Positions 1 through 64,000 of a stretch of DNA of 64,000 bases are shown one piece after another. The notes beneath the pieces were generated by a model. That model was given only the letters and a program-made list of their open reading frames with translations, was not told the origin of the DNA and did no database searches. A program made the translations under genes and the position numbers. The stretch is from Microlunatus phosphovorus NM-1. GTDB lineage: Bacteria > Actinomycetota > Actinomycetes > Propionibacteriales > Propionibacteriaceae. The DNA lies in contig NC_015635.1 of assembly GCF_000270245.1 (NCBI RefSeq), forward strand, positions 3,410,001 through 3,474,000, given 5' to 3'. Each line of letters starts with the position of its first letter. Within the stretch, counting starts at the first letter, position 1.

Positions 1-1401
1 CCGAGCGGTCAGCTCGGCATAGAACGGGGCGATGTCGGCGTTGCGCCGGGCGAGCAGGGCGATGTCGGCCCAGTGCGCCGCCGTGCCGTCGGTGCGGGCC
101 GCGATCACCTGGTCGGCGACCCAGCTGACCTCCTCCGGCCAGGTCTCGAAGGTCGCCGCCCGGACCTGACCCGGCGAGGTGCCGTCCGGCGCGACCAGGA
201 ACCCCATCCCGTGCGTTCCCCCGCTCGAACCCGCCGGATCCACGGTCCCCTCGCGCAGCGTCGTCTCGCGCAGCGGGCGGCTGAGGACGTTCGCCACGTC
301 GAGGATGGTCTGCCCGCTGCGCCGATTGACCGTCAGGGCGAACCGGGCGGCCGGGCGCCCGGTCGAGGTCTTGAACTGGTCGGCGAAGGAGGTGATGTTG
401 CTGGCCGCCGCGCCCCGCCAGCCATAGATCGCCTGGAACGGGTCGCCGACCGCAGTCACCGGATGTCCCATGCCTTCGTGTGGCGTGTATCCCGAGAAGA
501 GACCGCGCAACATCTTCGCCTGAGCGGCGGACGTGTCCTGGTATTCATCCAGCAGCACGACCCGGTAGGTCGAACGGGCCAGCTCCGAGACCGCGGGCAC
601 CTCCTGGGCGAGCCGAGCGGCGATCGCCATCTGATCGGCGAACTCGACCACGCCCAGCCGCTGCTTGAGCTGCTGATAGGCGACCACCAGACTGGCCAGC
701 TCCAGCCGCTCCTGCGCAGCGGCGGCAGCCTTCTTCACGTCGGCATAGACATTGCCGTAGCGGTTCAGCGGTGCCGAGGCCAGCTCCAGCAGGTGAGCGT
801 GCGCGTGCGGATCGAGCTCGCCGGTCGAGACCAGATGCTGCTGCAGGTCGGCATCCAGCCGCAGCACCCGCTCGGTGACCGAGGCCGGCCGCAGCCGGGA
901 GATGTGCTCGAACGGACCGGCGGCCTCGCGTACGACCCGGGACGCCAGCCGATAGCGCGTCGCCCCGGTGATCATGGTCGGGTCCGTCTCGTAGCCCAGC
1001 CGCAGGCCGTGCTCGGAGACCAGCCGGGCGGCGAACGCGTCGTAGGTCATGATCACCTGCTCGCCACCGGCGTCCACGCCCTCGGCCGGCACCACTCCGG
1101 CGCGCTCCAGCGCCGAGCGGACCCGCAGCGACAGCTCCGCGGCCGCCTTTCGGGTGAAGGTGAGACCGAGCACCTCCTCAGGTCGGACCTGTCCGGTGCC
1201 GACCAGCCAGACGACCCGGGCCGCCATCACGGTCGTCTTGCCCGAGCCGGCCCCGGCAATGATCACGCCAGGTTCCAGCGGGGCGGTGATCGCCGCCAAC
1301 TGCTGATCCGAGAAGGCGATCTGCAGGGCCTCACTCAGCTCGCCCGGATCGTTGAAGACCGCCGTGCCGCGGTCGGGCAGCGGCAGGTTGACCACGCTCA
1401 C
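1..1401 (-). CDS. adnB: AdnB-like UvrD-family helicase-nuclease subunit, 3' part missing (window edge)
   Basis: The open frame starts at GTG (1399-1401) and stays open to base 1, giving 467 codons of a longer protein. Visible SF1 helicase motifs are Walker A GAGSGKTT near residue 52, TRKAAAEL (motif Ia), Walker B LLDEYQDT near residue 285, and GDPFQAIYGWRGA (motif III region). The start overlaps the stop of the upstream helicase gene in a GTGA, so the two are translationally coupled. In mycobacteria, AdnA and AdnB form a heterodimeric motor-nuclease that resects double-strand breaks. Gene order (longer first gene with a RecB-like nuclease, second UvrD-like gene) matches adnA-adnB. The nuclease domain expected at the C-terminus lies outside the window. 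The family is certain; the AdnB name rests on the pairing. Confidence 0.88.
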   Translation of the reverse strand, partial: MSVVNLPLPDRGTAVFNDPGELSEALQIAFSDQQLAAITAPLEPGVIIAGAGSGKTTVMAARVVWLVGTGQVRPEEVLGLTFTRKAAAELSLRVRSALERAGVVPAEGVDAGGEQVIMTYDAFAARLVSEHGLRLGYETDPTMITGATRYRLASRVVREAAGPFEHISRLRPASVTERVLRLDADLQQHLVSTGELDPHAHAHLLELASAPLNRYGNVYADVKKAAAAAQERLELASLVVAYQQLKQRLGVVEFADQMAIAARLAQEVPAVSELARSTYRVVLLDEYQDTSAAQAKMLRGLFSGYTPHEGMGHPVTAVGDPFQAIYGWRGAAASNITSFADQFKTSTGRPAARFALTVNRRSGQTILDVANVLSRPLRETTLREGTVDPAGSSGGTHGMGFLVAPDGTSPGQVRAATFETWPEEVSWVADQVIAARTDGTAAHWADIALLARRNADIAPFYAELTAR

Positions 1402-4400
1402 GAGACCACCTGCCGTCCCGTCGGCACGGCCGGACAGCTCGCGGCGAACGAGCACCAGCGGCAGCCGGGACCCACCCGGGCGACGAACCGCTCCTGGCGT
1501 ACCAGGTGGGCGGCCACCGCCAGCCGGCGATGCACCCAGGTCGGCTGCTGGTCGATCCCGGCCGGCAGGTCGCCCGGATCAGGCCCGTCGTCGGGACGCT
1601 CGGTCGGCCAACCGACGTCGTCCAGCGCCGCCTGATGAAACGAACGCGGCAGACCACCGCTGTCGCCCAGCCGGAGATACACCAGCTCGGCACCGCCCGG
1701 CCGAGCACCCGGTCCGGCCAGATCGTCGAAGGCACCGGCCGCGACTGCCAGCTGGTAGATCCCCATCTGGTCCTGCACGGCCACGTCGGCGGCCTGCGGA
1801 GCGGACCGGGAGGTCTTGAAGTCGACGATCCGGATCCGGCCGTCTGAGTCTCGCTCGACCCGGTCCGCGCTGCCGGTGAGCAGGACCTGATCCGAGCCCA
1901 GGTCGATCAGGACGCGGAACCTGACCTCGGTGCCGAGCAAGGTGAGCTGCGGACGCGCGGACTGCCAGCTGACGAACCGATCGAGGGCCGCCTCGGCCTC
2001 GGCGCGCTCCACCGTGGACAGCCACTTGGCGTCGAAGCTCAACTGATCCCACACCTGTTCCAGGTGCCCCACCAGCTCACTGCTCGGTACGTCGGCGCGG
2101 GCCCCGTGATCGGCCAGCACATGGATCACCGAGCCGAAGGTCGCCGCGGTATTGCGGGCCGGGTCCGCCTGGCCCTTACGCGACAGGAACCACTGGCGGG
2201 GGCAGCCCAGCAGTCCGGCGAGCTGGCTGCCGGACAGGGCGATCGGCGCGTCCGGCGCGGTCACCGGCTCCAGCGTCGCGAGGTCGGAGAGCTCGCGCAT
2301 CCCCCACCACCGGACCGGGTCGGCCGCCGGCACCAGCTGCCGTCCACGCTCGTCGACCACATCCGCGACCCGGGCCAGCCGCGCGGCGGCCTCCTCCCGC
2401 AGCGCCGGTGGCGACTCGGGATCGGCACAGGTACGCCGCAGCTCAGCCACCAGCGCGGCCAAGGTCAGGGGTCGTCGGGGCCGGCCATGGACCGACTCCA
2501 CCCGAACCCCCAACTCGGCCAGGAACCGCGACGGCTGGTCCCCTTCGCCTTCGGTCCCCGCGACCGCAGTGACGATCAGCCGACGCCGGGCCCGCGTCGC
2601 CGCGACGTAGAACAACCGGCGCTCCTCGGCGATCCGTGAAGCCGTCGGCTCGATCTCGTCGAGCCCATGAGGGCTGAGCCGGTCCGGCTCCAGCAGCGAG
2701 CCACGACGCCGGATGTCGGGCCAGCTGCCTTCCTGAACCCCGGCGATGACCACCAGATCCCATTCCAGGCCCTTGGCCCGGTGCGCGGTCAGCAGCCGCA
2801 CGGCGCCACCTCGCAGATCAGCCTCGCGGAGTGTGTCGGCGGGGATCTGCTGTCCCTCGACCTCGGCCAGAAAGCCGGTCACTCCGCGCAGTCCGGCTAC
2901 CTCCTCGGAGCGATGGGCGATGTCGAACAGCGCGCAGATCGAGTCGAGGTCCCGATTGGCCCGCCGACCCGACTCACCACCCAGCGACGCCTGCTCGCGG
3001 AGCCGGTCCGGCCATCGCGTACCGGTCCACAGCACCCAGAGGGCCTCCTCCGCGGTGCCACCTGCGGTGATACAGCGTTCGCACCGCTGCAACAGCTCAG
3101 CCAGAGCGGCCGCGCCGCGGAGCTCGGGGCGGTCCGCTCCCTCGGCTCGCAGGTCGGCGATCAGCTCGGGCTCCTGCAGCGCAGCGGCGATCAGCTGATT
3201 CGACGGCCGGGGCAGTGCGCTTCCCGCCAGTTCGGACCGCTCGGCCTGGCGCAGAGCCCGGCCGAGTCGACGTACCGCCATCGCATCCAGTCCGCCCAAT
3301 GGGGTGGTGAGCAGCAACTGTCCCTCGTCGGGGTCGATCTGCCGGCCGTTCGCCGCGATCTTCAGCGCCAGCAGCAGCGGACTGACCGCTGGGTCGATGG
3401 CTAGTGGGATCTCGTCTCCGGCCACCTCGACCGGCACCCCGGCCGCGGTCAGCGCCCGGCTGAGCCCGGGGATCATCGCCCGGCCCGCGCGCACCAGCAC
3501 CGCCATCGACTCCCACGGCACCCCCTCGCGCAGATGCGCGGCCCGCAGCAGCTCGGCGATCTGATCGGCCTCGGCGCCGGGCGAGTCGTAGGTGTAGGCC
3601 TCTACTCGCCCGTACGGCAGTCCCGTCGCCGAGCGCGGCGACCGAAAGGACTTGCGGAGGTCAGCGGGGAGCGCGCCGGGGAGTGCCAGCCGGTCGGCGA
3701 CGCCCCGGCTGGCGGCCAGCAGCGCGGGTCCGAACCGGCGGGTCTCCCCCAGCGCCAGCACAGGTGCCGGCGCGCCCTCCTTGGTGCGGAATCGATGCGG
3801 GAACTCGGTGATGCCCCGCGACTGAGCGCCCCGGAACGCATACACCGACTGATCCGGATCGCCGGCGACGACCAGATTGCGACCGTCGCCGGCGATCACC
3901 TGCAGCAGCCGCACCTGAGCCGGGTCGGTGTCTTGGAACTCGTCGACGAACACCTCGTCGATCTCGCTGCGCAGCTTGGCGGCCACCTCCGGGTCGGACA
4001 GCAGGATACGACTGCGGTGCACCAGTTCGGCGTAGTCGATCACCTGCTCGGCGTCGAGCACGTCCAGGTATTCCTCGAAGAACTCGCCCACCGCGATCCA
4101 CTCGACCCGATCCGCCGCCGCACCGGCGTCGACCACGTCCTCGGGATCCATCCCCAGCTGGCGGGCCTTGGCCACCACCGAGCGCACCTCGGAGGCGAAG
4201 GCCCGGGTGCCGAACGCCCGGTCCAGGCTGTCCGGCCACGCGACGCGCCGGGTCTCCCGGGTGCCGGCCAGGGTCTCGCGAATCCGGAACTCCTGCTCCG
4301 GCGCGGTGAGCAGTCGCAGCGGGTGCGCCAGCGGATCAGCACCGGGGCCCGGGTCTGTGCCGCCATTCTCGGACCAGACGCCCGTGTCGGAGAAGCGGCG

Positions 4401-4769
4401 GACCAGCGCATAGCAGAAGGCGTGGAAGGTGAGCACCATCGGTGTCACCACCGTGCGGCCCTGCCGAGCCGCGATCCGGGTGCGCAGGTCGGCAGCGGCC
4501 TTGCGAGAGAAGGTCAACACCAGCACCCGGTCGGGGGTCATGCCCCGGTTCGCGATCCGATCGACCACCGACTCGACCAGCGTGGTGGTCTTCCCCGTCC
4601 CCGGCCCGGCGAGCACCAGCAGCGGACCACCGGGATGGTCCACCACCGCCCGCTGGAACGGATCCAGCACGGGGGCAGCCAGCGGCTCCCGCCGAGGTCG
4701 GACGAGCGTGTACATGATTTGGGTCAGGCGCCTTCGAGGTCGTACGGATCGATGCTCAGATTCCACCAC
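1398..4769 (-). CDS. adnA: AdnA-like ATP-dependent helicase with C-terminal RecB-type nuclease
   Basis: This 1123-residue protein carries Walker A AGPGTGKTT near residue 54, TFSRKAAADL, Walker B VDEFQDTDP near residue 275, and GDPDQSVYAFRGAQ. The C-terminal third has a PD-(D/E)XK RecB-like nuclease, with GSADRVERD followed by IVDFKTS near residue 980. A cysteine in LLGCPRQW near residue 855 plus three clustered cysteines (GCRWCSFAASCP) near residue 1110 fit the Fe-S cluster that staples AddB/AdnA-type nucleases. Length fits mycobacterial AdnA (about 1050 residues). The start is GTG at 4769 without a clear ribosome site; ATG at 4715 is a good alternative and removes an 18-residue basic lead. 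It is coupled to the downstream adnB. Predicted role: end resection at double-strand breaks. Confidence 0.92.
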   Translation of the reverse strand: MVESEHRSVRPRRRLTQIMYTLVRPRREPLAAPVLDPFQRAVVDHPGGPLLVLAGPGTGKTTTLVESVVDRIANRGMTPDRVLVLTFSRKAAADLRTRIAARQGRTVVTPMVLTFHAFCYALVRRFSDTGVWSENGGTDPGPGADPLAHPLRLLTAPEQEFRIRETLAGTRETRRVAWPDSLDRAFGTRAFASEVRSVVAKARQLGMDPEDVVDAGAAADRVEWIAVGEFFEEYLDVLDAEQVIDYAELVHRSRILLSDPEVAAKLRSEIDEVFVDEFQDTDPAQVRLLQVIAGDGRNLVVAGDPDQSVYAFRGAQSRGITEFPHRFRTKEGAPAPVLALGETRRFGPALLAASRGVADRLALPGALPADLRKSFRSPRSATGLPYGRVEAYTYDSPGAEADQIAELLRAAHLREGVPWESMAVLVRAGRAMIPGLSRALTAAGVPVEVAGDEIPLAIDPAVSPLLLALKIAANGRQIDPDEGQLLLTTPLGGLDAMAVRRLGRALRQAERSELAGSALPRPSNQLIAAALQEPELIADLRAEGADRPELRGAAALAELLQRCERCITAGGTAEEALWVLWTGTRWPDRLREQASLGGESGRRANRDLDSICALFDIAHRSEEVAGLRGVTGFLAEVEGQQIPADTLREADLRGGAVRLLTAHRAKGLEWDLVVIAGVQEGSWPDIRRRGSLLEPDRLSPHGLDEIEPTASRIAEERRLFYVAATRARRRLIVTAVAGTEGEGDQPSRFLAELGVRVESVHGRPRRPLTLAALVAELRRTCADPESPPALREEAAARLARVADVVDERGRQLVPAADPVRWWGMRELSDLATLEPVTAPDAPIALSGSQLAGLLGCPRQWFLSRKGQADPARNTAATFGSVIHVLADHGARADVPSSELVGHLEQVWDQLSFDAKWLSTVERAEAEAALDRFVSWQSARPQLTLLGTEVRFRVLIDLGSDQVLLTGSADRVERDSDGRIRIVDFKTSRSAPQAADVAVQDQMGIYQLAVAAGAFDDLAGPGARPGGAELVYLRLGDSGGLPRSFHQAALDDVGWPTERPDDGPDPGDLPAGIDQQPTWVHRRLAVAAHLVRQERFVARVGPGCRWCSFAASCPAVPTGRQVVS

Positions 4770-4896
4770 TCGCCACTGACAGTGTTGTCGACGACTCGCT
4801 GTTCAGCCGCGCCCTGCCCCAGCTCCCCACTCCGGACCCGACCCCCACTTCGCACCAGCTGATGCGACTGCGCACCACGCCCGCCTGATGCGCAGT

Positions 4897-4960
4897 CGAC
4901 CTAGATGGTGCGGAGTCGAATCTGGGGCCGACCTAAATGGTGCGGAGTCGAATCTGGGGT
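4897..4960. repeat. Two tandem copies of a 32-bp unit
   Basis: Units 4897-4928 and 4929-4960 differ at only two positions (G/A in CTAGATGG versus CTAAATGG, and the last base). Just upstream, at 4862-4900, are related inverted words (GCGACTGCGCA and TGCGCAGTCG). The repeat lies in the 220-bp gap between two minus-strand genes, upstream of adnA. No coding signal covers it. Function unknown; it could be a regulatory array for adnAB or a replication-slippage product. Confidence 0.85.
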
Positions 4961-4989
4961 CAACGCCCAGCCGGCAGCCAAACCTCGGC

Positions 4990-6717
4990 TCACAGCACCT
5001 CGCGGTCGCCGCGGACGGCCGACAGCACGACGATCGCGGCGGCGGCCAGCAAGGCGGTGCCCAGCACCAGTTCACCCAGCTCGGCGAACCCGTTCACGGC
5101 CGAGAACGTCTGGGGGCGCCGGATCAAGACGTCGGCAGCGACCACGGTGACGGTGAGCAGCGGATAGCCCAGCGCCAGCAGCACCCGGGTCGACCGGCCG
5201 ATCCGGCGGCCGGTGGTGTTGGCCCAGTCCGACGCAGTCAGGAAGTCCCAGGTGACACCGAACAGCACGAAGGCCACGCCGCTGCTGCCCACCAGCGCCG
5301 CCACCGGGTCGGCGATCACCGAGCGCATCGAGAGCACGATTGCCAGGGTGAGCACGGCGGCCAGCCCCAGCGCCCGATCGCGCGACAGGCGTCGGGTCAC
5401 CAGCAACCAGCCGGTCACGACCACGATCCCCGCCGTCACCACGCTGACCAACGCGTCGGGATCCACCCAGAAGGCCCAGCGATAGCCGGTGAGGAGCCGG
5501 AAGGAAAGGGCGAAGAACATCACGCCCGTGCTCCCCAGTACGAGCGCGAGGCCCGGTCGTCGGCGTCGAGCCTGCCACAGGCCGACGACCACCAGGATCA
5601 CACCCAGCAGCACCCGGAACCCGTCCAACAGCCGGTCTATCCACGGCGTCGTGTCGACGCTCTCCGGCGCGTACGAGGGGTTCAGGCTCACCACGATCTG
5701 GAAGCCGAAGATGAGGACGTAGACCGGGATCATCAACGCGATCGTGGCGGCGCCCACTCCGATCGAGATACGACTGAGGTCCTCGGGCAGTTCAGCGACG
5801 GAGACGTCGCGAAGTGGCGTCAGCCGCGAGACCAGCCACCCCAAGCCGACAAACCCCGCAACCAGCACGACGGCCGGCACCAGGGCGCGCCAGCCACTGT
5901 TGGCCACGTCGAAGTCGCTCAGCCGCCTCACTTCCTGCGCCAGCCGCAGCACCACCACCGCCCCGAGCACCACGTACGGCCAGCTGCCCGCGGCCAGTCG
6001 CTGGGTCGTTCTGGTCGCGGCCATGGTCACACCGACTGCGATCTCGGCTACCGCCGCGCCAGCGGCGATCACGGCCGGTAGCACGATGAAGGTCAGCAGG
6101 CTCATGGTCTGGTCCAAGAAGACCGGTGCCATCCGATAGCCCAGCCGACGGCTCGTCTCGGCGAGGGCGAGCGTGCAGAGCGCGAGCACCAGACCGATCA
6201 GCCCCAGGACGAGCGGGAACTCCCACCAGGCCGGCTCCCGACGTCGCCCGATGACCGTCAACACCACGACGACCAGCACCGTGAGTCCAGCCGCTATGAC
6301 CGGCGATCGGGCAATCGTCGACGTGTGGACAGCCGACCCCACGACGGTCGCAGACGACCAGATCCCGAGCAGCAGGGCGAGCGCCACCAGCCCGATCATC
6401 TTCATCCACCAGGGACCATGGATGGCCGCCACCGTGAACAGGGCGAGGCAGAAGCCCAACAGGAAGGTCAGCAGCCAGACGACCCCGTCGGGCACGCTAC
6501 TGGTGACCGAGTTGGGCACACTCAGCGACGACCAGGATCGGATCGGCGCCGATACCAGAGCCACCACCCCGGCGAGCACGAACAGCACGCAGCCCACGGC
6601 CACCACCGCTCGCAGCCCGTACGGCCACTGCCCGTCGTCTCGGAGCCGACCCTCCCGGACCCGGGCCACCAGCCCTTGGTCGAGGACGGTTCGGACCGCG
6701 TCGCGCACCCGGCTCAC
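4990..6717 (-). CDS. Polytopic membrane protein of unknown function
   Basis: This 575-residue protein is mostly hydrophobic, with roughly 12-14 predicted membrane segments. The first spans about residues 38-57, followed by GVVWLLTFLLGFCLALFTV, and the pattern continues to the C-terminus. Short arginine-rich loops such as RRREP and ARRRRPG suggest cytosolic loops. No catalytic motif or known transporter signature was recognised. The GTG start overlaps the stop of the upstream beta-propeller gene as GTGA, so the two are coupled and probably act together at the membrane. Could be a permease, a flippase-like scaffold or a DUF family member; I cannot choose. Confidence 0.85.
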   Translation of the reverse strand: MSRVRDAVRTVLDQGLVARVREGRLRDDGQWPYGLRAVVAVGCVLFVLAGVVALVSAPIRSWSSLSVPNSVTSSVPDGVVWLLTFLLGFCLALFTVAAIHGPWWMKMIGLVALALLLGIWSSATVVGSAVHTSTIARSPVIAAGLTVLVVVVLTVIGRRREPAWWEFPLVLGLIGLVLALCTLALAETSRRLGYRMAPVFLDQTMSLLTFIVLPAVIAAGAAVAEIAVGVTMAATRTTQRLAAGSWPYVVLGAVVVLRLAQEVRRLSDFDVANSGWRALVPAVVLVAGFVGLGWLVSRLTPLRDVSVAELPEDLSRISIGVGAATIALMIPVYVLIFGFQIVVSLNPSYAPESVDTTPWIDRLLDGFRVLLGVILVVVGLWQARRRRPGLALVLGSTGVMFFALSFRLLTGYRWAFWVDPDALVSVVTAGIVVVTGWLLVTRRLSRDRALGLAAVLTLAIVLSMRSVIADPVAALVGSSGVAFVLFGVTWDFLTASDWANTTGRRIGRSTRVLLALGYPLLTVTVVAADVLIRRPQTFSAVNGFAELGELVLGTALLAAAAIVVLSAVRGDREVL

Positions 6718-8696
6718 GGCTCGGAGCTCCAGGTCGTGAACGCCCAGCCCGCGACGTCGAAGACGATCACGCCGTGGCGATAGGGCGCCGCCATGTACGC
6801 CACACTTGCCAGCGTCCGTTTCGGGGTGTCGACCCGCCTTCGCAGGGACAGCTCGCGGTCGCGGAACTCGGCGCTGGAGGTGCCCCAGCCGACCATCGTG
6901 TCGCCCACCACGGTCACCGCCGCATACGCCGGCAGCCGTTGCTGAACGACCCCATGCTTGTCGATCGCCAGGGTGTCCAGCCTGGTGGCAGCCAGCAACA
7001 GATCACCGAAAGGCTGCAGCGCATCCAGCGTGCCGGTCTGCGGGAGCAACCAGCGATGCCGGCCCGAGGTGATGTCCAGGGCGTCCAGGGTCCCCTCGTG
7101 ACGTACTACGACGAGGTCACCGAAGACCGCGCCGAGAGTGCCCGAGACCTCACTGGTCCACAGTCGCTCACCGCTGTCCGCGGCGAAGGCGGTGGTGGTC
7201 CCACCTTGGTCCAAAGCAACGACGACGCGCGAGTCGGCGACCAATGGTGCGCTCAGCTGTTCGGCGATCTGGGCATGCCAGATCTCGGCTCCGGTGAGGA
7301 CGTCGACCACCCGTACGCCGCCCGCCACGTCCCCGATCGCGACCCGTCGGTCGTCGACCCGGATCGCCGGACGAAAGGCCACGTCGTCCAGCGCGACGGT
7401 CCACAGCCGTACGCCGGTGTCGGTATAGCCCACCGCCTCCCGCCGGCTCGTGGTCACGACCACGACCTTGCCGAAACCAGCGAGACTCAGCACGGTGCCG
7501 CCGGGGTGCATCCGCCACAGCGTCGTCCAGGAGTCGATGGTCCGTGGCGTCGTCGCGACCAGGTCGTCGCTGCTGGTGGGGCGAATGAGCAGCCCCGAGG
7601 CAGTCACCACCGAGGGCAGCAGCCCAGGTGAACCGGTCATCTGGCCCGGTCCCAAGGTGGGATCGGCCGAACGAAGCTCGAAGTCGCGTCGTCGCCAGGT
7701 CGTGGGATCGGTCCATTCCCAGGTCTCGTCGACGGTCTGCACACCAACGGTCGGGGCACCGGACGACGCCGCGACGGAGGTGGTCCGGGTCGCACCGTCG
7801 ACGGTCTCCTCCGAGACGATCCCTCGGCCCTGACACCACAGCTTGGCCACTTCCCGCTTGGTCACCTGCCGCGGGGTCCCGCGCGGCCCCGATGTCACTG
7901 ACTCCACGATCGTCCCGGAGACCCGCAGACAGCCCGGCTCGGCGGCCTCCGCCCGGAGGTCGCTGCGATAGGCGCGGGGGCCGACCTTGCCCTCGCTCGA
8001 CCAACTGGCTCCGGCAGAGACATCTGCCGGCAGTTCGACCAGTCCCGGTGTGTAGACGTCGGCGGCCGCGGCATCGGAGTCGGCGATCAGCGTCACTGCC
8101 TGGTCGACCTGATAGACCCGAACCCGCTGCGGCTCGCCCATGCTGCCGATCTTGGTGCCGGTAGTCCGCCAGAGCCGGATCCGATCGAGTCGATCGAACC
8201 CGACGACCCCGCCCACCTTGGCGCCCAGCGTGAAGTCCAAGCCGTTGTGCACCAGATCCCCGGTCCGCCGAGACGACTCCTCGACGAGCTTGCCGGTCAC
8301 TGTGCGGTCGCCCGTCGTGGTCGTCTGCACCCGATAGCTGACCGCTCCATCATCTGGCAGATAACCCGATGCCGTGGTCCGGCCACCTCCTGCGCCGCCC
8401 TGGTCGGCAACGAAGAGAGCACCCGCCACCAACACGGTGACCAGGCTCACCACGAGCAACGGCAGCCAACGCGGTCGATGTCTGCTCGGCAGGTCAGGCG
8501 GGTGAGTTCTGGTGCCGCTCTGCACGTTCGGCCCCGCTGGCGGATCCCAGCCCGGGTCGACGCCCCCGTACGGGCCGCCCTCGCTCGGCTGCTCCGGCGC
8601 CGGCATCGTGGACCAGTCCTGCACGGGGTACGGCGACCATCGCTCCCCGTCGCCGCCGGCTCCCGGCGGACCACCCCACGTCGACATGGTCGCCAT
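6714..8696 (-). CDS. Membrane-anchored PQQ-like beta-propeller protein
   Basis: The 660-residue protein has a Pro/Gly-rich cytosolic N-terminus (about 1-75), one membrane segment near residues 77-96 (LPLLVVSLVTVLVAGALFVA), a beta-rich middle, and a C-terminal half with repeated blades. Blade-like signatures include DVLTGAEIWHAQI, AADSGERLWTSEV and DITSGRHRWLLP, the typical pattern of PQQ/quinoprotein-like propellers. No metal or PQQ-binding residues stand out, so a binding or scaffold role is more likely than dehydrogenase activity. It is coupled to the downstream polytopic membrane protein and forms a two-gene unit. The propeller should face the outside. Start ATG at 8696; a second ATG three codons later is equally possible. 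Confidence 0.85.
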   Translation of the reverse strand: MATMSTWGGPPGAGGDGERWSPYPVQDWSTMPAPEQPSEGGPYGGVDPGWDPPAGPNVQSGTRTHPPDLPSRHRPRWLPLLVVSLVTVLVAGALFVADQGGAGGGRTTASGYLPDDGAVSYRVQTTTTGDRTVTGKLVEESSRRTGDLVHNGLDFTLGAKVGGVVGFDRLDRIRLWRTTGTKIGSMGEPQRVRVYQVDQAVTLIADSDAAAADVYTPGLVELPADVSAGASWSSEGKVGPRAYRSDLRAEAAEPGCLRVSGTIVESVTSGPRGTPRQVTKREVAKLWCQGRGIVSEETVDGATRTTSVAASSGAPTVGVQTVDETWEWTDPTTWRRRDFELRSADPTLGPGQMTGSPGLLPSVVTASGLLIRPTSSDDLVATTPRTIDSWTTLWRMHPGGTVLSLAGFGKVVVVTTSRREAVGYTDTGVRLWTVALDDVAFRPAIRVDDRRVAIGDVAGGVRVVDVLTGAEIWHAQIAEQLSAPLVADSRVVVALDQGGTTTAFAADSGERLWTSEVSGTLGAVFGDLVVVRHEGTLDALDITSGRHRWLLPQTGTLDALQPFGDLLLAATRLDTLAIDKHGVVQQRLPAYAAVTVVGDTMVGWGTSSAEFRDRELSLRRRVDTPKRTLASVAYMAAPYRHGVIVFDVAGWAFTTWSSEP

Positions 8697-8838
8697 TCAA
8701 GCCGACGCCAGGGTCCTGCCACGGACCCCACGCGTGGGCGAGCGGCACAACCGTGGCTCAGACCGGCGTGGACCTAACACGGCAAATTCACCTCAGGGAT
8801 AAACAGACACAACTGTCGGTTTCTGCTAGCGTAGGGCA

Positions 8839-9642
8839 ATGGCCACTCCCGAGATCTCAGTCCAGCTCTACTCGATCCACGCCGCCCTCGATGCCGACCT
8901 CGACGGCTCCCTCGCCAAGCTCGCCGACATCGGCCTGCAGACGGTCGAGGCCTTCGACTTCGTGCGCCGGGCGGATGCCTTGAAGGAATCCTTCGAGCGG
9001 TACGGGCTGAGCTCGCCCACCGCCCACGCCATCTTGATCGAGGACGAGGGCGTCGCCACCCCCGACGGTCTGCTCACCGTGCCGCCGGCGGAGGAGACCT
9101 TCGCCGCCGCCAATGTGCTCGGCGTGCAAACCGTCATCGACCCCTTCGTCGCACCGGAGCGCTGGACGACCCTGGCGGATGTGCAGCGCAACGCCGATCG
9201 GCTGAATGCCCGCGCCGAGCAGGCGAAGGCCTACGGCCTCAAGGTCGGCTACCACAACCACGACCACGAGCTGACCACCAAGATCGACGACCGCCCCGTC
9301 CTCGAGGTATTCGCCGAACTGCTCGATCCGGCCGTCCAGCTCGAGGTCGACCTCTACTGGGCCAACGCCGGCGGCGCCGACATCGTCGAGCTGCTGCGCC
9401 GCCTCGGCGATCGGGTCGTCGCGGTGCACGTCAAGGACGGCCCGATGCGTCCCGGGATCAGCGCCCGCGAGCTGCCGAAGGATCAGCAGCCGGCCGGCCA
9501 GGGCGACGTGCCGCTGGCCGCGGTGCTCACCGCCGACGACCTGACGATCCCGTACGCGGTGCTGGAGTTCGACCACTACGAGGGCGATGTCTTCGACGGC
9601 CTGGCCCAGGGTTACGCCTGGCTCCAGAAGACTCTGGCCTGA
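8839..9642 (+). CDS. Sugar phosphate isomerase/epimerase-like TIM-barrel protein
   Basis: The 267-residue protein has the AP-endonuclease-2/xylose-isomerase-like fold. Supporting pieces are the N-terminal EISVQLYSIHAALD, GYHNHDHEL with metal-ligand His and Glu candidates, LEVDLYWANAGG, and VAVHVKDGP near residue 200. Such proteins isomerise or epimerise sugars or inositol derivatives using a divalent metal. The substrate cannot be read from sequence. It is a single gene, divergent from the propeller gene. The ATG at 8839 lies only a few bases after a TAGCGT -10-like word, so the leader may be very short. A strong hairpin follows at 9681-9723. Confidence 0.85.
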   Translation: MATPEISVQLYSIHAALDADLDGSLAKLADIGLQTVEAFDFVRRADALKESFERYGLSSPTAHAILIEDEGVATPDGLLTVPPAEETFAAANVLGVQTVIDPFVAPERWTTLADVQRNADRLNARAEQAKAYGLKVGYHNHDHELTTKIDDRPVLEVFAELLDPAVQLEVDLYWANAGGADIVELLRRLGDRVVAVHVKDGPMRPGISARELPKDQQPAGQGDVPLAAVLTADDLTIPYAVLEFDHYEGDVFDGLAQGYAWLQKTLA

Positions 9643-9948
9643 CCTCGCGCAGCGCAGCCGGCGCGACCGGGAGTGCAGGAGCGGATCGAGTCGAGACATG
9701 CCTTTCGTCTCGGCTTGATCCGCGACGAACGAGCGGTCCTGAGCGCCGGCGAGCAGCGCAATAGAGCTCGCGCAGCGCAGCCGGCGCAATAGAAAGAGCT
9801 AGTGCAGCGCAGCCGGCGCGCTCAGCTGCCCGCGATTGCGGGCGGCCGGGTGCGCCGTCGGTGTCTTGTTTCGCTGCCAGACAAGGGAAATTCATTCGCG
9901 GCATGGAGTTCTGCGAACTCGTGACGGCGGTGTCTCCGCCCCACTAGG
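9643..9948. repeat. Non-coding region with three copies of a GC-rich word and a hairpin
   Basis: No gene is supported here. The word GCAGCGCAGCCGGCGC occurs three times (within 9644-9664, 9767-9787 and 9803-9819), the first two preceded by CTCGC. Between them lies a long stem-loop (listed separately). CGGGAGTGCAGGAGCGG at 9668-9684 recurs exactly near 23849-23865, so part of this region belongs to a dispersed repeat. The right end (9900-10011) leads into the secreted CAP-protein gene. Confidence 0.7.
9681..9723 (+). terminator. Long stem-loop after the isomerase gene
   Basis: Arms 9681-9697 and 9707-9723 (17 bases each, 9-base loop) pair completely in RNA if two G-U pairs are allowed. There is no following T-run, as is common in high-GC actinobacterial terminators. 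It lies 39 bases after the stop codon. It may also be the core of a dispersed REP-like element. Confidence 0.6.
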
Positions 9949-10011
9949 GTGACGCCAACGGCTCGCGCCCAGTCGGGGGACATGGTGGCAGTCGGCCGTT
10001 CTTGGGGGATC

Positions 10012-12195
10012 ATGAAGCGCCCGGCCGCAGTCCTGACCACGCTCCTGCTCGCGATCGGGCTGCTCGCGGCGCCACCGCCATCGACAGTGTCCGCAGCTCC
10101 GCGCGACATCGACAACTCGTCTCTGGAGTCGGTGCGGGACGCCTATCTGACCTGGCTACGGCCGGCGTTGAGTGCGCCGTGGACCTGGGACGGCGACCCG
10201 AGCAAGTGCGTATCGGGCTCACCCTCGCCCCAGAATCAACCGGCGGAGGCAGCTGGGGCCTTCTCTCCAGGGGGCCGAGCCGCGACGCTCGAGGCGATCA
10301 ACTACTACCGGGAGATGGCCGGCTTGCAGCCGGTGACGGAGTACGCTCCCGGCTCTCACCTGGCTCAGCAGGCCGCGTTGATCATGCACGCCAACAACCT
10401 GCTCACACACACCCCCACATCGAGCCTGGCCTGCTACAGCAAGGACGGCGAGATCGGCGCAGGCACCTCCAACCTCTATCTCGGGCGGGTTGGAGCACGC
10501 GCCGCAGACGGGTTCGTGGACGATCCGGGAGCCAACAACGTCCTGGTCGGCCATCGGCGCTGGGTGCTGTATCCACCACTGTCGGGGGTGGGCATCGGGT
10601 CAACCGACAAGTCCACCAGCCTTGTCGTCTTCGACAGCGGAAGCCAGAACAACAACCCGCGCCCCAGTGGTGGCACGCCATGGCCGTCAGCCGGCTACGT
10701 CCCCTGGGAGACGATGCCCACCAGTGGGCGCTGGTCCTACGGCGCACCCCGGGGGACGAACTTCTCCAATGCCACCATCACCATGACGAAGAACGGCAGC
10801 CCGTGGCCAGTGCAGGTGACTCGGTCAAATGAGCTGTACGGCGATCCCGCCGTGGTGTGGACCGGGGGTCCGATCACGGAACCGGCTGGCGATACGGTCG
10901 ACACCTATGACATCACCGTCGCTGGGATACCCGGTGGCCCGATCAACTACCAGGTCAAGACGTTCCGGGCTGCGGTAGCTCGAGTCGGCACCGTCACAGT
11001 GGCTGGTGATCCCAGCGTCGGCAACACCCTCACCGCCACGGCAAACGACCCGCAACCTTCGGATGCGTACGTGAGCTATGCCTGGTATGCCGATGGCGAC
11101 CAGGTCGGCAGCGCACGAACTTACTCGGTCGCAGCCAGCGACGTCGGAAAGCAGCTGGTGGTCAAGGCGACGGCAGCGCTGGCAGGCTGGGCAAACGGCA
11201 CCACGAGTTCGAGCGCGCTCACCGTCAAGCCAGGTGTCCTCAAGCCCCAAGGCGTTGGCATCGATGGAACGCCCGTGGTGGGACAGTCCCTCAGCTTCGT
11301 CAAGGGAAACTGGGGAACCGGACTCTCCCCCACCTTCAGCCTGCAGTGGCTCCGCAATGACGAGGCGATCCCGGGAGCCGTCAGTTCCCCGTACCTCATC
11401 ACCGCAGCCGACCTCGGTACGAACATCGCGCTCCGGGTCACCGGCATGGTGCCGGGCTACACATCGGCGACCGTGACCACTGGATCCGTCGGACCGGTCA
11501 CGGCTCCCGTGACACCCACTCCGACGCCGACGCCCCCGACGCCGACACCAACGTCCCCGTCCCCTACCCCGACGACGCCCACCCCCACGACGCCCGCCCC
11601 GACCCCGACAACACCGACAACACCGACGACGCCGCCCTCACCGCCGAAGAAGTTCACCAACGTCCCGACGCCCACCATCTCCGGCACGGCACAAGTGGGC
11701 AAGATCCTCACTGCCAAGCCAGGCAGCTGGTCACCAGCGCCGAGCAGCTTCCAGTACCAGTGGTATCGCAACGGGAAGGCGATCACGGGTGCCACTGGAC
11801 GGACCTACACGCTCGCCCCGGCCATCAAGGGCGGCACCGTCACGGTCCGGGTCACCGCCGCACGGACGGGCTATGCCACGACCACCTCGAAGCCCTCGAA
11901 GACGACCAAGAAGGTGAAGGTTGGCACGATCACCGCAGTGAAACCCAAGATCTCCGGCACTGTCCGGATCGGCCATACCCTCACTGCGGTGCCCGGCAAA
12001 TGGAAGCCCACGACGACGAGGTTCGCCTATCAGTGGTACCGGAACGGATCGAAGATCAAGAAGGCGACCAAGGTGAACTATCTACTCGGCTCCACCGACA
12101 AGGGCAAGAAGATCTCGGTGAAGGTGACCGGGAAGGCGACCGGTTACACAACCAAGGCCAAGACGTCGTCCAAGACCGGCAAGGTGAGTGCCTAA
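10012..12195 (+). CDS. Secreted CAP/SCP-domain protein with Ig-like repeats
   Basis: The preferred start is ATG 10012, preceded by TGGGGGA. It gives a 727-residue protein with a classical signal peptide (KR, hydrophobic core LLLAIGLLAA, likely cut near VSAAP). An in-frame GTG at 9949 would add 21 residues. A CAP-like domain covers about residues 80-250 (EAINYYREMAGL, HANNLLTH, VGHRRWVLYPP). Two Ig-like modules follow, then a Thr/Pro linker (PTPTPTPP type) near residues 500-545, then two more modules. Modules share the pattern GT..VG..LTA..G.W, then YQWYRNG, then VTA...GY. The linker suggests passage through the cell wall. Role unknown; CAP proteins can bind lipids or act on envelope polymers. 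A terminator hairpin follows. Confidence 0.85.
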   Translation: MKRPAAVLTTLLLAIGLLAAPPPSTVSAAPRDIDNSSLESVRDAYLTWLRPALSAPWTWDGDPSKCVSGSPSPQNQPAEAAGAFSPGGRAATLEAINYYREMAGLQPVTEYAPGSHLAQQAALIMHANNLLTHTPTSSLACYSKDGEIGAGTSNLYLGRVGARAADGFVDDPGANNVLVGHRRWVLYPPLSGVGIGSTDKSTSLVVFDSGSQNNNPRPSGGTPWPSAGYVPWETMPTSGRWSYGAPRGTNFSNATITMTKNGSPWPVQVTRSNELYGDPAVVWTGGPITEPAGDTVDTYDITVAGIPGGPINYQVKTFRAAVARVGTVTVAGDPSVGNTLTATANDPQPSDAYVSYAWYADGDQVGSARTYSVAASDVGKQLVVKATAALAGWANGTTSSSALTVKPGVLKPQGVGIDGTPVVGQSLSFVKGNWGTGLSPTFSLQWLRNDEAIPGAVSSPYLITAADLGTNIALRVTGMVPGYTSATVTTGSVGPVTAPVTPTPTPTPPTPTPTSPSPTPTTPTPTTPAPTPTTPTTPTTPPSPPKKFTNVPTPTISGTAQVGKILTAKPGSWSPAPSSFQYQWYRNGKAITGATGRTYTLAPAIKGGTVTVRVTAARTGYATTTSKPSKTTKKVKVGTITAVKPKISGTVRIGHTLTAVPGKWKPTTTRFAYQWYRNGSKIKKATKVNYLLGSTDKGKKISVKVTGKATGYTTKAKTSSKTGKVSA

Positions 12196-12219
12196 CGGGA
12201 CCTGCGATCGCCTGCGGCC

Positions 12220-12252
12220 CCGTCGGCGCCACGTCCAGTCTGGCGCCGACGG
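12220..12252. terminator. Bidirectional hairpin between the CAP gene and serB
   Basis: A perfect 12-bp stem (CCGTCGGCGCCA at 12220-12231 pairing with 12241-12252) with a 9-base loop sits between convergent genes. It should end transcription from both sides. Confidence 0.75.
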
Positions 12253-12281
12253 TGTCGGTCAGGAGTTCCTGACGACGCTGG

Positions 12282-13457
12282 TCAGTCCACGTGGTCGACT
12301 TCGGCACCGCGGACGCCGAGCATGAACAAGATGACGTCGAGCCGGGGCACCGAGACGGTGGTGTGCGCCCGCGCCCGGACGGCCGGCTTGGCGTTGAACG
12401 CGATGCCCAGACCGGAGGCGGCCAGCATGTCGAGGTCGTTGGCGCCATCGCCGACGGCTACCGCCTGGGAGGGCAGGATCCCTTCTACGGCGGCGATCTC
12501 CCGGAGCAACTCGGCCTTGCGGGCACGGTCCACCACAGGTCCGACGACCTCGCCCGTGAGGCGACCGTCGACGATCTCCAATGTGTTGGCATAGGCGTGG
12601 TCAAGCCCGAGATCGGCCTTGAGCCGGTCGGTGAAGGCGGTGAACCCACCCGAGACGACGGCCACCGAGAAGCCCATCCGCTGCAGCGTGGACACGAAGG
12701 TCCGGGCACCGGGCGTCAGCCTGATCCGAGCAGCAGCTCGGTCCAGGGCTGCGACCTCCAGCCCAGCCAGCCGGCGTACCCGCTCGCGGAGCGACGTCTC
12801 GAAGTCCAGTTCGCCGGCCATCGCCGCCGTCGTCACGGCCTCGACCTCGGCTCGGCAGCCCGCCTCGTCCGCCAGCAGCTCGATCACCTCGTCGGCGATC
12901 AACGTCGAGTCGACATCCATCACCACCAGCCGCTTGGCCCGCCGCTCCAGGCCGTTGACCTGCACGGCGACATCGATGTGGTGCTCACGTGCGACCGACA
13001 CGAGCGCGGTACGCATCGCGTCGGGATCATCGACGATCACCACCAGGTCGTACGCGGTCACCGGCTGGGTCGCCAGCCGAACGATCCGGTCGATGTTGCC
13101 GCCGGTGTCGGAGATCGCGTCGGCCACGGCCGACAGCGCAATCGGCGTCAACGGCTGGCCCAGCACGGTCACCGCGTGCCGGCGCCGGGACGCACGCTGG
13201 GAGGTCGCCTCGACTCGCTCGAAGTCGACCTTCATCTCGTTGCGGAAACCCCAGTACAAGATGTCGCGCAGCAACGCGTCGGAGGCACTCTCCAGCCGAA
13301 CCAGCACATCGAGGGTGAGCCGCTCCCGGACGACCAGTTGCTCCATGTCCTCCAGCTCCGCCCCCGCTCGGGCGAGCAGACCGAGCAGCTCGCTGGTGAG
13401 CCGCGGCCGATCCCGGCCCGATGCCCTGATCAGCAGCGGCAGTTGTATCTCACTCAT
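12282..13457 (-). CDS. serB: Phosphoserine phosphatase with N-terminal ACT domain(s)
   Basis: This 391-residue HAD-family enzyme hydrolyses O-phosphoserine to serine, the last step of serine synthesis. HAD motifs are present in order: DVDSTLIADEV (nucleophile Asp and acid Asp) near residue 180, SGGFTAF, a Lys in VDRARKAELL, and GDGANDLDM. The first 170 residues carry an ACT-like regulatory region (LLIRASGRDRPRLTSELLGL) and a second ACT-like stretch (YDLVVIVDDP), the architecture of mycobacterial SerB2, where serine feedback is known. It lies 1 base after the pirin gene on the same strand, so the two are probably co-transcribed. Confidence 0.95.
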   Translation of the reverse strand: MSEIQLPLLIRASGRDRPRLTSELLGLLARAGAELEDMEQLVVRERLTLDVLVRLESASDALLRDILYWGFRNEMKVDFERVEATSQRASRRRHAVTVLGQPLTPIALSAVADAISDTGGNIDRIVRLATQPVTAYDLVVIVDDPDAMRTALVSVAREHHIDVAVQVNGLERRAKRLVVMDVDSTLIADEVIELLADEAGCRAEVEAVTTAAMAGELDFETSLRERVRRLAGLEVAALDRAAARIRLTPGARTFVSTLQRMGFSVAVVSGGFTAFTDRLKADLGLDHAYANTLEIVDGRLTGEVVGPVVDRARKAELLREIAAVEGILPSQAVAVGDGANDLDMLAASGLGIAFNAKPAVRARAHTTVSVPRLDVILFMLGVRGAEVDHVD

Positions 13458-13458
13458 C

Positions 13459-14196
13459 TCAGCCCATCGCCCAGGCCAGCAGTTCGCTCGGCTGCCGCCC
13501 GGTCACCCGCAAGGCGGCTGATCCGACGACCCGCAGGGTGTCACCCTCCCCGAGCACCCCGACGCCCTCCACCAAGATCTCACCGCTCGCCACGAACAGG
13601 TGCACATAGGCCGCCTCAGGCAAGACCCGGGTCGCCCCAGCGGCCAGGCGGGTGATCCACAGTGTGCTCGTCGCCGCCCCGATCGACACCGCGGCGTCGC
13701 GCTCCGATCCAGAGGCCGCCGGCACCCAGTCGGTCGCCAGAGCAGCGGGCTCGATGTCGCGCTGCGCATAGGACGGCGCACCCCCCGGCGCATCAGGCCG
13801 GATCCAGCTCTGCACGAACCGAACCGGCACTCGCGGGCTGGCCCGATCCACCCGATAGGCGTCGTTGCGCTCGGCATGGACGACGCCCGAGCCGGCGCTC
13901 AGCCGCTGCACCAGACCTGGGTAGACGATCCCCGACTCCCCCGTTGAGTCCTCGTGCAGCAGCGAGCCGGACAGCACCCAGGTGACGATCTCGGTGTCTC
14001 GGTGGGGGTGATCATCGAAGCCGCGTCCACTCAGCAACGACTCCTCGTTGTGCGCCAGCAGTCGTCCGAACCCAATGTTGGATGGATCGTAGTGCTGCCC
14101 GAAAGAGAAGGCGTGCCGGGTGGTGATGCCTTCGACCTCGGTCAGAAACCGTTCGCCGGCTCGTTGGATACGCGACACCGGGCTGGATCTGGTCAT
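13459..14196 (-). CDS. Pirin family protein (cupin)
   Basis: This 245-residue bicupin has the pirin signature: NIGFGRLLAHNEE, then HPHRDTEIVTWVLSG with metal-ligand histidines near residues 57-59, then the LSAGSGVVHAERN block that supplies the remaining His/Glu ligands. Family members bind Fe(II), and some have quercetin 2,3-dioxygenase activity or act as redox sensors. The C-terminal cupin is more degenerate. ATG at 14196 is followed by ACC. The 20 or so bases upstream closely resemble those before the tandem UspA gene at 23836. It heads a two-gene unit with serB; no metabolic link is obvious. Confidence 0.9.
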   Translation of the reverse strand: MTRSSPVSRIQRAGERFLTEVEGITTRHAFSFGQHYDPSNIGFGRLLAHNEESLLSGRGFDDHPHRDTEIVTWVLSGSLLHEDSTGESGIVYPGLVQRLSAGSGVVHAERNDAYRVDRASPRVPVRFVQSWIRPDAPGGAPSYAQRDIEPAALATDWVPAASGSERDAAVSIGAATSTLWITRLAAGATRVLPEAAYVHLFVASGEILVEGVGVLGEGDTLRVVGSAALRVTGRQPSELLAWAMG

Positions 14197-14229
14197 GGGC
14201 GGAGTCTCTCGGGAGTGCGCACCACAGCC

Positions 14230-14526
14230 TCACGATAGTGAAGGCCGCCAACGGCAGCGCCTCATGTCCACCCGATCGCCCACCAGCACCGCTCCCTCCG
14301 CCCGCAGCCGTGCCAGCGCGGTCGCCTCCAGCCCACGTGCCGGACGGCCATCGGCCCGGACGACCCGCCACCAGGGCACCCCAGCCCCTTGGGTGGACAT
14401 CACCCGGCCGACCAGCCGCGGCCCGCCGACACCGACGTACTCCGCCAGGTCTCCATAGCTGGCGACCTGACCCGCGGGGATCCGTTCGACGGCGCTCAGC
14501 ACGGCCTCGACGTAGGCCTCATCCAT
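14230..14526 (-). CDS. Alkyltransferase-like (ATL) DNA-binding protein, MGMT family
   Basis: This small protein (98 residues from ATG 14526; a GTG nine bases earlier is possible) matches the DNA-binding domain of O6-alkylguanine-DNA alkyltransferases (RIPAGQVASYGDLAEYVG, and RVMSTQGAG with the arginine-finger region). The reactive Cys of the PCHR motif is replaced: the sequence reads PWWRVVRADG. Proteins with Trp here are ATLs, which bind alkylated guanine and hand it to nucleotide-excision repair rather than removing the alkyl group. A homologous gene lies near adnAB and moeZ in mycobacteria. It is short and stand-alone, on the minus strand. Confidence 0.9.
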   Translation of the reverse strand: MDEAYVEAVLSAVERIPAGQVASYGDLAEYVGVGGPRLVGRVMSTQGAGVPWWRVVRADGRPARGLEATALARLRAEGAVLVGDRVDMRRCRWRPSLS

Positions 14527-14832
14527 CAGCGACACGCCCGGACGGGAGCTCTCGCGGGACCCTGCTGAACACACGTACCCAGGCATCCACGCTGACCAGC
14601 CTAGGAATAGCGTCGAAGAGGATCGCCACGGGCATTGCTCCCGGCAACGTAGGAACTCGGTTGGGTTTCTCCGACCGCGGATGTGTGGTTGGCTAGGTGT
14701 GCTGTTGCAAGTCTGTGCCGTGGTAAGTGCTACGCCCCCAGATTCTTGCGTGGGCGTTCGGCACCGCTGGCGTCCGAGCAGCACTCGGGGCCGTGAGGTG
14801 CGGCTCCGGCGCTTGATGCTAGGAGTGTTTTC
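14527..14832 (+). promoter_or_regulatory. Divergent control region and long 5' leader of the cold-shock gene
   Basis: These 306 bases separate the ATL gene (minus) from the cold-shock gene (plus). No ORF is supported. A good ribosome site AGGAG lies at about 14821, 7-8 bases before the cold-shock ATG. The part from about 14690 is T-richer than the surroundings (GTGTGCTGTTGCAAGTCTGTG) and could hold the promoter, but no convincing -35/-10 pair stands out. Cold-shock mRNAs often have long structured leaders; that this one does is inference. Confidence 0.35.
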
Positions 14833-15036
14833 ATGGCGCAGGGAACCGTCAAGTGGTTCAATGCCGAAAAGGGCTACGGATTCATCGCCGTGGACGGCGG
14901 CGGTCCGGATGTGTTCGTCCACTACAGCGCGATCGAGTCGACCGGCTTCCGGACGCTCGATGAGGGCCAGCGAGTGGAGTTCCAGACCACCCAGGGGCCG
15001 AAGGGCCCGCAGGCCGACCAGGTGCACACCATCTGA
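14833..15036 (+). CDS. Cold-shock protein, CspA family
   Basis: The 67-residue single cold-shock domain has RNP1 (KGYGFIAV) and RNP2 (VFVHYSAI), which bind single-stranded RNA or DNA and melt secondary structure. It begins with the family-typical [18 protein letters not shown], and its length is the usual 65-70 residues. The ribosome site AGGAG is well placed. It is monocistronic, closed by the hairpin at 15055-15087. Whether it is cold-induced or constitutive cannot be read from the sequence. Confidence 0.97.
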
Positions 15037-15054
15037 TCTTTGCCACACCACACC

Positions 15055-15087
15055 AAAGCCCCCGTACGCGATCCGTACGGGGGCTTT
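15055..15087. terminator. Bidirectional terminator between the cold-shock gene and moeZ
   Basis: A perfect 14-bp stem (AAAGCCCCCGTACG at 15055-15068 with 15074-15087) with a 5-base loop ends in TTT on the plus strand and reads the same way on the minus strand. It lies between convergent genes. Confidence 0.92.
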
Positions 15088-15107
15088 GTGTTGCTACCGT
15101 CTCCCGC

Positions 15108-16301
15108 TCAGTACGCCGGCTGGGAGGGGTCGATCTGGCTGACCCAAGCGCTGACTCCGCCACCGACATGCACCGCGTCGGCCAGGCCGGCCCCGTGCAC
15201 GATCGCCAGGCACTCGGCTGACCGGGTGCCAGCCTTGCAGTAGAGCACGACCTGCTTGTCCTGCGGCAGCGCGCTGAGCGCCGACCCGTTCTGGAACTCA
15301 CCCTTGGGGACGAGCACCGAGCCGGGGATGGCGTTGATCTCCCGCTCGACCTGCTCGCGTACGTCGATCAGCACGAAGTCGCGCTCGCCGGCCTCTCGTT
15401 CCTTCAACCACTGCTCCAACTGCGCCACCGCGATGGTGTGACCGGCGACCGCCTCGGCGGCCTCGTCGGTCAGCGCGCCGCAGAAGGCGTCGTAGTCGAT
15501 CAACTCGGTGATCGGCTCCCCCGCCGGGTCCCGGCGCAGATTGAGGGTCTTGTAGCTCATCTCCAGCGCGTCGTAGACCATCAGCCGGCCGATCAGCGGC
15601 TCACCGATCCCGGTCAGCAGCTTGATCGCCTCGGTCACCATGATCGAGCCGATCGAAGCGCACAGCACACCGAGCACACCGCCCTCGGCGCAGGAGGGAA
15701 CCATGCCCGGTGGCGGCGGCTCGGGATAGAGATCGCGGTACTGCGGACCATGATCGGCCCAGAACACGCTGACCTGACCCTCGAAGCGGAAGATCGATCC
15801 CCAGACGTACGGCTTGTGGGACAGCACCGCCGCGTCGTTGACCAGATAGCGGGTGGCGAAGTTGTCGGTCCCGTCCAGGATCAGGTCGTACTGGGCGAAG
15901 ATCTCCATCACGTTGTCGTTGTCCAACCGGACATCGTGCAGGACCACGTTCACCAGCGGATTGACCTCGGCGATCGACTCCTTGGCCGACAGCGCCTTGG
16001 ACTTGCCGATGTCGGACTGACCGTGAATGACCTGGCGCTGCAGATTCGACTCGTCGACGGTGTCGAACTCGACGATGCCGAGCGTGCCGACCCCGGCCGC
16101 GGCCAGATAGAGCAATGCCGGGCTGCCGAGGCCACCTGCCCCGATCACCAGCACCCGAGCGTTCTTCAGCCGCTTCTGCCCGATCATGCCGACCTCGGGA
16201 ATGATCAGATGCCTGCTGTATCGGCGTACTTCCTCCGGAGTCAACGACTCCGCGGGTTCCACCAGCGGCGGTAATGCCACAACTTCCTCCAAGTTCGTCA
16301 T
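15108..16301 (-). CDS. moeZ: Adenylyltransferase/sulfurtransferase MoeZ (MoeB plus rhodanese)
   Basis: The 397-residue protein (from ATG 16301) has an E1-like ThiF/MoeB domain with GAGGLGSPALLYLAAAGVG near residue 50, DTVDESNLQRQV, DGTDNFATRYLVND and the conserved CAEGG. A C-terminal rhodanese domain carries the active-site loop YCKAGTRSAE. The enzyme adenylates C-terminal Gly-Gly sulfur carriers and loads sulfur onto them, for molybdopterin, CysO-type cysteine synthesis or thiamine. An in-frame start at 16439 would add a 46-residue basic extension overlapping the divergent lysX control region. The internal ATG fits the family start and has a GAGG upstream. No carrier gene is adjacent. Confidence 0.92.
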   Translation of the reverse strand: MTNLEEVVALPPLVEPAESLTPEEVRRYSRHLIIPEVGMIGQKRLKNARVLVIGAGGLGSPALLYLAAAGVGTLGIVEFDTVDESNLQRQVIHGQSDIGKSKALSAKESIAEVNPLVNVVLHDVRLDNDNVMEIFAQYDLILDGTDNFATRYLVNDAAVLSHKPYVWGSIFRFEGQVSVFWADHGPQYRDLYPEPPPPGMVPSCAEGGVLGVLCASIGSIMVTEAIKLLTGIGEPLIGRLMVYDALEMSYKTLNLRRDPAGEPITELIDYDAFCGALTDEAAEAVAGHTIAVAQLEQWLKEREAGERDFVLIDVREQVEREINAIPGSVLVPKGEFQNGSALSALPQDKQVVLYCKAGTRSAECLAIVHGAGLADAVHVGGGVSAWVSQIDPSQPAY

Positions 16302-16372
16302 CGGACGCTTGATCCTCACATCACGAACGCCAACGGTTCGGTCACTATTCCGGCATCCGGACCGCCGGTCTG

Positions 16373-16394
16373 ACCGGGCGGAACTCCGCCCGGT
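16373..16394. promoter_or_regulatory. Perfect 22-bp palindrome between moeZ and lysX
   Basis: ACCGGGCGGA (16373-16382) and its exact inverse (16385-16394) are separated by two bases. The element lies 43 bases before the lysX ATG and immediately before a TTACGCT -10-like word, a place where a bound regulator would block lysX transcription. No such hairpin is needed as a terminator, because the flanking genes diverge. I infer an operator; an RNA hairpin in the moeZ or lysX leader is the alternative. Confidence 0.5.
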
Positions 16395-16437
16395 TACGCT
16401 GGCGAACTGCTCCTGCATTCGGCGAGAGGCTCCGATC

Positions 16438-19400
16438 ATGACCTTGCCCGTTGGTCGCGAGTCACCGCGGCCAGGCGGCGGTCAATCCCTGCGCGATGAT
16501 CGTTGGCCGGACATCTTCGCGTCCGGATTCCTGATCGCCACCGTGGTCAACCTGGCAGTCACCTTGATCCCTCGTTGGCATCGCTTCTTCAGCCGCCAGT
16601 ACGACGTGGTCTCGATGCTCACCATCCCGATCGTCCCCGGTCTGGGGTACACCGCGCTGTTGCTGGTGATGGCGGTCGCGCTGCGTCGTCGACTGCGGGT
16701 CGCCTGGTGGCTGATGGTGATCTGGTGGCTGCTGCTGCCCGAGCTCGGCCGGCTGGTCTCGGTGATCACCGGCGAGCCGAGCATCACATCGTGGCAGTAC
16801 GTGGTCCAGATCATCGGTCTGCTGCTGATGGGCGCGGTGACCGTGCTCGCCTTCCGGGCCAGACAGCAGTTCACCGCGCGCCGGGTCCCTGGCAACGCGG
16901 TCGCCGCGCTGGTCGTCTTCCTGCTCGGTGGCGTGGTCATGCTGGCGATCGGCACCGGGCTGACGCTGCGCTTCGGCAACACCAAGGATCCCTTCGCCGC
17001 CGCGGTCCACGTGTTCGGCTCGATGCTCGGCGATGTCGGCCGGCTGCCGACCGCCGACCACATCCACTCCCCGCTGTGGGTGCGGTTCATCGTCGGCCTG
17101 ATCGGGGCGGCCGTCGTGCTGGGCGCGGCCTATCTGCTCTTCCGGCCACCTCGGAATCTGCACTTCCTCAGCGCCGCCGACGAGGCCCGGGTACGCACGC
17201 TGCTCCGCGACTACGGCGACAACGACTCCCTCGGCTACTTCGCCACCCGGCGGGACAAGTCCGTGGTCTGGGACACCAGCGATGCGGCGACCGCGCGAGC
17301 CGGGATCTCCTACCGCGCCATCGGCTCGGTCAGCCTGGCCAGCGGCAACCCGGTCGGCGACCCGGAACGGTGGACCGAGGCGATCGAGGCCTGGCGCATC
17401 CATGCCCGCTCGGTCGGTCTGTCGCTGGCGGTGATGGGGGCGGGCGAGGAGGGCGCTGCGGCGTACGAGGAGTCCGGGCTGACCGCCTGGGAGATCGGCG
17501 ACGAGGCGATCCTCGACGTACGCTCCTTCTCGCTGAACGGTCCTGGGATGAAGCCGGTACGCCAGTCGGTCTCCCGCTTGCAGCGTCGGGGCTACACCAC
17601 GCGCGTGCTGCGGCACAGTGAGCTCAGTGCCGCGGACTTCGATACCCTGAGCACCGACGCCGCCTCCTGGCGGGGCGACGGCGGCGACGAGCGCGGCTTC
17701 TCGATGGCACTCGGCAGGCTCGCCGACCCACTGGACGACGAGTGCGTCATGGTCCAGGCACACGACGCCGACGGCCGGCTGCGGGGCTTCTTGAGCTTCG
17801 TGCCCTGGGGACACAACGGGCTGTCGCTGGATCTGATGCGCCGCGACCCCAGCGCCGACAACGGCCTGGTCGAGTTGATGGTGTCCGCGCTGGCCGACCG
17901 CTCCGCCCAGTTCGGCGTATCCCGCGTCTCGCTCAACTTCGCCATGTTCCGGGAAGCCTTCGAACGCGGCTCCGAGATCGGGGCAGGGCCGATCGCCAAA
18001 CTCTGGCGACAGGCGCTGCAGGTGGCCAGCAAGAACTGGCAGTTGGAGTCGCTCTATCGGTCCAACGCCAAATACCTGCCGCAGTGGCAGCCGCGCTTCA
18101 TCTGCTTCGAGTACACCTCCGATCTGCCTCGGGTCGGCACCGCGACCGGCAGTGCCGAGGGCTTCCTCACCCGTCCGAGTCTGGGCTCGCTGCTGCGGCG
18201 CCGGCAAGACACCCCCGAGGCCTTGGACACCGGCAGCGAAGGCTATGCCGACGAGGTCCTGGCTCTGATGCCGCCGCAACGCGATCTGCTCGCCGAGGCA
18301 CTGTCCACGGCGAGGCTGCCGGAGCAGATGCGGATCCGCCGCGACAAGGCGCTGCGGCTGAAAGGTCGCGGCATCGAGCCGTACCCGGTCGCTGCCCCGC
18401 GGACCCACACCCTCGCCGAGGTCCGGGCCCTTGTCGATGCCCGTGCACGCGCCGGCGAGCTTGCCCCGGACACCTGGACCGGGCAGATCGTCTCGGTGAC
18501 CGGCCGGGTGCTGCTCAAGCGCAAGCACGGCGGCATCGGTTTTGCGACCCTGCGCGACGGATCGGGCGACCTGCAGGTGTTGGTCTCCCGTCGCGATGTG
18601 GGCCCTGACCTGTTCGACCTGTGGCTACATGACATCGACCTCGGCGACCACGTCTCGGTGACCGGTGAGGTGATCACCAGCAAGACCGGCGAGCTGTCCA
18701 TCGCGGCGACCTCGCTGCTGCTGTCCAGCAAGTCGCTGCGCCCGCTGCCGGACAAGCACAAGGGCCTCACCGATCCCGAGGCTCGGGTACGGATGCGCTA
18801 TGTCGACTTGATCATCCGACCCGAGGCCCGCGAGACCGCGTACGCCCGCGCGACCGTGGTGCGCAGCATCCGCGACTCGCTGGCCAGGCGTGGCTTCACC
18901 GAGGTGGAGACCCCGATCCTGCAGCTGATCCACGGCGGCGCGAACGCCAGGCCGTTCGAGACCCACATCAACGCCTACGACCTCGACCTCTATCTGCGGA
19001 TCGCCACCGAGCTGCATCTGAAGCGGCTGATCGTCGGCGGGATGGAGAGGGTGTTCGAGCTGGGCCGCCAGTTCCGCAACGAAGGTGCCGACTTCAAGCA
19101 CAACCCCGAGTTCACCTCGATGGAGGTCTATCAGACCTATGGCGACTACAACTCGATGCGCATCCTGACCCAGGAGATCATCCAGGAGGCCGCGACCGCG
19201 GTCTACGGCTCGCCGATCGCGCGCCGGCCGGACGGACCGGACGGCACCATCGTCGAGTACGACCTGTCCGGCGATTGGCCGGTGAAGACGATCTGCCAGG
19301 CCGTCTCGGAGAAGCTGGGTGAGGAGGTCAGCGCCGACACCCCGCACGCGACGCTGCTGCGGCACGCCGAGCGGATCGGCCTCGAGTTGGATGCCGACAT

Positions 19401-19818
19401 CGGCTGGGGGCCACTGCTGGAGGAGATCTACGGCGAGCTCTGCGAGGCGACCACCACGACGCCGGTCTTCTACACCGACTTCCCCAAGGAGAACGCGCCG
19501 CTCACCCGGACCCATCGGGTCGATCCGCGGCTGGCCGAGAAGTGGGACCTGGTGATCTTCGCCGCCGAGCAGGGCACCGCGTACTCGGAGCTGGTCGACC
19601 CGATGGACCAGCGGGAGCGGCTCGTCGCCCAGTCGCTGCTGGCCGCGGCCGGGGATCCGGAGGCCATGCAGGTCGACGAGGACTTCCTGGAGGCGCTGGA
19701 ATATGGCATGCCGCCCACCGGCGGCATGGGCATGGGCGTCGACCGGCTGGTGATGAACCTGACCGGGCTCAGCATCCGCGACACGATCCTGTTCCCGCTG
19801 GTCCGCCCGAACCGCTGA
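16438..19818 (+). CDS. lysX: Bifunctional LysX: lysyl-phosphatidylglycerol synthase fused to lysyl-tRNA synthetase
   Basis: The protein is 1126 residues from ATG 16438. Residues up to about 240 hold six or so membrane helices. Next is an MprF-type (DUF2156) transferase domain (for example GFLSFVPWGHNGLSLDLMRR). From about residue 610 comes a class II lysyl-tRNA synthetase, with an OB fold (WTGQIVSVTGRV) near 680, motif 2 FRNEGADFKHNPEF near 880 and motif 3 GMGMGVDRL near 1096. The synthetase part makes Lys-tRNA and the membrane part moves lysine to phosphatidylglycerol, lowering surface charge and giving resistance to cationic peptides, as known for mycobacterial LysX (about 1170 residues). 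A palindrome lies in its promoter region. The next gene starts 1 base after its stop. Confidence 0.95.
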   Translation: MTLPVGRESPRPGGGQSLRDDRWPDIFASGFLIATVVNLAVTLIPRWHRFFSRQYDVVSMLTIPIVPGLGYTALLLVMAVALRRRLRVAWWLMVIWWLLLPELGRLVSVITGEPSITSWQYVVQIIGLLLMGAVTVLAFRARQQFTARRVPGNAVAALVVFLLGGVVMLAIGTGLTLRFGNTKDPFAAAVHVFGSMLGDVGRLPTADHIHSPLWVRFIVGLIGAAVVLGAAYLLFRPPRNLHFLSAADEARVRTLLRDYGDNDSLGYFATRRDKSVVWDTSDAATARAGISYRAIGSVSLASGNPVGDPERWTEAIEAWRIHARSVGLSLAVMGAGEEGAAAYEESGLTAWEIGDEAILDVRSFSLNGPGMKPVRQSVSRLQRRGYTTRVLRHSELSAADFDTLSTDAASWRGDGGDERGFSMALGRLADPLDDECVMVQAHDADGRLRGFLSFVPWGHNGLSLDLMRRDPSADNGLVELMVSALADRSAQFGVSRVSLNFAMFREAFERGSEIGAGPIAKLWRQALQVASKNWQLESLYRSNAKYLPQWQPRFICFEYTSDLPRVGTATGSAEGFLTRPSLGSLLRRRQDTPEALDTGSEGYADEVLALMPPQRDLLAEALSTARLPEQMRIRRDKALRLKGRGIEPYPVAAPRTHTLAEVRALVDARARAGELAPDTWTGQIVSVTGRVLLKRKHGGIGFATLRDGSGDLQVLVSRRDVGPDLFDLWLHDIDLGDHVSVTGEVITSKTGELSIAATSLLLSSKSLRPLPDKHKGLTDPEARVRMRYVDLIIRPEARETAYARATVVRSIRDSLARRGFTEVETPILQLIHGGANARPFETHINAYDLDLYLRIATELHLKRLIVGGMERVFELGRQFRNEGADFKHNPEFTSMEVYQTYGDYNSMRILTQEIIQEAATAVYGSPIARRPDGPDGTIVEYDLSGDWPVKTICQAVSEKLGEEVSADTPHATLLRHAERIGLELDADIGWGPLLEEIYGELCEATTTTPVFYTDFPKENAPLTRTHRVDPRLAEKWDLVIFAAEQGTAYSELVDPMDQRERLVAQSLLAAAGDPEAMQVDEDFLEALEYGMPPTGGMGMGVDRLVMNLTGLSIRDTILFPLVRPNR

Positions 19819-19819
19819 C

Positions 19820-20779
19820 ATGAGCTCGGAGAGCATCCGGGTCCGGGTCGCCGGGCGGGAGCTGTCGGTGGTGAACCTGGACAAGGTCTTGTATCCCGCC
19901 GTGGGCTACACCAAGGCCGAGGTGATCAGCTACTACTCCCAGCTGGCCGAGGTGCTGCTGCCCTACCTCGCCGACCGGGCGCTCACCCGGGTCCGGTTTC
20001 CCGACGGGGTAGCCGGTCCGAGCTTCTATGAGAAGAACGCTCCGGCCGGTACCCCAGACTGGGTGCGCACCGAGCGCATTCTGACCAGCGATGGACCCGT
20101 CGACTACGTGGTCGCCGACGAGCCGGCCACCATCGTCTGGCTCGCCAACCTGGCTGCGCTGGAGCTGCACGCCCCGCAGTGGCGGATCGCCACCCTCGAT
20201 CCCTCCAGCCGGCGGCAGGGCGCGCTGGAGCGGGGCGAGCCGCTCGCCGACCGGATCGTCATCGATCTCGATCCAGGCGAGGGGATGAGCATCGTGGAGA
20301 CGGCCCGAGCCGCGTTGATCGCCGCTGAACGGCTCGCCGCCGACGGCATGGTGCCGGTTCCCCAGACCTCAGGCAGCAAGGGCATCCAGATCTATGCGGC
20401 GATCGCACCGACGCCGAGTCGGCAGGCGTGGGCGTACACGAAGCGACTGAACGTCGAACTGCACCGACGACAACCGGACTTCTTCGTCTCCACCATGTCG
20501 ATCGCCGAGCGCGCGGGTCGGATCTATCTGGACTACAACCAGAATCTGGCAGCACGCAACACCATCGCGCCGTACTCATTGCGTGGCCGGCAACAACCCA
20601 GCGTCGCCACCCCGCTGACCTGGGACGAAGTCGCCGGCGTGACCACCGCCGATGGGCTACGGTTCAGCCCCGAGGACGTACTCCACCGGGTCGCCGAGCA
20701 TGGCGACCTGGCGGCCGACCTGCTCCATCCCGACCGGCCCGAACTGCCCTCCGCCGCCGAAGAACCCGAGCGACTTTGA
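19820..20779 (+). CDS. Stand-alone LigD-type polymerase/primase domain protein
   Basis: This 319-residue archaeo-eukaryotic primase-like polymerase is related to the PolDom of ligase D. It carries the catalytic acidic pair in VIDLDPGEG near residue 150, SGSKGIQIYAAI (family SGxKGxH-like motif, with Ile-Gln where His is usual), and the C-terminal LDYNQNLAARNTIAPYSLR. Such enzymes fill gaps and add ribonucleotides in non-homologous end joining or related repair. No ligase or nuclease domain is fused and no ku gene is adjacent. The ATG is 1 base after the lysX stop, so translation is probably coupled. Other stand-alone PolDom paralogues act outside classical end joining. Confidence 0.88.
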   Translation: MSSESIRVRVAGRELSVVNLDKVLYPAVGYTKAEVISYYSQLAEVLLPYLADRALTRVRFPDGVAGPSFYEKNAPAGTPDWVRTERILTSDGPVDYVVADEPATIVWLANLAALELHAPQWRIATLDPSSRRQGALERGEPLADRIVIDLDPGEGMSIVETARAALIAAERLAADGMVPVPQTSGSKGIQIYAAIAPTPSRQAWAYTKRLNVELHRRQPDFFVSTMSIAERAGRIYLDYNQNLAARNTIAPYSLRGRQQPSVATPLTWDEVAGVTTADGLRFSPEDVLHRVAEHGDLAADLLHPDRPELPSAAEEPERL

Positions 20780-20820
20780 AGAGGCACGCCGAGTCGGATC
20801 CCCAGGATTGACAGAATGTA

Positions 20821-20850
20821 TTGACATATAAGGCGAGGATTGCCTACCGT
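20821..20850 (+). promoter_or_regulatory. Sigma-70-type promoter of the UspA gene
   Basis: A consensus -35 TTGACA (20821-20826) is followed after 18 bases by TACCGT (20845-20850). A second TTGACA at 20808-20813 has no good -10. The surrounding 50 bases are much richer in A/T than the neighbours. The downstream leader is about 70 bases and ends in AGGAGAG before the uspA ATG. Confidence 0.6.
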
Positions 20851-20924
20851 ACTGCGTGGCTGGTGATCCGGCACCTTGGTTCGCCCGAGAGCCTGCCGCC
20901 ACGTCCACCTAGCAGGAGAGACAC

Positions 20925-21344
20925 ATGACCATCATTGCCGCCGTGACTCAGGATCGCGAGGGTCGGCTTGCCCTCGTCGAGGGTCTCAAGGAGGCCAGGC
21001 AGTTCGGCGACGCCCTGGTCGCGATCAACCTCGGCATCACTCCCGTGCACCTGGAGAACTTCGACACCGAGGGCGTACAGGTCACCGTCGTGGATCACCC
21101 GGCCCGGGACAAGGACACGCCTTCTGATGTCATCCTCGACGAGATCGAGAAGCAGCAGGCCACCCGCCTGATCATCGGCGTCAAGCGGCGTACGCCGGTC
21201 GGCAAGGCGCTTCTCGGCAGCTTCAGCCAGCATCTTCTGCTGCACGCGCCGATCCCGGTGCTCGCCGTCAAGCTCCCCGAGGACGAGCTGCCCTCGAGCG
21301 CGCTGGATCACATCCCACCGAAGCTGCGCAGCACCCAGGGCTGA
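20925..21344 (+). CDS. Single-domain UspA family protein
   Basis: This 139-residue universal-stress-like protein has MTIIAAVTQDREG at the N-terminus and a C-terminal nucleotide-binding region, RLIIGVKRRTPVGKALLGSFSQHLLLHAPIPVLAV. That region matches the usual G-2x-G-9x-G(S/T) loop, but the second glycine is replaced by Arg, so ATP binding may be weak. A strong ribosome site AGGAGAG and a TTGACA promoter precede it. It is cytosolic. Single-domain members modulate stress survival, often by binding adenine nucleotides. It is probably monocistronic. Confidence 0.9.
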   Translation: MTIIAAVTQDREGRLALVEGLKEARQFGDALVAINLGITPVHLENFDTEGVQVTVVDHPARDKDTPSDVILDEIEKQQATRLIIGVKRRTPVGKALLGSFSQHLLLHAPIPVLAVKLPEDELPSSALDHIPPKLRSTQG

Positions 21345-21432
21345 ACGGCCCGACCGCGAGCTCCGAGGTCCTGCTGCCCGACTTTCTGGTTTCGGACCGA
21401 TCTCCGGCGGTTCGGGGCACTAGCATGCGCCA

Positions 21433-22110
21433 GTGAGCACCGAAGCCGGCAGCGGAAAGAAGAGTCCCACCCGGATGCCCCGCGACCAGCGGCGCGCCCA
21501 GTTGCTCGACGCTGCCAACGAGGTGTTCACCTCGAAGGGCTACCACGCGGCTGCGATGGACGACATCGCCGACGCGGCCGGCGTGTCCAAGCCGGTGCTC
21601 TATCAGCACTTCGGTTCCAAGCTGGATCTCTATCTGGCCCTGCTGGATGCCAGCTGCGACCGACTGCTCGAGGTGGTCGAGGAGGCCCTGGCGTCCACCG
21701 AGGACAACGCTGACCGGGTGGTCGCGACCATGGGCGCCTTCTACCAGTTCGTGTCCGCCGCCAGCGGCGAGTTCCGGTTCGTCTTCGAGTCCGATCTGAC
21801 CGGCGACGGCCAGGTCCAACAGCGGCTGTGGAAGGTCAACAACGACATCGCCGACGCCATCGCCGTGGTGATCGCCGATGACACCGGGCTGCCGCACGAG
21901 CAGTCCAAGGTGCTTGCCATCTCATTGGTCGGGATCGCCCAGGTGAGTGCGCGCTACTGGGTGTCTGGTGGAACCAGCCGGATCGCGTTGGAGGAAGCCA
22001 CCCAGCTGGTCAGCAACCTCGCGTGGCGCGGCATCAGCGGCTTCCCGCACCGGGACAGCCCACACCACAACGAGCCAGCCGAGCGAAAGCCAGAGGAGAA
22101 GAAACACTGA
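21433..22110 (+). CDS. TetR family transcriptional regulator
   Basis: The 225-residue protein has an N-terminal TetR helix-turn-helix (RRAQLLDAANEVFTSKGY, then MDDIADAAGVSKPVLYQHFG, residues about 20-70), and a helical ligand/dimer domain after it. The GTG start at 21433 lies at a position giving the normal length. The C-terminus is charged and ends in EEKKH. Its stop overlaps the ATG of the dimethylargininase gene by one base (TGATG), so the two are coupled. It may control that gene or the nearby amino-acid permease, but no operator was recognised. Confidence 0.92.
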   Translation: MSTEAGSGKKSPTRMPRDQRRAQLLDAANEVFTSKGYHAAAMDDIADAAGVSKPVLYQHFGSKLDLYLALLDASCDRLLEVVEEALASTEDNADRVVATMGAFYQFVSAASGEFRFVFESDLTGDGQVQQRLWKVNNDIADAIAVVIADDTGLPHEQSKVLAISLVGIAQVSARYWVSGGTSRIALEEATQLVSNLAWRGISGFPHRDSPHHNEPAERKPEEKKH

Positions 22111-22889
22111 TGACCGGTCATCTACTCGTCCGCCGTCCGTCGCCGGCGCTGGCCGCCGGCGAGCTCACGCATATCGAGCGTGTTCCGGCGGATCCGGCGC
22201 TGGCACTGCAGCAGTGGCAGGGGTACGTCGATGCGTTCGCCAGCCGCGGCTGGACGGTCCACGAGATCGACCCGGCCGATGAGCACCCCGATGGCGTGTT
22301 CGTCGAGGACACCGTGGTGATGTTCGACGACCTCGCGGTGATCACCTCACCCGGGACCGCTTCGCGCCGCGGCGAGACCGCGACGACGGAGCAGGCGCTC
22401 GGCGCGCTGCCCGCCGAGCTGGGCATCCAGGTGAGCCGGATCCTCGAGCCCGGCCACCTCGACGGCGGCGACGTGCTGAAGATCGGCCGTACGGCCTATG
22501 TCGGCGCGACCACCCGGACCGATGCCGCCGGGATCGCCCAGCTCGCCGGCTTGTTGGAGCCCCGTGGCTGGCAGGTCGTCGCGGTGCCGGTGACGAAGGT
22601 GCTGCACCTGAAGTCGGGCGTCACCGCACTGCCGGACGGCACGGTGATCGGCTATCCCCCGCTGATCGACGACACCACGATCTTTCCTGAGTTCCTCCCC
22701 GCACCCGAGGAGCACGGCACCGCCGTGGTCGACCTCGGCGACGGCGCGATCGTGATGTCGTCCGACGCCCCGCGCAGCGCCGAACTGTACGCCGCACGGG
22801 GACTGGACGTGGTCACCGTGCCGATCACCGAGTTCGAGAAGCTCGAGGGCTGTGTGACCTGCCTGTCGGTCCGAATCCGCCGGTCCTGA
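22110..22889 (+). CDS. ddaH: Dimethylarginine dimethylaminohydrolase (DDAH)
   Basis: The 259-residue pentein-fold enzyme hydrolyses N-methylated arginines to citrulline and methylamines. Family marks are GVFVEDTVVMFDDLAVI, PGHLDGGDVLKIG, the catalytic His in LHLKSGVTALPDG near residue 172, and the nucleophile Cys in GCVTCLSVR near the C-terminus (second Cys, about residue 251), as in the Pseudomonas enzyme. GAGGAG is well placed before ATG 22110. It is coupled to the upstream TetR gene. With the amino-acid permease at 23874, a methylarginine scavenging role is plausible. Other penteins (arginine deiminase) are longer and lack this C-terminus. Confidence 0.9.
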   Translation: MTGHLLVRRPSPALAAGELTHIERVPADPALALQQWQGYVDAFASRGWTVHEIDPADEHPDGVFVEDTVVMFDDLAVITSPGTASRRGETATTEQALGALPAELGIQVSRILEPGHLDGGDVLKIGRTAYVGATTRTDAAGIAQLAGLLEPRGWQVVAVPVTKVLHLKSGVTALPDGTVIGYPPLIDDTTIFPEFLPAPEEHGTAVVDLGDGAIVMSSDAPRSAELYAARGLDVVTVPITEFEKLEGCVTCLSVRIRRS

Positions 22890-22936
22890 TCACGCCGATC
22901 CGACCACCACAGCCCGTCCTGACCACAACCCGACGA

Positions 22937-23836
22937 CTAGCCCACCGACTCGTGCCCGCGAGGCAGGACCAGCACGGGAACCGGTGAGTGCCGGATCAGC
23001 TTGGTGGCGCGGGACCCGAGGAACACTCGGGCGATCGGGCCGACAGTCGACGAGCCGAGCACCAGCAACTCGTTGCGCTCCCACTCGATGCTGGACAACG
23101 AGTCGGCCCAACTGGAGCTGGCGGCGATCACGGCCTCGGTGTCATCGCCGATGACCCCGTCGGCTCGCAGCTCGCGCTGGGCATGGGTGGCCTGCTGCAG
23201 CCAGGAGTCGAGCACCGAGTCCTCGGCGGAGATCCCGACCTCCGGCGGATACATGGTCGCGCCGCGCACCCCGAAGCTCGCCACGCGGGTACGCGCGCCG
23301 ACCCGCCGGCCGAGCGCCACTGCCGCCCCGACCACCTTCACCGATTCCTCGGCATCGGAGAAGGCACAGGTGACCCGGCTGAACCCGTCGGCGGCCACCG
23401 ATCGATAGCCTCGAGGGCTCAATGCCAACGGGACCGGGGACGCATGCAGCAACTTGTCGGTAGTGGAGCCGACGACGATCCGGCCGACCGCCCCGTCGGT
23501 TGACGACCCGAGCACCAGCACCGAGGCAGCGCAGTCCTCGGCCGCCTCCAGCAGTGCGGCCGTGATGGACCGGCCCGGCAGCGCGCAGTAGGAGATGTCG
23601 ACCTCGACGCTCGTGTCGGTCAGATACTCCCGGGCCTTCGCCTCGGCGTGCTCGCCCAGCAGCCGGGCGTACTCGCCGAACTCGGCATCGACTTTCGCCA
23701 GCGACGGGGTGGACCACTGCCGCGGCACCACCGTCACCACCCTCATCGGCTGCCCGAGCGCGTACGCGAACTGCACCCCGAGATCGAGCGAGCCACGTCC
23801 TCCCTTGTGCGGGACGTACCCGACTAGCACGGTCAT
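22937..23836 (-). CDS. Tandem-domain universal stress protein
   Basis: This 299-residue protein has two UspA domains. Both keep the nucleotide loop: GSSTDGAVGRIVVGSTTDKL near residue 115 and GSSTVGPIARVFLGSRATKL near residue 265, each followed by a HASPVP or RHSPVP tail. Tandem Usps bind ATP and act in stress or dormancy; mycobacterial Rv2623 is an example. The gene starts 37 bases after the amino-acid permease stop on the same strand, so it is probably in an operon with it. Permease-Usp pairs are common, with the Usp thought to modulate transport. The leader resembles that of the pirin gene. Confidence 0.92.
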   Translation of the reverse strand: MTVLVGYVPHKGGRGSLDLGVQFAYALGQPMRVVTVVPRQWSTPSLAKVDAEFGEYARLLGEHAEAKAREYLTDTSVEVDISYCALPGRSITAALLEAAEDCAASVLVLGSSTDGAVGRIVVGSTTDKLLHASPVPLALSPRGYRSVAADGFSRVTCAFSDAEESVKVVGAAVALGRRVGARTRVASFGVRGATMYPPEVGISAEDSVLDSWLQQATHAQRELRADGVIGDDTEAVIAASSSWADSLSSIEWERNELLVLGSSTVGPIARVFLGSRATKLIRHSPVPVLVLPRGHESVG

Positions 23837-23873
23837 GCGTGGAGCCTCTCGGGAGTGCAGGAGCGGTTCCTGG

Positions 23874-25334
23874 TCATTCGTCTACCTCGTCGTCGACCTT
23901 CTCACCGGCGAGCAGCCGGCCCAGCACCGAGTGCTTGCGGCCGTACATCATGTAGAAGGTCAAGAACACCCCGACCCATAGTGCGAAGACGAGCCAGGTG
24001 ATCGGCTTCAGGCTGATCAGGATGTAGCCGCAGACCACGATCGACAGGATCGGGGTGACCGGGAAGCCAGGCACCTTGAAGCCACGTGGCAGATCAGGCT
24101 GCCGGTAGCGCAGGATCATCACGCCGAGCGACACCACAATGAAGGCGGTCAAGGTGCCGATCGAGACCAGGTCGATCAGGTAGTCGAGCGGCACGAACGC
24201 GGCCAGGACGGACACCACGGCCGCCACGATGATGGTGTTGTTCACCGGGGTCTGGGTCTGCGGGCTGACCTTGGAGAAGACCTTCGGCAGCATCCCGTCG
24301 CGGCCCATCGCGAACAGGATCCGGGTCTGGCCGTACATCGTGACCAAGGTGACGGAGAAGATCGAGATCACCGCTCCCAAGGCCAGGATCGTCCCCCAGA
24401 TGTTGTTGCCGGTGATGATCTCCAAGATCTTCGACAGGCCCGCCTCCGACTGGCCCTTGAAGTCGGTCCAGGGCTGCGCACCGATCGCCGAGATCGCCAC
24501 CAGCAGATAGATCGCGATCACGGTGAACAGCGCGCCGATCAGCGCGCGCGGCATGGTCTTCTGCGGATCCTTCACCTCATCGCCGGCCGTCGACACCGCG
24601 TCCAGTCCGATGAAGGAGAAGAAGATGGTGCCGGCCGCGGCCGCGACGCCCGCAGCTCCGAAGGGAGCGAAGTCGGCGAAGTGGTTGGAGTCGAACGCGG
24701 TGAACGCAATGATCGAGAACATCACCAGCACCGAGAGCTTGATCACCACCATGACCGCGTTCACCTTGGCCGATTCGCTGGCTCCCCGGATCAGCAGGAC
24801 CATGCACAGGAAGACCAGGACCACGGCCGGCAGGTTGATCAGACCGGTCGGCGCCGTCGGATCCTCGGCGAAGGGGGCATACAGGATGGCCTGCGGCAAC
24901 GACACACCGGTGATGTTGTGCAGCGCCTCGTTCAGGTAGCCACTCCAACCCACCGCGACCGCCGCCGTCGAGACGCCGTACTCGAGCAGCAGGCAGGCGG
25001 CCACCCCCATCGCCACGATCTCGCCCAAAGTGGCGTACGCGTAGGAGTAGGTCGATCCCGAGACGGGCACGGCGGAGGCCATCTCGGCGTAGCAGATGGC
25101 TGCCAGACCCGCGGCTATCCCGGCGAGGATGAAGGAGAGGATCACCGCCGGCCCGGCCTCCGGCACCGCCTGTCCCAGCACGAAGAAGATGCCGGTGCCG
25201 ACGGTGGCGCCGACACCGAACATGGTCAACTGGAAGGTGCCGATAGTTCGGTTCAGCTGTGGACCGTGCCGGTCCCCGACCGGCTTTCGTCGAAACAGCG
25301 AGTTCGCCTCGGCGGATGCTGGTGAAACGCTCAT
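23874..25334 (-). CDS. APC-family amino-acid permease (cationic amino-acid transporter type)
   Basis: The 486-residue protein has about 12 membrane helices. Helix 1 carries the APC signature FGVGATVGTGIFFVLG near residue 40, and helix 6 the IFFSFIGLDAVSTAGDEVKDP motif, typical of the CAT/YfnA group that carries basic or neutral amino acids. The substrate is inferred only. It is followed by the tandem Usp gene. The acidic C-terminal tail (VDDEVDE) is cytosolic. Nearby DDAH suggests arginine or methylarginine as one possible substrate. Confidence 0.92.
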   Translation of the reverse strand: MSVSPASAEANSLFRRKPVGDRHGPQLNRTIGTFQLTMFGVGATVGTGIFFVLGQAVPEAGPAVILSFILAGIAAGLAAICYAEMASAVPVSGSTYSYAYATLGEIVAMGVAACLLLEYGVSTAAVAVGWSGYLNEALHNITGVSLPQAILYAPFAEDPTAPTGLINLPAVVLVFLCMVLLIRGASESAKVNAVMVVIKLSVLVMFSIIAFTAFDSNHFADFAPFGAAGVAAAAGTIFFSFIGLDAVSTAGDEVKDPQKTMPRALIGALFTVIAIYLLVAISAIGAQPWTDFKGQSEAGLSKILEIITGNNIWGTILALGAVISIFSVTLVTMYGQTRILFAMGRDGMLPKVFSKVSPQTQTPVNNTIIVAAVVSVLAAFVPLDYLIDLVSIGTLTAFIVVSLGVMILRYRQPDLPRGFKVPGFPVTPILSIVVCGYILISLKPITWLVFALWVGVFLTFYMMYGRKHSVLGRLLAGEKVDDEVDE

Positions 25335-25639
25335 ACGTCTCCGATCACTGGTGGCGTCCGGACGATCCGCGCCTAAGGGCAGTCTGGCTTAACGAATGCT
25401 GAATGTGCAGTAGCTGTTCATTGCTTTTCACACAACATTTCGATGGTCGGAACACGAAGCGCAGTCCAGGTGGCCGGTGTCCCGGACTCAGCGTGACAAA
25501 CCGGTGGCTCAATCGCCGTGGCCCGGCGTGTCGCTGCCCTGCCGACCATTGAGCCGCGCAGATGTCACCAGAGCCTCCCGCGACCCCAGCGGACGAGTAG
25601 ATTAGCCAAGCCACCGCTGACCTCCTGAGAGGCCCCGCC
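25335..25639. promoter_or_regulatory. Divergent control region between the permease and the TelA operon
   Basis: No gene is supported in these 305 bases. The part at 25385-25450 is A/T-rich for this DNA and probably holds the permease promoter; on the minus strand TTGTGT, 17 bases, then TACTGC is a weak candidate. For the plus strand, TAGATT at about 25598 is a possible -10 of the TelA operon. An 8-bp inverted repeat (GGCTCAAT 25506-25513, ATTGAGCC 25548-25555) lies between. CTGAGAGG at about 25626 is the TelA ribosome site. Confidence 0.4.
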
Positions 25640-26872
25640 ATGAGTTCACCATCACCCCTGACGCCCCCGGATCAGGTCGCCACCCTGACGCTGACCGCGC
25701 CCGAGGCACCCAAGCCGGTCGTCGCCACCCAGGCCCCGGCGATCGCCCCGCAGGTCGACCCGACGCAGGTCCCCGCGCTGGACGCTCGGGTGGACGGGTT
25801 CCTGGATGCGCTGACCAACGCCCAAACCCGGTCGCCGGAGTTCAGTGCCCAGGCGGAGAACGTCCGGACCATGGGCGACCAGGAGATCCGGCGGGCGGCC
25901 GAGACGTCCAACCGGCTGCTGAACACCCCGGTCAAGGCGCTGAAGGAAGGCGGCATCGCCGAGGGCTCCAAGGTCGGCACCACGCTGCTGCAGCTACGGC
26001 GTACGGTCGAGGACCTTGACCCGAGCCAGGCCACCGGCACGCGCAAGCTGCTCGGCTTCCTGCCGTTCGGTGACAAGGTCGTCGACTACTTCCGCAAGTA
26101 TCAGGACTCCCAGACGCACCTGAACGGCATCCTGCACAGCCTGCGCAACGGCCAGGACGAACTCGCCAAGGACAACGCCGCGCTCAACATGGAGAAGCAG
26201 AATCTGTGGGCGACCATGGGGCGGCTCAACCAGTACGTCTACGTGGCCGAGCGGTTGGACGCGCGGCTGACCGAACAGATCACGGCGCTCGAGCTGTCCG
26301 ACCCGGATCGGGCCCGGGCACTACAGCAGGATGTGCTGTTCTATGTCCGGCAGAAGCACCAGGACCTGCTCACCCAACTCGCCGTCTCGATCCAGAGCTA
26401 CCTGGCGATCGACATCATCATCAAGAACAACATCGAGTTGATCAAGGGCGTCGACCGAGCGTCGACCACCACCGTCTCGGCGCTGCGGACCGCGGTGATC
26501 GTGGCCCAGGCGCTGGGCAACCAGAAGCTGGTACTCGATCAGATCACCGCGTTGAACACCACCACCTCGGACCTGATCCAGCGGACCTCGGAGATGATGC
26601 GGGACAACTCCGCCGCCATCCAGCAGCAGGCCGCCTCGGCGACCATCGGCCTCCCCCAGCTGCAGGCTGCGTTCGCGAACATCTATGCCACGATGGACTC
26701 GATCGACAACTTCAAGCTGCAGGCGCTCGACAGCATGCAGACGACGATCTCCACCTTGGAGTCGGAGGTGAGCAAGTCGCGGGAGTACCTCGACCGCGTC
26801 AACAATGCCGATCGGCGGCTGGCTTCCGGCGCCCTCGATATCGAGGGCGGCGCCCCGGGTGGGCTCCGCTGA
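25640..26872 (+). CDS. telA: TelA family protein (toxic anion resistance)
   Basis: This 410-residue, mostly helical protein has a Pro/Ala-rich first 45 residues and then the TelA (KlaA) domain. Conserved stretches include QLAVSIQSYLAIDIIIKNN, IELIKGVDRASTTTVSALRT, VIVAQALGNQKLVLDQITAL and NIYATMDSIDNFKLQALDSM. The family was named from plasmid tellurite resistance, but most chromosomal copies have unknown roles in envelope or metal stress. It is the first gene of a long plus-strand operon containing GlnX, GlnH, PknG and PP2C homologues, so here it is more likely part of a signalling or stress complex than a resistance gene alone. Soluble, no signal peptide. Confidence 0.9.
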   Translation: MSSPSPLTPPDQVATLTLTAPEAPKPVVATQAPAIAPQVDPTQVPALDARVDGFLDALTNAQTRSPEFSAQAENVRTMGDQEIRRAAETSNRLLNTPVKALKEGGIAEGSKVGTTLLQLRRTVEDLDPSQATGTRKLLGFLPFGDKVVDYFRKYQDSQTHLNGILHSLRNGQDELAKDNAALNMEKQNLWATMGRLNQYVYVAERLDARLTEQITALELSDPDRARALQQDVLFYVRQKHQDLLTQLAVSIQSYLAIDIIIKNNIELIKGVDRASTTTVSALRTAVIVAQALGNQKLVLDQITALNTTTSDLIQRTSEMMRDNSAAIQQQAASATIGLPQLQAAFANIYATMDSIDNFKLQALDSMQTTISTLESEVSKSREYLDRVNNADRRLASGALDIEGGAPGGLR

Positions 26873-26918
26873 TCTGACTGACCTGACCCGAGCAGCAGAC
26901 CCCTGGGCTTCGACCGAT

Positions 26919-27482
26919 ATGGGATTCAAGGACTGGGTGGCCAAGGTCACCGGACGGCTTGATCCGGAGCCGGTGGCCGCGATGAGCGTCGCACCGGCCG
27001 TGCCGACCGAGCACGACATCATGAATGCGCTGGACCGGGCCGATGCCATGGTCTCCGGAGGTGTGGTGCCGGCTCCGGTGCAGTCGCGGGTCAAGCGGGT
27101 GACCGCGACCGTACGCCAGACGATGCCACGACTGCGCAATCTCGGCCTGGGCAGCCCGGAGGCGTACTCGGTGATGGCGACCGCCACCGACTATCTGCCG
27201 GAGGCGATCAACGGCTACCTCCGGCTGCCCCGCGAATGGGCAGATTCCCGCCCGGTCGAGAATGGCAAGAGTTCCCTGCTGGTGCTGATCGATCAGCTCG
27301 ACCTGCTCGGCTCCACGATGGACAAGATCTTCGACGCCGTCGTCCGGGTGGACGCGGCCGCACTGATCGCCCATGGCCGGTTCCTGCAGGAGAAGTTCGG
27401 TCATCCCGACAACACCCCGACGAGACCGCCGATGATGAACCCGCCCTCGAACACCCCACGCAGCAGTCTGGATCTGCCATGA
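26919..27482 (+). CDS. Uncharacterised small helical protein of the TelA operon
   Basis: The 187-residue product from ATG 26919 lies 46 bases after telA. It begins MGFKDWVAKVTGRLDPE and has a predicted helical core (SRVKRVTATVRQTMPRLRNL, then SSLLVLIDQLDLLGSTMDKI). The C-terminus is low-complexity (PTRPPMMNPPSNTPRSS). No known domain was recognised. Some TelA genes in Firmicutes are paired with XpaC-like helical proteins, and a distant relationship is possible but not shown. The stop overlaps the AAA ATPase start (ATGA). Confidence 0.75.
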   Translation: MGFKDWVAKVTGRLDPEPVAAMSVAPAVPTEHDIMNALDRADAMVSGGVVPAPVQSRVKRVTATVRQTMPRLRNLGLGSPEAYSVMATATDYLPEAINGYLRLPREWADSRPVENGKSSLLVLIDQLDLLGSTMDKIFDAVVRVDAAALIAHGRFLQEKFGHPDNTPTRPPMMNPPSNTPRSSLDLP

Positions 27483-28633
27483 GTTGGCTGGACCTGAGTC
27501 GTCTGGACCCGAACGCGCCGGGACGGTTCCCGGGCGTCGGTTCCGTCCCCACGGAGCCGCCGAATACGGAGCGACCCACTACGGAACCCCCGGTCACCCG
27601 GACACCGAGCACGACGTCTGGGCCACCAGCGCCGCCGGGGGCCGAACCAGCGACACCCACGACTGCCGCCGCCACACCAGAGAGCGCGGTCCCCGAAGCG
27701 GAGCCCGAGCCGGAGAAGACCCTGGACGAGTTGCTGGCCGAGCTCGACGCACTGATCGGGCTCCACGAGGTGAAGGCGGAGATCCATCGCCAGGTCGCGG
27801 TGCTGCGGGTCGAAGGACTGCGGACCAAGGCCGGGCTGAAATCGGCCACCATCACCCGGCATCTGGTCTTCGTCGGCAACCCGGGCACCGGCAAGACCAC
27901 GGTCGCACGCCTGGTCGGCGGCATCTATCGGGCCCTCGGCCTGCTCACCAAGGGTCAGCTGGTCGAAGTCGACCGCTCCGAGCTGGTGGCCGGCTACCTG
28001 GGCCAGACCGCGATCAAGACCGCTGAGGTGGTGGCCAGCGCGGCCGGCGGGGTGCTGTTCATCGACGAGGCGTACTCCTTGGCCGGCGACCAGTACGGCA
28101 CCGAGGCGGTCGACACGCTGGTCAAGGAGATGGAGGACCGACGCGACGATCTGGTGTTGATCGTGGCCGGCTACCCCGATCCGATGGTCGTCTTCATCGC
28201 CCAGAACCCCGGTTTGGCCAGTCGGTTCCGGACCACCATCGAGTTCGCCGACTACACCTCCGACGAGCTGCTCGCCATCTTCAAGTCGACGGCGGCGAAG
28301 GCCGACTACGACCTGCCCGAGGCGACCCAGGAGCGGTTCACCGCGATCCTGGCTGCGACGCCGCGCGGTCCGTCCTTCGGCAACGGACGGTTCGCGCGGA
28401 ACCTGCTGGAGGGTGCCGTCGGCCGGCACGCCTGGCGGTTGCGCGACATCCCCGAGCCGACGGTGACACAGCTCCGCGAGCTGTTGCCCGAGGACGTGGG
28501 TCCGGAGCCGAACCCACTGGATGTCGGCGAATTGGCGCCACTGCTGGGCCCGCCGCCAGAACCACTGTCAGACCCAGCTGACATGGTGTCCGGACAACCC
28601 ACCGAGGTCGACGACAGCGAGGAGACCACATGA
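27479..28633 (+). CDS. CbxX/SpoVK-type AAA ATPase
   Basis: The 384-residue protein has a disordered Pro/Thr/Glu-rich N-terminus (about 1-80) and then one AAA+ module. Visible are IGLHEVKAEIHRQVAVL (family lead), Walker A GNPGTGKTT near residue 141, the pore-loop-like region GYLGQTAIKT, Walker B GVLFIDEAYSL near 195, and an arginine-finger candidate in NPGLASRFRTTIEF. Relatives include CbbX and the N-terminal partner of type VII secretion EccA; they form hexamers that remodel partner proteins. Both gene ends overlap neighbours by 4 bases (ATGA), so it is made with the TelA-operon proteins, which are its likely clients. Confidence 0.9.
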   Translation: MSWLDLSRLDPNAPGRFPGVGSVPTEPPNTERPTTEPPVTRTPSTTSGPPAPPGAEPATPTTAAATPESAVPEAEPEPEKTLDELLAELDALIGLHEVKAEIHRQVAVLRVEGLRTKAGLKSATITRHLVFVGNPGTGKTTVARLVGGIYRALGLLTKGQLVEVDRSELVAGYLGQTAIKTAEVVASAAGGVLFIDEAYSLAGDQYGTEAVDTLVKEMEDRRDDLVLIVAGYPDPMVVFIAQNPGLASRFRTTIEFADYTSDELLAIFKSTAAKADYDLPEATQERFTAILAATPRGPSFGNGRFARNLLEGAVGRHAWRLRDIPEPTVTQLRELLPEDVGPEPNPLDVGELAPLLGPPPEPLSDPADMVSGQPTEVDDSEETT

Positions 28634-29919
28634 CGCAGCCGTCCGCGGCCGCCGCCACCGCGCCAGTCGCCGCCCCCGGGGTGCCGAGCCTCGCGGTCCC
28701 GGTGGCTTCAGCGCTGCCCGCGCCTTCTGTGCCCAGATCCAAGCCGCGTGACACGCCGCGCGAGCTGCGCCGCCTGACCACCGCGGTGATCACGCTCAGC
28801 CTGGTGTTCGGGCTGCTGGGCCTGAGTCTGTTCACCTTGCTCACCTGGTCGATGCAGCGGGCGTCGGGAGCCACCGCGCAGACGATCCGGATCCAGCAGA
28901 TCCAGACCAATCTGCAACGGGCGGACGCCAATGCGACCAATGCCTTCCTGGTCGGTGGTTTGGAGCCGGCGGACCAACGAGCCGCGTACGAGGAAGCCAT
29001 CACCACTGCTTCCCGGCTGATCGCCGAGGCCGCCGACGCGGAGCCGGCGGACCAGGCCGCGTTGGCGGCACTGAACGTGGAACTGGTCGACTACACCGAG
29101 AACATCGAGCTCGCCCGCGCCAACAACCGGCAGGGCTTTCCGATCGGCGCGCAGTATCTGCGGCTCGCCAGCAGCGGACTGCGGGCTGACGCGTTGCCGA
29201 TCCTGCAGAACCTGGTCGATGCCAACGCCCTGCGCGCCAGCAGTCAGATGAAGGTGACCATCGCGATCCCGATCGCCATCATCGAGCTGGTGCTGCTCGG
29301 TGGCCTGGTCTGGGGCCAGGTCTGGCTCGCCAAGCGTTTCAGACGACGCTTCAACGTCCCGTTGGCGATCAGCACCGGCATCGGCGTGGTGAGCATCATC
29401 GTGACCACGGTGCTCATCTCCTGGTCGGCGGCCAGCCTGGCGGGTGTCCGCGACGGCAACTTCGCCGACGTCCGTGCCGCCTCCAACGCCCGGGTCGCTG
29501 CCAACGACGCGAAGTCCAACGAGAGCCTGACCCTGATTGCCCGCGGCAGCGGTGGGGCGTTCCAGGAAGCGTGGCAGGCCTCTGCGGACTCGGTGGCGGC
29601 GGATATCACCCGCTTCCGGGACCTGGGCTCGCTGTGGCAGCCCTACGTCGACGTCCACACCGAGATCCGGGCGCTGGATGACGGCGGGCAGTGGGACAAG
29701 GCGGTGCAGCTTGCGACGTCGAAGTCCAACACCACCTTCGACGCCTTCGACCAAGCGGTCGCCCGACAGGTCGATGGCTCCGGCGCCGCCACCACCGCTG
29801 GGCTGGCCCGGTTGATGCCGTGGATGATCGTCGGCGCGCTGCTCGCCGCGGCGGCCGGGGTCACGATGGCGGCTCTGGGCCGCCGAGGGGTGCAGCAGCG
29901 GCTGAAGGAGTACCGATGA
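28630..29919 (+). CDS. glnX: GlnX-like four-helix membrane sensor protein
   Basis: The 429-residue protein has a disordered Ala/Pro N-terminus (1-40), then four predicted membrane helices: about 50-71, 209-232, 245-268 and 396-418. Two extracytoplasmic helical segments lie between helices 1-2 and 3-4, each like a sensory four-helix bundle half. Position, length and topology match mycobacterial GlnX (Rv0412c), which with the lipoprotein GlnH passes external Asp/Glu availability to PknG. GlnH-like and PknG-like genes follow directly. No kinase or cyclase output domain is fused, so signalling must go through protein contacts. ATGA overlaps at both ends. Confidence 0.82.
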   Translation: MTQPSAAAATAPVAAPGVPSLAVPVASALPAPSVPRSKPRDTPRELRRLTTAVITLSLVFGLLGLSLFTLLTWSMQRASGATAQTIRIQQIQTNLQRADANATNAFLVGGLEPADQRAAYEEAITTASRLIAEAADAEPADQAALAALNVELVDYTENIELARANNRQGFPIGAQYLRLASSGLRADALPILQNLVDANALRASSQMKVTIAIPIAIIELVLLGGLVWGQVWLAKRFRRRFNVPLAISTGIGVVSIIVTTVLISWSAASLAGVRDGNFADVRAASNARVAANDAKSNESLTLIARGSGGAFQEAWQASADSVAADITRFRDLGSLWQPYVDVHTEIRALDDGGQWDKAVQLATSKSNTTFDAFDQAVARQVDGSGAATTAGLARLMPWMIVGALLAAAAGVTMAALGRRGVQQRLKEYR

Positions 29920-30866
29920 GACGCCGTACTGTCCCCGCGCTGCTCGCCGCACTCACCGGTTTGCTCGCCATGCTGGCAGGCTGCGGGCTGAGCTACGACC
30001 CGACCCCGCTGCCGTCGGCGCCGAGTCCCTCCGCGGCGCCCACCACCCAGAGCAGCGCCGCGCCGCAGTGCGACAACGCGCTCGCCTCCTACGACGCCAG
30101 CGACACCGCCGGCGCGGCGGTGAAAAGGATCCAGAAACGTGGTCGGATCATCGTCGGCGTCTCGGCCGACACCTATCTGCTGGGTTCACGCAATCCGTTC
30201 AACGGCAAGATCGAGGGCTTCGACATCGACATCGCCAAGGCGGTGGCGAAGGGCATCCTCGGCGACCAGAACGCCTACGAGCTGAAGGTGATCACCGCCG
30301 CACAGCGGATCCCGGCCCTGCAGGACCGCAGTGTCGACATGGTGGCCCGCAACATGACGATCACCTGCGACCGCTGGACCCAGATCGCCTTCTCCACTGA
30401 GTACTACCGATCGGGTCAAAAGGTCCTGGTGCGGCGGGGCGCCAAGGCCACCACCCTGGCTGATCTGGCTGGTCAACGGGTCTGTGCGCCGAACGGCACC
30501 TCGAGCATGACGAATCTGGTCAAGCTGCAGCCGAAGGCGACCGCGGTCGGCTCGGACAACCACACCGGCTGCCTGGTGCTGTTCCAAAGCGGCCAGGTCG
30601 ACGCCATCACCGGCGACGACACGGTGCTCGCCGGTCTGGCCGCCCAGGACCCGTACGCGGTGGTACCCGATCAGAAGGCCTTCACCGCCGAGCCGTACGG
30701 CTTGGGATTCAACAAATCCGATGTGGATCTGGTCCGCTTCGTCAACGGGGTGCTGGCCGAGGTCCGCAGCGACGGCGAGTGGACCAGGATCTACGACCGG
30801 TGGCTGGCCGAGGCGCTCGGACCGGCCCCGGCACCGCCCAAGGCCGTGTACGGCAGGTCCCGATGA
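29916..30866 (+). CDS. glnH: GlnH-like amino-acid-binding lipoprotein
   Basis: The 316-residue protein has a lipoprotein signal (MRRRT, hydrophobic core, lipobox LAGC with Cys near residue 23), a Ser/Pro spacer, and a type 3 solute-binding domain: IVGVSADTYLLGSRNPF, IEGFDIDIAKAVAKGIL, DMVARNMTITCDRW, and C-terminal GLGFNKSDVDLVRFVN. Homologues bind aspartate, glutamate or glutamine. No ABC permease or ATPase gene is near, which fits a sensor rather than a transporter role, as for mycobacterial GlnH. It overlaps the GlnX-like gene by ATGA. Four Cys in the mature part (CDN, TCDRW, VCAPN, GCLV) may form disulfides. Confidence 0.88.
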   Translation: MRRRTVPALLAALTGLLAMLAGCGLSYDPTPLPSAPSPSAAPTTQSSAAPQCDNALASYDASDTAGAAVKRIQKRGRIIVGVSADTYLLGSRNPFNGKIEGFDIDIAKAVAKGILGDQNAYELKVITAAQRIPALQDRSVDMVARNMTITCDRWTQIAFSTEYYRSGQKVLVRRGAKATTLADLAGQRVCAPNGTSSMTNLVKLQPKATAVGSDNHTGCLVLFQSGQVDAITGDDTVLAGLAAQDPYAVVPDQKAFTAEPYGLGFNKSDVDLVRFVNGVLAEVRSDGEWTRIYDRWLAEALGPAPAPPKAVYGRSR

Positions 30867-30885
30867 TCGCCTCCGGCAGGGTCTC

Positions 30886-32007
30886 GTGACCGTCGGATCG
30901 GCCCAGGCACCCGAGGCCCCGGGCCGGATGGGGGTCGCCGCGGAGCCGGCGGCCCTGTTGAGCTATCTCGAACTGCTAGGTCGGTGGCGCGACGCGCGAC
31001 GCGCCGAGCTGAACGAGCTGGACCGAGCGGCGCTGTCGTCGGCGACGGGCACGGCGGCAACGGCCGACATCGCCTTGTCGCTGGCCTTGTGGAAGGCGGT
31101 CGCCGACCGCTACGAACAGCTGCTGGTGGTCTGGGACTCGGGCCGGGTCGGGGTCAGTGAGCGGGAGAAGCTGTCGGCGATGATCTGGGGCCGCCTCGAT
31201 GCTGCGTACGCCAACAGCGGCCTGTCGGTCTCACTGCCCGAGGCCTGCCGACTGTCCGATGCGTTGGTCAGCCAACTACGGGTCCGACTCGGCCTGGACA
31301 TCTCCGCGCTGGAGACCACCCAGCGGATCGCCGAGTTGCGGGCGCAGCTGGAGCGAATCCGCGACCAGATCTCCCTGGAGCCCGCAGGGGTCCGGCAGCA
31401 GGAGGCTGCCACGACCCAGTCAAAGCTGGCTCGGCGACTGAAGGAGATCACCGAGAAGGCCGGCCGCGGTGGCGACGTCGGCGGGCTGCTGCCGGCGTTG
31501 GAGATCGACGCGGCCCGGTTCGAGCGGGACCTGATCGTCGGTGCGGCCAAGCGGCGGGAGGCTCGGGCCGAGGTCGAGCAGGTCCGTCGGTTGCGTGCTG
31601 GGTTGGAAGCTCGGGAGGAACGGCTGCGAGCGCTCGCGAGCGAGGCGGTCGCCACCGTCGACCCGGCACCCCGCTATGCGGTGCCCGATGTCGAGGCGCT
31701 GGGGCCGGTGCCCAACACGATGGACCGGCTGGCCGACTATCGACGTCGGCTGGAACTGGTCGACCGAGCACTGACGCTGGCCGACGAGGCGTACTCGAAT
31801 GCACTGCGACAGCACAGCGACCTGCTGGCCAGAATGGACGCCTATCACCTGAAGGCCACCGCCACCGGGGTTGCCGACCAGCCGTCGGTCGCGAACGCGT
31901 ACGGCCTGGCCACCGCGGCACTCGCCGAGCGCCCGACGAAGATGGCGTTGGCCGCCCAGCTGGTGAGCCTCTATCAGACCTATCTGCAGACGATGACAGC
32001 CTCGTGA
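30886..32007 (+). CDS. Coiled-coil protein of the PknG operon, unknown function
   Basis: From GTG 30886, 19 bases after glnH, the product is 373 residues; ATG at the MGVAAEP position is an alternative. It is strongly helical and charged, with likely coiled coils near residues 135-200 (IAELRAQLERIRDQISLE, SKLARRLKEITEKAG) and 215-260 (RREARAEVEQVRRLRAGLEA). The C-terminus carries a helical pair. No membrane segment, signal peptide or known domain was seen. It sits between the binding protein and the kinase, and could be a scaffold linking GlnX to PknG; that is inference from position. The pknG ATG follows after 10 bases, with GAGGAGAC as ribosome site. Confidence 0.8.
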   Translation: MTVGSAQAPEAPGRMGVAAEPAALLSYLELLGRWRDARRAELNELDRAALSSATGTAATADIALSLALWKAVADRYEQLLVVWDSGRVGVSEREKLSAMIWGRLDAAYANSGLSVSLPEACRLSDALVSQLRVRLGLDISALETTQRIAELRAQLERIRDQISLEPAGVRQQEAATTQSKLARRLKEITEKAGRGGDVGGLLPALEIDAARFERDLIVGAAKRREARAEVEQVRRLRAGLEAREERLRALASEAVATVDPAPRYAVPDVEALGPVPNTMDRLADYRRRLELVDRALTLADEAYSNALRQHSDLLARMDAYHLKATATGVADQPSVANAYGLATAALAERPTKMALAAQLVSLYQTYLQTMTAS

Positions 32008-32017
32008 GGAGACAGCG

Positions 32018-34399
32018 ATGAGGTGCACACAACCGGGCTGCACCGGCTCGATCGTCGACGGCTACTGCGACATCTGCGGTTCCCCTGGGGCGGCGCCGGG
32101 CGGCTCGACGGTGTCCGGCACGGGCGGCGCGGCAGTGTCCGCGGTGTCGGTGCCGACCGGTCAGCTCTCGGGCGCCTGCCGCCAACCGGGCTGCACCGGC
32201 TCGATCATCGACGGCTACTGCGACGTCTGCGGCTCCCCTGGGGCCGTCTCCGGCGGGGGCAGCCCGGGCGACGCCGCCGGTGGGCTGCCCGGCGAGGAGC
32301 AGGGCGCACCCGTCTCCACCATCACCCGCGGCTCCAGCCGGCTCGGCTCCGCCGCGATCGGCTCGCAGCGGGCCACCGGCAGCGGCTCGACGATCACCAA
32401 GCGCGTGGGGGGCGGATCCCGGCGACTTCGTTCGGCCCGGCTCGGCGCCGGGCTCACCCAGGTGCCGCCCACCCCGCAGATCGACGCGGCCAAGGCCATC
32501 ATGGCCAACCCGGTGGTCCCGGAGAACAAGCGCGTCTGCCCGTCCTGCGGCTCCCCGGTCGGCCGCGGTCGTGATGGCCAACCCGGGCGGACCGAGGGCT
32601 TCTGCCCGAAGTGCGGCGCGCAGTTCTCCTTCACCCCCAAGCTGAAGGCGGGTGACCTGGTCGCGAACCAGTACCAGGTCGCCGGCTGCCTGGCGCACGG
32701 CGGGCTGGGCTGGATCTACCTGGCCAAGGACAAGAACGTGTCCGACCGCTGGGTGGTGCTCAAGGGCCTGCTGAACACCGGCGACGCCGACGCCCTGGCC
32801 GTGGCACTGATCGAGAAGCAGTTCCTGGCCCAGGTCGAGCACCCGCTGATCGTGGAGATCTACAACTTCGTCAGCCACGACGGCGCCGGCTACATCGTGA
32901 TGGAGTACGTCGGCGGCATCTCGCTGAAGGACATCCTCAAGGATCGGATGCGCGCGGCCGGCGGCAGCTACAACCCGTTGCCGGTGGACCAGGCGCTGGC
33001 GTACATCCTCGAGGTGCTGCCGGCCTTCCAGTATCTGCACGACCTCGGGCTGGTCTATTGCGACTTCAAGCCCGACAACCTGATCCAGGTCGGTGACGCG
33101 GTCAAGCTGATCGATCTCGGCGGGGTTCGTCGGCTCGACGACGACGAGTCCGCGATCTACGGCACGATCGGCTACCAGGCGCCCGAGGTGCCACAGGTCG
33201 GCACCAGTGTCGCCTCCGACATCTACACCATCGGCCGGACGCTGCTGGTGCTGATGGCGGAGTTCCGCGGCTATCAGAGCACGTACGTCGCCAAGCTGCC
33301 GCCGGCTGAGGACATCCCCGCCTTCGCCGCGCACGACTCGCTCTATCGGCTGGTCGCCAAGATGTGCGCCCCCGATCCGGCCGATCGGTTCGCCTCGGTC
33401 GACGAGCTGCGGGTGCAGCTGCTCGGCGTGCTGCGTGAGGTGGTCGCCGAGAAGCAGAGCGGCACCGCGCTGACCTCGGCGGCATCGGTGCTGTTCGAGG
33501 CACCGGTGGTGGTCAGCGACGCCCTGGCCTGGGACCAGCTGCCGGCGTTGCGCGTGGACACCACCGACAGCCAGTACGCATGGCTGTCCAACGTCAGCGC
33601 CGACGACCCGAAGGAGCGGCTGGCCGAGCTCAAGCATCCGCCGGCCGTCACCCCGGAGGTCCAGCTGGCCCGCGCCCGGGCGGCTCTGCAGGCCGGCTGG
33701 GCGAAGTCCGTGAACGAGGTCGTCAACCAGATGCTGACCCTCGACCCCTGGGAGTGGCGCGCGGTCTGGATGAGCGGCCTGCTGGCGCTGCAGCAGCAGG
33801 ACTTCAAGGGCGCCCAGTCGGCGTTCAACGCCGTGTACGGCCAGGTGCCCGGTGAGCTCGCGCCGAAGCTGGCGCTGGCCCTGTCCTGTGAGCTGGGCGG
33901 CGAGCCGGACCTGGCCGAGCGGCTGTACAAGATCTGCGCCTCGACCGACGCCAACTACGTGGCCCCGGCGGCGTTCGGGCTGGCCCGGGTGCGCGCGGCC
34001 CGCGACGACGTGGTCGGTGCGGTGCAGGCGCTGGATCTGGTGCCGTCGACGTCGCGCAACTATCCCGAGTCCAGGCGGCAGCGAGCCGAGCTGCTCTATG
34101 AGGCGGCGGACGGGTTGCCGATGCTGGCGCAGGCGATGGACAGCATCGAGCGAGTCCGGATGGACCCGGTCGAGCGAGCCGAGCTGGGCGCCAAGATCTT
34201 GACCCGAGCCCTGGCGGCCGTGACCGCCCAGGGTGCGAACCGGCGACTGCTGATCGGCAGTATCCCGGCCGATGAGCCCGAGCTGCGCGATGGGCTGGAG
34301 GCCACCTATCGGACCCTGGCAGCGGCCGCCACCGACGATCGGGAACGCTATGCCCTGGTGGACCAGGCCAACGACGTCCGTCGCTGGACCCTGACCTGA
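32018..34399 (+). CDS. pknG: PknG-type serine/threonine protein kinase with extra N-terminal zinc ribbons
   Basis: This 793-residue soluble kinase matches PknG: rubredoxin-like knuckles CPSCG (Cys174/177) and CPKCG (196/199), kinase domain with glycine loop AHGGLGWIYLA, Lys in WVVLKGL, catalytic VYCDFKPDNL (Asp349), LIDLGG in place of DFG, and a C-terminal TPR-like helical region from about 540. Mycobacterial PknG is about 750 residues and phosphorylates GarA/OdhI, which controls 2-oxoglutarate and glutamate enzymes. Unlike that protein, this one starts with two near-identical four-Cys modules (Cys3/8/17/20 and Cys54/59/68/71, DGYCDxCG type). No autophosphorylation site is obvious. It lies in one operon with GlnX, GlnH and the PP2C gene. 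Confidence 0.95.
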   Translation: MRCTQPGCTGSIVDGYCDICGSPGAAPGGSTVSGTGGAAVSAVSVPTGQLSGACRQPGCTGSIIDGYCDVCGSPGAVSGGGSPGDAAGGLPGEEQGAPVSTITRGSSRLGSAAIGSQRATGSGSTITKRVGGGSRRLRSARLGAGLTQVPPTPQIDAAKAIMANPVVPENKRVCPSCGSPVGRGRDGQPGRTEGFCPKCGAQFSFTPKLKAGDLVANQYQVAGCLAHGGLGWIYLAKDKNVSDRWVVLKGLLNTGDADALAVALIEKQFLAQVEHPLIVEIYNFVSHDGAGYIVMEYVGGISLKDILKDRMRAAGGSYNPLPVDQALAYILEVLPAFQYLHDLGLVYCDFKPDNLIQVGDAVKLIDLGGVRRLDDDESAIYGTIGYQAPEVPQVGTSVASDIYTIGRTLLVLMAEFRGYQSTYVAKLPPAEDIPAFAAHDSLYRLVAKMCAPDPADRFASVDELRVQLLGVLREVVAEKQSGTALTSAASVLFEAPVVVSDALAWDQLPALRVDTTDSQYAWLSNVSADDPKERLAELKHPPAVTPEVQLARARAALQAGWAKSVNEVVNQMLTLDPWEWRAVWMSGLLALQQQDFKGAQSAFNAVYGQVPGELAPKLALALSCELGGEPDLAERLYKICASTDANYVAPAAFGLARVRAARDDVVGAVQALDLVPSTSRNYPESRRQRAELLYEAADGLPMLAQAMDSIERVRMDPVERAELGAKILTRALAAVTAQGANRRLLIGSIPADEPELRDGLEATYRTLAAAATDDRERYALVDQANDVRRWTLT
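32030..32243 (+). repeat. 61-bp direct repeat inside pknG
   Basis: Bases 32030-32090 and 32183-32243 are identical at 58 of 61 positions. They encode the two N-terminal zinc-ribbon modules of the kinase. The distance between them is 153 bases, a whole number of codons, so the duplication is in frame. The high identity points to a recent duplication or gene conversion. Confidence 0.92.
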
Positions 34400-34437
34400 C
34401 AGAGCCGATCTGACAGAGCCGACCTGACTGAGCTGAC
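34396..34437 (+). repeat. Three tandem 14-bp units between pknG and the PP2C gene
   Basis: CTGACAGAGCCGAT, CTGACAGAGCCGAC and the weaker CTGACTGAGCTGAC follow each other at 34396-34437, starting inside the last codon region of pknG. GGAG just after serves as ribosome site for the PP2C gene. Repeated TGA words give stops in more than one frame. A related CTGACTGACCTGACC stretch follows telA at about 26876. Confidence 0.75.
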
Positions 34438-34448
34438 CCGGAGAGCGA

Positions 34449-35588
34449 GTGCGAGTGACGACTGACGCGACGGCCAACGCCGAGTCCGGCCACTGCCCCA
34501 GCTGCGGCGCGGCGGTGGCGCCGACGGCGCGCTTCTGTGAGGCGTGTGGCGCGCCGCTGGCTCCGACGGAGGACGCGACGGAGGAGGCGGCCGCCGAACT
34601 GCCGATCGAGCTGACTGCCTCGGTTCCGTCCTGGCAGCGACACGCCGGGCCAGCGAACCTCGGAGGGCCGATAGCGACAGCTCCCCGGCCCTGTCTGAAC
34701 TGCGGCGGGATCGTGGATGCCGACGGCTACTGCGAGACGTGCGGCACGAAGGCACCCAGTGAGCGGGACCACTACGTCGAGCAGCCGGCCACGTGGGTGG
34801 CCGCGTGCTGCGATCGTGGCATCCGGCACTCGCGTAACGAGGATGCGGTCGCCGTGGCCGCCAGCGCCGAGCCGGGCCAGCGAGCGGTGCTGGTGGTCTG
34901 CGACGGCGTGTCCACCGCCGACGACTCCGATGTGGCCAGCCTGGCGGCGGCGCGGGCAGCTCGTGACGTGCTGGTCGGCTCCCGCCCAGCGGGGCTCGGG
35001 GTGCGTGAGAGCCAGGTGGCCGCCCTCGAGGCGGCGCTCGTCAAGGCCGCCGAGAAGGCCAACGCGGCGGTTCTGGCGACCACCGCCGAGGATGCATCCA
35101 ACCCTGCGTCGTGCACGTATGTGGCTGCGGTGGTCGAGGGCGACCTGTGCGTGGTCGGAAACATCGGTGACAGCCGTGCGTACTGGATCCCCGATCCCGG
35201 CGCCGGCGACCCCATCCAGCTCACCGTCGACGACTCGGTGGCGCAACTGCGGATCGCGGCCGGCGTGCCTCGAGAAGTGGCTGAGGAAGGTCCGCAAGCT
35301 CACGCCATCCTCAAGTGGCTCGGCCGAGACACGCCTGACTTCCGCCCGACCACCAGCTCGACGCAGCTGACCGGCCCCGGCTGGGTCCTGGTCTGCTCCG
35401 ACGGTCTGTGGAACTACGCCTCCAAGGCCACCGAGCTGCAGGCCCTGATCACCCAGCTCAGCGCCACCGCCGGCTCCGACCCGCTCCCGTTGGCCGAGGC
35501 CATGGTCCGCTGGGCCTGCGACCAGGGTGGTCGCGACAACATCTCGGTGGCCCTGGCCCGACACGCGCCCGTCGAAGCCACGAGTTAG
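34449..35588 (+). CDS. PP2C-type serine/threonine phosphatase with zinc ribbons
   Basis: The 379-residue protein starts at GTG 34449. Residues 15-35 (CPSCGAAV...FCEACGAP) and about 82-98 (CLNCGGIVDADGYCETCG) are two four-Cys zinc ribbons; the second has the DGYCxxCG pattern also found in the kinase. The PP2C domain follows: RNEDAV, VVCDGVSTADDSD, GNIGDSRAYWIP, VCSDGLWNY and GRDNISVALA, with the metal-binding Asp residues conserved. The protein is soluble, with no membrane segment. It is the natural counter-enzyme of the PknG kinase encoded 49 bases upstream. Likely targets are the FHA-bound partner or the kinase itself (inference). Confidence 0.93.
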   Translation: MRVTTDATANAESGHCPSCGAAVAPTARFCEACGAPLAPTEDATEEAAAELPIELTASVPSWQRHAGPANLGGPIATAPRPCLNCGGIVDADGYCETCGTKAPSERDHYVEQPATWVAACCDRGIRHSRNEDAVAVAASAEPGQRAVLVVCDGVSTADDSDVASLAAARAARDVLVGSRPAGLGVRESQVAALEAALVKAAEKANAAVLATTAEDASNPASCTYVAAVVEGDLCVVGNIGDSRAYWIPDPGAGDPIQLTVDDSVAQLRIAAGVPREVAEEGPQAHAILKWLGRDTPDFRPTTSSTQLTGPGWVLVCSDGLWNYASKATELQALITQLSATAGSDPLPLAEAMVRWACDQGGRDNISVALARHAPVEATS

Positions 35589-35600
35589 GTGTGAGCGGCC

Positions 35601-36087
35601 TCAGGGAGTCAGAACCACCAAGCGCTGATCGAGCAGTTCGGCGATGGCGTATTTGACGCCCTCGCGGCCCTGGCCGCTGTCCTTCACGCCTCCGTAGGGC
35701 ATGTGGTCGGCCCGGAAGGACCGCGTGATGTTGATCAGCACGCTGCCTGCCTCGGCCGACTTCGCGAAGCTGAGCGCGGCGCCGAGGTCACGGGTGAACA
35801 GGGCCGTGTTGAGACCGAAGCGGGCCGAGTTGACCCGATCGGCGTGACCCCTGGGCTGAGTTCCTCGAACTGGACCGTCTCCGACGGCAATCGGCGCGCT
35901 TCCTCGGCGGCGATCCGCAGGGTGGTCGCAGCCCGGGCTACCTCTCCCCTGGCCGCTGCGATCGGCCTGCACGGCCTGCTCGGGACTGGCGACCGCCACG
36001 GTGGCGACCAGCTCACCGTCGTACGGATCGTGCACCTCGAACTCGTCGATCCCGTCGATCCACCCGCCGGCGACGAAGAGCTGCTGC

Positions 36088-36095
<8 letters not shown>
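35601..36095 (-). pseudogene. Remnant of an aldehyde dehydrogenase with two internal deletions
   Basis: The start (FVAGGWIDGIDEFEVHDPYD) and the end (VNSARFGLNTALFTRDLGAA, then MPYGGVKDSGQGREG) are clear aldehyde dehydrogenase termini. Between them only a short middle piece survives, in another reading frame: ARGEVARAATTLRIAAEEAR is readable around 35890-35950. About 60 residues seem lost at the first junction and about 270 at the second, including the catalytic Cys and most of the NAD site. One frame stays open across all pieces (164 codons), but the middle is then nonsense. An intact member would have about 480 residues. It would have been last in the operon with the tartrate-dehydrogenase-like and transketolase genes. 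Confidence 0.88.
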
Positions 36096-37163
<1,068 letters not shown>

Positions 37164-37167
<4 letters not shown>

Positions 37168-38141
37168 CGAGAGGTCCCCTGCGTGGCCGGCTCGCGGTCG
37201 AGCAGCGCAGCCGTACGCTCGGCGACCCGGTCCGCAGAGAGACCGTGCTTCTCCAGCAGGAACTCGTTGCTGGCCGATTCGCCCCAGACATCGTCGAGGC
37301 CGAATCGGACCACCCGGGCGCCGGCACCGGCACCGGCACTTGCCAGCGTCTCGGCGACCAGGCCGCCGAGGCCACCTGCGACGGTGTGCTCCTCGACCGT
37401 GACCACCAGCGGCGTACCGCCGACGGCAGCAACCAGTCCCTCGGCGTCGAATGGCTTCAGTGAGGGTGCGTGGATCACGGTCGCGGCGATGCCGGACTCG
37501 GCCAACTGGTTCGCCGCCTCGACGACCCGGGCGGTCTGGCCGCCGGTGGACACGAAGACCACCGCGGGATCCGGACCACCATCGTTGACCACCTGGATAG
37601 CGCCCGGGACGAAGACATAGTCCGCACCGAACAGATCGGGCACCGCGTCGCGTACCAGCCGGAAGTAGACCGGGCCGTCGAAGGCCTGCGCCCAATCCAT
37701 CATCGACCGCAGCTCGGCCTCGTCCGCCGGGGCAAGCACCGTCATGTCGGGCATGGCCCGCATGATCGCGAGATCCTGGACATCGAGGTGGGTCTTGCCC
37801 ACGGCGCCGATCAGCAGTCCGGAATAGGAGCCCACGATCTTGACGTTGGCGTGGCTCTGCGCCACCAGCATCCGGATCGGGTCGAGCGCGCGGTGGGTGA
37901 AGAACACCGTGAACGACGACGTCCAGGGCACGAAACCGGTCGCTGCCAGCCCAGCCGCGGCGCCGACCAGGTTCTGCTCCGCGATGCCCATCTGGAAGAA
38001 CCGATCCGGGTGCGCCTTGGCGAATTTGTCGGCCTTCGTCGAGTTGCCGAGGTCGCCGTCCAGCACGACCGTCCGCGGATCGGCATCGCCGAGCTCGACC
38101 AGCTTGGTGCCCCAGACGTCTCTCATCGCCGTGCCGCTCAT
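37164..38141 (-). CDS. Transketolase, C-terminal subunit
   Basis: The 325-residue protein corresponds to the pyrimidine-binding and C-terminal domains of split transketolases. It has VVLDGDLGNSTKADKFAKAH, then the TPP-activating Glu region FFQMGIAEQNLVGAAAGLA, VGKTHLDVQDLAIMRAMP, VYFRLVRDAVP, and a C-terminal domain with VEEHTVAGGLG. It forms the active enzyme with the N-terminal subunit encoded just upstream, whose stop overlaps this ATG (ATGA). Split transketolases are frequent in catabolic gene clusters. A ketol donor such as hydroxypyruvate or a ketose phosphate is expected. Confidence 0.93.
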
Positions 38142-39088
38142 GCCTGCGCTCCGTTCCCTGAATTCACCGAGGTCACCGCGTACGAATCCAGCAGCTCGAT
38201 CTCCTCCGGCTCCAGCTCCTGACGCGCCCGCTCGAAGTCCTCGGCGGACGGCACGATGCTGTGCCAGGTGTGTACGCCCTCGGCGAGCGAGAGCCCCTTG
38301 CCCTTCACGGTGTGCGCCAGCAGCACGGTCGGGCGGCCGGCAGGATCGCCGGAGCGGGCGAGCGCGAACGCGGCGGCGATCTGGTCGTAGTCGTGACCGT
38401 CGATCTCGATGACCCGCCAGCCGAACGCCTGGAAGACTGCGGACAGGTCCACGCCGTACCACGGATCGCGGCGATCTCCGCGGTCGGTGAGCGTCGTCTC
38501 CGCTGTGGAGGGCAGTCCGAACTGCTGCAGCCCGTTGCGGTCGACGATCGCCGTCAGATTGGCGAGCTTGTAGCGGGCTGCCGCCTGCACAGCCTCCCAG
38601 ACCATGCCCTCCTGGATCTCACCGTCGCCCATCAGCACGAAGGTGTGGCTGTCGCGACCGGCCAGCCGAGCACCCAGCGCCATGCCGACACCGAGGCTGA
38701 GGCCCTGACCGAGCGACCCGGTTGAGGCATCGAGGCCGGGCAGCCGGGTGACGTCCGGGTGACCCTGCAGTCGGGAATCGCCCTTGTCGAAGGTCGCCAA
38801 CTCCTCGATGGGCAGGAAGCCACGCAGGGCCAGCACCGCGTACAGCCCGATCGCCGCGTGGCCCTTGGAGAGCACGAACCAGTCCCGATCGACCCAGTCC
38901 GGTTCCTCGACCCGGATCCGCAGCTCCCGGAAGTACAGACTCACCAAGATGTCCATCATCGACAGCGGTCCGCCGATATGACCCGCCTTGTTGGTCGTCA
39001 CGGTCTTGACGACCTCCCAGCGGGCTCGCCTGGCCAGACCTGGCAGGTCACGGACTTCCACGCCCGCGGGATCGCTCACTGTGGTCAC
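38138..39088 (-). CDS. Transketolase, N-terminal (TPP-binding) subunit
   Basis: The product of about 316 residues carries the TPP-binding half: GHIGGPLSMMDILVSLYFRE, SKGHAAIGLYAVLALRGF, STGSLGQGLSLGVGMALG and the metal/TPP motif GDGEIQEGMVWEAVQAAARY, then DRNGLQQFG and HTVKGKG. GTG 39088 is preferred because GAGGAA lies six bases upstream; the in-frame GTG at 39100 has a ribosome site too close. It is the first gene of the minus-strand operon tktN-tktC-tartrate dehydrogenase-(aldehyde dehydrogenase remnant). The upstream region is A/T-rich. Confidence 0.93.
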   Translation of the reverse strand: MTTVSDPAGVEVRDLPGLARRARWEVVKTVTTNKAGHIGGPLSMMDILVSLYFRELRIRVEEPDWVDRDWFVLSKGHAAIGLYAVLALRGFLPIEELATFDKGDSRLQGHPDVTRLPGLDASTGSLGQGLSLGVGMALGARLAGRDSHTFVLMGDGEIQEGMVWEAVQAAARYKLANLTAIVDRNGLQQFGLPSTAETTLTDRGDRRDPWYGVDLSAVFQAFGWRVIEIDGHDYDQIAAAFALARSGDPAGRPTVLLAHTVKGKGLSLAEGVHTWHSIVPSAEDFERARQELEPEEIELLDSYAVTSVNSGNGAQA

Positions 39089-39100
39089 GAGTTTCCTCAC

Positions 39101-39373
39101 CTACTCCATACAGCTACGCCATTTATGTCCTTATGTTATATCAAATTCCGTACCGGAGCTAGACCCGCTGACGGGCGTCCTTGCTCACTCCCGGCTTGTC
39201 CCGAAAGGGGATCGACACGAGTGCGCGAGAGACCCCCGCGTGGGCGGCAGCGTCCTCCATCGTGGGCCGCCGTGCCGTACGCGGGGACTCTTGCGCAGGT
39301 CCAGACATATATGCATACTCGGCCCGAAGTGGAGGCTGGCGCGCGCTAGTTTCGGGGTCGAGAAGGGACCTGA
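39101..39373. promoter_or_regulatory. Divergent control region of the transketolase and isomerase units
   Basis: These 273 bases lie between minus-strand tktN and the plus-strand dehydrogenase remnant/Hyi pair. Bases 39119-39150 are strikingly A/T-rich (ATTTATGTCCTTATGTTATA), with a direct repeat of TTATGT eight bases apart; on the minus strand TATAAC is a -10 candidate. For the plus strand, TTGCGC (39291-39296), 17 bases, then CATACT (39314-39319) is a good promoter candidate. A 22-bp stretch at 39307-39319 around ATATATGCATA contains the palindrome TATGCATA. A shared regulator of both units is likely but not encoded nearby. Confidence 0.5.
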
Positions 39374-39712
39374 ATGGGCATCGAGATCACCAAGCCGCTC
39401 GGATCGGACGTGGTTCGGGTGGGCTTGATCGGAGCTGGCCGGATCGGCAGCTCCCACGCGCAGCTGAATGCCGAGCGAGCGCCAGGCGCCCAGCTGGTCG
39501 CTGTGGCCGACCCGCGTCCGGCTGCGGCTGCCGAACTGGCGGCACCGTTCGGAGCCCGCCCGTTCGCTGATCCGGCCGAGCTGATCGCGATCGCCGCCGC
39601 GGACGAGGCGCGAGTGGCCCTGCAGATCGCGCTGGCCTGCATCGAGTCTGTCCAGCAGCATGCCGCAGTCGCCCTTGACCCGGTGGGCGGAGTGCAGGAG
39701 GTGGCGCGCTGA
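39374..39712 (+). pseudogene. Internally deleted Gfo/Idh/MocA dehydrogenase (inositol 2-dehydrogenase type)
   Basis: The 112-codon frame begins with an intact Rossmann start (VRVGLIGAGRIGSSHAQLNA, then VAVADPRPAAAAELA) and then jumps, near ADPAELIAIAAADEA, to what looks like the extreme C-terminus of the same family (DEARVALQIALACIESVQQH). About 220 middle residues, including the catalytic EKP and DAGxDxxxH regions, are missing. The deletion kept the frame, so a short protein could be made, but it cannot be an active dehydrogenase. Its stop overlaps the next ATG (TGATG), so it may still serve to couple translation of the Hyi gene. Confidence 0.82.
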
Positions 39713-40494
39713 TGACCACTCCGTTCACTCTCGCGGTCTGCTCCGAGATGGTGTTCACCGATCGGCCGCTGATCGAGCGGGTCCGGCGCATCGACGATCT
39801 CGGCTTCGCCGCTGAGATCTGGGACTGGACCACCAAGGACCTGACGGCACTGGCCGCGACCGGGGCCATGTTCACCTCGATGACCGGCTACATCCGTGGT
39901 GACCTGATCACTCCCGACGGCACTGACGAGCTGCTGCGCACCGCCGAGGAGTCGATCAAGGCGGCCGCGACGTTGGGCGCACCGCGGCTGAACCTGCACG
40001 GCACAGGACTCGACGGACGCGGACTTCCGGTGCTGCCGGCCGAGGTGGTGACGCCGCCGATGTGGTTTGCGGCCGAGGCCACACTGAGCCGCATCGCCGC
40101 CCTCGGAGAGCGCGAGGGAATCGTGTTCTGCTTGGAGAATCTCAACACCGCCGTCGACCATCCCGGTACGCCGTTCGCCAAGGCGGCCGACACGTTGGCC
40201 TTGGTCGAGGCCGTCGACAGCCCGCATCTGCGGCTGATGCTGGACCTTTATCACGCCCAGATCGGCGAGGGGAACCTGATCGAGCTGATCCGTCGCTGTG
40301 GCGACGCGATCGGGGAGATCCAGGTCGCCGATGTGCCCGGTCGCTGTGAGCCCGGCACCGGTGAGATCAACTATCCGGCGATCGCCCGCGCGCTGGCGGA
40401 TCTGGGCTACACCGGCACCGTCGGGTTGGAGGCGTTCGCATCGGCTGACTCCGAGCTGGCCTTGGAGCGCTTCCGTACCGCCTTCACCCTCTGA
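39712..40494 (+). CDS. hyi: Hydroxypyruvate isomerase family protein
   Basis: The 260-residue TIM-barrel protein matches the Hyi/YgbM-type group. It starts FTLAVCSEMVFTDRPL, with FAAEIWDW near residue 34, catalytic Glu in FCLENLNTAVDHPGTPF near residue 141, a metal-ligand Asp-His in LMLDLYHAQIGEGNLIELI, IQVADVPGRCEPGTGEINYP, and a second Glu in GLEAFAS. Hyi converts hydroxypyruvate to tartronate semialdehyde; some relatives act on sugar acids or oxo-tetronates. It is coupled to the preceding truncated dehydrogenase. It fits the neighbouring tartrate-dehydrogenase-like and transketolase enzymes, both able to meet at hydroxypyruvate. Confidence 0.88.
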   Translation: MTTPFTLAVCSEMVFTDRPLIERVRRIDDLGFAAEIWDWTTKDLTALAATGAMFTSMTGYIRGDLITPDGTDELLRTAEESIKAAATLGAPRLNLHGTGLDGRGLPVLPAEVVTPPMWFAAEATLSRIAALGEREGIVFCLENLNTAVDHPGTPFAKAADTLALVEAVDSPHLRLMLDLYHAQIGEGNLIELIRRCGDAIGEIQVADVPGRCEPGTGEINYPAIARALADLGYTGTVGLEAFASADSELALERFRTAFTL

Positions 40495-40505
40495 CTTCCC
40501 GCGCG

Positions 40506-40976
40506 TCAGCTCGCCAGGTGAGCGGTCGGCTCCGTCCGGACCGGGAAGTTCACCGAACTGGCGATGAAGCAGTTCTCGTGTGCCTCGTGGTGCAACGAGT
40601 TCGCCGCTGCGATCATCGATTCCTCGGCGACAGCCACCGTCGGGCGGAGAACGACCTCGGTGAACCGGCCGCCGTCACCGATCTGCTCCATCACGCCCAC
40701 GGCCTCGTCACGATAGGCGGTCACCACAACGCCGTGGATCGCGCACAGATGCAGATAGCTCAGCAGGTGGCAGTCCGAAAGCGCCGCGACCAGCAGCAGT
40801 TCCGGGTTCCAGCGTGTCGGATCACCTCGGAACACCGGATCAGCCGACGCCGGCAGCATCGGCCGGCCCTCGGCCGCCAAGTCGTGATCGCGACCGTACG
40901 CCCGGTAGTGAGACGTGCCCTCACCGCGGTTGCCGGTCCAGGTCGTGGTGATCGCGTACGTGTGGCTCGGCGCCAT
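40506..40976 (-). CDS. OsmC/Ohr family peroxiredoxin-like protein
   Basis: The 156-residue protein has the two catalytic cysteines of the OsmC family in their usual setting: LLLVAALSDCHLLSYLHLC near residue 68 and HENCFIASSVNFPV near residue 136, spaced as in OsmC. Such proteins reduce organic hydroperoxides using thiols. N-terminal HTYAITTTWTGNRGEGT is also typical of the family. Convergent with the Hyi gene (11-base gap), and followed in reverse by a small membrane protein gene 3 bases upstream of its ATG. Confidence 0.9.
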   Translation of the reverse strand: MAPSHTYAITTTWTGNRGEGTSHYRAYGRDHDLAAEGRPMLPASADPVFRGDPTRWNPELLLVAALSDCHLLSYLHLCAIHGVVVTAYRDEAVGVMEQIGDGGRFTEVVLRPTVAVAEESMIAAANSLHHEAHENCFIASSVNFPVRTEPTAHLAS

Positions 40977-40979
40977 CCG

Positions 40980-41513
40980 TCACCAACCGACGACGTCGAG
41001 CACCTCGACCGACGTCCGACGATCGGACAGGTTCGTCGGAGCAGCCAGGCTCGTCGGAGCAGCCAGAGCCGTTGGCACAGTCAGCGGAGCAGGGGCCGCG
41101 ACGTCATAGGCCACCGGCGTCGGCGCGTCATAGCCGAACCAGCGATCGCGAGCAGGCAGCAGTTCCGGGATCCGCGCCAGCGAGACGATCAGCTGATCCC
41201 GGGCCAGCCGGTTGCCCAGCTGCCGGGTTGCCGACATCCAATCATCGTGCAACATCAGCGATTCGATCCGGCGCAGGTCCACCATCAGCTGCCGGCGGCG
41301 GGCCATCAGCCACAGCTCGGCGTGCGCCCGCTCCCATTCGGGTGTGTGCTCCGGCCGGCCGAATCGGATCGACAATCCGCGACCCAGCCGGATCAGCCAG
41401 GCCCGGCTGCGCGCGAACCGGAGCAGGAGCGCCAGCGTGAGCAGTGTCCCGAGCACGACCGCCTCACCGATCATCTCCATCCGACTCACCGCCTCCTTGC
41501 GTACCCGAGCCAC
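40980..41513 (-). CDS. Small membrane protein, unknown
   Basis: The 177-residue product has one N-terminal membrane helix (about residues 15-33, GEAVVLGTLLTLALLLRFA), a basic helical middle (ARRRQLMVDLRRIESLML) and an Ala/Pro/Thr-rich C-terminal part. That part is encoded by three 18-bp imperfect repeats at 41030-41083 (APTSLAAPTNL). An internal ATG 11 codons in is an equally good start. No known domain. Its stop is 3 bases before the osmC ATG, so the two may share a transcript. Confidence 0.65.
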   Translation of the reverse strand: MARVRKEAVSRMEMIGEAVVLGTLLTLALLLRFARSRAWLIRLGRGLSIRFGRPEHTPEWERAHAELWLMARRRQLMVDLRRIESLMLHDDWMSATRQLGNRLARDQLIVSLARIPELLPARDRWFGYDAPTPVAYDVAAPAPLTVPTALAAPTSLAAPTNLSDRRTSVEVLDVVGW

Positions 41514-41598
41514 CCACTACAACCACTGTCGCCCCGCGGTCGCCAGCACGCAAGAGCCGTGGGCCACCAACCGCAGGGCGAGGTGACATCATCGGTGG

Positions 41599-42015
41599 GT
41601 GGCGAACCGTATTCGGCTTGGCGTGATCCTGCTGCTCCTCCTCGGAGTGACCGCGGCCTGTGGAGCTCCCGCCAAGCAGCCTGCCCTGGACGGCACCAAT
41701 TGGAACCTGACCGCCTGGGCCGAGCCGGAGCCGATCCCTGCCGGCGTGGCCATCACTGCAGAGTTCGCCGACGGACGGGTCGCGGGCACCTCGGGTGTCA
41801 ACCGCTACAACGGCGCTGTCGAGTCCAGCGCGGACGGCTCGTTCGCCATCGACCGGCCGGTCTCGACCATGATGGCCGGTCCCGAGGACGCGATGAAGGC
41901 CGAGGCCAGCTATCTGCGCCGGCTCGAGGAAGCGACCTCGTACGCCATCGACGGCGACACCCTGGTGCTCACCGACGCCGACGGCCAGCCCTCGTTGACC
42001 TTCACCCGCGCCTGA
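41599..42015 (+). CDS. META/HslJ-domain lipoprotein
   Basis: The 138-residue protein starts at GTG 41599, with a lipoprotein signal ending in LGVTAAC (Cys about residue 21), followed by a META domain: LDGTNWNLTAW, VAITAEFADGRVAGTSGVNRYNG and C-terminal LVLTDADGQPSLTFTR. META domains occur in HslJ (linked to novobiocin resistance and heat shock) and many secreted proteins of unknown function. It should sit on the outer face of the cytoplasmic membrane. Convergent with the YhgE-type gene (18-base gap), which leaves little room for a terminator. Confidence 0.88.
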   Translation: MANRIRLGVILLLLLGVTAACGAPAKQPALDGTNWNLTAWAEPEPIPAGVAITAEFADGRVAGTSGVNRYNGAVESSADGSFAIDRPVSTMMAGPEDAMKAEASYLRRLEEATSYAIDGDTLVLTDADGQPSLTFTRA

Positions 42016-42033
42016 TCCCTCCGTTCCCAGAGA

Positions 42034-44184
42034 TCACGCGGCCGCCAACGGCGGATGCAGATCCTTGACGGTGAATCCCTGCCGGCGCCGGACCACCAGC
42101 ACCGACAACGCGTGTGTGACGACGACGATCGCCAGCAAGACGGCGGCATCTCGGGCTAGGTGCGTCAGCTCGCCGCCGGAGATCACCACCCGGAATCCGT
42201 CGATCAGGTAGGTCATCGGCATGAACGGCGACAGCGCCGCGAAGAAGCCCGGCAACAGCGGTGTCGGATAGGTGCCGCCGGTGGAGGCAAGCTGGAGAAT
42301 CAGCAGCACCAGCAGCAGCGGTGAACCGGCCTCGCCCAGCGCGGTTCGCAGCAGGTGCGCGATCGCGGAGAAACAGCAGGCTGCCAGCACCAACAATGCC
42401 AGGAACAAGAATGGATGGACCGGGTTCAAGCCGAGCAGCACCCAGACGACACCAGCCATCAGCAGACCACCGACAACCGCGATCCCGCCGACCGGCAACC
42501 AGCCGGTCAGCGCCAGCCGGACCGGAGAAGCCCGCCCGGCGAGCGCCCGGCCGGTGATCGGTCGGACCACCAGGAAGACCGAGATACCGAAGACCCACAG
42601 TGCAATGGCAAAGAACATCGGGGCAAGGCCTCGCCCGTAGTAGATGGCCGGGTTGAGCACCTGCATGCTCACGTCTGCCGGTGCGGCCAGCACCTGAACC
42701 GCGTCCCGCTGCTGGTCTCCGCTCAGTGCCGGAAGTCGTTTGACCCCCGCTGCCAGCCCGGTCTCCAGCTTGGTGGCGCCGTCCTGGAGCTTGGTCAGTC
42801 CGGTGTCCAGCTGCGCAGCTCCGCGGTCGAGATCCTTGGCCCCATCGGCCAGGCTGGACGCGCCCGCGCTGAGTTTCGTGGCCCCGTCGCTCGCAGACTC
42901 GATGCCTTGCGCCAGCGAGTTCGCGCCGGTGGACGCCTTCGCCACCCCCGCCGCGACACTGGCCGCTCCGGTCGCGACCTCGTGCGCCCCGGTGTTGAGC
43001 TTGACCACGTTGTCCCGGGCGCCCTTCACCTTGTCGGTCAACGCATTGCTCTGCAGCCTGTCATTGATGGCGTTGGCCCGGTCCACCGCCGTGTCGACGT
43101 GTGAGGCCACCGAGTCGGCTCTCTTCTCGGCCGTCGCCAGGGCCGACTTCGCCCGTTTGACGGCCGGGTCGTCCGCCAGGTCCGGATTCGCCCTGACCGC
43201 GTCATCCAGTGCCTTCGATACCGTGGCCAGATCACTGCTGATGGTCTGGTTGCCTGATCCGACCGCATCACCGATCGAGTTCAGGGTCTTGTTCAGCTCG
43301 GCCGCATCGCTCTTCACCTTCGGCAACACATCGAGGACGTCATCGAGCACCGGGGTGACTCGATCGTTCAGCTGCTGGGTGCCGTCGGCGACCTGGTCGG
43401 CACCGGAGCGCAGCTTCTTCGTACCGGTCTTCAGCTCGCTCAGGCCGGACGAGAGCGAAGAGGCGCCGGTCTCGGCGTTCTCCAGCCCGGTGGCCAGTGT
43501 GGATGCGCCCGTCGCCAACTGCCGGGCACCGGCGGCAGCCTTGGTTGTCCCGGCATGCAGCGCGCTGGCACCCTGCTGAGCGCTGGTCAGGCCCTTGGCC
43601 AGCTCGGCAGCCCCGCGCTGGGCGTCGACCATACCGTCGCGGATCTTGGTCAGGTTGGCGAAGACCGCGTTGAAGTAGGCCACCTCGGCGGCCTCGTTGA
43701 CGGCTCGGGCGATCGAGTTCTGCGCGCTGCCGGTGATGCTGCCGACCACGAAACCGTTCGCGTCGTTGCGGTAGAGCATCACCTTGGCGCGCTGCGGGTC
43801 GTCACCGGCGCCGCTGACCAGGCTGGTCGAGAAGTCCGCCGGGACGCTGATCACCAGGTAGTAGTCGCCGTCACGCAGCCCCTGCTGGGCGGTTGGCTCG
43901 TCCACGTCGTGATACTGGAACGCAGCACCCTTCTTGAGCTCGGAGACGAAGTCCGCACCAGCCGCAATGGTCTCGTTCTGGAAAGTGGTCGGTACGTCGG
44001 CATTGACGACCGCGACGGGCAGCTGGGACAGCCGACCGTACGGATCCCAGTTGGCACTCAGATAGATGGCGCCGTAGAGCGTCGGCACCAGCATCACGAA
44101 GATCAACGCGGCCCGTGGCAACGGGCCGCGGAAGCGACGCAGTTCGAATCGGGCCAGACGCGAGGCGGGCACCGGCAGCGGCAT
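42034..44184 (-). CDS. YhgE/Pip-family membrane protein
   Basis: The 716-residue protein has one N-terminal membrane helix (ALIFVMLVPTLYGAIYLS), a large extracytoplasmic region, and five to six C-terminal helices from about residue 515 on. The outer region contains an alanine/glycine-rich repeat array (SAGASSLADGAKDL and DTGLTKLQDGATKLETG types, heptad-like) as in YhgE and the phage-infection protein Pip. The C-terminal part resembles ABC-2-type permeases. Family members are linked to phage adsorption and to effector export in Gram-positives. The partner ATPase-like gene lies 10 bases upstream on the same strand, but its ATPase motifs are altered. Confidence 0.9.
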   Translation of the reverse strand: MPLPVPASRLARFELRRFRGPLPRAALIFVMLVPTLYGAIYLSANWDPYGRLSQLPVAVVNADVPTTFQNETIAAGADFVSELKKGAAFQYHDVDEPTAQQGLRDGDYYLVISVPADFSTSLVSGAGDDPQRAKVMLYRNDANGFVVGSITGSAQNSIARAVNEAAEVAYFNAVFANLTKIRDGMVDAQRGAAELAKGLTSAQQGASALHAGTTKAAAGARQLATGASTLATGLENAETGASSLSSGLSELKTGTKKLRSGADQVADGTQQLNDRVTPVLDDVLDVLPKVKSDAAELNKTLNSIGDAVGSGNQTISSDLATVSKALDDAVRANPDLADDPAVKRAKSALATAEKRADSVASHVDTAVDRANAINDRLQSNALTDKVKGARDNVVKLNTGAHEVATGAASVAAGVAKASTGANSLAQGIESASDGATKLSAGASSLADGAKDLDRGAAQLDTGLTKLQDGATKLETGLAAGVKRLPALSGDQQRDAVQVLAAPADVSMQVLNPAIYYGRGLAPMFFAIALWVFGISVFLVVRPITGRALAGRASPVRLALTGWLPVGGIAVVGGLLMAGVVWVLLGLNPVHPFLFLALLVLAACCFSAIAHLLRTALGEAGSPLLLVLLILQLASTGGTYPTPLLPGFFAALSPFMPMTYLIDGFRVVISGGELTHLARDAAVLLAIVVVTHALSVLVVRRRQGFTVKDLHPPLAAA

Positions 44185-44194
44185 GGTTTGCTCC

Positions 44195-44890
44195 TCAGTT
44201 CGCCACGGCGGTGGCCGCTGCGGCAGAAGGCTCGGGCTTCGGTAGCCGGTGGATGGAGGTTCCGGACGGCAGCTTGCTCGACTCGAGGACAGTGACGACG
44301 ACGAAGGTGCCGGCTGCGACGAGCGCCTCCAGGCCGGCCATCAACACAGCGCATTCCTCCTCGTCCAGCCCTCGATGGGCACTGTCCAAGAAGACGACTT
44401 CGGCGGGACGCATAGTGGCCAGCGCCACCGCCAGCCTGGTGTAGTCGAGAGCGGTGAGCTGACGTACCTCGGCCGAACGGGGGAACTCGACCTGCAACGC
44501 CGCACAGGCCGCCTCGAACCGAGTGCCAGCCTTGGCCAGGGGCACCGCATCGATCAGCGACCGCTCGGTGATCGATTCCGCGACGGTGAGTCGGGGTTCC
44601 AGCGTGACCAGGTCGTCGACCAGGGCCAGCGAGGTACGGTCGCGCAACAGCCGATTCTGGGTCACGGGATCGTAGCCCGCCACGCGCACCCATCCGGACC
44701 AGCCGCGCATTCGGCCGGCAAGAGTGAGCAGGAGTGCCGACCGACCCGAGCCCGAGCGACCGACGATCGCCGCCAGTCGCCCCCGAGGAAAAGCAAGGTC
44801 CACGTGCTGATAGACCGGCCCTTCGTGCGTCGCCAGCGACAGGTCGCGGGTTTCGATATAGGTAGTGTCATCGTACGAAGCTCTCGCCAT
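44195..44890 (-). CDS. Degenerate ABC-type ATPase-like protein
   Basis: From ATG 44890 the product is 231 residues; an upstream in-frame ATG at 44971 would add 27 residues but lies in tandem repeats. The fold of an ABC ATPase is recognisable: AIVGRSGSGRSALLLTLAGR (Walker A), a signature-like LTALDYTRLAVALATM, Walker B EVVFLDSAHRGLDEEE. However, the Walker A lysine is Arg, the signature LSGGQ is absent, and the catalytic Glu after Walker B is Ser. ATP hydrolysis is therefore doubtful. It is encoded directly upstream of the YhgE-type membrane protein, so it may act as a regulatory or structural subunit of that complex. Confidence 0.78.
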   Translation of the reverse strand: MARASYDDTTYIETRDLSLATHEGPVYQHVDLAFPRGRLAAIVGRSGSGRSALLLTLAGRMRGWSGWVRVAGYDPVTQNRLLRDRTSLALVDDLVTLEPRLTVAESITERSLIDAVPLAKAGTRFEAACAALQVEFPRSAEVRQLTALDYTRLAVALATMRPAEVVFLDSAHRGLDEEECAVLMAGLEALVAAGTFVVVTVLESSKLPSGTSIHRLPKPEPSAAAATAVAN

Positions 44891-44955
44891 TCGCGCAGCG
44901 TACGCATCCTCGTCCGGCTGTCGCGATCCCGTGATCAAGATACTGTGGCATTTCG

Positions 44956-45015
44956 TCGCTAGCAGTGACACAGCGTCGCTATCAGTGACACAGCATCGTC
45001 GTCAGCGAGGCAGTA
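44956..45015. repeat. 20-bp tandem repeat upstream of the vWA gene
   Basis: Units 44956-44975 and 44976-44995 match at 18 of 20 positions around CAGTGACACAGC; a degenerate third unit follows to 45015. Period 20 is close to two helical turns. The repeats lie in the divergent region between the ABC-like gene and the vWA gene, about 30 bases before the vWA ribosome site (GAGGAGGAG). A repeated operator is possible. Confidence 0.8.
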
Positions 45016-45042
45016 GATGCCTGAGCGAGGAGGAGATCGGAC

Positions 45043-46323
45043 ATGGCGCAGTTCACCGCCGCCGTCTACCAGAACGAGTTCCTGCCCGATGGCGGCACCG
45101 ACGTCAACGGGATCGTCACGATCACCTGCACCGGGGCCGGTGAGGCCGGCCGCGGTGGTGGTGGCCAGGCGGGCGAGATCATCATCGTCGACACCTCCGG
45201 CTCGATGGGCCGGACCAAGCTCGAGGCGGCCAAGGTGGCCGCCGCTGCCGCGCTCGACCAGATCCTCGACGGGACCTGGTTCGCCGTCGTGGCCGGCACC
45301 CATGCCGCCTATCTGGCCTATCCGCCGGCCCGCAGCGGCGCCGGCATGGTGCAGATGAACCCGCAGACCAGGCACGAGGCGCAGCAGGCCGTCCGTGGTT
45401 TCCGCTCCGATGGCGGCACCGCGATGGGCACCTGGCTGCTGCTCGCCGGTCGGCTGTTCGACTCGATCCCGATGCTCGCCCAGAAGCACGCCATCCTGCT
45501 CACCGACGGTGAGAACCACAACGAGTCCCCCGACCAGCTGACCAGCTCGATCGCCGCCGTCACCGGGAGGTTCCAGTGCGACTGCCGCGGAGTAGGCGTC
45601 GATTGGCAGGTCGCCGAGGTACGCCGGATCGCCCAGGCGCTGCTCGGCACCGTCGACATCATTCCGCGGCCGGAGCAGCTGGCCACGGTGTTCGCCGAGT
45701 TGATGCGCAGTGCGATGAGCCGCGGTGTCGCCGATGCCCAACTGCGGGTGTGGGCACCCCAAGGCGCGCAGGTGCAGTTCGTCCGTCAGGTCTCACCGAC
45801 CGTGGAAGACCTCACCAACCGACGGGTGGAGGTCAATCCCCTGACGGGTGGCTATCCGACCGGCGCCTGGTCGGATGAGTCGCGGGACTACCACATCAGC
45901 ATCCGGCTCTCGCCCAAGGCGATCGGCCAGGAGCAGTTGGCCGCCCGCGTCCAGCTCGCCGTCGGCGGCGAAGTGCTGGCCCAGGGCCTGGTCAAGGCGA
46001 AGTGGTCCGACGACGAGGGCCTGACCACCAGGATCAACCCGGAGGTCGCGCACTACACCGGTCAGACCGAGCTGGCCCAGGCGATCCAGGACGGCCTCGC
46101 CGCCAAAGCGGCCGGCGATGAGGAGGGCGCCACCACCAAGCTTGGCCGCGCCGTACAGTTGGCTGCACAGACGGGCAACGAGGAGGCCACGACCAGACTG
46201 CGCAAGGTGGTCGACATCACCGACATCGAGACCGGTACGGTGCGGCTCAAGCGCAGTGTCGACAAGGCCGACGAGATGGCCCTGGACACCGCATCGACCA
46301 AGACCACCCGAGTTCGCCACTGA
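45043..46323 (+). CDS. von Willebrand A-domain protein linked to the PknG/TelA system
   Basis: The 426-residue soluble protein has a vWA domain at about residues 40-225 with the MIDAS motif IIIVDTSGSMGRTK, a downstream Thr in DGGTAMGTW and the Asp in LLTDGENHN. A beta-rich module (AWSDESRDYHISIRLSP) and a helical C-terminus (QAIQDGLAAKAAGDEEG, later TTRLRKVVDI) follow. No signal peptide. vWA proteins of this type bind metal and assemble protein complexes; with a PP2C and a kinase they form the 'TerY-P' triad proposed in Ter stress-response studies. The FHA gene follows 29 bases later. Strong ribosome site. Confidence 0.9.
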   Translation: MAQFTAAVYQNEFLPDGGTDVNGIVTITCTGAGEAGRGGGGQAGEIIIVDTSGSMGRTKLEAAKVAAAAALDQILDGTWFAVVAGTHAAYLAYPPARSGAGMVQMNPQTRHEAQQAVRGFRSDGGTAMGTWLLLAGRLFDSIPMLAQKHAILLTDGENHNESPDQLTSSIAAVTGRFQCDCRGVGVDWQVAEVRRIAQALLGTVDIIPRPEQLATVFAELMRSAMSRGVADAQLRVWAPQGAQVQFVRQVSPTVEDLTNRRVEVNPLTGGYPTGAWSDESRDYHISIRLSPKAIGQEQLAARVQLAVGGEVLAQGLVKAKWSDDEGLTTRINPEVAHYTGQTELAQAIQDGLAAKAAGDEEGATTKLGRAVQLAAQTGNEEATTRLRKVVDITDIETGTVRLKRSVDKADEMALDTASTKTTRVRH

Positions 46324-46352
46324 CCCCGCGAGCCCGACCAGAGGAGGACCCC

Positions 46353-47135
46353 ATGACGTCGGTCTGCCCGGCCGGACACGACTCCACCGCCGACGACTAC
46401 TGCGACGTCTGCGGCGCACCGATCGACGCCGCCGCCGTCAATCCCCCGTCGTCCAACCCGTTGTCGTCCGATCTGTTGTCGTCCCGAACCGGTGCGACAC
46501 CTCACCTGAAGCCGGCTCCCGGCGCCTCATCCACCGGTGGTGGCCAGCGCTGCCCGCACTGCGGGACCGAGAACGTCGCCGAAGCGCTGTTCTGTGAGAG
46601 CTGCGGCTACGACTTCACCACCGGGAGCATGCCGCGGCCGATCGCAGCCCCTGACGTACCGGCCGAGTCGAGCACCGCGCCGGCACCAGCAGCCAGCAGC
46701 TCGTCCCCAGTCTCAGCCGCGTTCACCTGGGTGGCCGAGCTGTGGATCGATCCGGCGTGGTACGAGGCGCAGGACAGTCCGGATCCGCTGCCCTCCCCCG
46801 GGTTGCCGGACACCATTCCGCTGCGCGGCAACTCGATTCTGGTCGGCCGCGTCTCGCGGACCCGCAACATCCACCCCGATGTGGACTGCGGTTCGGACTC
46901 CGGCGTCAGTCGCCGCCAGGCACAGCTGACCACGGATGGCCGGCGCTGGTTCGTCGAAGACCTGGAATCGGCCAACGGGACGTTCATCGGCTCGGCCAGC
47001 GGCGCCCTGCCCGACGACCCGATCCCGGCCGGTGTGAAGCGCGAGCTCGACCCCGATGATCGGATCTATCTGGGGGCCTGGACCCGCCTGGTGATCCGCG
47101 AGGCGACCGAGGACGAGATCGCCGGTCTGGGCTAG
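46353..47135 (+). CDS. Zinc-ribbon and FHA-domain protein
   Basis: The 260-residue protein begins with a ribbon-like module (CPAGHDSTADDYCDVCGAP, residues 5-23), then a linker, then a second four-Cys ribbon (CPHCGTENV...FCESCGYDF, about 68-90), an Ala/Ser/Pro linker, and a C-terminal FHA domain from about 145: ILVGRVSRTRNIHPDVDCG, SGVSRRQAQLTTDG, DLESANGTFIG. The Arg, Ser and Asn residues that bind phosphothreonine are present, so it should recognise a phosphorylated partner, plausibly a PknG substrate. It is not GarA: GarA is shorter, with N-terminal phospho-Thr sites and no ribbons. Co-transcribed with the vWA gene. Confidence 0.92.
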   Translation: MTSVCPAGHDSTADDYCDVCGAPIDAAAVNPPSSNPLSSDLLSSRTGATPHLKPAPGASSTGGGQRCPHCGTENVAEALFCESCGYDFTTGSMPRPIAAPDVPAESSTAPAPAASSSSPVSAAFTWVAELWIDPAWYEAQDSPDPLPSPGLPDTIPLRGNSILVGRVSRTRNIHPDVDCGSDSGVSRRQAQLTTDGRRWFVEDLESANGTFIGSASGALPDDPIPAGVKRELDPDDRIYLGAWTRLVIREATEDEIAGLG

Positions 47136-47227
47136 ATTCCAACCGCACAGTGTTGGATTCCAACGGCACGGTGTTGGCAAGACAGACGAGTTGGCAAGAC
47201 AGACGAGTTGGCAAGACAAACGAGTTC
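47135..47227. repeat. Two adjoining tandem arrays (2 x 21 bp and 3 x 17 bp)
   Basis: Units 47135-47155 and 47156-47176 (beginning GATTCCAAC, ending GTGTTG) match at 19 of 21 positions. They are followed directly by 47177-47193, 47194-47210 and 47211-47227 with consensus GCAAGACAGACGAGTTG. There are no spacers. The array fills nearly the whole gap between the FHA stop and the DUF3107 ribosome site (AAGGAG at 47231). Function unknown. Confidence 0.92.
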
Positions 47228-47240
47228 GACAAGGAGTTCC

Positions 47241-47465
47241 GTGGAGATCAAGGTCGGCATCAAGCAGGTCAGCCGCGAGATCGTGGTGGAGTCCAACCAG
47301 ACCACCGCCGAGGTCGAGAAGGCCGTAGCCAAGGCGATCGACCGCAACGAGGTCCTGACGCTGACCGACACGCATGGCCGCAGGGTGCTGATCGCCGGTG
47401 GCAGCATCGGCTACGTCGACATCGGCGAGGAGAGCGCCCGTCGGGTGGGCTTCGGCTCGGGCTAG
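47241..47465 (+). CDS. DUF3107 family small protein
   Basis: The 74-residue product starts at GTG 47241, after AAGGAG at 47231. It matches the DUF3107 family (mycobacterial Rv3208A/TB9.4 type): VEIKVGIKQVSREIVVES, LTLTDTHGRRVLIAGG, YVDIGEESARRVGFG. Function unknown; the short acidic alpha/beta protein is conserved across actinobacteria next to a ferritin-like gene and rhlE, as here. It may be co-transcribed with the FHA gene across the tandem repeats. A longer start at 47208 would run through the repeats and is unlikely. Confidence 0.9.
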   Translation: MEIKVGIKQVSREIVVESNQTTAEVEKAVAKAIDRNEVLTLTDTHGRRVLIAGGSIGYVDIGEESARRVGFGSG

Positions 47466-47487
47466 GCCTGCGTACTGAGTGGTCGTG

Positions 47488-48168
47488 CTAGGCCTTGAGG
47501 CCGAGTTCGGCCATCCGCTTGGTGTGATTGGCGACCAGCCGGGAGAACATCCGGCTGATCGCGGCCAGGTCCAGGCCGGGTCGGTCCACCGTGCCGGTCA
47601 GCAGGCTGGTCAACGCATCCCGGTCGGCAGCGACCCGCTGCGCCTGGCTCAGCGCCTCGCCAACCAGGCGGCGTCCCCACAGCGACAGTCGGCCGGCAAG
47701 CTTCGGGTCGTGCTCCATGCCCAGCCGGACCTGGGCGACGATGTAGGCCTGCAGGCCCTCGTCGGCCAGCACCTCATTGACCAGATTGCGGGTGTCGGCA
47801 TCGACGAAGGCCGCGATCTCGCGATAAAAATCCGCCGCGATGCCGTCGCCGACGAACGCCTTGACCAGGCCCTCGTACCAGTCCTTGGGCTTGGTATAGG
47901 CGTGAAAGGCGTCGAACGGCGCGTGGAAAGGCGCCATGGCCGCCATCACGTCGACACCCATCGTCGCCAGTTGTGCTGACACCGACTTGAAGTGGTCGAT
48001 CTGGCGGGCGGCGACGGTGGCGAGCTCGACCTTGTCAGCCAGCGTCGGCGCGGCCTGGGCGTCCTCGGCCATTCGCTCGAACGCGGTCAGTGCCCCGTAC
48101 GCGAGGATGCCCAGCAGATCTATCGCACCTTCGCGGTAGCCGTCATCACTGGTTGGCACGGAGCTCAT
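47488..48168 (-). CDS. Ferritin-like-fold protein (MiaE-like), unknown substrate
   Basis: The 226-residue helical protein resembles the actinobacterial ferritin-like group related to tRNA hydroxylase MiaE (Rv3210c type). Candidate metal residues are Glu in LTAFERMAED, then RQIDHFKSVSAQL, and Glu/His in the third and fourth helices (VNEVLADEGLQ, RLGMEHDPKL). The full di-iron ligand set is not obvious, so enzymatic activity is uncertain. Convergent with DUF3107 (22-base gap) and divergent from rhlE, the same arrangement as in mycobacteria. Confidence 0.85.
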   Translation of the reverse strand: MSSVPTSDDGYREGAIDLLGILAYGALTAFERMAEDAQAAPTLADKVELATVAARQIDHFKSVSAQLATMGVDVMAAMAPFHAPFDAFHAYTKPKDWYEGLVKAFVGDGIAADFYREIAAFVDADTRNLVNEVLADEGLQAYIVAQVRLGMEHDPKLAGRLSLWGRRLVGEALSQAQRVAADRDALTSLLTGTVDRPGLDLAAISRMFSRLVANHTKRMAELGLKA

Positions 48169-48318
48169 GCTGTCAGGGTATCGGTGCTGCGCGGCGTCGT
48201 GACCGGGGCGCGATAGGATGATCGTTGGCGCACTTGTCTATGCGACGCGCGGACTGAGACATCCGCCAGCGCGCACCGACCGCGTCACACGAACTCTGTC
48301 ACACGAAAGTACGAGATC

Positions 48319-49926
48319 CTGACTACCGAGACTACGACCACAGCCCTCGCCGACCCGGCACCGGTCGAATCCCCAGCAGCCGAACAGGCGACGTTTGGCA
48401 GCATCGGTGTGCTACCTGACATCGTGGCCGCCCTGGCCCAGGTGGGCATCGTCCACCCCTTCCCGATCCAGCAGATGTCGATCCCCATCGCGCTGACTGG
48501 CACCGACATGATCGGCCAGGCCCGGACGGGCACCGGCAAGACACTCGCGTTCGGCATCACCGCGCTGCAGCGGATCGTCGTGCCCAGCGAGCGTGACTTC
48601 GAGCTGCAGGCCAAGCCCGGCGCCCCGCAGGCGCTGATCGTCACCCCGACCCGCGAGCTCGCCCTGCAGGTCAGCAAGGACCTGACCACGGCGTCGTCGA
48701 TCCGCAAGGCTCGAGTGCTCACGGTGTACGGCGGAGTCGGTTACGAGCCGCAGCTGGATGCACTGGCGGCTGGCGTCGAGGTCGTCGTCGGCACACCCGG
48801 CCGCCTGCTCGACCTGGCCGACCGCGGCTCGCTGGACCTGTCCCACATCAAGGTGCTCGTGTTGGACGAGGCCGACGAGATGCTGGATCTGGGCTTCCTG
48901 CCCGACGTCGAGCGGATCCTGGCCAAGACCCCTGAGCTGCGCCAGACGATGCTGTTCTCCGCCACCATGCCGTCGGCCATCGTGGCACTGGCCCGGCATC
49001 ACCTGCGCCATCCGGTGAACATCCGAGCCGAGTCCTCCGACGATACGACGACGGTCCCGACCACGGCGCAGTTCGTCTACCAGGTCCACGACCTCGACAA
49101 GCCGGAGATCGTGTCCCGCGTCCTGCAGGCGGAGAACCGCAACCGGGTGATGGTGTTCTGCCGCACCAAGCGAGCGGCCCAGCGCCTCGCCGACGACTTG
49201 GCCGAGCGCGGCTTCTCGGTCACGGCGATTCACGGCGACTTGAGCCAGGTGCTCCGCGAGAAGGCGCTGAAGAAGTTCCGTTCCGGCGCGGTCAATGTCC
49301 TGGTCGCCACCGATGTCGCGGCCCGTGGCATCGATGTCGAGGGGGTCACCCATGTGATCAACTACGAGTGCCCGGACGACGACAAGACCTACGTGCACCG
49401 CATCGGGCGTACCGGTCGGGCCGGCGCCTCCGGCGTCGCGATCACCTTCGTGGACTGGGCCGATGTGACCCGGTGGAAGGTGATCAACAACACCCTCGAC
49501 CTGCCGTTCGCCGAACCCGAAGAGACCTACTCGACCTCGGACCACCTCTATCACGACCTCGGGATCGATCGCACGGTCACCGGCCGTCTGGTGCCGTTGC
49601 CGGCGCGTGAGCGCCCCGCCCGCGACCGTGATCAGGATGTCGAGGTCGATGACGCGGCCGCCGATGCCGAGCGCGAGAAGCGGCGCTGCGAGCGGCCCAA
49701 GCGGCAGCGGACCCGCCGCCGGCTGCGCAACGGCGTACCGGTGGAGGGCACCGAGGAGGCCGGCGCAAGCGAAACCGGCGTGAGCGAGTCCACCGACACG
49801 ACACCCGAGGCCGTCGCTGACGCGCCGGTCGATGGCGCGCCGGTCGATGGCGCGCCGGCCGATGGCGACGCACCCACCAAGCGCCGCAGGCGCCGTCGCC
49901 GTAACAAGTCCGCCGCCACGGAGTAA
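48319..49926 (+). CDS. rhlE: DEAD-box RNA helicase, RhlE-like, with non-ATG start
   Basis: The helicase has the Q motif with Phe in ATFGSIGVL and Gln in FPIQQ, Walker A ARTGTGKT, PTRELA, GTPGRLLD, VLDEADEML, SAT, VFCRTKRAAQ, ATDVAARGIDVE and HRIGRTGRAG. The C-terminal tail is charged and low-complexity (KRRRRRRRNKS), with three 15-bp repeats at 49822-49866 (APVDG units). GTG 48409 would remove the conserved Phe of the Q motif. The frame is open upstream with no ATG, GTG or TTG before it, and CTG 48319 gives a natural N-terminus (TTETTTTALADPAP), 535 residues. It unwinds structured RNA in ribosome assembly or decay. Confidence 0.87.
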   Translation: MTTETTTTALADPAPVESPAAEQATFGSIGVLPDIVAALAQVGIVHPFPIQQMSIPIALTGTDMIGQARTGTGKTLAFGITALQRIVVPSERDFELQAKPGAPQALIVTPTRELALQVSKDLTTASSIRKARVLTVYGGVGYEPQLDALAAGVEVVVGTPGRLLDLADRGSLDLSHIKVLVLDEADEMLDLGFLPDVERILAKTPELRQTMLFSATMPSAIVALARHHLRHPVNIRAESSDDTTTVPTTAQFVYQVHDLDKPEIVSRVLQAENRNRVMVFCRTKRAAQRLADDLAERGFSVTAIHGDLSQVLREKALKKFRSGAVNVLVATDVAARGIDVEGVTHVINYECPDDDKTYVHRIGRTGRAGASGVAITFVDWADVTRWKVINNTLDLPFAEPEETYSTSDHLYHDLGIDRTVTGRLVPLPARERPARDRDQDVEVDDAAADAEREKRRCERPKRQRTRRRLRNGVPVEGTEEAGASETGVSESTDTTPEAVADAPVDGAPVDGAPADGDAPTKRRRRRRRNKSAATE

Positions 49927-49943
49927 TCGCGGCCAGGAAGCCG

Positions 49944-50002
49944 ACGAGAAGGAGATTTGGCACCTGATTTGGCCGAAATCAGGTGCCGATACTCCTTCTC
50001 GT
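49944..50002. repeat. 59-bp palindrome, copy 1
   Basis: Arms 49944-49970 and 49976-50002 (27 bases each) are inverse complements except at three positions, with 5 bases between. Ends read ACGAGAAGGAG. It lies between the convergent rhlE and DUF559-type genes and could work as a bidirectional terminator. A second copy is at 51093-51147. Confidence 0.92.
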
Positions 50003-50011
50003 GACGATCCA

Positions 50012-51037
50012 TCAGCAGTAGTAGTCGTAGCCATACCAATCGGAGGGCTCGTCGAGGGTCCAGCGGTCCCGAGTACGGTCTCGGCGGAGTCCGTCGGCGC
50101 GGGCGGTGGCGATCCGTCCGATGAGTTGGCGTCGGTAGGTGGTGAGATCGCGCTTCTCGGCACGTACGACGATGAGCCCGGCACGTTCCAGCCGTTCCTC
50201 GCGGGCGTTGTCCTCACGGTGCTGATCACGGTCGCGGTGTCCTTCGGCGCGGTCTGATCGCCAGGTGCCGCCGTCATACTCGAGTGCCAGGCCGGCATCG
50301 ACGTCGAGCAGATCAGGGATACCGAGGAGATAGCCCTGGTGGTCGAAGACTGCTCGGTTGGGTTGCAGATCGAGCAAGCCGAGTTCGAGAACGGCGAGCA
50401 TCCGGAGCCGGGATTCCCAGGTGCTACGGACCCCGATACGGGCCAGGTCGACGGCCTGGCGGGCTTGGCTGGAGCCACGATGGCCGGCAATACGTCCGAG
50501 GTTGCGCTGGAGGTGTTCAGGCTTGAGTCGGCGAGTGCGGAGGATGGCGTCCAGGGCGGCGACGGCTTCGGTCAGGTCGGGCGCTTCGCGGGCCAGGTCG
50601 TACGCGGTCCGCAGCAGCATCGTGACCGGTATGCCCTCGATGACGTCGCCGCGGATTTGTCGGATGCTCTGCCGATAGCGGATTTCAGGAGTGCTTCGGC
50701 GGCGAGATCCCGGTGGCAAGAGCACTGGCACGGGTAGGGGTTTCATTGTGAGGTGGTCGAGCCCGTCGAGGGCGTCGATGCCATGCGCGTACGCGGCCGC
50801 CCAGCCAGCGATCAGCGCACCCGATGGCATCACAGACTGGGCATCGCGGATGCGCTGGGCCGAGTTGACCACAGCGCCCTCGCCATCTCGCTGCCCACTG
50901 GTGGCACGGTAGTAGCCGGGCGTTGCCCGGTCGTACCGCTGGCCTCTCAGCGTGCCCCGGCCGATCTCGCGGCGGGCCCAATCGGCCCTGGATCGGCTCA
51001 CCCGGGTCTGTGCCCACTCCTCGGCAAATCTGCTCAT
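50012..51037 (-). CDS. DUF559/Vsr-like endonuclease-fold protein with AbiEi-like N-terminus
   Basis: The 341-residue protein has an N-terminal part like the winged-helix region of AbiEi-type antitoxins (RREIGRGTLRGQRYDRATPG) and a middle helical region. The C-terminal domain resembles very-short-patch-repair or DUF559 nucleases: IPDLLDVDAGLALEYDGGTW near residue 240, then REDNAREERLERAGLIVVR near 275. The Glu-Tyr-Asp and following conserved Asp/Arg are candidates for a PD-(D/E)XK-like site. Such genes are common orphans in actinobacteria and of unknown role. Palindromes of the same family lie just outside each end. It is absent from the otherwise conserved rhlE-parA neighbourhood of mycobacteria. 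Confidence 0.78.
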   Translation of the reverse strand: MSRFAEEWAQTRVSRSRADWARREIGRGTLRGQRYDRATPGYYRATSGQRDGEGAVVNSAQRIRDAQSVMPSGALIAGWAAAYAHGIDALDGLDHLTMKPLPVPVLLPPGSRRRSTPEIRYRQSIRQIRGDVIEGIPVTMLLRTAYDLAREAPDLTEAVAALDAILRTRRLKPEHLQRNLGRIAGHRGSSQARQAVDLARIGVRSTWESRLRMLAVLELGLLDLQPNRAVFDHQGYLLGIPDLLDVDAGLALEYDGGTWRSDRAEGHRDRDQHREDNAREERLERAGLIVVRAEKRDLTTYRRQLIGRIATARADGLRRDRTRDRWTLDEPSDWYGYDYYC

Positions 51038-51092
51038 GCCGGGCAGCGTCGCACCCAGTCAAGGCCCGTGGATGGTTATCCACAGGGGAATC

Positions 51093-51147
51093 GAGAAGGA
51101 GTATTGGCATCTGATTTCGACCAAATCACGTGCCAAATCTCCTTCTC
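51093..51147. repeat. 55-bp palindrome, copy 2
   Basis: Arms 51093-51117 and 51123-51147 are inverse complements except at four positions around a 5-base centre. It shares GAGAAGGAG ends, the TGATTT arm tips and overall length with copy 1. It sits after the ParA-like stop and before the DUF559-type start. Confidence 0.9.
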
Positions 51148-51161
51148 ACGCGTCCAAGTAA

Positions 51162-51935
51162 TCAGCCTCGGGCGGCCAACAACGACTCCGCGACCTCGCG
51201 ATAGGCGAGGGCGCCCTTGCTGGTGCGCGCGGTCGTCAGAATCGAGCGCCCGGCGGCGGGGGCTTCGGCGAAGCGGACGGACTTCGGGATCGGCGGCTCG
51301 ATGACCGGTACGCCGTAGTCCGCTCCGATCCGCTCCAACACAAGTCGCCCGTGACTGGTCCGGCTGTCGTACAAGGTCGGCAGCACGCCGATCACCTTCA
51401 GCCGCCGGTTGGTCATTCGCTTGACGTCGTGGATCGTGTCCAGCAGTTGACCGACCCCACGATGGCTCAGCGTCTCGCACTGCAGCGGGATCAGCACCCC
51501 GTCGGCCGCGGTCAGCGCGACGGTGGTGAGCACCCCGAGCGATGGTGGGCAGTCCAGCAGGATCACGTCGTAGGACTTCAGCAGCGGCGCCAACGCGGTC
51601 TTCAGCAGCCGCTCCCGGCCGGTACGCATGAGCAGCGCCTGTTCGGCCGTGGCCAACTCGATGGTGGCGGGCAGCAGATCCACCCCATCCTCGGTGGACA
51701 GCAGCACCGCGGCGGCCTTCAGTTCCCCCAGCAGCACCTGGTGCACCGAGCGCTCCAGGCTCTCCGGGTCGATACCCAACGAGAACGTCAAGCAGGCCTG
51801 CGGGTCGAGGTCGACCAGCAGCACCTTCAGCCCTTGGGCAGCGAAGGCCGCGCCCAAGGAGCCGACCGTGGTCGTCTTGGCCACGCCGCCCTTCTGGTTG
51901 GCCACCGCCACGACCCAGGCCTTCTGCGGGCTCAT
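51162..51935 (-). CDS. ParA/Soj-family ATPase (orphan, no ParB adjacent)
   Basis: The 257-residue ATPase has the deviant Walker A ANQKGGVAKTTTVGSLGAAF near residue 12, Walker A' LLVDLDPQACLTFSLG and Walker B VILLDCPPSLGVL, with LIPLQCETLSHRGVGQLL. This is the ParA/MinD superfamily that patterns cargo on the nucleoid or membrane. No parB, parS-like repeat or origin is visible, so it is probably not the chromosome-partition copy. A Soj-like gene also follows rhlE in mycobacteria (Rv3213c). It overlaps the PHP gene by ATGA and is the third gene of the gdh operon. Confidence 0.93.
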   Translation of the reverse strand: MSPQKAWVVAVANQKGGVAKTTTVGSLGAAFAAQGLKVLLVDLDPQACLTFSLGIDPESLERSVHQVLLGELKAAAVLLSTEDGVDLLPATIELATAEQALLMRTGRERLLKTALAPLLKSYDVILLDCPPSLGVLTTVALTAADGVLIPLQCETLSHRGVGQLLDTIHDVKRMTNRRLKVIGVLPTLYDSRTSHGRLVLERIGADYGVPVIEPPIPKSVRFAEAPAAGRSILTTARTSKGALAYREVAESLLAARG

Positions 51936-52780
51936 CTCAGATCACGCACGGCCATCAAGTTGCGCAGGGCCGCGTACGTCTCGGGGTCGGTGGTGTTCAC
52001 GCCCAAGTCGTGATCGACCTTGCCGGTGCCGTGATAGTCGCTGGATCCGGTGCCGAGCACTCCGAGTCGCTGCACCAACGCTCGCAATCCGGCGCGGGTC
52101 GCCTCGTCGTGGTCTTGGTGATCGACCTCGATGCCCTCCAGGCCGTGCTCGGCGACCAGCTGCTCCAACACCTCCACCGGCAGCACCTGCTCCCTGCCCC
52201 GGCCCCAGGGATGGGCGATGACCGCTACGCCGCCGGCGTTGTGCACCAGGTCGATGCCCTTGGCCACATCGATGGTGTAGCGCTCCACATGCGCCGGACC
52301 GCCGTCGGCGAGGAAGCGATCGAACGCCTCCTTGCGATCCTTGACATGCCCGGCGGCGATCAGCGCGTCGGCAATGTGCGGCCGCCCCACCGAAGGGCTG
52401 CTGCCGACGAAGGAGAGCACTGACTCCTCGGTGACCGGCACCCCGAGCTCGGCCAGCTTGGCCAGCACCGGCCGCAACCGGCTGCTGCGCCCATCCCGCA
52501 CCAGTGCCATCTCCGCGCCCAAGCTCGCATCGGCGGGGTCGGCCCCGTACGCCAGTAGATGGACGCTCTGCCCGCCCCGTGAACAGGACAGTTCCATCCC
52601 GGGCACCACCTCGATACCCAGCCGTTGACCCGCTGCCAGCGCCTCGGGCAGGCCGTCGAAGGTGTCGTGGTCGGTCAGGGCGACCGCTGCCAGTCCGGTG
52701 GCTGCGGCTGCGGCCACCAGCTCGGCCGGCGAGTCCGTGCCGTCGGAGACGGCGGAATGGGTGTGCAGATCGATCCTCAT
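51932..52780 (-). CDS. PHP-domain metal-dependent phosphoesterase (RNase AM/TrpH-like)
   Basis: The 282-residue protein has the PHP motifs DLHTHSAVSDG (motif I), TDHDTFDG (II), VVPGMELSC (III), a later His in VIAHPWGRG, and GTGSSDYHG (IV), which bind a trinuclear metal site. The TrpH/YciV (RNase AM) group removes 5' nucleotides from RNA or pAp-type substrates; the activity here is inferred. It is coupled by ATGA to gdh upstream and parA downstream, which would give one transcript for three functionally unrelated proteins. Confidence 0.92.
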   Translation of the reverse strand: MRIDLHTHSAVSDGTDSPAELVAAAAATGLAAVALTDHDTFDGLPEALAAGQRLGIEVVPGMELSCSRGGQSVHLLAYGADPADASLGAEMALVRDGRSSRLRPVLAKLAELGVPVTEESVLSFVGSSPSVGRPHIADALIAAGHVKDRKEAFDRFLADGGPAHVERYTIDVAKGIDLVHNAGGVAVIAHPWGRGREQVLPVEVLEQLVAEHGLEGIEVDHQDHDEATRAGLRALVQRLGVLGTGSSDYHGTGKVDHDLGVNTTDPETYAALRNLMAVRDLR

Positions 52781-55700
52781 GCGCGGGACAGCAATCCGCG
52801 AGCCACCCTTAGTCCCACGGATGTCTTGGCCAGCTCCGGTTTGCCGTCACAGATCGAACGCAGTGTCTTGATCGACTCCGGCACTCCAGGGGTCTCCTTC
52901 TCCCACAAGTTGATCCGCTGTTTGGTCGAGCCCGAGGTCGCGATCGACATCGCCTCGGCGGTCAGGTCGGACTGGACCGCGTGCAGGTCGTCGCGGAGCG
53001 CAGCCCGGGCCATGATCTCCCAGCGATCCGTCCGTGGCAGCTCGATGATCCGAGCCAGCAGTCGGTCCAGACCCAGTCGCTGACCGAGACTGAAGTGCAC
53101 GCTGGCCACCGTGTCGGCGTCGACATGCATCTGAGCAGCAGTCGGCACGATCGTCAACGCCGCGAACAGGTACGGCTGCGTTGCCACTCGACGAGCCAGC
53201 TTCTCCGGCACGCCCTTGGCCAGGTAGCCCTTCAACGCCTTGCTGTACGCATCCGCGTCCCGGCCCGACAGCAGCTCCGGCAGCACCTCGGCGAGATCGG
53301 CGACCGGCTCGGCGTAGAAGTCGACGCAGGCGCTGATGTCGATCGGCCGCCGGCGGTTGTTCACCAGCCAGCGAGTTGCGCGTTCGACCAGCGTCCGGAT
53401 CTCCAGGCGAAGCTCCGTCTGCACCTCGGCGCTGATCTGGAAGTCCAGCCCTTCCAGCTCGAGCTCCAGTTCCGGGGCGGAGAAGATGGTCCGGGCCGCG
53501 ACGTTGGCCCGGATCAGATCCGCCACACCCGCCCCGGTCTCCGACGACAGCCGATAGAGGGTGGTGTTGCCGGCCTTGTTGACGAAGTCGTTGACCAACA
53601 TCGTGGTGATGATCTCCCGGCTCAGCCGGTGGCCACGGATCTGGTCGTCGTAGCGCTCACGCAGCGGCGTCGGGAAATAGTCCACCAGCCGGTCGGCCAG
53701 ATCGGGATCATCGGGCAGGTCGGAGCTGAGCACATCCCGGGCCAGCATGATCTTGGTGTACGACATCAGGGTGCACAGCTCGGGTGAGGTGAGCCCCCGA
53801 TGCTCGCGCCGGCGCTCCGCCATCTCCTCGCTGGTGGGCAGAAACTCGATCGCCCGGTCGAGGACGCCGCGCTCGACCAGTCGCTCCATCCAGTCCTCGT
53901 GCACACCGGCCATCGACGCCGACTGGTAGACCGCATTGGCCAGCGCCAGGTTCTGGTCGTAGTTGTGCTCCAGCACCAGCTCGGCCACCTCATCGGTCAT
54001 CGAGGCCAGTAGCTCGTCTCGGTCCGGCATGGTCAGCCGCCCGGCGTTCACCTCACCGGTCAACAAGATCTTGATGTTGACCTCGTGGTCGGAGGTGTCG
54101 ACGCCGGCGGAGTTGTCGATGAAGTCGGTGTTGATCCGACCACCCTTACCGGATCGGCCGCCCCGCAAGGCGTACTCGATCCGGCCCAGCTGAGTGAGCC
54201 CGAGGTTGCCGCCCTCCCCGACCGCCCGGGCGCGTATCTCGGAGCCGTTGACCCGCAGGCCGTCGTTGGCCTTGTCGCCCACTTGGGCATGGCTCTCGGC
54301 GGTGGCCTTGACGTAGGTGCCGATGCCGCCGTTCCACAGCAGATCCACCGGTGCCCGCAGGCACGCGCTGATCAGCTCGGCCGGCGACAACTCCACGACC
54401 GACTCGGCGATGCCAAGCGCCTTACGCATCTGCGGCGTGATCCCGATCGACTTCAGCGTCCGGGGAAACACCCCACCACCCACGGAGATCAACGAGGTGT
54501 CATAGTCGCCCCAGCTCGATCGGCCCAACTCGGACAACCGCTTGCGCTCGGCGAAGCTCGCGACGGGATCGGGATTGGGATCGATCAGCACGTGTCGATG
54601 ATCGAAGGCGGCGACCAGCTTGGTGTGCTCGCTGCGCAGCATGCCGTTGCCGAACACGTCGCCGGACATGTCGCCGATGCCCACGCAGGTGAAGTCCTGG
54701 GTCTGCGGGTCGATGCCCAGCTCGCGGAAGTGCCGCTGGACCGAGACCCAGGCGCCACGCGCGGTGATGCCCATGCCCTTGTGGTCATAGCCGGCCGAGC
54801 CGCCGGAGGCGAAGGCGTCGCCGAGCCAGAACCCGTACTCCAAGGAGATCGCATTGGCGATGTCGGAGAAGCTCGCGGTGCCCTTGTCCGCCGCCACCAC
54901 CAGATAGGGATCGTCGCTGTCGTAGCGGATCACGTGCTGCGGCGGCACCACCTCGCCGCCGACGATGTTGTCGGTGATGTCCAGCAGGCTGGAGATGAAC
55001 AACTGATAGCAGGCCTTGCCCTCGGCCAGCCAGGCTTCCCGATCGAGGCTCGGATCCGGCAGATGCTTGCAATAGAAGCCACCCTTGGCGCCCACCGGGA
55101 CGATCACGGTGTTCTTCACCATCTGCGCCTTGACCAGGCCGAGCACCTCGGTCCGGAAGTCCTCGGCACGATCGGACCAGCGCAGGCCGCCGCGCGCCAC
55201 CGCACCGAAGCGCAGATGCACGCCTTCCACCCGCGGCGAATAGACGAAGATCTCGTACGCCGGCCGTGGCTGCGGCAGGTCCGCGATCTTGCGCGGCAAC
55301 AGCTTGAACGCCACCGTGTCTCGGCCGGGCTGATAGAAGCTGGTCCGGATCACTGCGTCGATGATGCCCAGATACGAGCGGATGATCTTGTCGTGGTCGA
55401 GGCTGGCCACCGAGTCCAGGGCGAGCTTGATCTTGTCCCGGATGTCTTCGACCTCCTCGGCCCGGTCGGCCCTGCTCAACTCGAGTTCGGGGTTGAACTT
55501 GGTCTCGAACAGTTCCACCAGCAGCCGGGCGATCTCGACGTTGGCGGTCAGTGACTGGGCGACGTAGGTCTGCGAATAGGTGGACCCGGTCTGGCGCAAG
55601 TAGCGGCCGATGGCCCGAAGGAGCGCGACCTGCCGCCAGCCCAGATCGGCGCCCATCACCAGCGAGTTGAACCGGTCGGGCTCGCTGCGGCCGCTGTACG

Positions 55701-57690
55701 AGGCAGCGAACGCATCCATGAACTGCTCCCGGGCCGCGGTGTCCCAGCGCTTCTCCACCGCTGCCCGACCACCGGGGACGACGACCCCGAAGTCGTAGAC
55801 GAAGCCTCGCTTGTGCTCCCCGAACACCAATTCGTACGGCCGCTCGTCCACCACGTCGACGCCGAGCAGCGACAGATGCGGCATGATCTTGGACAGCGAC
55901 AGCGTCTGGGACCAGCGGAAGATCTTGAACCGCAGGTCGGCGTCGTCATCCGCGCGATCCGGCCGATACATCGCCATCGCCATGTCCTCGGGTCCGGACA
56001 GGTCGATGATCGCGGTGAGGTCCATGATCCCCTGCTGGGGCCGGTAGTCCTCCTTGTAGCCCTCCGGCAGCCCTTTCACCCGCTCCGCCAGCAGATCGGG
56101 ATTGCGCGCGCCGGGCAGCAGCTCGGCGAACTCGTCGTCCCAGGACCGAGTGGCCAGGGTCAGCTCCCGCTCCAGCGCCCGGACGTCGACCTCACCCGAG
56201 GCGGTGCCCCGGGGCATGCCCACCACGAAATGCAGGCGGGCCAGCACCGACTCGGTGACCCGGGCGGTGAACTCGATCGAGGAGCCGCCGAGCCCGTTCA
56301 CCAAGATGTCCTGCATCTTGTTCCGCACCGCGGTGGTGTAGCGGTCCCGGGGCAGATAGACGATGCAGGACAGATAGCGGCCGTACGGATCGCGCCGGAC
56401 GAACAGCCTGACCTGCCGGCGTTCCTTGAGATGCGCGACCTTCTCGATCGTGGGCGCCAGCTCCGCGATCGGGCTCTGGAACAGCTCGTCGCGCGGGAAG
56501 GTCTCCAGCACGTCCATGACTGCCTTGCCGCCGTGGCTGGACTCGTCGTACTGCGAGCGGCGCAGCACCTCCCGCGCCTTCTGTCGCAGCAGCGGGATCC
56601 GGGTCACCGACTCCGAATAGGCGGTCGAGGCGAACAGGCCGAGGAATCGGCGCTCGCCGACGACGTTGCCGGCCGCGTCGAACAGCCGGATGCCGAGGTA
56701 GTCCAGATAGGAGGGCCGATGCACCCGGGACTTGTAGCTGTCCTTGGTGATCACCAGCAGCAGCGGATGGTCGTCGCGGGGCAGCGCATGGAAGGTCGAG
56801 GCCTCGTCGGCGTCGCCCCGCAGGATGCCGAGACCGGTGGCGGGCACCGCGACGTAGCTGGCCGGGGTCCCGGTCTCGGGGTCGGCCGGCTGATAGCGGT
56901 ATTCCCGGTAGCCGAGGAAGGTGAAGTGACTGTTGGTGAGCCAGCTGAGCAGTTCCGCGGCGACCTCACCCTCCGTGCGCCGGCCGGCGGGCAGTTCACC
57001 GTACGTCAGCAGGGCCACCGTCTCCCCTGCCCGTTGCTGCATCTTGGCCCAGTCCTCCACGGCATCCTCGACGAGCTGCAGCACCTCCCGCAGGCCTTGC
57101 TCCAGCGCCTCGGTCAACCGCTCGGGGTGGCCTTGACCGCTGGGCGGGGTGATCTCCAGGTGCATCCAGGACTCGGCGACCACGTCTGTCGGCTGGTCCG
57201 TGGTGCCGCGCCGAGGCTCGCCCGACGCCGCCTGCTCCGCGGTCAGGATGCCGTGCAGCGCGCCGCTGAGGTCACGATCGACCAAGAACTGGGGGTGGAA
57301 GACCTCGCGGATGCTCCAGCCCTGCCGGAGCACCTCCATGGTCACCGAGTCGACCAGGAACGGCCGGTCGTCGGTGACGATCTGAACCACGGTGGCGCCA
57401 CCGCAGGTCCAGCCGTCGTCGGACTGGCTGGGCGTTCGGATGGCGATCGTCGCCCGGGCTGCGGGACGGTTCTCGGCCAGCCGGTAGTGGCTGCGAACCA
57501 TGCCCAGCAGGTCGTCCACGCTGCGCTCGGCGACGTCGAGCGCGTCGACGTGTCGGAAGTAGTGGCGCAGGAAGGTCTGCACCGACTCGGCGTCGTAGCC
57601 GAGCTCTCGCGCCAGGGCGGCGCCACGTTCGGCCACCTCGTTGATCTTTTCGGCTTTGTCGCGTTCGAGTTCGAGCTCGAATGTCGTCAC
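52777..57690 (-). CDS. gdh: NAD-specific glutamate dehydrogenase, large (GDH2/180K) class
   Basis: The protein is 1637 residues from GTG 57690; GTG at 57738 would add 16. The large N-terminal region carries ACT-like and helical segments. The central catalytic domain has ARGGLRWSDRAEDFRTEVLG and VPVGAKGGFYCK, then the NAD-binding region with GIGDMSGDVFGNGML; a long helical tail follows. Mycobacterial Gdh (Rv2476c) is about 1620 residues. The enzyme interconverts glutamate and 2-oxoglutarate and in mycobacteria is inhibited by unphosphorylated GarA under PknG control. A TATGGT -10-like word ends just before 57738, so transcription probably starts there and favours the inner GTG, preceded by AAGGAC. 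Confidence 0.95.
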   Translation of the reverse strand: MTTFELELERDKAEKINEVAERGAALARELGYDAESVQTFLRHYFRHVDALDVAERSVDDLLGMVRSHYRLAENRPAARATIAIRTPSQSDDGWTCGGATVVQIVTDDRPFLVDSVTMEVLRQGWSIREVFHPQFLVDRDLSGALHGILTAEQAASGEPRRGTTDQPTDVVAESWMHLEITPPSGQGHPERLTEALEQGLREVLQLVEDAVEDWAKMQQRAGETVALLTYGELPAGRRTEGEVAAELLSWLTNSHFTFLGYREYRYQPADPETGTPASYVAVPATGLGILRGDADEASTFHALPRDDHPLLLVITKDSYKSRVHRPSYLDYLGIRLFDAAGNVVGERRFLGLFASTAYSESVTRIPLLRQKAREVLRRSQYDESSHGGKAVMDVLETFPRDELFQSPIAELAPTIEKVAHLKERRQVRLFVRRDPYGRYLSCIVYLPRDRYTTAVRNKMQDILVNGLGGSSIEFTARVTESVLARLHFVVGMPRGTASGEVDVRALERELTLATRSWDDEFAELLPGARNPDLLAERVKGLPEGYKEDYRPQQGIMDLTAIIDLSGPEDMAMAMYRPDRADDDADLRFKIFRWSQTLSLSKIMPHLSLLGVDVVDERPYELVFGEHKRGFVYDFGVVVPGGRAAVEKRWDTAAREQFMDAFAASYSGRSEPDRFNSLVMGADLGWRQVALLRAIGRYLRQTGSTYSQTYVAQSLTANVEIARLLVELFETKFNPELELSRADRAEEVEDIRDKIKLALDSVASLDHDKIIRSYLGIIDAVIRTSFYQPGRDTVAFKLLPRKIADLPQPRPAYEIFVYSPRVEGVHLRFGAVARGGLRWSDRAEDFRTEVLGLVKAQMVKNTVIVPVGAKGGFYCKHLPDPSLDREAWLAEGKACYQLFISSLLDITDNIVGGEVVPPQHVIRYDSDDPYLVVAADKGTASFSDIANAISLEYGFWLGDAFASGGSAGYDHKGMGITARGAWVSVQRHFRELGIDPQTQDFTCVGIGDMSGDVFGNGMLRSEHTKLVAAFDHRHVLIDPNPDPVASFAERKRLSELGRSSWGDYDTSLISVGGGVFPRTLKSIGITPQMRKALGIAESVVELSPAELISACLRAPVDLLWNGGIGTYVKATAESHAQVGDKANDGLRVNGSEIRARAVGEGGNLGLTQLGRIEYALRGGRSGKGGRINTDFIDNSAGVDTSDHEVNIKILLTGEVNAGRLTMPDRDELLASMTDEVAELVLEHNYDQNLALANAVYQSASMAGVHEDWMERLVERGVLDRAIEFLPTSEEMAERRREHRGLTSPELCTLMSYTKIMLARDVLSSDLPDDPDLADRLVDYFPTPLRERYDDQIRGHRLSREIITTMLVNDFVNKAGNTTLYRLSSETGAGVADLIRANVAARTIFSAPELELELEGLDFQISAEVQTELRLEIRTLVERATRWLVNNRRRPIDISACVDFYAEPVADLAEVLPELLSGRDADAYSKALKGYLAKGVPEKLARRVATQPYLFAALTIVPTAAQMHVDADTVASVHFSLGQRLGLDRLLARIIELPRTDRWEIMARAALRDDLHAVQSDLTAEAMSIATSGSTKQRINLWEKETPGVPESIKTLRSICDGKPELAKTSVGLRVARGLLSRA

Positions 57691-57785
57691 CGCTGCTGCC
57701 CGTCCTTCGGATCTGTGGCACGTCTGTGTGCCTGTCACATTCGACCATAAGCCTGCCCGAGCCGGCGCGTGCCATGATGGCGCAC

Positions 57786-58256
57786 ATGGACATCAGGTCA
57801 CGTGTCGAGTTCACCGCTGGAGTCGAGGAGGTCTTCGCGATGATGACCGACCGCGCCTACCTGGAGGAGGTGTGCAAGGCCACCCACGCCCGCTCGCATG
57901 AGGCGACCGTGACTGGCACCACGACGCACACCATCCGCAGGCTGCCCGCCCCGGCTGCTGCGGCCAAGTTCACCGGTCCGGAGCTCACCGTCTCGGAGAA
58001 GATCGACTGGGGGCCCGCGGACGCGGCCGGCCACCGGACCGGCCGGGTGTCGATGAGCGTGCCCGGTCAGCCGGTCACCATGCAGGGCATCGTCGTGCTG
58101 TCGGCCGACGGGCCCGGCACCGTTGCCGAGCTGACCGGCGTGCTCAAGGTGGCCATCCCGATCCTGGGCAAGAAGCTCGAGCAGGCCGCCGCCCCAGCCG
58201 TGCTGGCCGGGTTCCGGACTCAGCAGAAGGTCGGCGACGCCTGGCTGGTGAGGTAG
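57786..58256 (+). CDS. DUF2505 family (SRPBCC-like) protein
   Basis: The 156-residue protein starts at ATG 57786 and matches DUF2505, an actinobacterial family with a START/SRPBCC-like fold: SRVEFTAGVEEVFAMMTDRA, YLEEVCKATHARSHEATV, and C-terminal VAIPILGKKLEQAAAPAVLA. A hydrophobic pocket for a small ligand is expected; none is known. Divergent from gdh with only 95 bases between the preferred starts. Probably monocistronic, as the kinase gene starts 37 bases later but with its own GTG. Confidence 0.88.
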   Translation: MDIRSRVEFTAGVEEVFAMMTDRAYLEEVCKATHARSHEATVTGTTTHTIRRLPAPAAAAKFTGPELTVSEKIDWGPADAAGHRTGRVSMSVPGQPVTMQGIVVLSADGPGTVAELTGVLKVAIPILGKKLEQAAAPAVLAGFRTQQKVGDAWLVR

Positions 58257-58293
58257 GCGTCGACGCGGCGAACCGCTTGGATATACATATCCC

Positions 58294-60069
58294 GTGACGA
58301 GTCGCCAGCGTCACCGCTCGGCCCTTCGGCAATCCCTGTGCGGGGCGTTGGGTGTGATTGCGCTGGCCAGCACGGTCATCGCCTACGGCCAGATCAGCTA
58401 TTTCCTGGTCGAGCAGGCCGGTCCGGTCATGCTCTACGTGTGCATCACCGCGACCGCACTTGTCTACCTCGGCACGGGGTTGGTGGCGTGGGCCCGCCGC
58501 CCGGGGAACCGCTGCGGCCTGATCATGGTGCTTACCGGGCTTAGCTGGTTCCTGTCCGCCGCCGGCAACCTCACCTCGACCCCGGTGGCCGCGATCGGCA
58601 CGGCGGCGGCCACCAGCCCGCTGGTGTTCATCGTGTGGCTGCTGCACGTCTTCCCCTCCGGACGGATCCGCTCGCGGCTGTCGCAGGTCACGGTGATCGG
58701 CGGCTTCATCGTCGCGCTGGTCCTCCAGGCGCCGCTGTACCTGTTCGAGGTCGACGGCCCCTACCCCGTGTCGCTGGCGGTGGCCGACCGTCCCGACCTG
58801 GTGGCGTTGGGCGGCACGGTGCAGTCGCTGGCCGGGATGCTGGTCATGCTCAGCACCGCCTGGGTGTTGCTGGCACGGATCCGCCGGGCACCCGCACAGC
58901 AGCGCGTGGTGCTGGCCACCCTGTACGCCTACGGGATCGTCGCCGTCCTGTCGGTTCCGCTGGGGGCCAATGTGCTGGCTCCGTTGCTCGCGCTCTCGGC
59001 CGAGGGTCTGGTGGCCTTTCAGCTCTCTTTGCTGGCCGGCCTGCCGATCGTCTTCTTGTGGGCGATGCTGCAGGGCGTCTTCGCCCGAACGGGCGAGGTG
59101 ACCGAGCTCGGCGAATGGATCGGGGACACCGCCGACGACCCGGCCGACGACACGGCAGTGGCACCGGTGCTCGCGGCTCTGCGCCGCGCCCTGGGCGATC
59201 CGTCGGTCGAACTGGGTCGTTGGTCGGGCTCGGCCTATCTGGACGCCGCGGGCAACCCGATCCGCCCACCGAGGCCCGACGCGGACCGGGCAAGTGTCGA
59301 GATCGGCCTTGGTTCGCGTCGAGTGGGCGTGATCACCTACGACGCCGACCTGAACCCCGACCCTGAGCCGGTGCGCGCGGCAGGTGCCATCGCGGCCGTC
59401 GCGCTCGAGAACGCCCGGCTCACCGCCGAGCTGCGCGCCAACCAGTCGGCGTTGCAGCTGTCTCGGGAACGTCTGGTCGAGGCCGGCGACCGCGCACGTC
59501 GCCGGCTTGCCCAGAATCTGCACGACGGGCTGCAGGTGGAGCTGGTCCTTCTGGCGCTCCAGGCACAGGAGTTGGCCGAGCTGGAGCAGCGCCCGGCCGA
59601 TCTGCCGGAGGCCGCCGAGCGTCTCCGGGAGCGAATCGACGGCGCCGCGCGGGAGCTGCGCGAGCTGGTCCACGACGTGATGCCGGCCCCGCTGATGGAG
59701 CGCGGCCTGATCCCGGCCGTGGTGGATCTGGCGGACCGGATGCCGCTGCCCACCAGCGTGGCCGTCTCGGATCGCACGATGACCCTGCCACCGACCGTCG
59801 AGAGCACCGCGTACTTCGTGATCGCCGAGGCGCTCTCCAACGCGGTGAAGCATGCACAGGCCACCCGGCTCGACGTCCGGGTGGATCGCGAGGGCAACCG
59901 GCTGATCATCGTCGTCATCGACGACGGGGTCGGCGGCGCCGTCGCCGGCACGGGCGCCGGGCTGTCCGGCATCGCCAATCGAGTCGACGTGCTGGGCGGT
60001 CGGCTGACCGTCGAGAGCCCGCCGGGTGCTGGCACCCGGCTGAGAGTGGAGCTGCCATGCGGATCGTGA
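58294..60069 (+). CDS. NarL-type sensor histidine kinase
   Basis: The 591-residue protein starts at GTG 58294. The N-terminal 250 residues contain about eight membrane helices. A linker and a GAF-like part follow, then the HisKA_3 dimerisation helix RLAQNLHDGLQVELVLLALQ with the phospho-accepting His near residue 410. The HATPase domain has ALSNAVKHAQATRLDV (N box), DDGVGG and GAGLSGIANRVDVLGG. The signal is unknown. The response-regulator gene overlaps its 3' end by 13 bases, so the two form a classical pair. Confidence 0.93.
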   Translation: MTSRQRHRSALRQSLCGALGVIALASTVIAYGQISYFLVEQAGPVMLYVCITATALVYLGTGLVAWARRPGNRCGLIMVLTGLSWFLSAAGNLTSTPVAAIGTAAATSPLVFIVWLLHVFPSGRIRSRLSQVTVIGGFIVALVLQAPLYLFEVDGPYPVSLAVADRPDLVALGGTVQSLAGMLVMLSTAWVLLARIRRAPAQQRVVLATLYAYGIVAVLSVPLGANVLAPLLALSAEGLVAFQLSLLAGLPIVFLWAMLQGVFARTGEVTELGEWIGDTADDPADDTAVAPVLAALRRALGDPSVELGRWSGSAYLDAAGNPIRPPRPDADRASVEIGLGSRRVGVITYDADLNPDPEPVRAAGAIAAVALENARLTAELRANQSALQLSRERLVEAGDRARRRLAQNLHDGLQVELVLLALQAQELAELEQRPADLPEAAERLRERIDGAARELRELVHDVMPAPLMERGLIPAVVDLADRMPLPTSVAVSDRTMTLPPTVESTAYFVIAEALSNAVKHAQATRLDVRVDREGNRLIIVVIDDGVGGAVAGTGAGLSGIANRVDVLGGRLTVESPPGAGTRLRVELPCGS

Positions 60070-60707
60070 TCGGGGAGGACGAGGCCCTGCTGCGCGCTGG
60101 GCTGCAGCACATCCTGGAGGCCGCCGGCCTCTCGGTGGTGGGCACCGCATCAGACGCTGAGGATCTGGTCCGGATCTGCCTCGAGCTGGCGCCGGACCTG
60201 GTGGTGACCGACATCAGGATGCCGCCGACGCACACCGACGAGGGCCTGCGCGCCGCGCTGGAGATCAGGCGCCGGCTCCCTCAGGTCGGCATCGTCGTGC
60301 TGTCTCAGCACTTGCAGCGGCAGTACGCGCTGGAGCTGCTGGCGGACCAGACAGCCGGCACCGGATACCTGCTGAAACAGCGGATCGCCGACGTCAAGAC
60401 ATTCGTCGAGGACCTGAGGCGGGTCGGCTCCGGGGGCATCGTGCTCGATCCCGAGGTCGTCGCCTTGATGGTGGCCCGGGCTCGGGTCGAGAGCCCGGAG
60501 CTCGACCGGCTCACGCCGCGGCAGCGTGATGTGCTGGCGTTGCTGGCGCAGGGCAGGTCGAACACCGCGATCGCCCGACAGCTGGGCATCTCGCTGCGAG
60601 CGGTGGTCCAGCACACCTCTCACATCTATGACGCCCTCGACCTGTCCGAGAGCGACGACGGGCATCGTCGGGTGCTGGCCGCGCTGCGCTTCCTGTCCCA
60701 GGACTGA
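60057..60707 (+). CDS. LuxR/NarL-type response regulator
   Basis: The 216-residue protein has a receiver domain with acidic pair Glu7/Asp8 and the phospho-acceptor Asp52 in VVTDIRMPP. Lys near residue 107 (GYLLKQRIADV) completes the site. A C-terminal helix-turn-helix of the LuxR class follows (LTPRQRDVLALLAQGRSNTA, ISLRAVVQHTSHIYDALDL). It is made with the upstream kinase. Its targets are unknown; the secreted FG-GAP gene 132 bases downstream is a natural candidate. Confidence 0.95.
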   Translation: MRIVIGEDEALLRAGLQHILEAAGLSVVGTASDAEDLVRICLELAPDLVVTDIRMPPTHTDEGLRAALEIRRRLPQVGIVVLSQHLQRQYALELLADQTAGTGYLLKQRIADVKTFVEDLRRVGSGGIVLDPEVVALMVARARVESPELDRLTPRQRDVLALLAQGRSNTAIARQLGISLRAVVQHTSHIYDALDLSESDDGHRRVLAALRFLSQD

Positions 60708-60839
60708 CGACAATCTCTCTGACCACTACCTCCAGAGGAATGCGCCGGACGTACCCCGGTGCACGAGGACGTCGTACGTAGGTCAATGGCGCCGGAACGC
60801 AGGTAAGGCCACGGTGGAGTCGGACAGGGGGGTTCCACC

Positions 60840-63800
60840 ATGACTCGTACGCGCCGACGCTCCATCAGTGCCTGGATAGCCGCACTCCTCGGACTGATGC
60901 TGGTGATCACACTGGTGCCGGCCGCGGAGGCGAAGCCGGACCGGAAGCCCAGGCCGAAACCGAGTCCCACGGTCAGCGCCCCGGCACCCGCGCCGGCGCT
61001 CACCTGCCCGAATCCGAACCCGGACCTGGACTACCTGTGCGCGAAGGGCCCGACCTACAACATCCCGGCACTGACCGACCTGAACGGCTGGAACGACGAC
61101 CATCCCGAGCACTTCGCCAACATCCGCTACGGCGACCTTAACGGCGACGGGGCTGACGAGATGGTTGCTCGGGGCGCCACCGGCATCCAGGTCTACCGCT
61201 TCGATGCCGCTCTCGGTCAGTGGAGCCAGATCAAGATCGACCCGATCCTCTCCGACGCCGACGGCTGGAACAAGCAGGCGTACTGGTCGACCCTGCAGGT
61301 CGGCGACGTCACTGGCGACGGGAAGGCGGAGGTGGTGATCCGCGGACCGAAGGGCATCATCGCCTACCGCTACGTCCCCGGGGCCACCAGAGATGTCGCG
61401 AGCTGGGAGCAGCTGGCCGGTAACCCGCCATTGAGCGACCCGACCAAGGACAACGACCCGGACAACTACCTGACGATGAAGCTGGTGCCGCTGGGTTCCC
61501 CGGAAGGCTCCACCAAGAAGAACGTGCTGTACCGGCTGAAGACCGGTGTGGTCTTGTTCCGGTGGGTCGAGGGCGTCTGGGAGCAGTCGTCGCTCAACGC
61601 ATCGTTCAATGACGAGGCGGGCTACACCAACGCGGCCTACTACAGCACGATCCACGAGTACGACACCAAGACCTTGATCGCCCGGTCACCCCACGGAGTG
61701 GTGACCTACACCTTCGATGGCACCGAGTCGAGAGCCGATGGTTGGGGGGCCTGGTACTTCGGTACCGAACCTGGGCAGGCCGGGCCCTTCAACGGCAACC
61801 CGTACGACAATTCCGAGTTCTACTCCACGGTCAAGCCGATCCGTGGCCTGTCCGCCGCAGCCTCTGTGGCCGGCAGGGTCCCCGGAGGCCTGGTGATCCA
61901 GACCTTGCAGCCCGACAACACCTGGCAGACATCGCCGACGCTCAACATCGGCGCAGACAGCATGTGGAGCCAGGCCCAGCATTGGGGCACTTTCCGGGTC
62001 GCCGACGTCGACGGGGACGGCCGGGAGGACGTGCTGGCCCGCAGCAGCACCGGTCTCCAGGTCTGGAGCTTCGACCCCGACACCAATGCCTGGTCGACCT
62101 GGTCGTCCGGGGTGCCGGCGCTCACCGACGACCTGTGGAGCAACCCGTCCCGCTTCTCGACGATCGACACGCCTCGGCTCGACCCTGCCTCCACCGCGCA
62201 CGCGCTCGTCGCCCGCGGTACGCACGGCGTCCGCACCTGGAGGCTCGACCCGGCGAGCAAGACATTCGCCCGCTACCGCCCGTACGGGAACTTCCCCACC
62301 TTGGATCAGCCCGCTCTCGTCGCTGCCCAACAACTGCTTGAACTCGCGATACCGGTGCGCAACACCTATATGTCGGCCAACATCGACAACACCGCACTTC
62401 AGCTGAAGCAATACATGGACGACCTGGTAGCCAGGTGCAACGGGCAGCCGATCAGCGAGAATCCCAATCGCTATGAGACCTGTACGCCGCCGAACGGGAG
62501 CGGAGTCTCCGTTGACAGTTGGACGACGACGAGCAATCAGCTGATCAGTGAGTTGTATTGGGCGAGCCAGGCAGTCACTCACTTCGACCACCTCTCCGAT
62601 CTGAAGAACGCCCTGTTCGTCGACGAGAATTCCGAGTTCCCCTCGATCGTGGACGACCTCAAGCTGGGTCAGGCGCAGAGCATCCGAGCTCCGGCACCAT
62701 CGAAGCCGGGCCCTGATCTGCTCGGCCTGTTCGAGGGCGTCGCCGACCTGGCAGCGCCGGTCATGGCCCTCATACCGGGCGGGGAAGGGGGGAGCATCTT
62801 GCTGGAGTTGACCGCTGCCGCGCTGGCGATCACCGCTTCGACGACGCCCGAGTCGGATCCGGACGACCATTCCGTGAACGACGAGTTCACGCCTACCTAC
62901 AACGAAGTTCAGAAAACCATCGCCACCAACCAGCAGCACATGCAGGATGCCATCAACAACCACAAGCACCACGTGCTCGCGGACTATGGCCTGCTGTCCA
63001 CCGTCGGACACCAAGTCAGTGCTCAGGTGTGGATCCTCGATCAGGATGGGCTGTTGAGCGTGTCACGGTACGCCTTCACCCGCTGGGTCTACAACAAGTT
63101 CCTGCCCGCGCTCTGGGATCGCTGGCAGGTCAGCAAGTGCATGGACCTCACGACCGTTGCCGTGCGCGATCGAGATCGGGTGGACTGGTTCAACTGGGGG
63201 TGCGCGTCAGCGCAACCTGGCGAACGACCGCCCATTTACGTCGGCGAGATCCAGAACAAGTGGGTCAATGAGACGCTAGTCGAGTCTTGGTATCCGACGT
63301 TGCCGGGTGAGCCACCGAACGAACTCGAGATCGACTTCACCTCCTGGGATGGCTATCACAGCCGTGGCCGACCGTGCACCGGTCCCGACAATGCCCTCTT
63401 CTCTCTCAAACCGGATTCGTGGGGAGCGTACGGCTATAGCTGCGATTTCCGCAACAACTACCTCACCGGCCCCTACTTTATGACGACCTACATCCTCCGT
63501 ACGCCGGTCAGCAAGGAGTGCAGCTATGACGGTGTCGGCACCGGACGCTGGGAGTACGGCGACTGCACACTCGGCATCGGCCTCGACGAGCTCAACAGCT
63601 GGGGTTTTGCCACCCGAACCTGCGACTACTGGCGCAACACCTACCAGAACGGGTCCCACGACGGGGAGGAGTGCTTCAATGCCCAGCCCGCGTCGGGTGT
63701 AACGGTCGCCTCGGCCATACTGCGGGGCTCCAATTCGGGTCAAGTCAGTGCCAGCTTCACAGACACGATCCCCAAGGGATTCGACCTCCGCCGCGCCAAG

Positions 63801-64000
63801 GTCGAGTTGTTCAAGGTGCTGCACGAGGAAGGCGGTTCCGGCGGGCTCGTCAACACGTCGAAGGGCGAGGACGTATTCCCACAGACCGTACGGCTGAAGA
63901 AGGCAAGCAAGAAGAAGGCAGAGTTCACGATCCGCGGGAAACCATCGATCAAGGGCACCCTGAAGGTCCGCGGTGACCAACTCGCGGTGCAACTCAAGAT
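60840..64000 (+). CDS. Large secreted FG-GAP/VCBS-repeat protein, 3' end outside the window
   Basis: From ATG 60840 the frame is open to base 64000 (1053 codons), so the protein continues. It has a signal peptide (RTRRRS, then WIAALLGLMLVITLVPAAEA), a Lys/Pro linker, and FG-GAP-like repeats with calcium-binding loops: GDLNGDGADEM near residue 97, GDVTGDGKAEVV near 156, and ADVDGDGREDV near 390. From about residue 500 the sequence matches nothing I recognise. It includes a hydrophobic stretch (LLELTAAALAITASTTP) near 655 and a Cys-rich part at about 750-950 whose cysteines may form disulfides. A purine-rich GGGGGG run precedes the ATG. Likely an exported cell-surface or released beta-propeller protein. 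Confidence 0.82.
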   Translation, partial: MTRTRRRSISAWIAALLGLMLVITLVPAAEAKPDRKPRPKPSPTVSAPAPAPALTCPNPNPDLDYLCAKGPTYNIPALTDLNGWNDDHPEHFANIRYGDLNGDGADEMVARGATGIQVYRFDAALGQWSQIKIDPILSDADGWNKQAYWSTLQVGDVTGDGKAEVVIRGPKGIIAYRYVPGATRDVASWEQLAGNPPLSDPTKDNDPDNYLTMKLVPLGSPEGSTKKNVLYRLKTGVVLFRWVEGVWEQSSLNASFNDEAGYTNAAYYSTIHEYDTKTLIARSPHGVVTYTFDGTESRADGWGAWYFGTEPGQAGPFNGNPYDNSEFYSTVKPIRGLSAAASVAGRVPGGLVIQTLQPDNTWQTSPTLNIGADSMWSQAQHWGTFRVADVDGDGREDVLARSSTGLQVWSFDPDTNAWSTWSSGVPALTDDLWSNPSRFSTIDTPRLDPASTAHALVARGTHGVRTWRLDPASKTFARYRPYGNFPTLDQPALVAAQQLLELAIPVRNTYMSANIDNTALQLKQYMDDLVARCNGQPISENPNRYETCTPPNGSGVSVDSWTTTSNQLISELYWASQAVTHFDHLSDLKNALFVDENSEFPSIVDDLKLGQAQSIRAPAPSKPGPDLLGLFEGVADLAAPVMALIPGGEGGSILLELTAAALAITASTTPESDPDDHSVNDEFTPTYNEVQKTIATNQQHMQDAINNHKHHVLADYGLLSTVGHQVSAQVWILDQDGLLSVSRYAFTRWVYNKFLPALWDRWQVSKCMDLTTVAVRDRDRVDWFNWGCASAQPGERPPIYVGEIQNKWVNETLVESWYPTLPGEPPNELEIDFTSWDGYHSRGRPCTGPDNALFSLKPDSWGAYGYSCDFRNNYLTGPYFMTTYILRTPVSKECSYDGVGTGRWEYGDCTLGIGLDELNSWGFATRTCDYWRNTYQNGSHDGEECFNAQPASGVTVASAILRGSNSGQVSASFTDTIPKGFDLRRAKVELFKVLHEEGGSGGLVNTSKGEDVFPQTVRLKKASKKKAEFTIRGKPSIKGTLKVRGDQLAVQLK

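Follow-up and report, generated by a model that had tools for sequence, protein, structure and literature searches.

PknG has been studied as a metabolic regulator and as a virulence kinase, and the mycobacterial GlnH-GlnX-PknG pathway controls 2-oxoglutarate and glutamate metabolism via GarA. A 2012 paper on Ter systems is said to describe a TerY-P triad. In some actinobacterial GTPase-centred systems, a zinc-ribbon kinase is linked to a PP2C phosphatase and a standalone vWA protein, according to the available portion of PMC7159879, from which the terms PknG and TelA are absent. TelA has been linked to tellurite and nisin tolerance by a mechanism stated, for the Listeria protein, as not known (PMC12791056, excerpt). 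The same excerpt reports induction of the Listeria xpaC-telA pair by an envelope-active bacteriocin and cites mutant work in which disrupting telA made the bacterium more sensitive to nisin and tellurite. Part of a paper on the CesSR envelope-stress pair describes how telA1 and an XpaC-like gene of L. lactis increase under membrane-protein overproduction (PMC3139573, excerpt). Here we describe a locus of Microlunatus phosphovorus NM-1 that we read, with a probability of about 0.55, as a single ten-gene signalling-effector operon; that the ten genes form one functional unit is very likely.

Within the window (the whole 64,000-nucleotide stretch of DNA analyzed), gene calls together with Pfam and NCBIfam searches bore out the eight plus-strand genes from TelA to PP2C (25640–35588) reported in the earlier note. 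A TelA-family protein of 410 aa (25640..26872; PF05816, E 2.1e-92, 310 bits against a cut-off of 30) is followed by HP187, a 187-aa protein outside known families and without a hydrophobic segment by hydropathy (26919..27482), and by a CbbX/SpoVK/EccA-like AAA ATPase with AAA_lid_6 (27479..28633; Pfam and NCBIfam). The GlnX-family transmembrane relay (429 aa, 28630..29919; NF058618, 253.4 bits, cut-off 250) and a GlnH-like solute-binding lipoprotein (316 aa, 29916..30866; SBP_bac_3) precede CC, a predicted adaptor of ~373 aa with no family and an uncertain start codon (~30886..32007). PknG (32018..34399) carries PF16919 (rubredoxin), PF00069 (kinase) and PF16918 (PknG_TPR), all above cut-off, and PP2C has an N-terminal double zinc ribbon (34449..35588; PF13672, PF12773). 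Genes for a vWA protein (45043..46323; VWA_2 and VWA_3_C by Pfam, intact metal site) and for a double-zinc-ribbon FHA protein (46353..47135; PF00498, PF12773) lie ~9.4 kb on and on the same plus strand, as the note had also stated. From the gene coordinates, the window has 4-base overlaps at HP187/AAA, AAA/GlnX and GlnX/GlnH. Of 99 loci measured, 95 show an overlap of 4 or 1 bases between AAA and GlnX, a type of overlap that the choice of start codon favours. Gaps that depend on the start codons of CC-PknG and HP187-AAA are unreliable and were kept out of the results. An upstream amino-acid permease gene (23874-25334) was rejected as an eleventh part, being present in 1/106 loci, the window itself.

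Like the GlnH-GlnX-PknG(-GarA/OdhI) pathway of Mycobacterium and Corynebacterium, the locus holds glnX, glnH and pknG in that order within one operon, its GlnX lies above the NCBIfam family cut-off, and an OdhI/GarA-like gene is likewise found elsewhere in the genome. It differs from that pathway by seven added genes, with CC between GlnH and PknG, by extra zinc ribbons on PknG and by a GlnH altered at the Thr162 and Trp232 positions. With the actinobacterial triads it shares a kinase (often of the zinc-ribbon type), PP2C and standalone vWA brought together (PMC7159879, available portion), adjacent to one another, with vWA 9.45 kb off in the window. Unlike the triads, the locus uses PknG as its kinase, together with a sensor for it, and adds FHA and CC. 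The TelA-XpaC pair of Firmicutes (lmo1967/lmo1966; L. lactis telA1 and XpaC-like gene) also places TelA beside a small partner, although HP187 has no profile relation to PF10112-type proteins.

The stretch between PP2C and vWA (35589..45042, 9,454 bp, genes on both strands by Pfam) contains an aldehyde dehydrogenase piece, transketolase halves, xylose-isomerase-like, OsmC and META genes, and ABC exporter genes. It is a local feature of the window: vWA starts at most 100 bp from PP2C in 105 of the 115 loci measured. Two fetched relatives, G497 and G516, have long gaps here as well, with contents that differ from those of the window, and at E 1e-5 none of the window's gap proteins resembled those in the gaps of G497, G516, G432 and G396. 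We therefore rejected the stretch as a part of the system, given its metabolism and transport genes and the lack of protein likeness to these four relatives. A promoter scan of the gap gave no match, such a scan being uninformative for this kind of organism. The vWA-FHA pair is separable from the remaining genes in the window, G497 and G516, which counts against the single operon.

The order TelA-HP187-AAA-GlnX-GlnH-CC-PknG-PP2C-vWA-FHA is retained across Propionibacteriales and several Micrococcales. Among 45 pknG loci of Propionibacteriales selected by PknG alone (window counted in), TelA and HP187 were present in 41, AAA in 40, CC in 42 and GlnH in 35; 44 followed the gene order of the window in whichever parts were present, L081 being the exception. 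All 80 loci selected by HP187 were likewise colinear, as far as their sequence extends. In a PknG tree of 66 rows, the operon PknGs form one clade (SH-aLRT 100), so the fusion was probably a one-time event. By this sequence-based account, three separately existing modules, the sensor-kinase GlnX-GlnH-PknG, the zinc-ribbon phospho-signalling set CC-PP2C-vWA-FHA, and TelA-HP187-AAA, were probably joined once in one gene order and co-inherited since. TelA is present in 39 of the 42 clade rows; of the other three, L166 has sequence starting downstream of TelA, and L085 and L103 are without it. Mean pairwise identity was highest among the ten parts for TelA (74%, 102 loci) and reached 72% for vWA (90 loci). 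Distances of the parts correlated with those of PknG at r 0.89-0.95 (87 loci; operon genes only). Such congruence is expected for any operon inherited vertically.

The best-surviving alternative, which we consider unlikely, is that two pathways share one transcript: GlnH-GlnX-PknG would exert metabolic control via GarA, and TelA-HP187-AAA-vWA would be a separate envelope-stress device needing co-expression only. Consistent with this, the sensor-kinase trio stands alone in 9 of 11 Mycobacteriaceae loci, mycobacterial loci never exceed the trio, and TelA, HP187, AAA, CC, PP2C, vWA and FHA were found beside pknG in none of the 11. The window's genome also carries an OdhI/GarA-like gene. Across the order such a gene scores at least 121 bits in 146 of 147 genomes, and the remaining genome has a 78.6-bit fragment. 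None of them reaches the curated cut-off of 200 bits, and the window genome's own copy scores 159.5. Its protein carries DTTKT; the ETTS motif was not found in it. Since GarA-like genes are near-universal in the order, PknG may work mainly through them; against the alternative, they occur in practically every genome, with PknG or not, and do not track it. HP187, by contrast, was detected in 68 of 70 Propionibacteriales genomes with PknG versus 0 of 77 without (147 genomes). Joint absences point the same way: L085 is without TelA, HP187, AAA, GlnH, CC and vWA but retains GlnX, PknG, PP2C and FHA, and L103 retains GlnX, GlnH, PknG and PP2C as its sole parts, so that TelA, HP187, AAA, CC and vWA are missing jointly from both.

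TelA cassettes without PknG, a further point in favour of two pathways, occur in other Actinomycetota. Eleven of 19 such fetched TelA loci carry solute-binding-like and solute-binding-vWA proteins, a 12th is cut by a contig end, and seven have neither a solute-binding nor a vWA neighbour. Like the operon, the cassettes combine TelA with solute-binding and vWA domains, with an HP187-like protein in L149, L271 and L272 and an AAA protein in L149; L150 has an HP187-like protein by TelA and is missing the solute-binding genes. Unlike the operon, they contained no PknG, PP2C or FHA, and their solute-binding and vWA domains are fused in a probably exported product, whereas the operon vWA is standalone. 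The recurrence of such sets around TelA also counts for the single operon, and the vWA fusion with its probable export and the seven TelA loci without these neighbours count against it. A literature search for TelA with a solute-binding protein and a VWA domain returned no match. A solute-binding sensor, vWA, TelA and an HP187-like partner are a toolkit that occurs kinase-free elsewhere in Actinomycetota.

The earlier note had treated the whole locus as a single system and held that adjacency confined to this lineage would speak against it. PP2C, vWA and FHA escape that objection, as they flank pknG beyond the order too, in 14 of 22 Streptomyces-family loci (these 14 hold the last seven genes only) and in one genome from another class. 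TelA, HP187 and AAA adjoin pknG in Propionibacteriales and several Micrococcales, and TelA was found in 0 of 36 pknG loci outside Propionibacteriales fetched after a phylum-wide PknG search. What stands of the single-system idea is a conserved, co-inherited unit that includes vWA-FHA; its Ter label and the straight carry-over of Asp/Glu sensing do not.

The kinase-side parts favour a single operon over a shared transcript in that zinc ribbons are common to PknG, PP2C and the FHA protein. PknG comprises two extra N-terminal zinc ribbons, rubredoxin, kinase and TPR domains, with at least 97% conservation of the catalytic and rubredoxin Cys residues (102 loci); PP2C metal-site motifs are conserved to the same minimum. 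The vWA protein has no hydrophobic segment by hydropathy and ends in a Thr-rich C-terminal tail (LDTASTKTTRV). Of 92 TelA-containing loci, 83 match LDT[AS]STKT there; this near-invariant tail is a candidate kinase target. Two divergent PknG-like kinases (L068 and L069) likewise have neighbouring vWA genes with STKT-like tails, and the tail is therefore not operon-specific. The FHA protein carries a Thr-Thr pair (89-90) after its second ribbon, present in just 1 of 18 loci without TelA, which counts against the single-operon reading.

On the sensor side, GlnX has four hydrophobic segments (48-75, 205-234, 240-273 and 390-411, by hydropathy), and the best solved relatives of GlnH are 6h2t and 6h1u, entries named GlnH (E 4e-66). 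In mycobacterial GlnH, as given in part of PMC6069109, Arg147, Thr162 and Trp232 contact the ligand side chain and Ser164, Arg169 and Asp250 its amine and carboxyl groups. Here Arg147, Arg169 and Asp250 are retained and Ser164 is replaced by Thr, while the side-chain contacts Thr162 and Trp232 are replaced by Asn146 and His216. With two of the three Asp side-chain contacts replaced, the Asp/Glu sensing that the earlier note cites for mycobacteria is not simply transferable. These pocket changes also bear on a second alternative, distinctly less probable than the first: a mainly envelope or toxic-ion stress system whose GlnH/GlnX is a drifting sensor that has lost Asp/Glu reporting. Mean identity is lowest in GlnX (37%) and GlnH (51%), and GlnH is missing from 16 of 102 loci, in which GlnX is weaker; other inputs must therefore exist in some lineages. 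The bacteriocin induction and nisin/tellurite sensitivity in Listeria (PMC12791056, excerpt) and the telA1 and XpaC-like response in L. lactis (PMC3139573, excerpt) fit such a stress role. Set against drift, GlnH is retained in 35 of the 45 loci of the order, and its amine/carboxylate-binding residues are intact in 33 of these 35.

We return to the single signalling-effector operon, in which the conserved ten-gene block suggests a kinase-controlled membrane stress machine. GlnH, with its altered pocket, would bind an amino acid outside the cytoplasm, and GlnX would pass the signal on to the PknG TPR domain. PknG would then phosphorylate local substrates, the likeliest being Thr residues of the vWA C-terminal tail, the Thr-Thr pair of ribbon-FHA, or both, and PP2C would undo this, with shared zinc ribbons and CC tethering kinase, phosphatase and FHA reader. 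Engagement of the AAA ATPase by vWA may depend on the phospho-state. The ATPase would in turn remodel a membrane-located assembly of TelA and HP187 and thereby match envelope or toxic-ion tolerance to the nutrient supply. We infer from sequence that PknG and PP2C could be the switch of a putative vWA-AAA-TelA-HP187 complex; the full chain, from GlnH to TelA-HP187 remodelling, is tentative, at rather less than even odds. A shade more doubtful is the proposal that PknG of Propionibacteriales and several Micrococcales directly drives ATP-powered AAA-TelA-HP187 membrane remodelling via vWA-tail phosphorylation read by ribbon-FHA. If true, PknG would gain a further output branch via vWA/FHA, common to Streptomyces-family loci, and a Ser/Thr-kinase-gated machine would supply a physiological input and partners for TelA. 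Here TelA has constant partners and comes with an identified kinase, phosphatase and FHA protein, so its regulation is directly testable.

Conflict systems often contain kinases, PP2C, vWA and AAA proteins and zinc ribbons. A phage-defence or conflict role, which the zinc-ribbon kinase, PP2C and standalone vWA of actinobacterial GTPase-centred systems would also suit (PMC7159879, available portion), is very improbable: gene order is stable over the examined loci, not patchy, and PADLOC gave only kinase-domain, AAA-domain and one weak PP2C match, with none for TelA, HP187, GlnX, GlnH, CC, vWA or FHA, so we rejected a known anti-phage system.

Ter-like parts had also been claimed for the locus. 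Our genome-wide search covered TerD and TerC; TerD was not found in the whole genome, the one TerC match lies ~0.9 Mb from the operon, and no Ter family was detected among the ten operon proteins and scanned neighbours. Because TerD is missing and TerC is far, TelA is the one component behind the Ter label, and we rejected a Ter system. The AAA protein falls below the equivalog cut-offs for CbbX, SpoVK and EccA, scoring 216-263 bits against 423-467 (TIGR02881 262.8/422.95, TIGR03922 231.2/466.65, TIGR02880 216.5/459.25); its Walker A/B residues are at least 97% conserved (100 loci). No solved relative of TelA or HP187 was found by sequence. HP187 has no Pfam or NCBIfam match, and a lax Pfam scan of 33 HP187 relatives gave scattered weak matches only (best E 0.0059, one member). 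Membership of HP187 in XpaC (PF10112) was rejected because profile comparison shows no relation (hhalign probability 0.45%; 5% for longer HP187 relatives), the likeness being one of position and size only. The XpaC idea arose from the position of HP187 beside TelA and from a hydrophobic N-terminus in the L149 relative. Such an N-terminus is clear in L149, weak in L271 and L272 and absent in L150. The HP187 profile matches alignment A3, which contains the L149 relative, and HP187 relatives in other lineages likewise adjoin TelA.

The earlier note had proposed that a PknG-GlnX-GlnH module and Ter-like parts form one machine, and the gene set it claimed was confirmed: all ten gene calls were verified on the plus strand of the window, with TelA, HP187 (a 187-aa protein), a CbbX/EccA-like ATPase (AAA), GlnX, GlnH, a predicted adaptor (CC), PknG, and PP2C at 25640-35588, and vWA and ribbon-FHA genes at 45043-47135, in a genome of 5,683,123 bases on a single contig. 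We consider it probable (about 0.85) that the ten genes represent one conserved functional unit; the specific mechanism from the kinase to TelA is a tentative proposal that may well prove wrong. Conservation of key residues across loci was at least 97% for the kinase Lys/Asp/Asn/Asp and rubredoxin cysteines of PknG, the PP2C aspartates, the AAA Walker motifs, the vWA metal site, and the FHA Arg/Ser/Asn. Published work describes GlnH-GlnX-PknG as an established conserved operon and cascade (PMC6069109, PMC8546545, PMC9769921), with the GlnH-GlnX and GlnX-PknG interactions still undemonstrated (PMC9769921), and a zinc-ribbon kinase tied to PP2C and vWA (PMC7159879). A limited search, mainly of literature outside subscription journals, gave no description of TelA, HP187, or AAA with PknG.

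PknG loci were selected by the PknG_TPR family alone, without regard to neighbours. The family was detected in 70/147 Propionibacteriales genomes and, across Actinomycetota, in 64/396 genomes at E 0.001 (47 over the cut-off); a subset of positives was taken, with 45 loci from within the order, counting the window, and 36 from the rest of the phylum. The 45 loci encoded GlnX and PP2C throughout, CC and FHA in 42, TelA, HP187, and vWA in 41, AAA in 40, and GlnH in 35, and in 44 the parts present were colinear with those of the window; vWA and FHA are located further on in two (L091, L111). TelA was missing from four: L081 (family f83), whose gene order deviates as well; L102, which ends at a contig edge, the TelA and HP187 of its genome lying on another contig; L085, which also lacks HP187, AAA, GlnH, CC, and vWA; and L103, which retains GlnH and lacks HP187, AAA, CC, vWA, and FHA. 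The absences in L085 and L103 indicate that CC travels with the vWA/TelA side. Beyond the order, TelA adjoined pknG in none of the 36 loci. By our own family assignment, GlnX-GlnH-CC-PknG-PP2C-vWA-FHA occurred in 14/22 Streptomyces-family loci, the other eight being divergent PknG-like genes (four adjoining a vWA gene), and Mycobacteriaceae carried GlnX-GlnH-PknG (9/11) or PknG alone (2/11). One locus of another class (L071) combined CC, PP2C, PknG, vWA, and FHA, with GlnH and GlnX on the opposite strand. In the Streptomyces-family loci L066-L069, a vWA gene lies downstream of a divergent PknG-like kinase, and the vWA ends show zinc-ribbon-like cysteines; no GlnH was found beside these kinases.

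Using HP187 as the query retrieved 235 relatives, and the loci of the best 80 were examined. These came from Microlunatus, Nocardioides, Kribbella, Enemella, and Granulicoccus, and from genera that we take to be Micrococcales, among them Mobilicoccus, Austwickia, Agilicoccus, Pedococcus, Lapillicoccus, Luteipulveratus, Tetrasphaera, and Pengzhenrongella. All 80 were colinear as far as the sequence extends; the 14 without PknG were short pieces or ended soon after HP187, eight with PknG lacked GlnH, and no vWA was found within the 1-2 kb available past PP2C in L160 and L179. PknG- and HP187-selected collections were mixed into a set of 102 loci encoding both proteins, not all independent genomes (at least eight contigs are counted twice, and L216/L218 derive from one assembly). 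GlnH was missing and GlnX weaker in 16 of these 102, all of which kept TelA, HP187, CC, PknG, and PP2C.

Within the order, HP187 was present in 68/147 genomes, all encoding PknG, and in none of the 77 without PknG, although shared ancestry means that these counts are not independent; by genus, PknG occurred in 10/21 and HP187 in 9/21. PknG without HP187 was restricted to two genomes (G514, G415). TelA matches in 75/147 genomes comprised 70 at ≥289 bits (the 68 HP187 genomes plus G415 and G411, where TelA sits in another cassette type) and five below 95 bits. Across the phylum, HP187 was detected in 4/396 genomes, one a weak match. In a quick PknG tree of 66 rows, hand-picked to span groups, operon PknGs formed one group of 42 rows (SH-aLRT 100), 39 with TelA. 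The exceptions were L166, whose sequence begins downstream of TelA; L085, from a genome (G514) entirely without TelA or HP187; and L103, which may be a stray contig because it is the second pknG of a many-contig assembly and clusters with another family. The simplest reading of the sequences would be a single fusion, afterwards inherited with rare loss and some transfer.

PP2C and vWA were separated by ≤100 bp in 105/115 loci measured (median 11 bp, Streptomyces-type loci included), by 9,454 bp in the window, 11,436 bp in G497, and 8,564 bp in G516, and by 1.2-1.9 kb in three more genomes of the genus. At E 1e-5, none of the window's gap proteins matched anything encoded in the corresponding gaps of G497, G516, G432, or G396. 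Thus vWA-FHA is a sub-block separable from the rest of the operon; in the window it is probably under its own promoter, since the preceding gene runs on the opposite strand. Directly past the operon (47208-49926) lie DUF3107, MiaE-like, and DEAD-box helicase genes. Among 106 loci, counting the window and many that end earlier, their relatives recur in 14, 8, and 13, respectively, so that the chromosomal site seems old in near relatives.

Mean pairwise identity over loci, after removal of rows below 80% of median length, was 74% for TelA, 61% for HP187 and PknG, 55% for PP2C, and 52% for CC (102 rows each), 72% for vWA (90 rows), 60% for AAA (100), 59% for FHA (44), 51% for GlnH (84), and 37% for GlnX (100); the effector side is under more constraint than the sensor side. 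Counted by a cysteine pattern, operon-type PknGs of the order had three zinc ribbons (rubredoxin plus two extra) in 38/44 and two in 5/44, and two ribbons occurred in 39/44 PP2C and 39/41 FHA proteins of the order and in 14/14 of each in the Streptomyces family. Mycobacterial PknGs had one at most (4/11 by this pattern). Leaving out vWA genes below 500 bits (of which two of five, L068 and L069, carry part of the motif), the vWA tail LDT[AS]STKT was found in 83/92 TelA-operon loci (the remaining nine sequences are truncated or masked before reaching it), and [DE]TxST[KR]T in 16/16 loci of other types. A Thr, nearly always Thr-Thr, follows the second FHA ribbon in 48/50 TelA-operon loci versus 1/18 others. 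Their likeness to the GarA/OdhI Thr motif makes the vWA-tail and FHA Thr candidate PknG targets. The OdhI/GarA-like protein of the window's genome (G000:C1:2550040-2550384, L273) has a zinc ribbon at its N-terminus and reads DTTKT instead of the ETTS motif.

An Asp/Glu input carried over from mycobacteria found no support in that form. The Asp side-chain contacts of mycobacterial GlnH are Arg147, Thr162, and Trp232 (PMC6069109). Arg147 is unchanged in the order, whereas Thr162 is replaced by Asn in 33/35 loci and Trp232 by His, Asp, or Asn in 32/35 (Ile in L090; L089 and L091 unaligned there). The amine/carboxyl-holding residues Ser164 (as Thr), Arg169, and Asp250 are kept, and the ligand has likely changed. 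Streptomyces-family GlnH differs from the mycobacterial protein in having Gln at Trp232, with Thr162 kept. Mobilicoccus, Agilicoccus, and Austwickia operons (L162, L169, L185, L190, L198, L223), with weak GlnX matches (51-91 bits) and no GlnH match, possibly hold a different sensor at this place.

The Ter label likewise found no support: a whole-genome search detected no TerD, and the single TerC (4.37 Mb) lies far from the operon (3.44 Mb). Among 19 TelA loci without a PknG link, fetched from 17 genomes, single-pass solute-binding-like and solute-binding-vWA proteins adjoined TelA in 11, as detected with profiles built from five of the same 19; a twelfth was cut by a contig end, and seven had neither protein. 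L149, from another class, consecutively encodes a solute-binding-like protein, TelA, a solute-binding-vWA protein, an HP187 relative with a hydrophobic N-terminus, and AAA. Solute-binding sensors and vWA therefore recur with TelA and a partner resembling HP187 in the absence of the kinase. Firmicutes TelA-XpaC pairs react to envelope insults (PMC12791056, PMC3139573), and telA disruption in Listeria increases nisin and tellurite sensitivity (PMC12791056). The kinase-free cassette of Actinomycetota (L149, 5.7-11.8 kb; also L264, L265, L267-L272, L277, L278), which in several cases includes a small HP187- or XpaC-like protein, merits separate description. Elsewhere in the window, 5.6 kb beyond the FHA gene in the downstream direction, the minus strand (52777-57738) encodes a large NAD-dependent glutamate dehydrogenase of 1653 aa with eight GDH domain families, a type of enzyme under GarA control in mycobacteria. 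The plus-strand gene at 16186-19818 is LysX-like, joining a phosphatidylglycerol lysyltransferase domain to a lysyl-tRNA synthetase domain; genes of this type have been linked to tolerance of cationic peptides.
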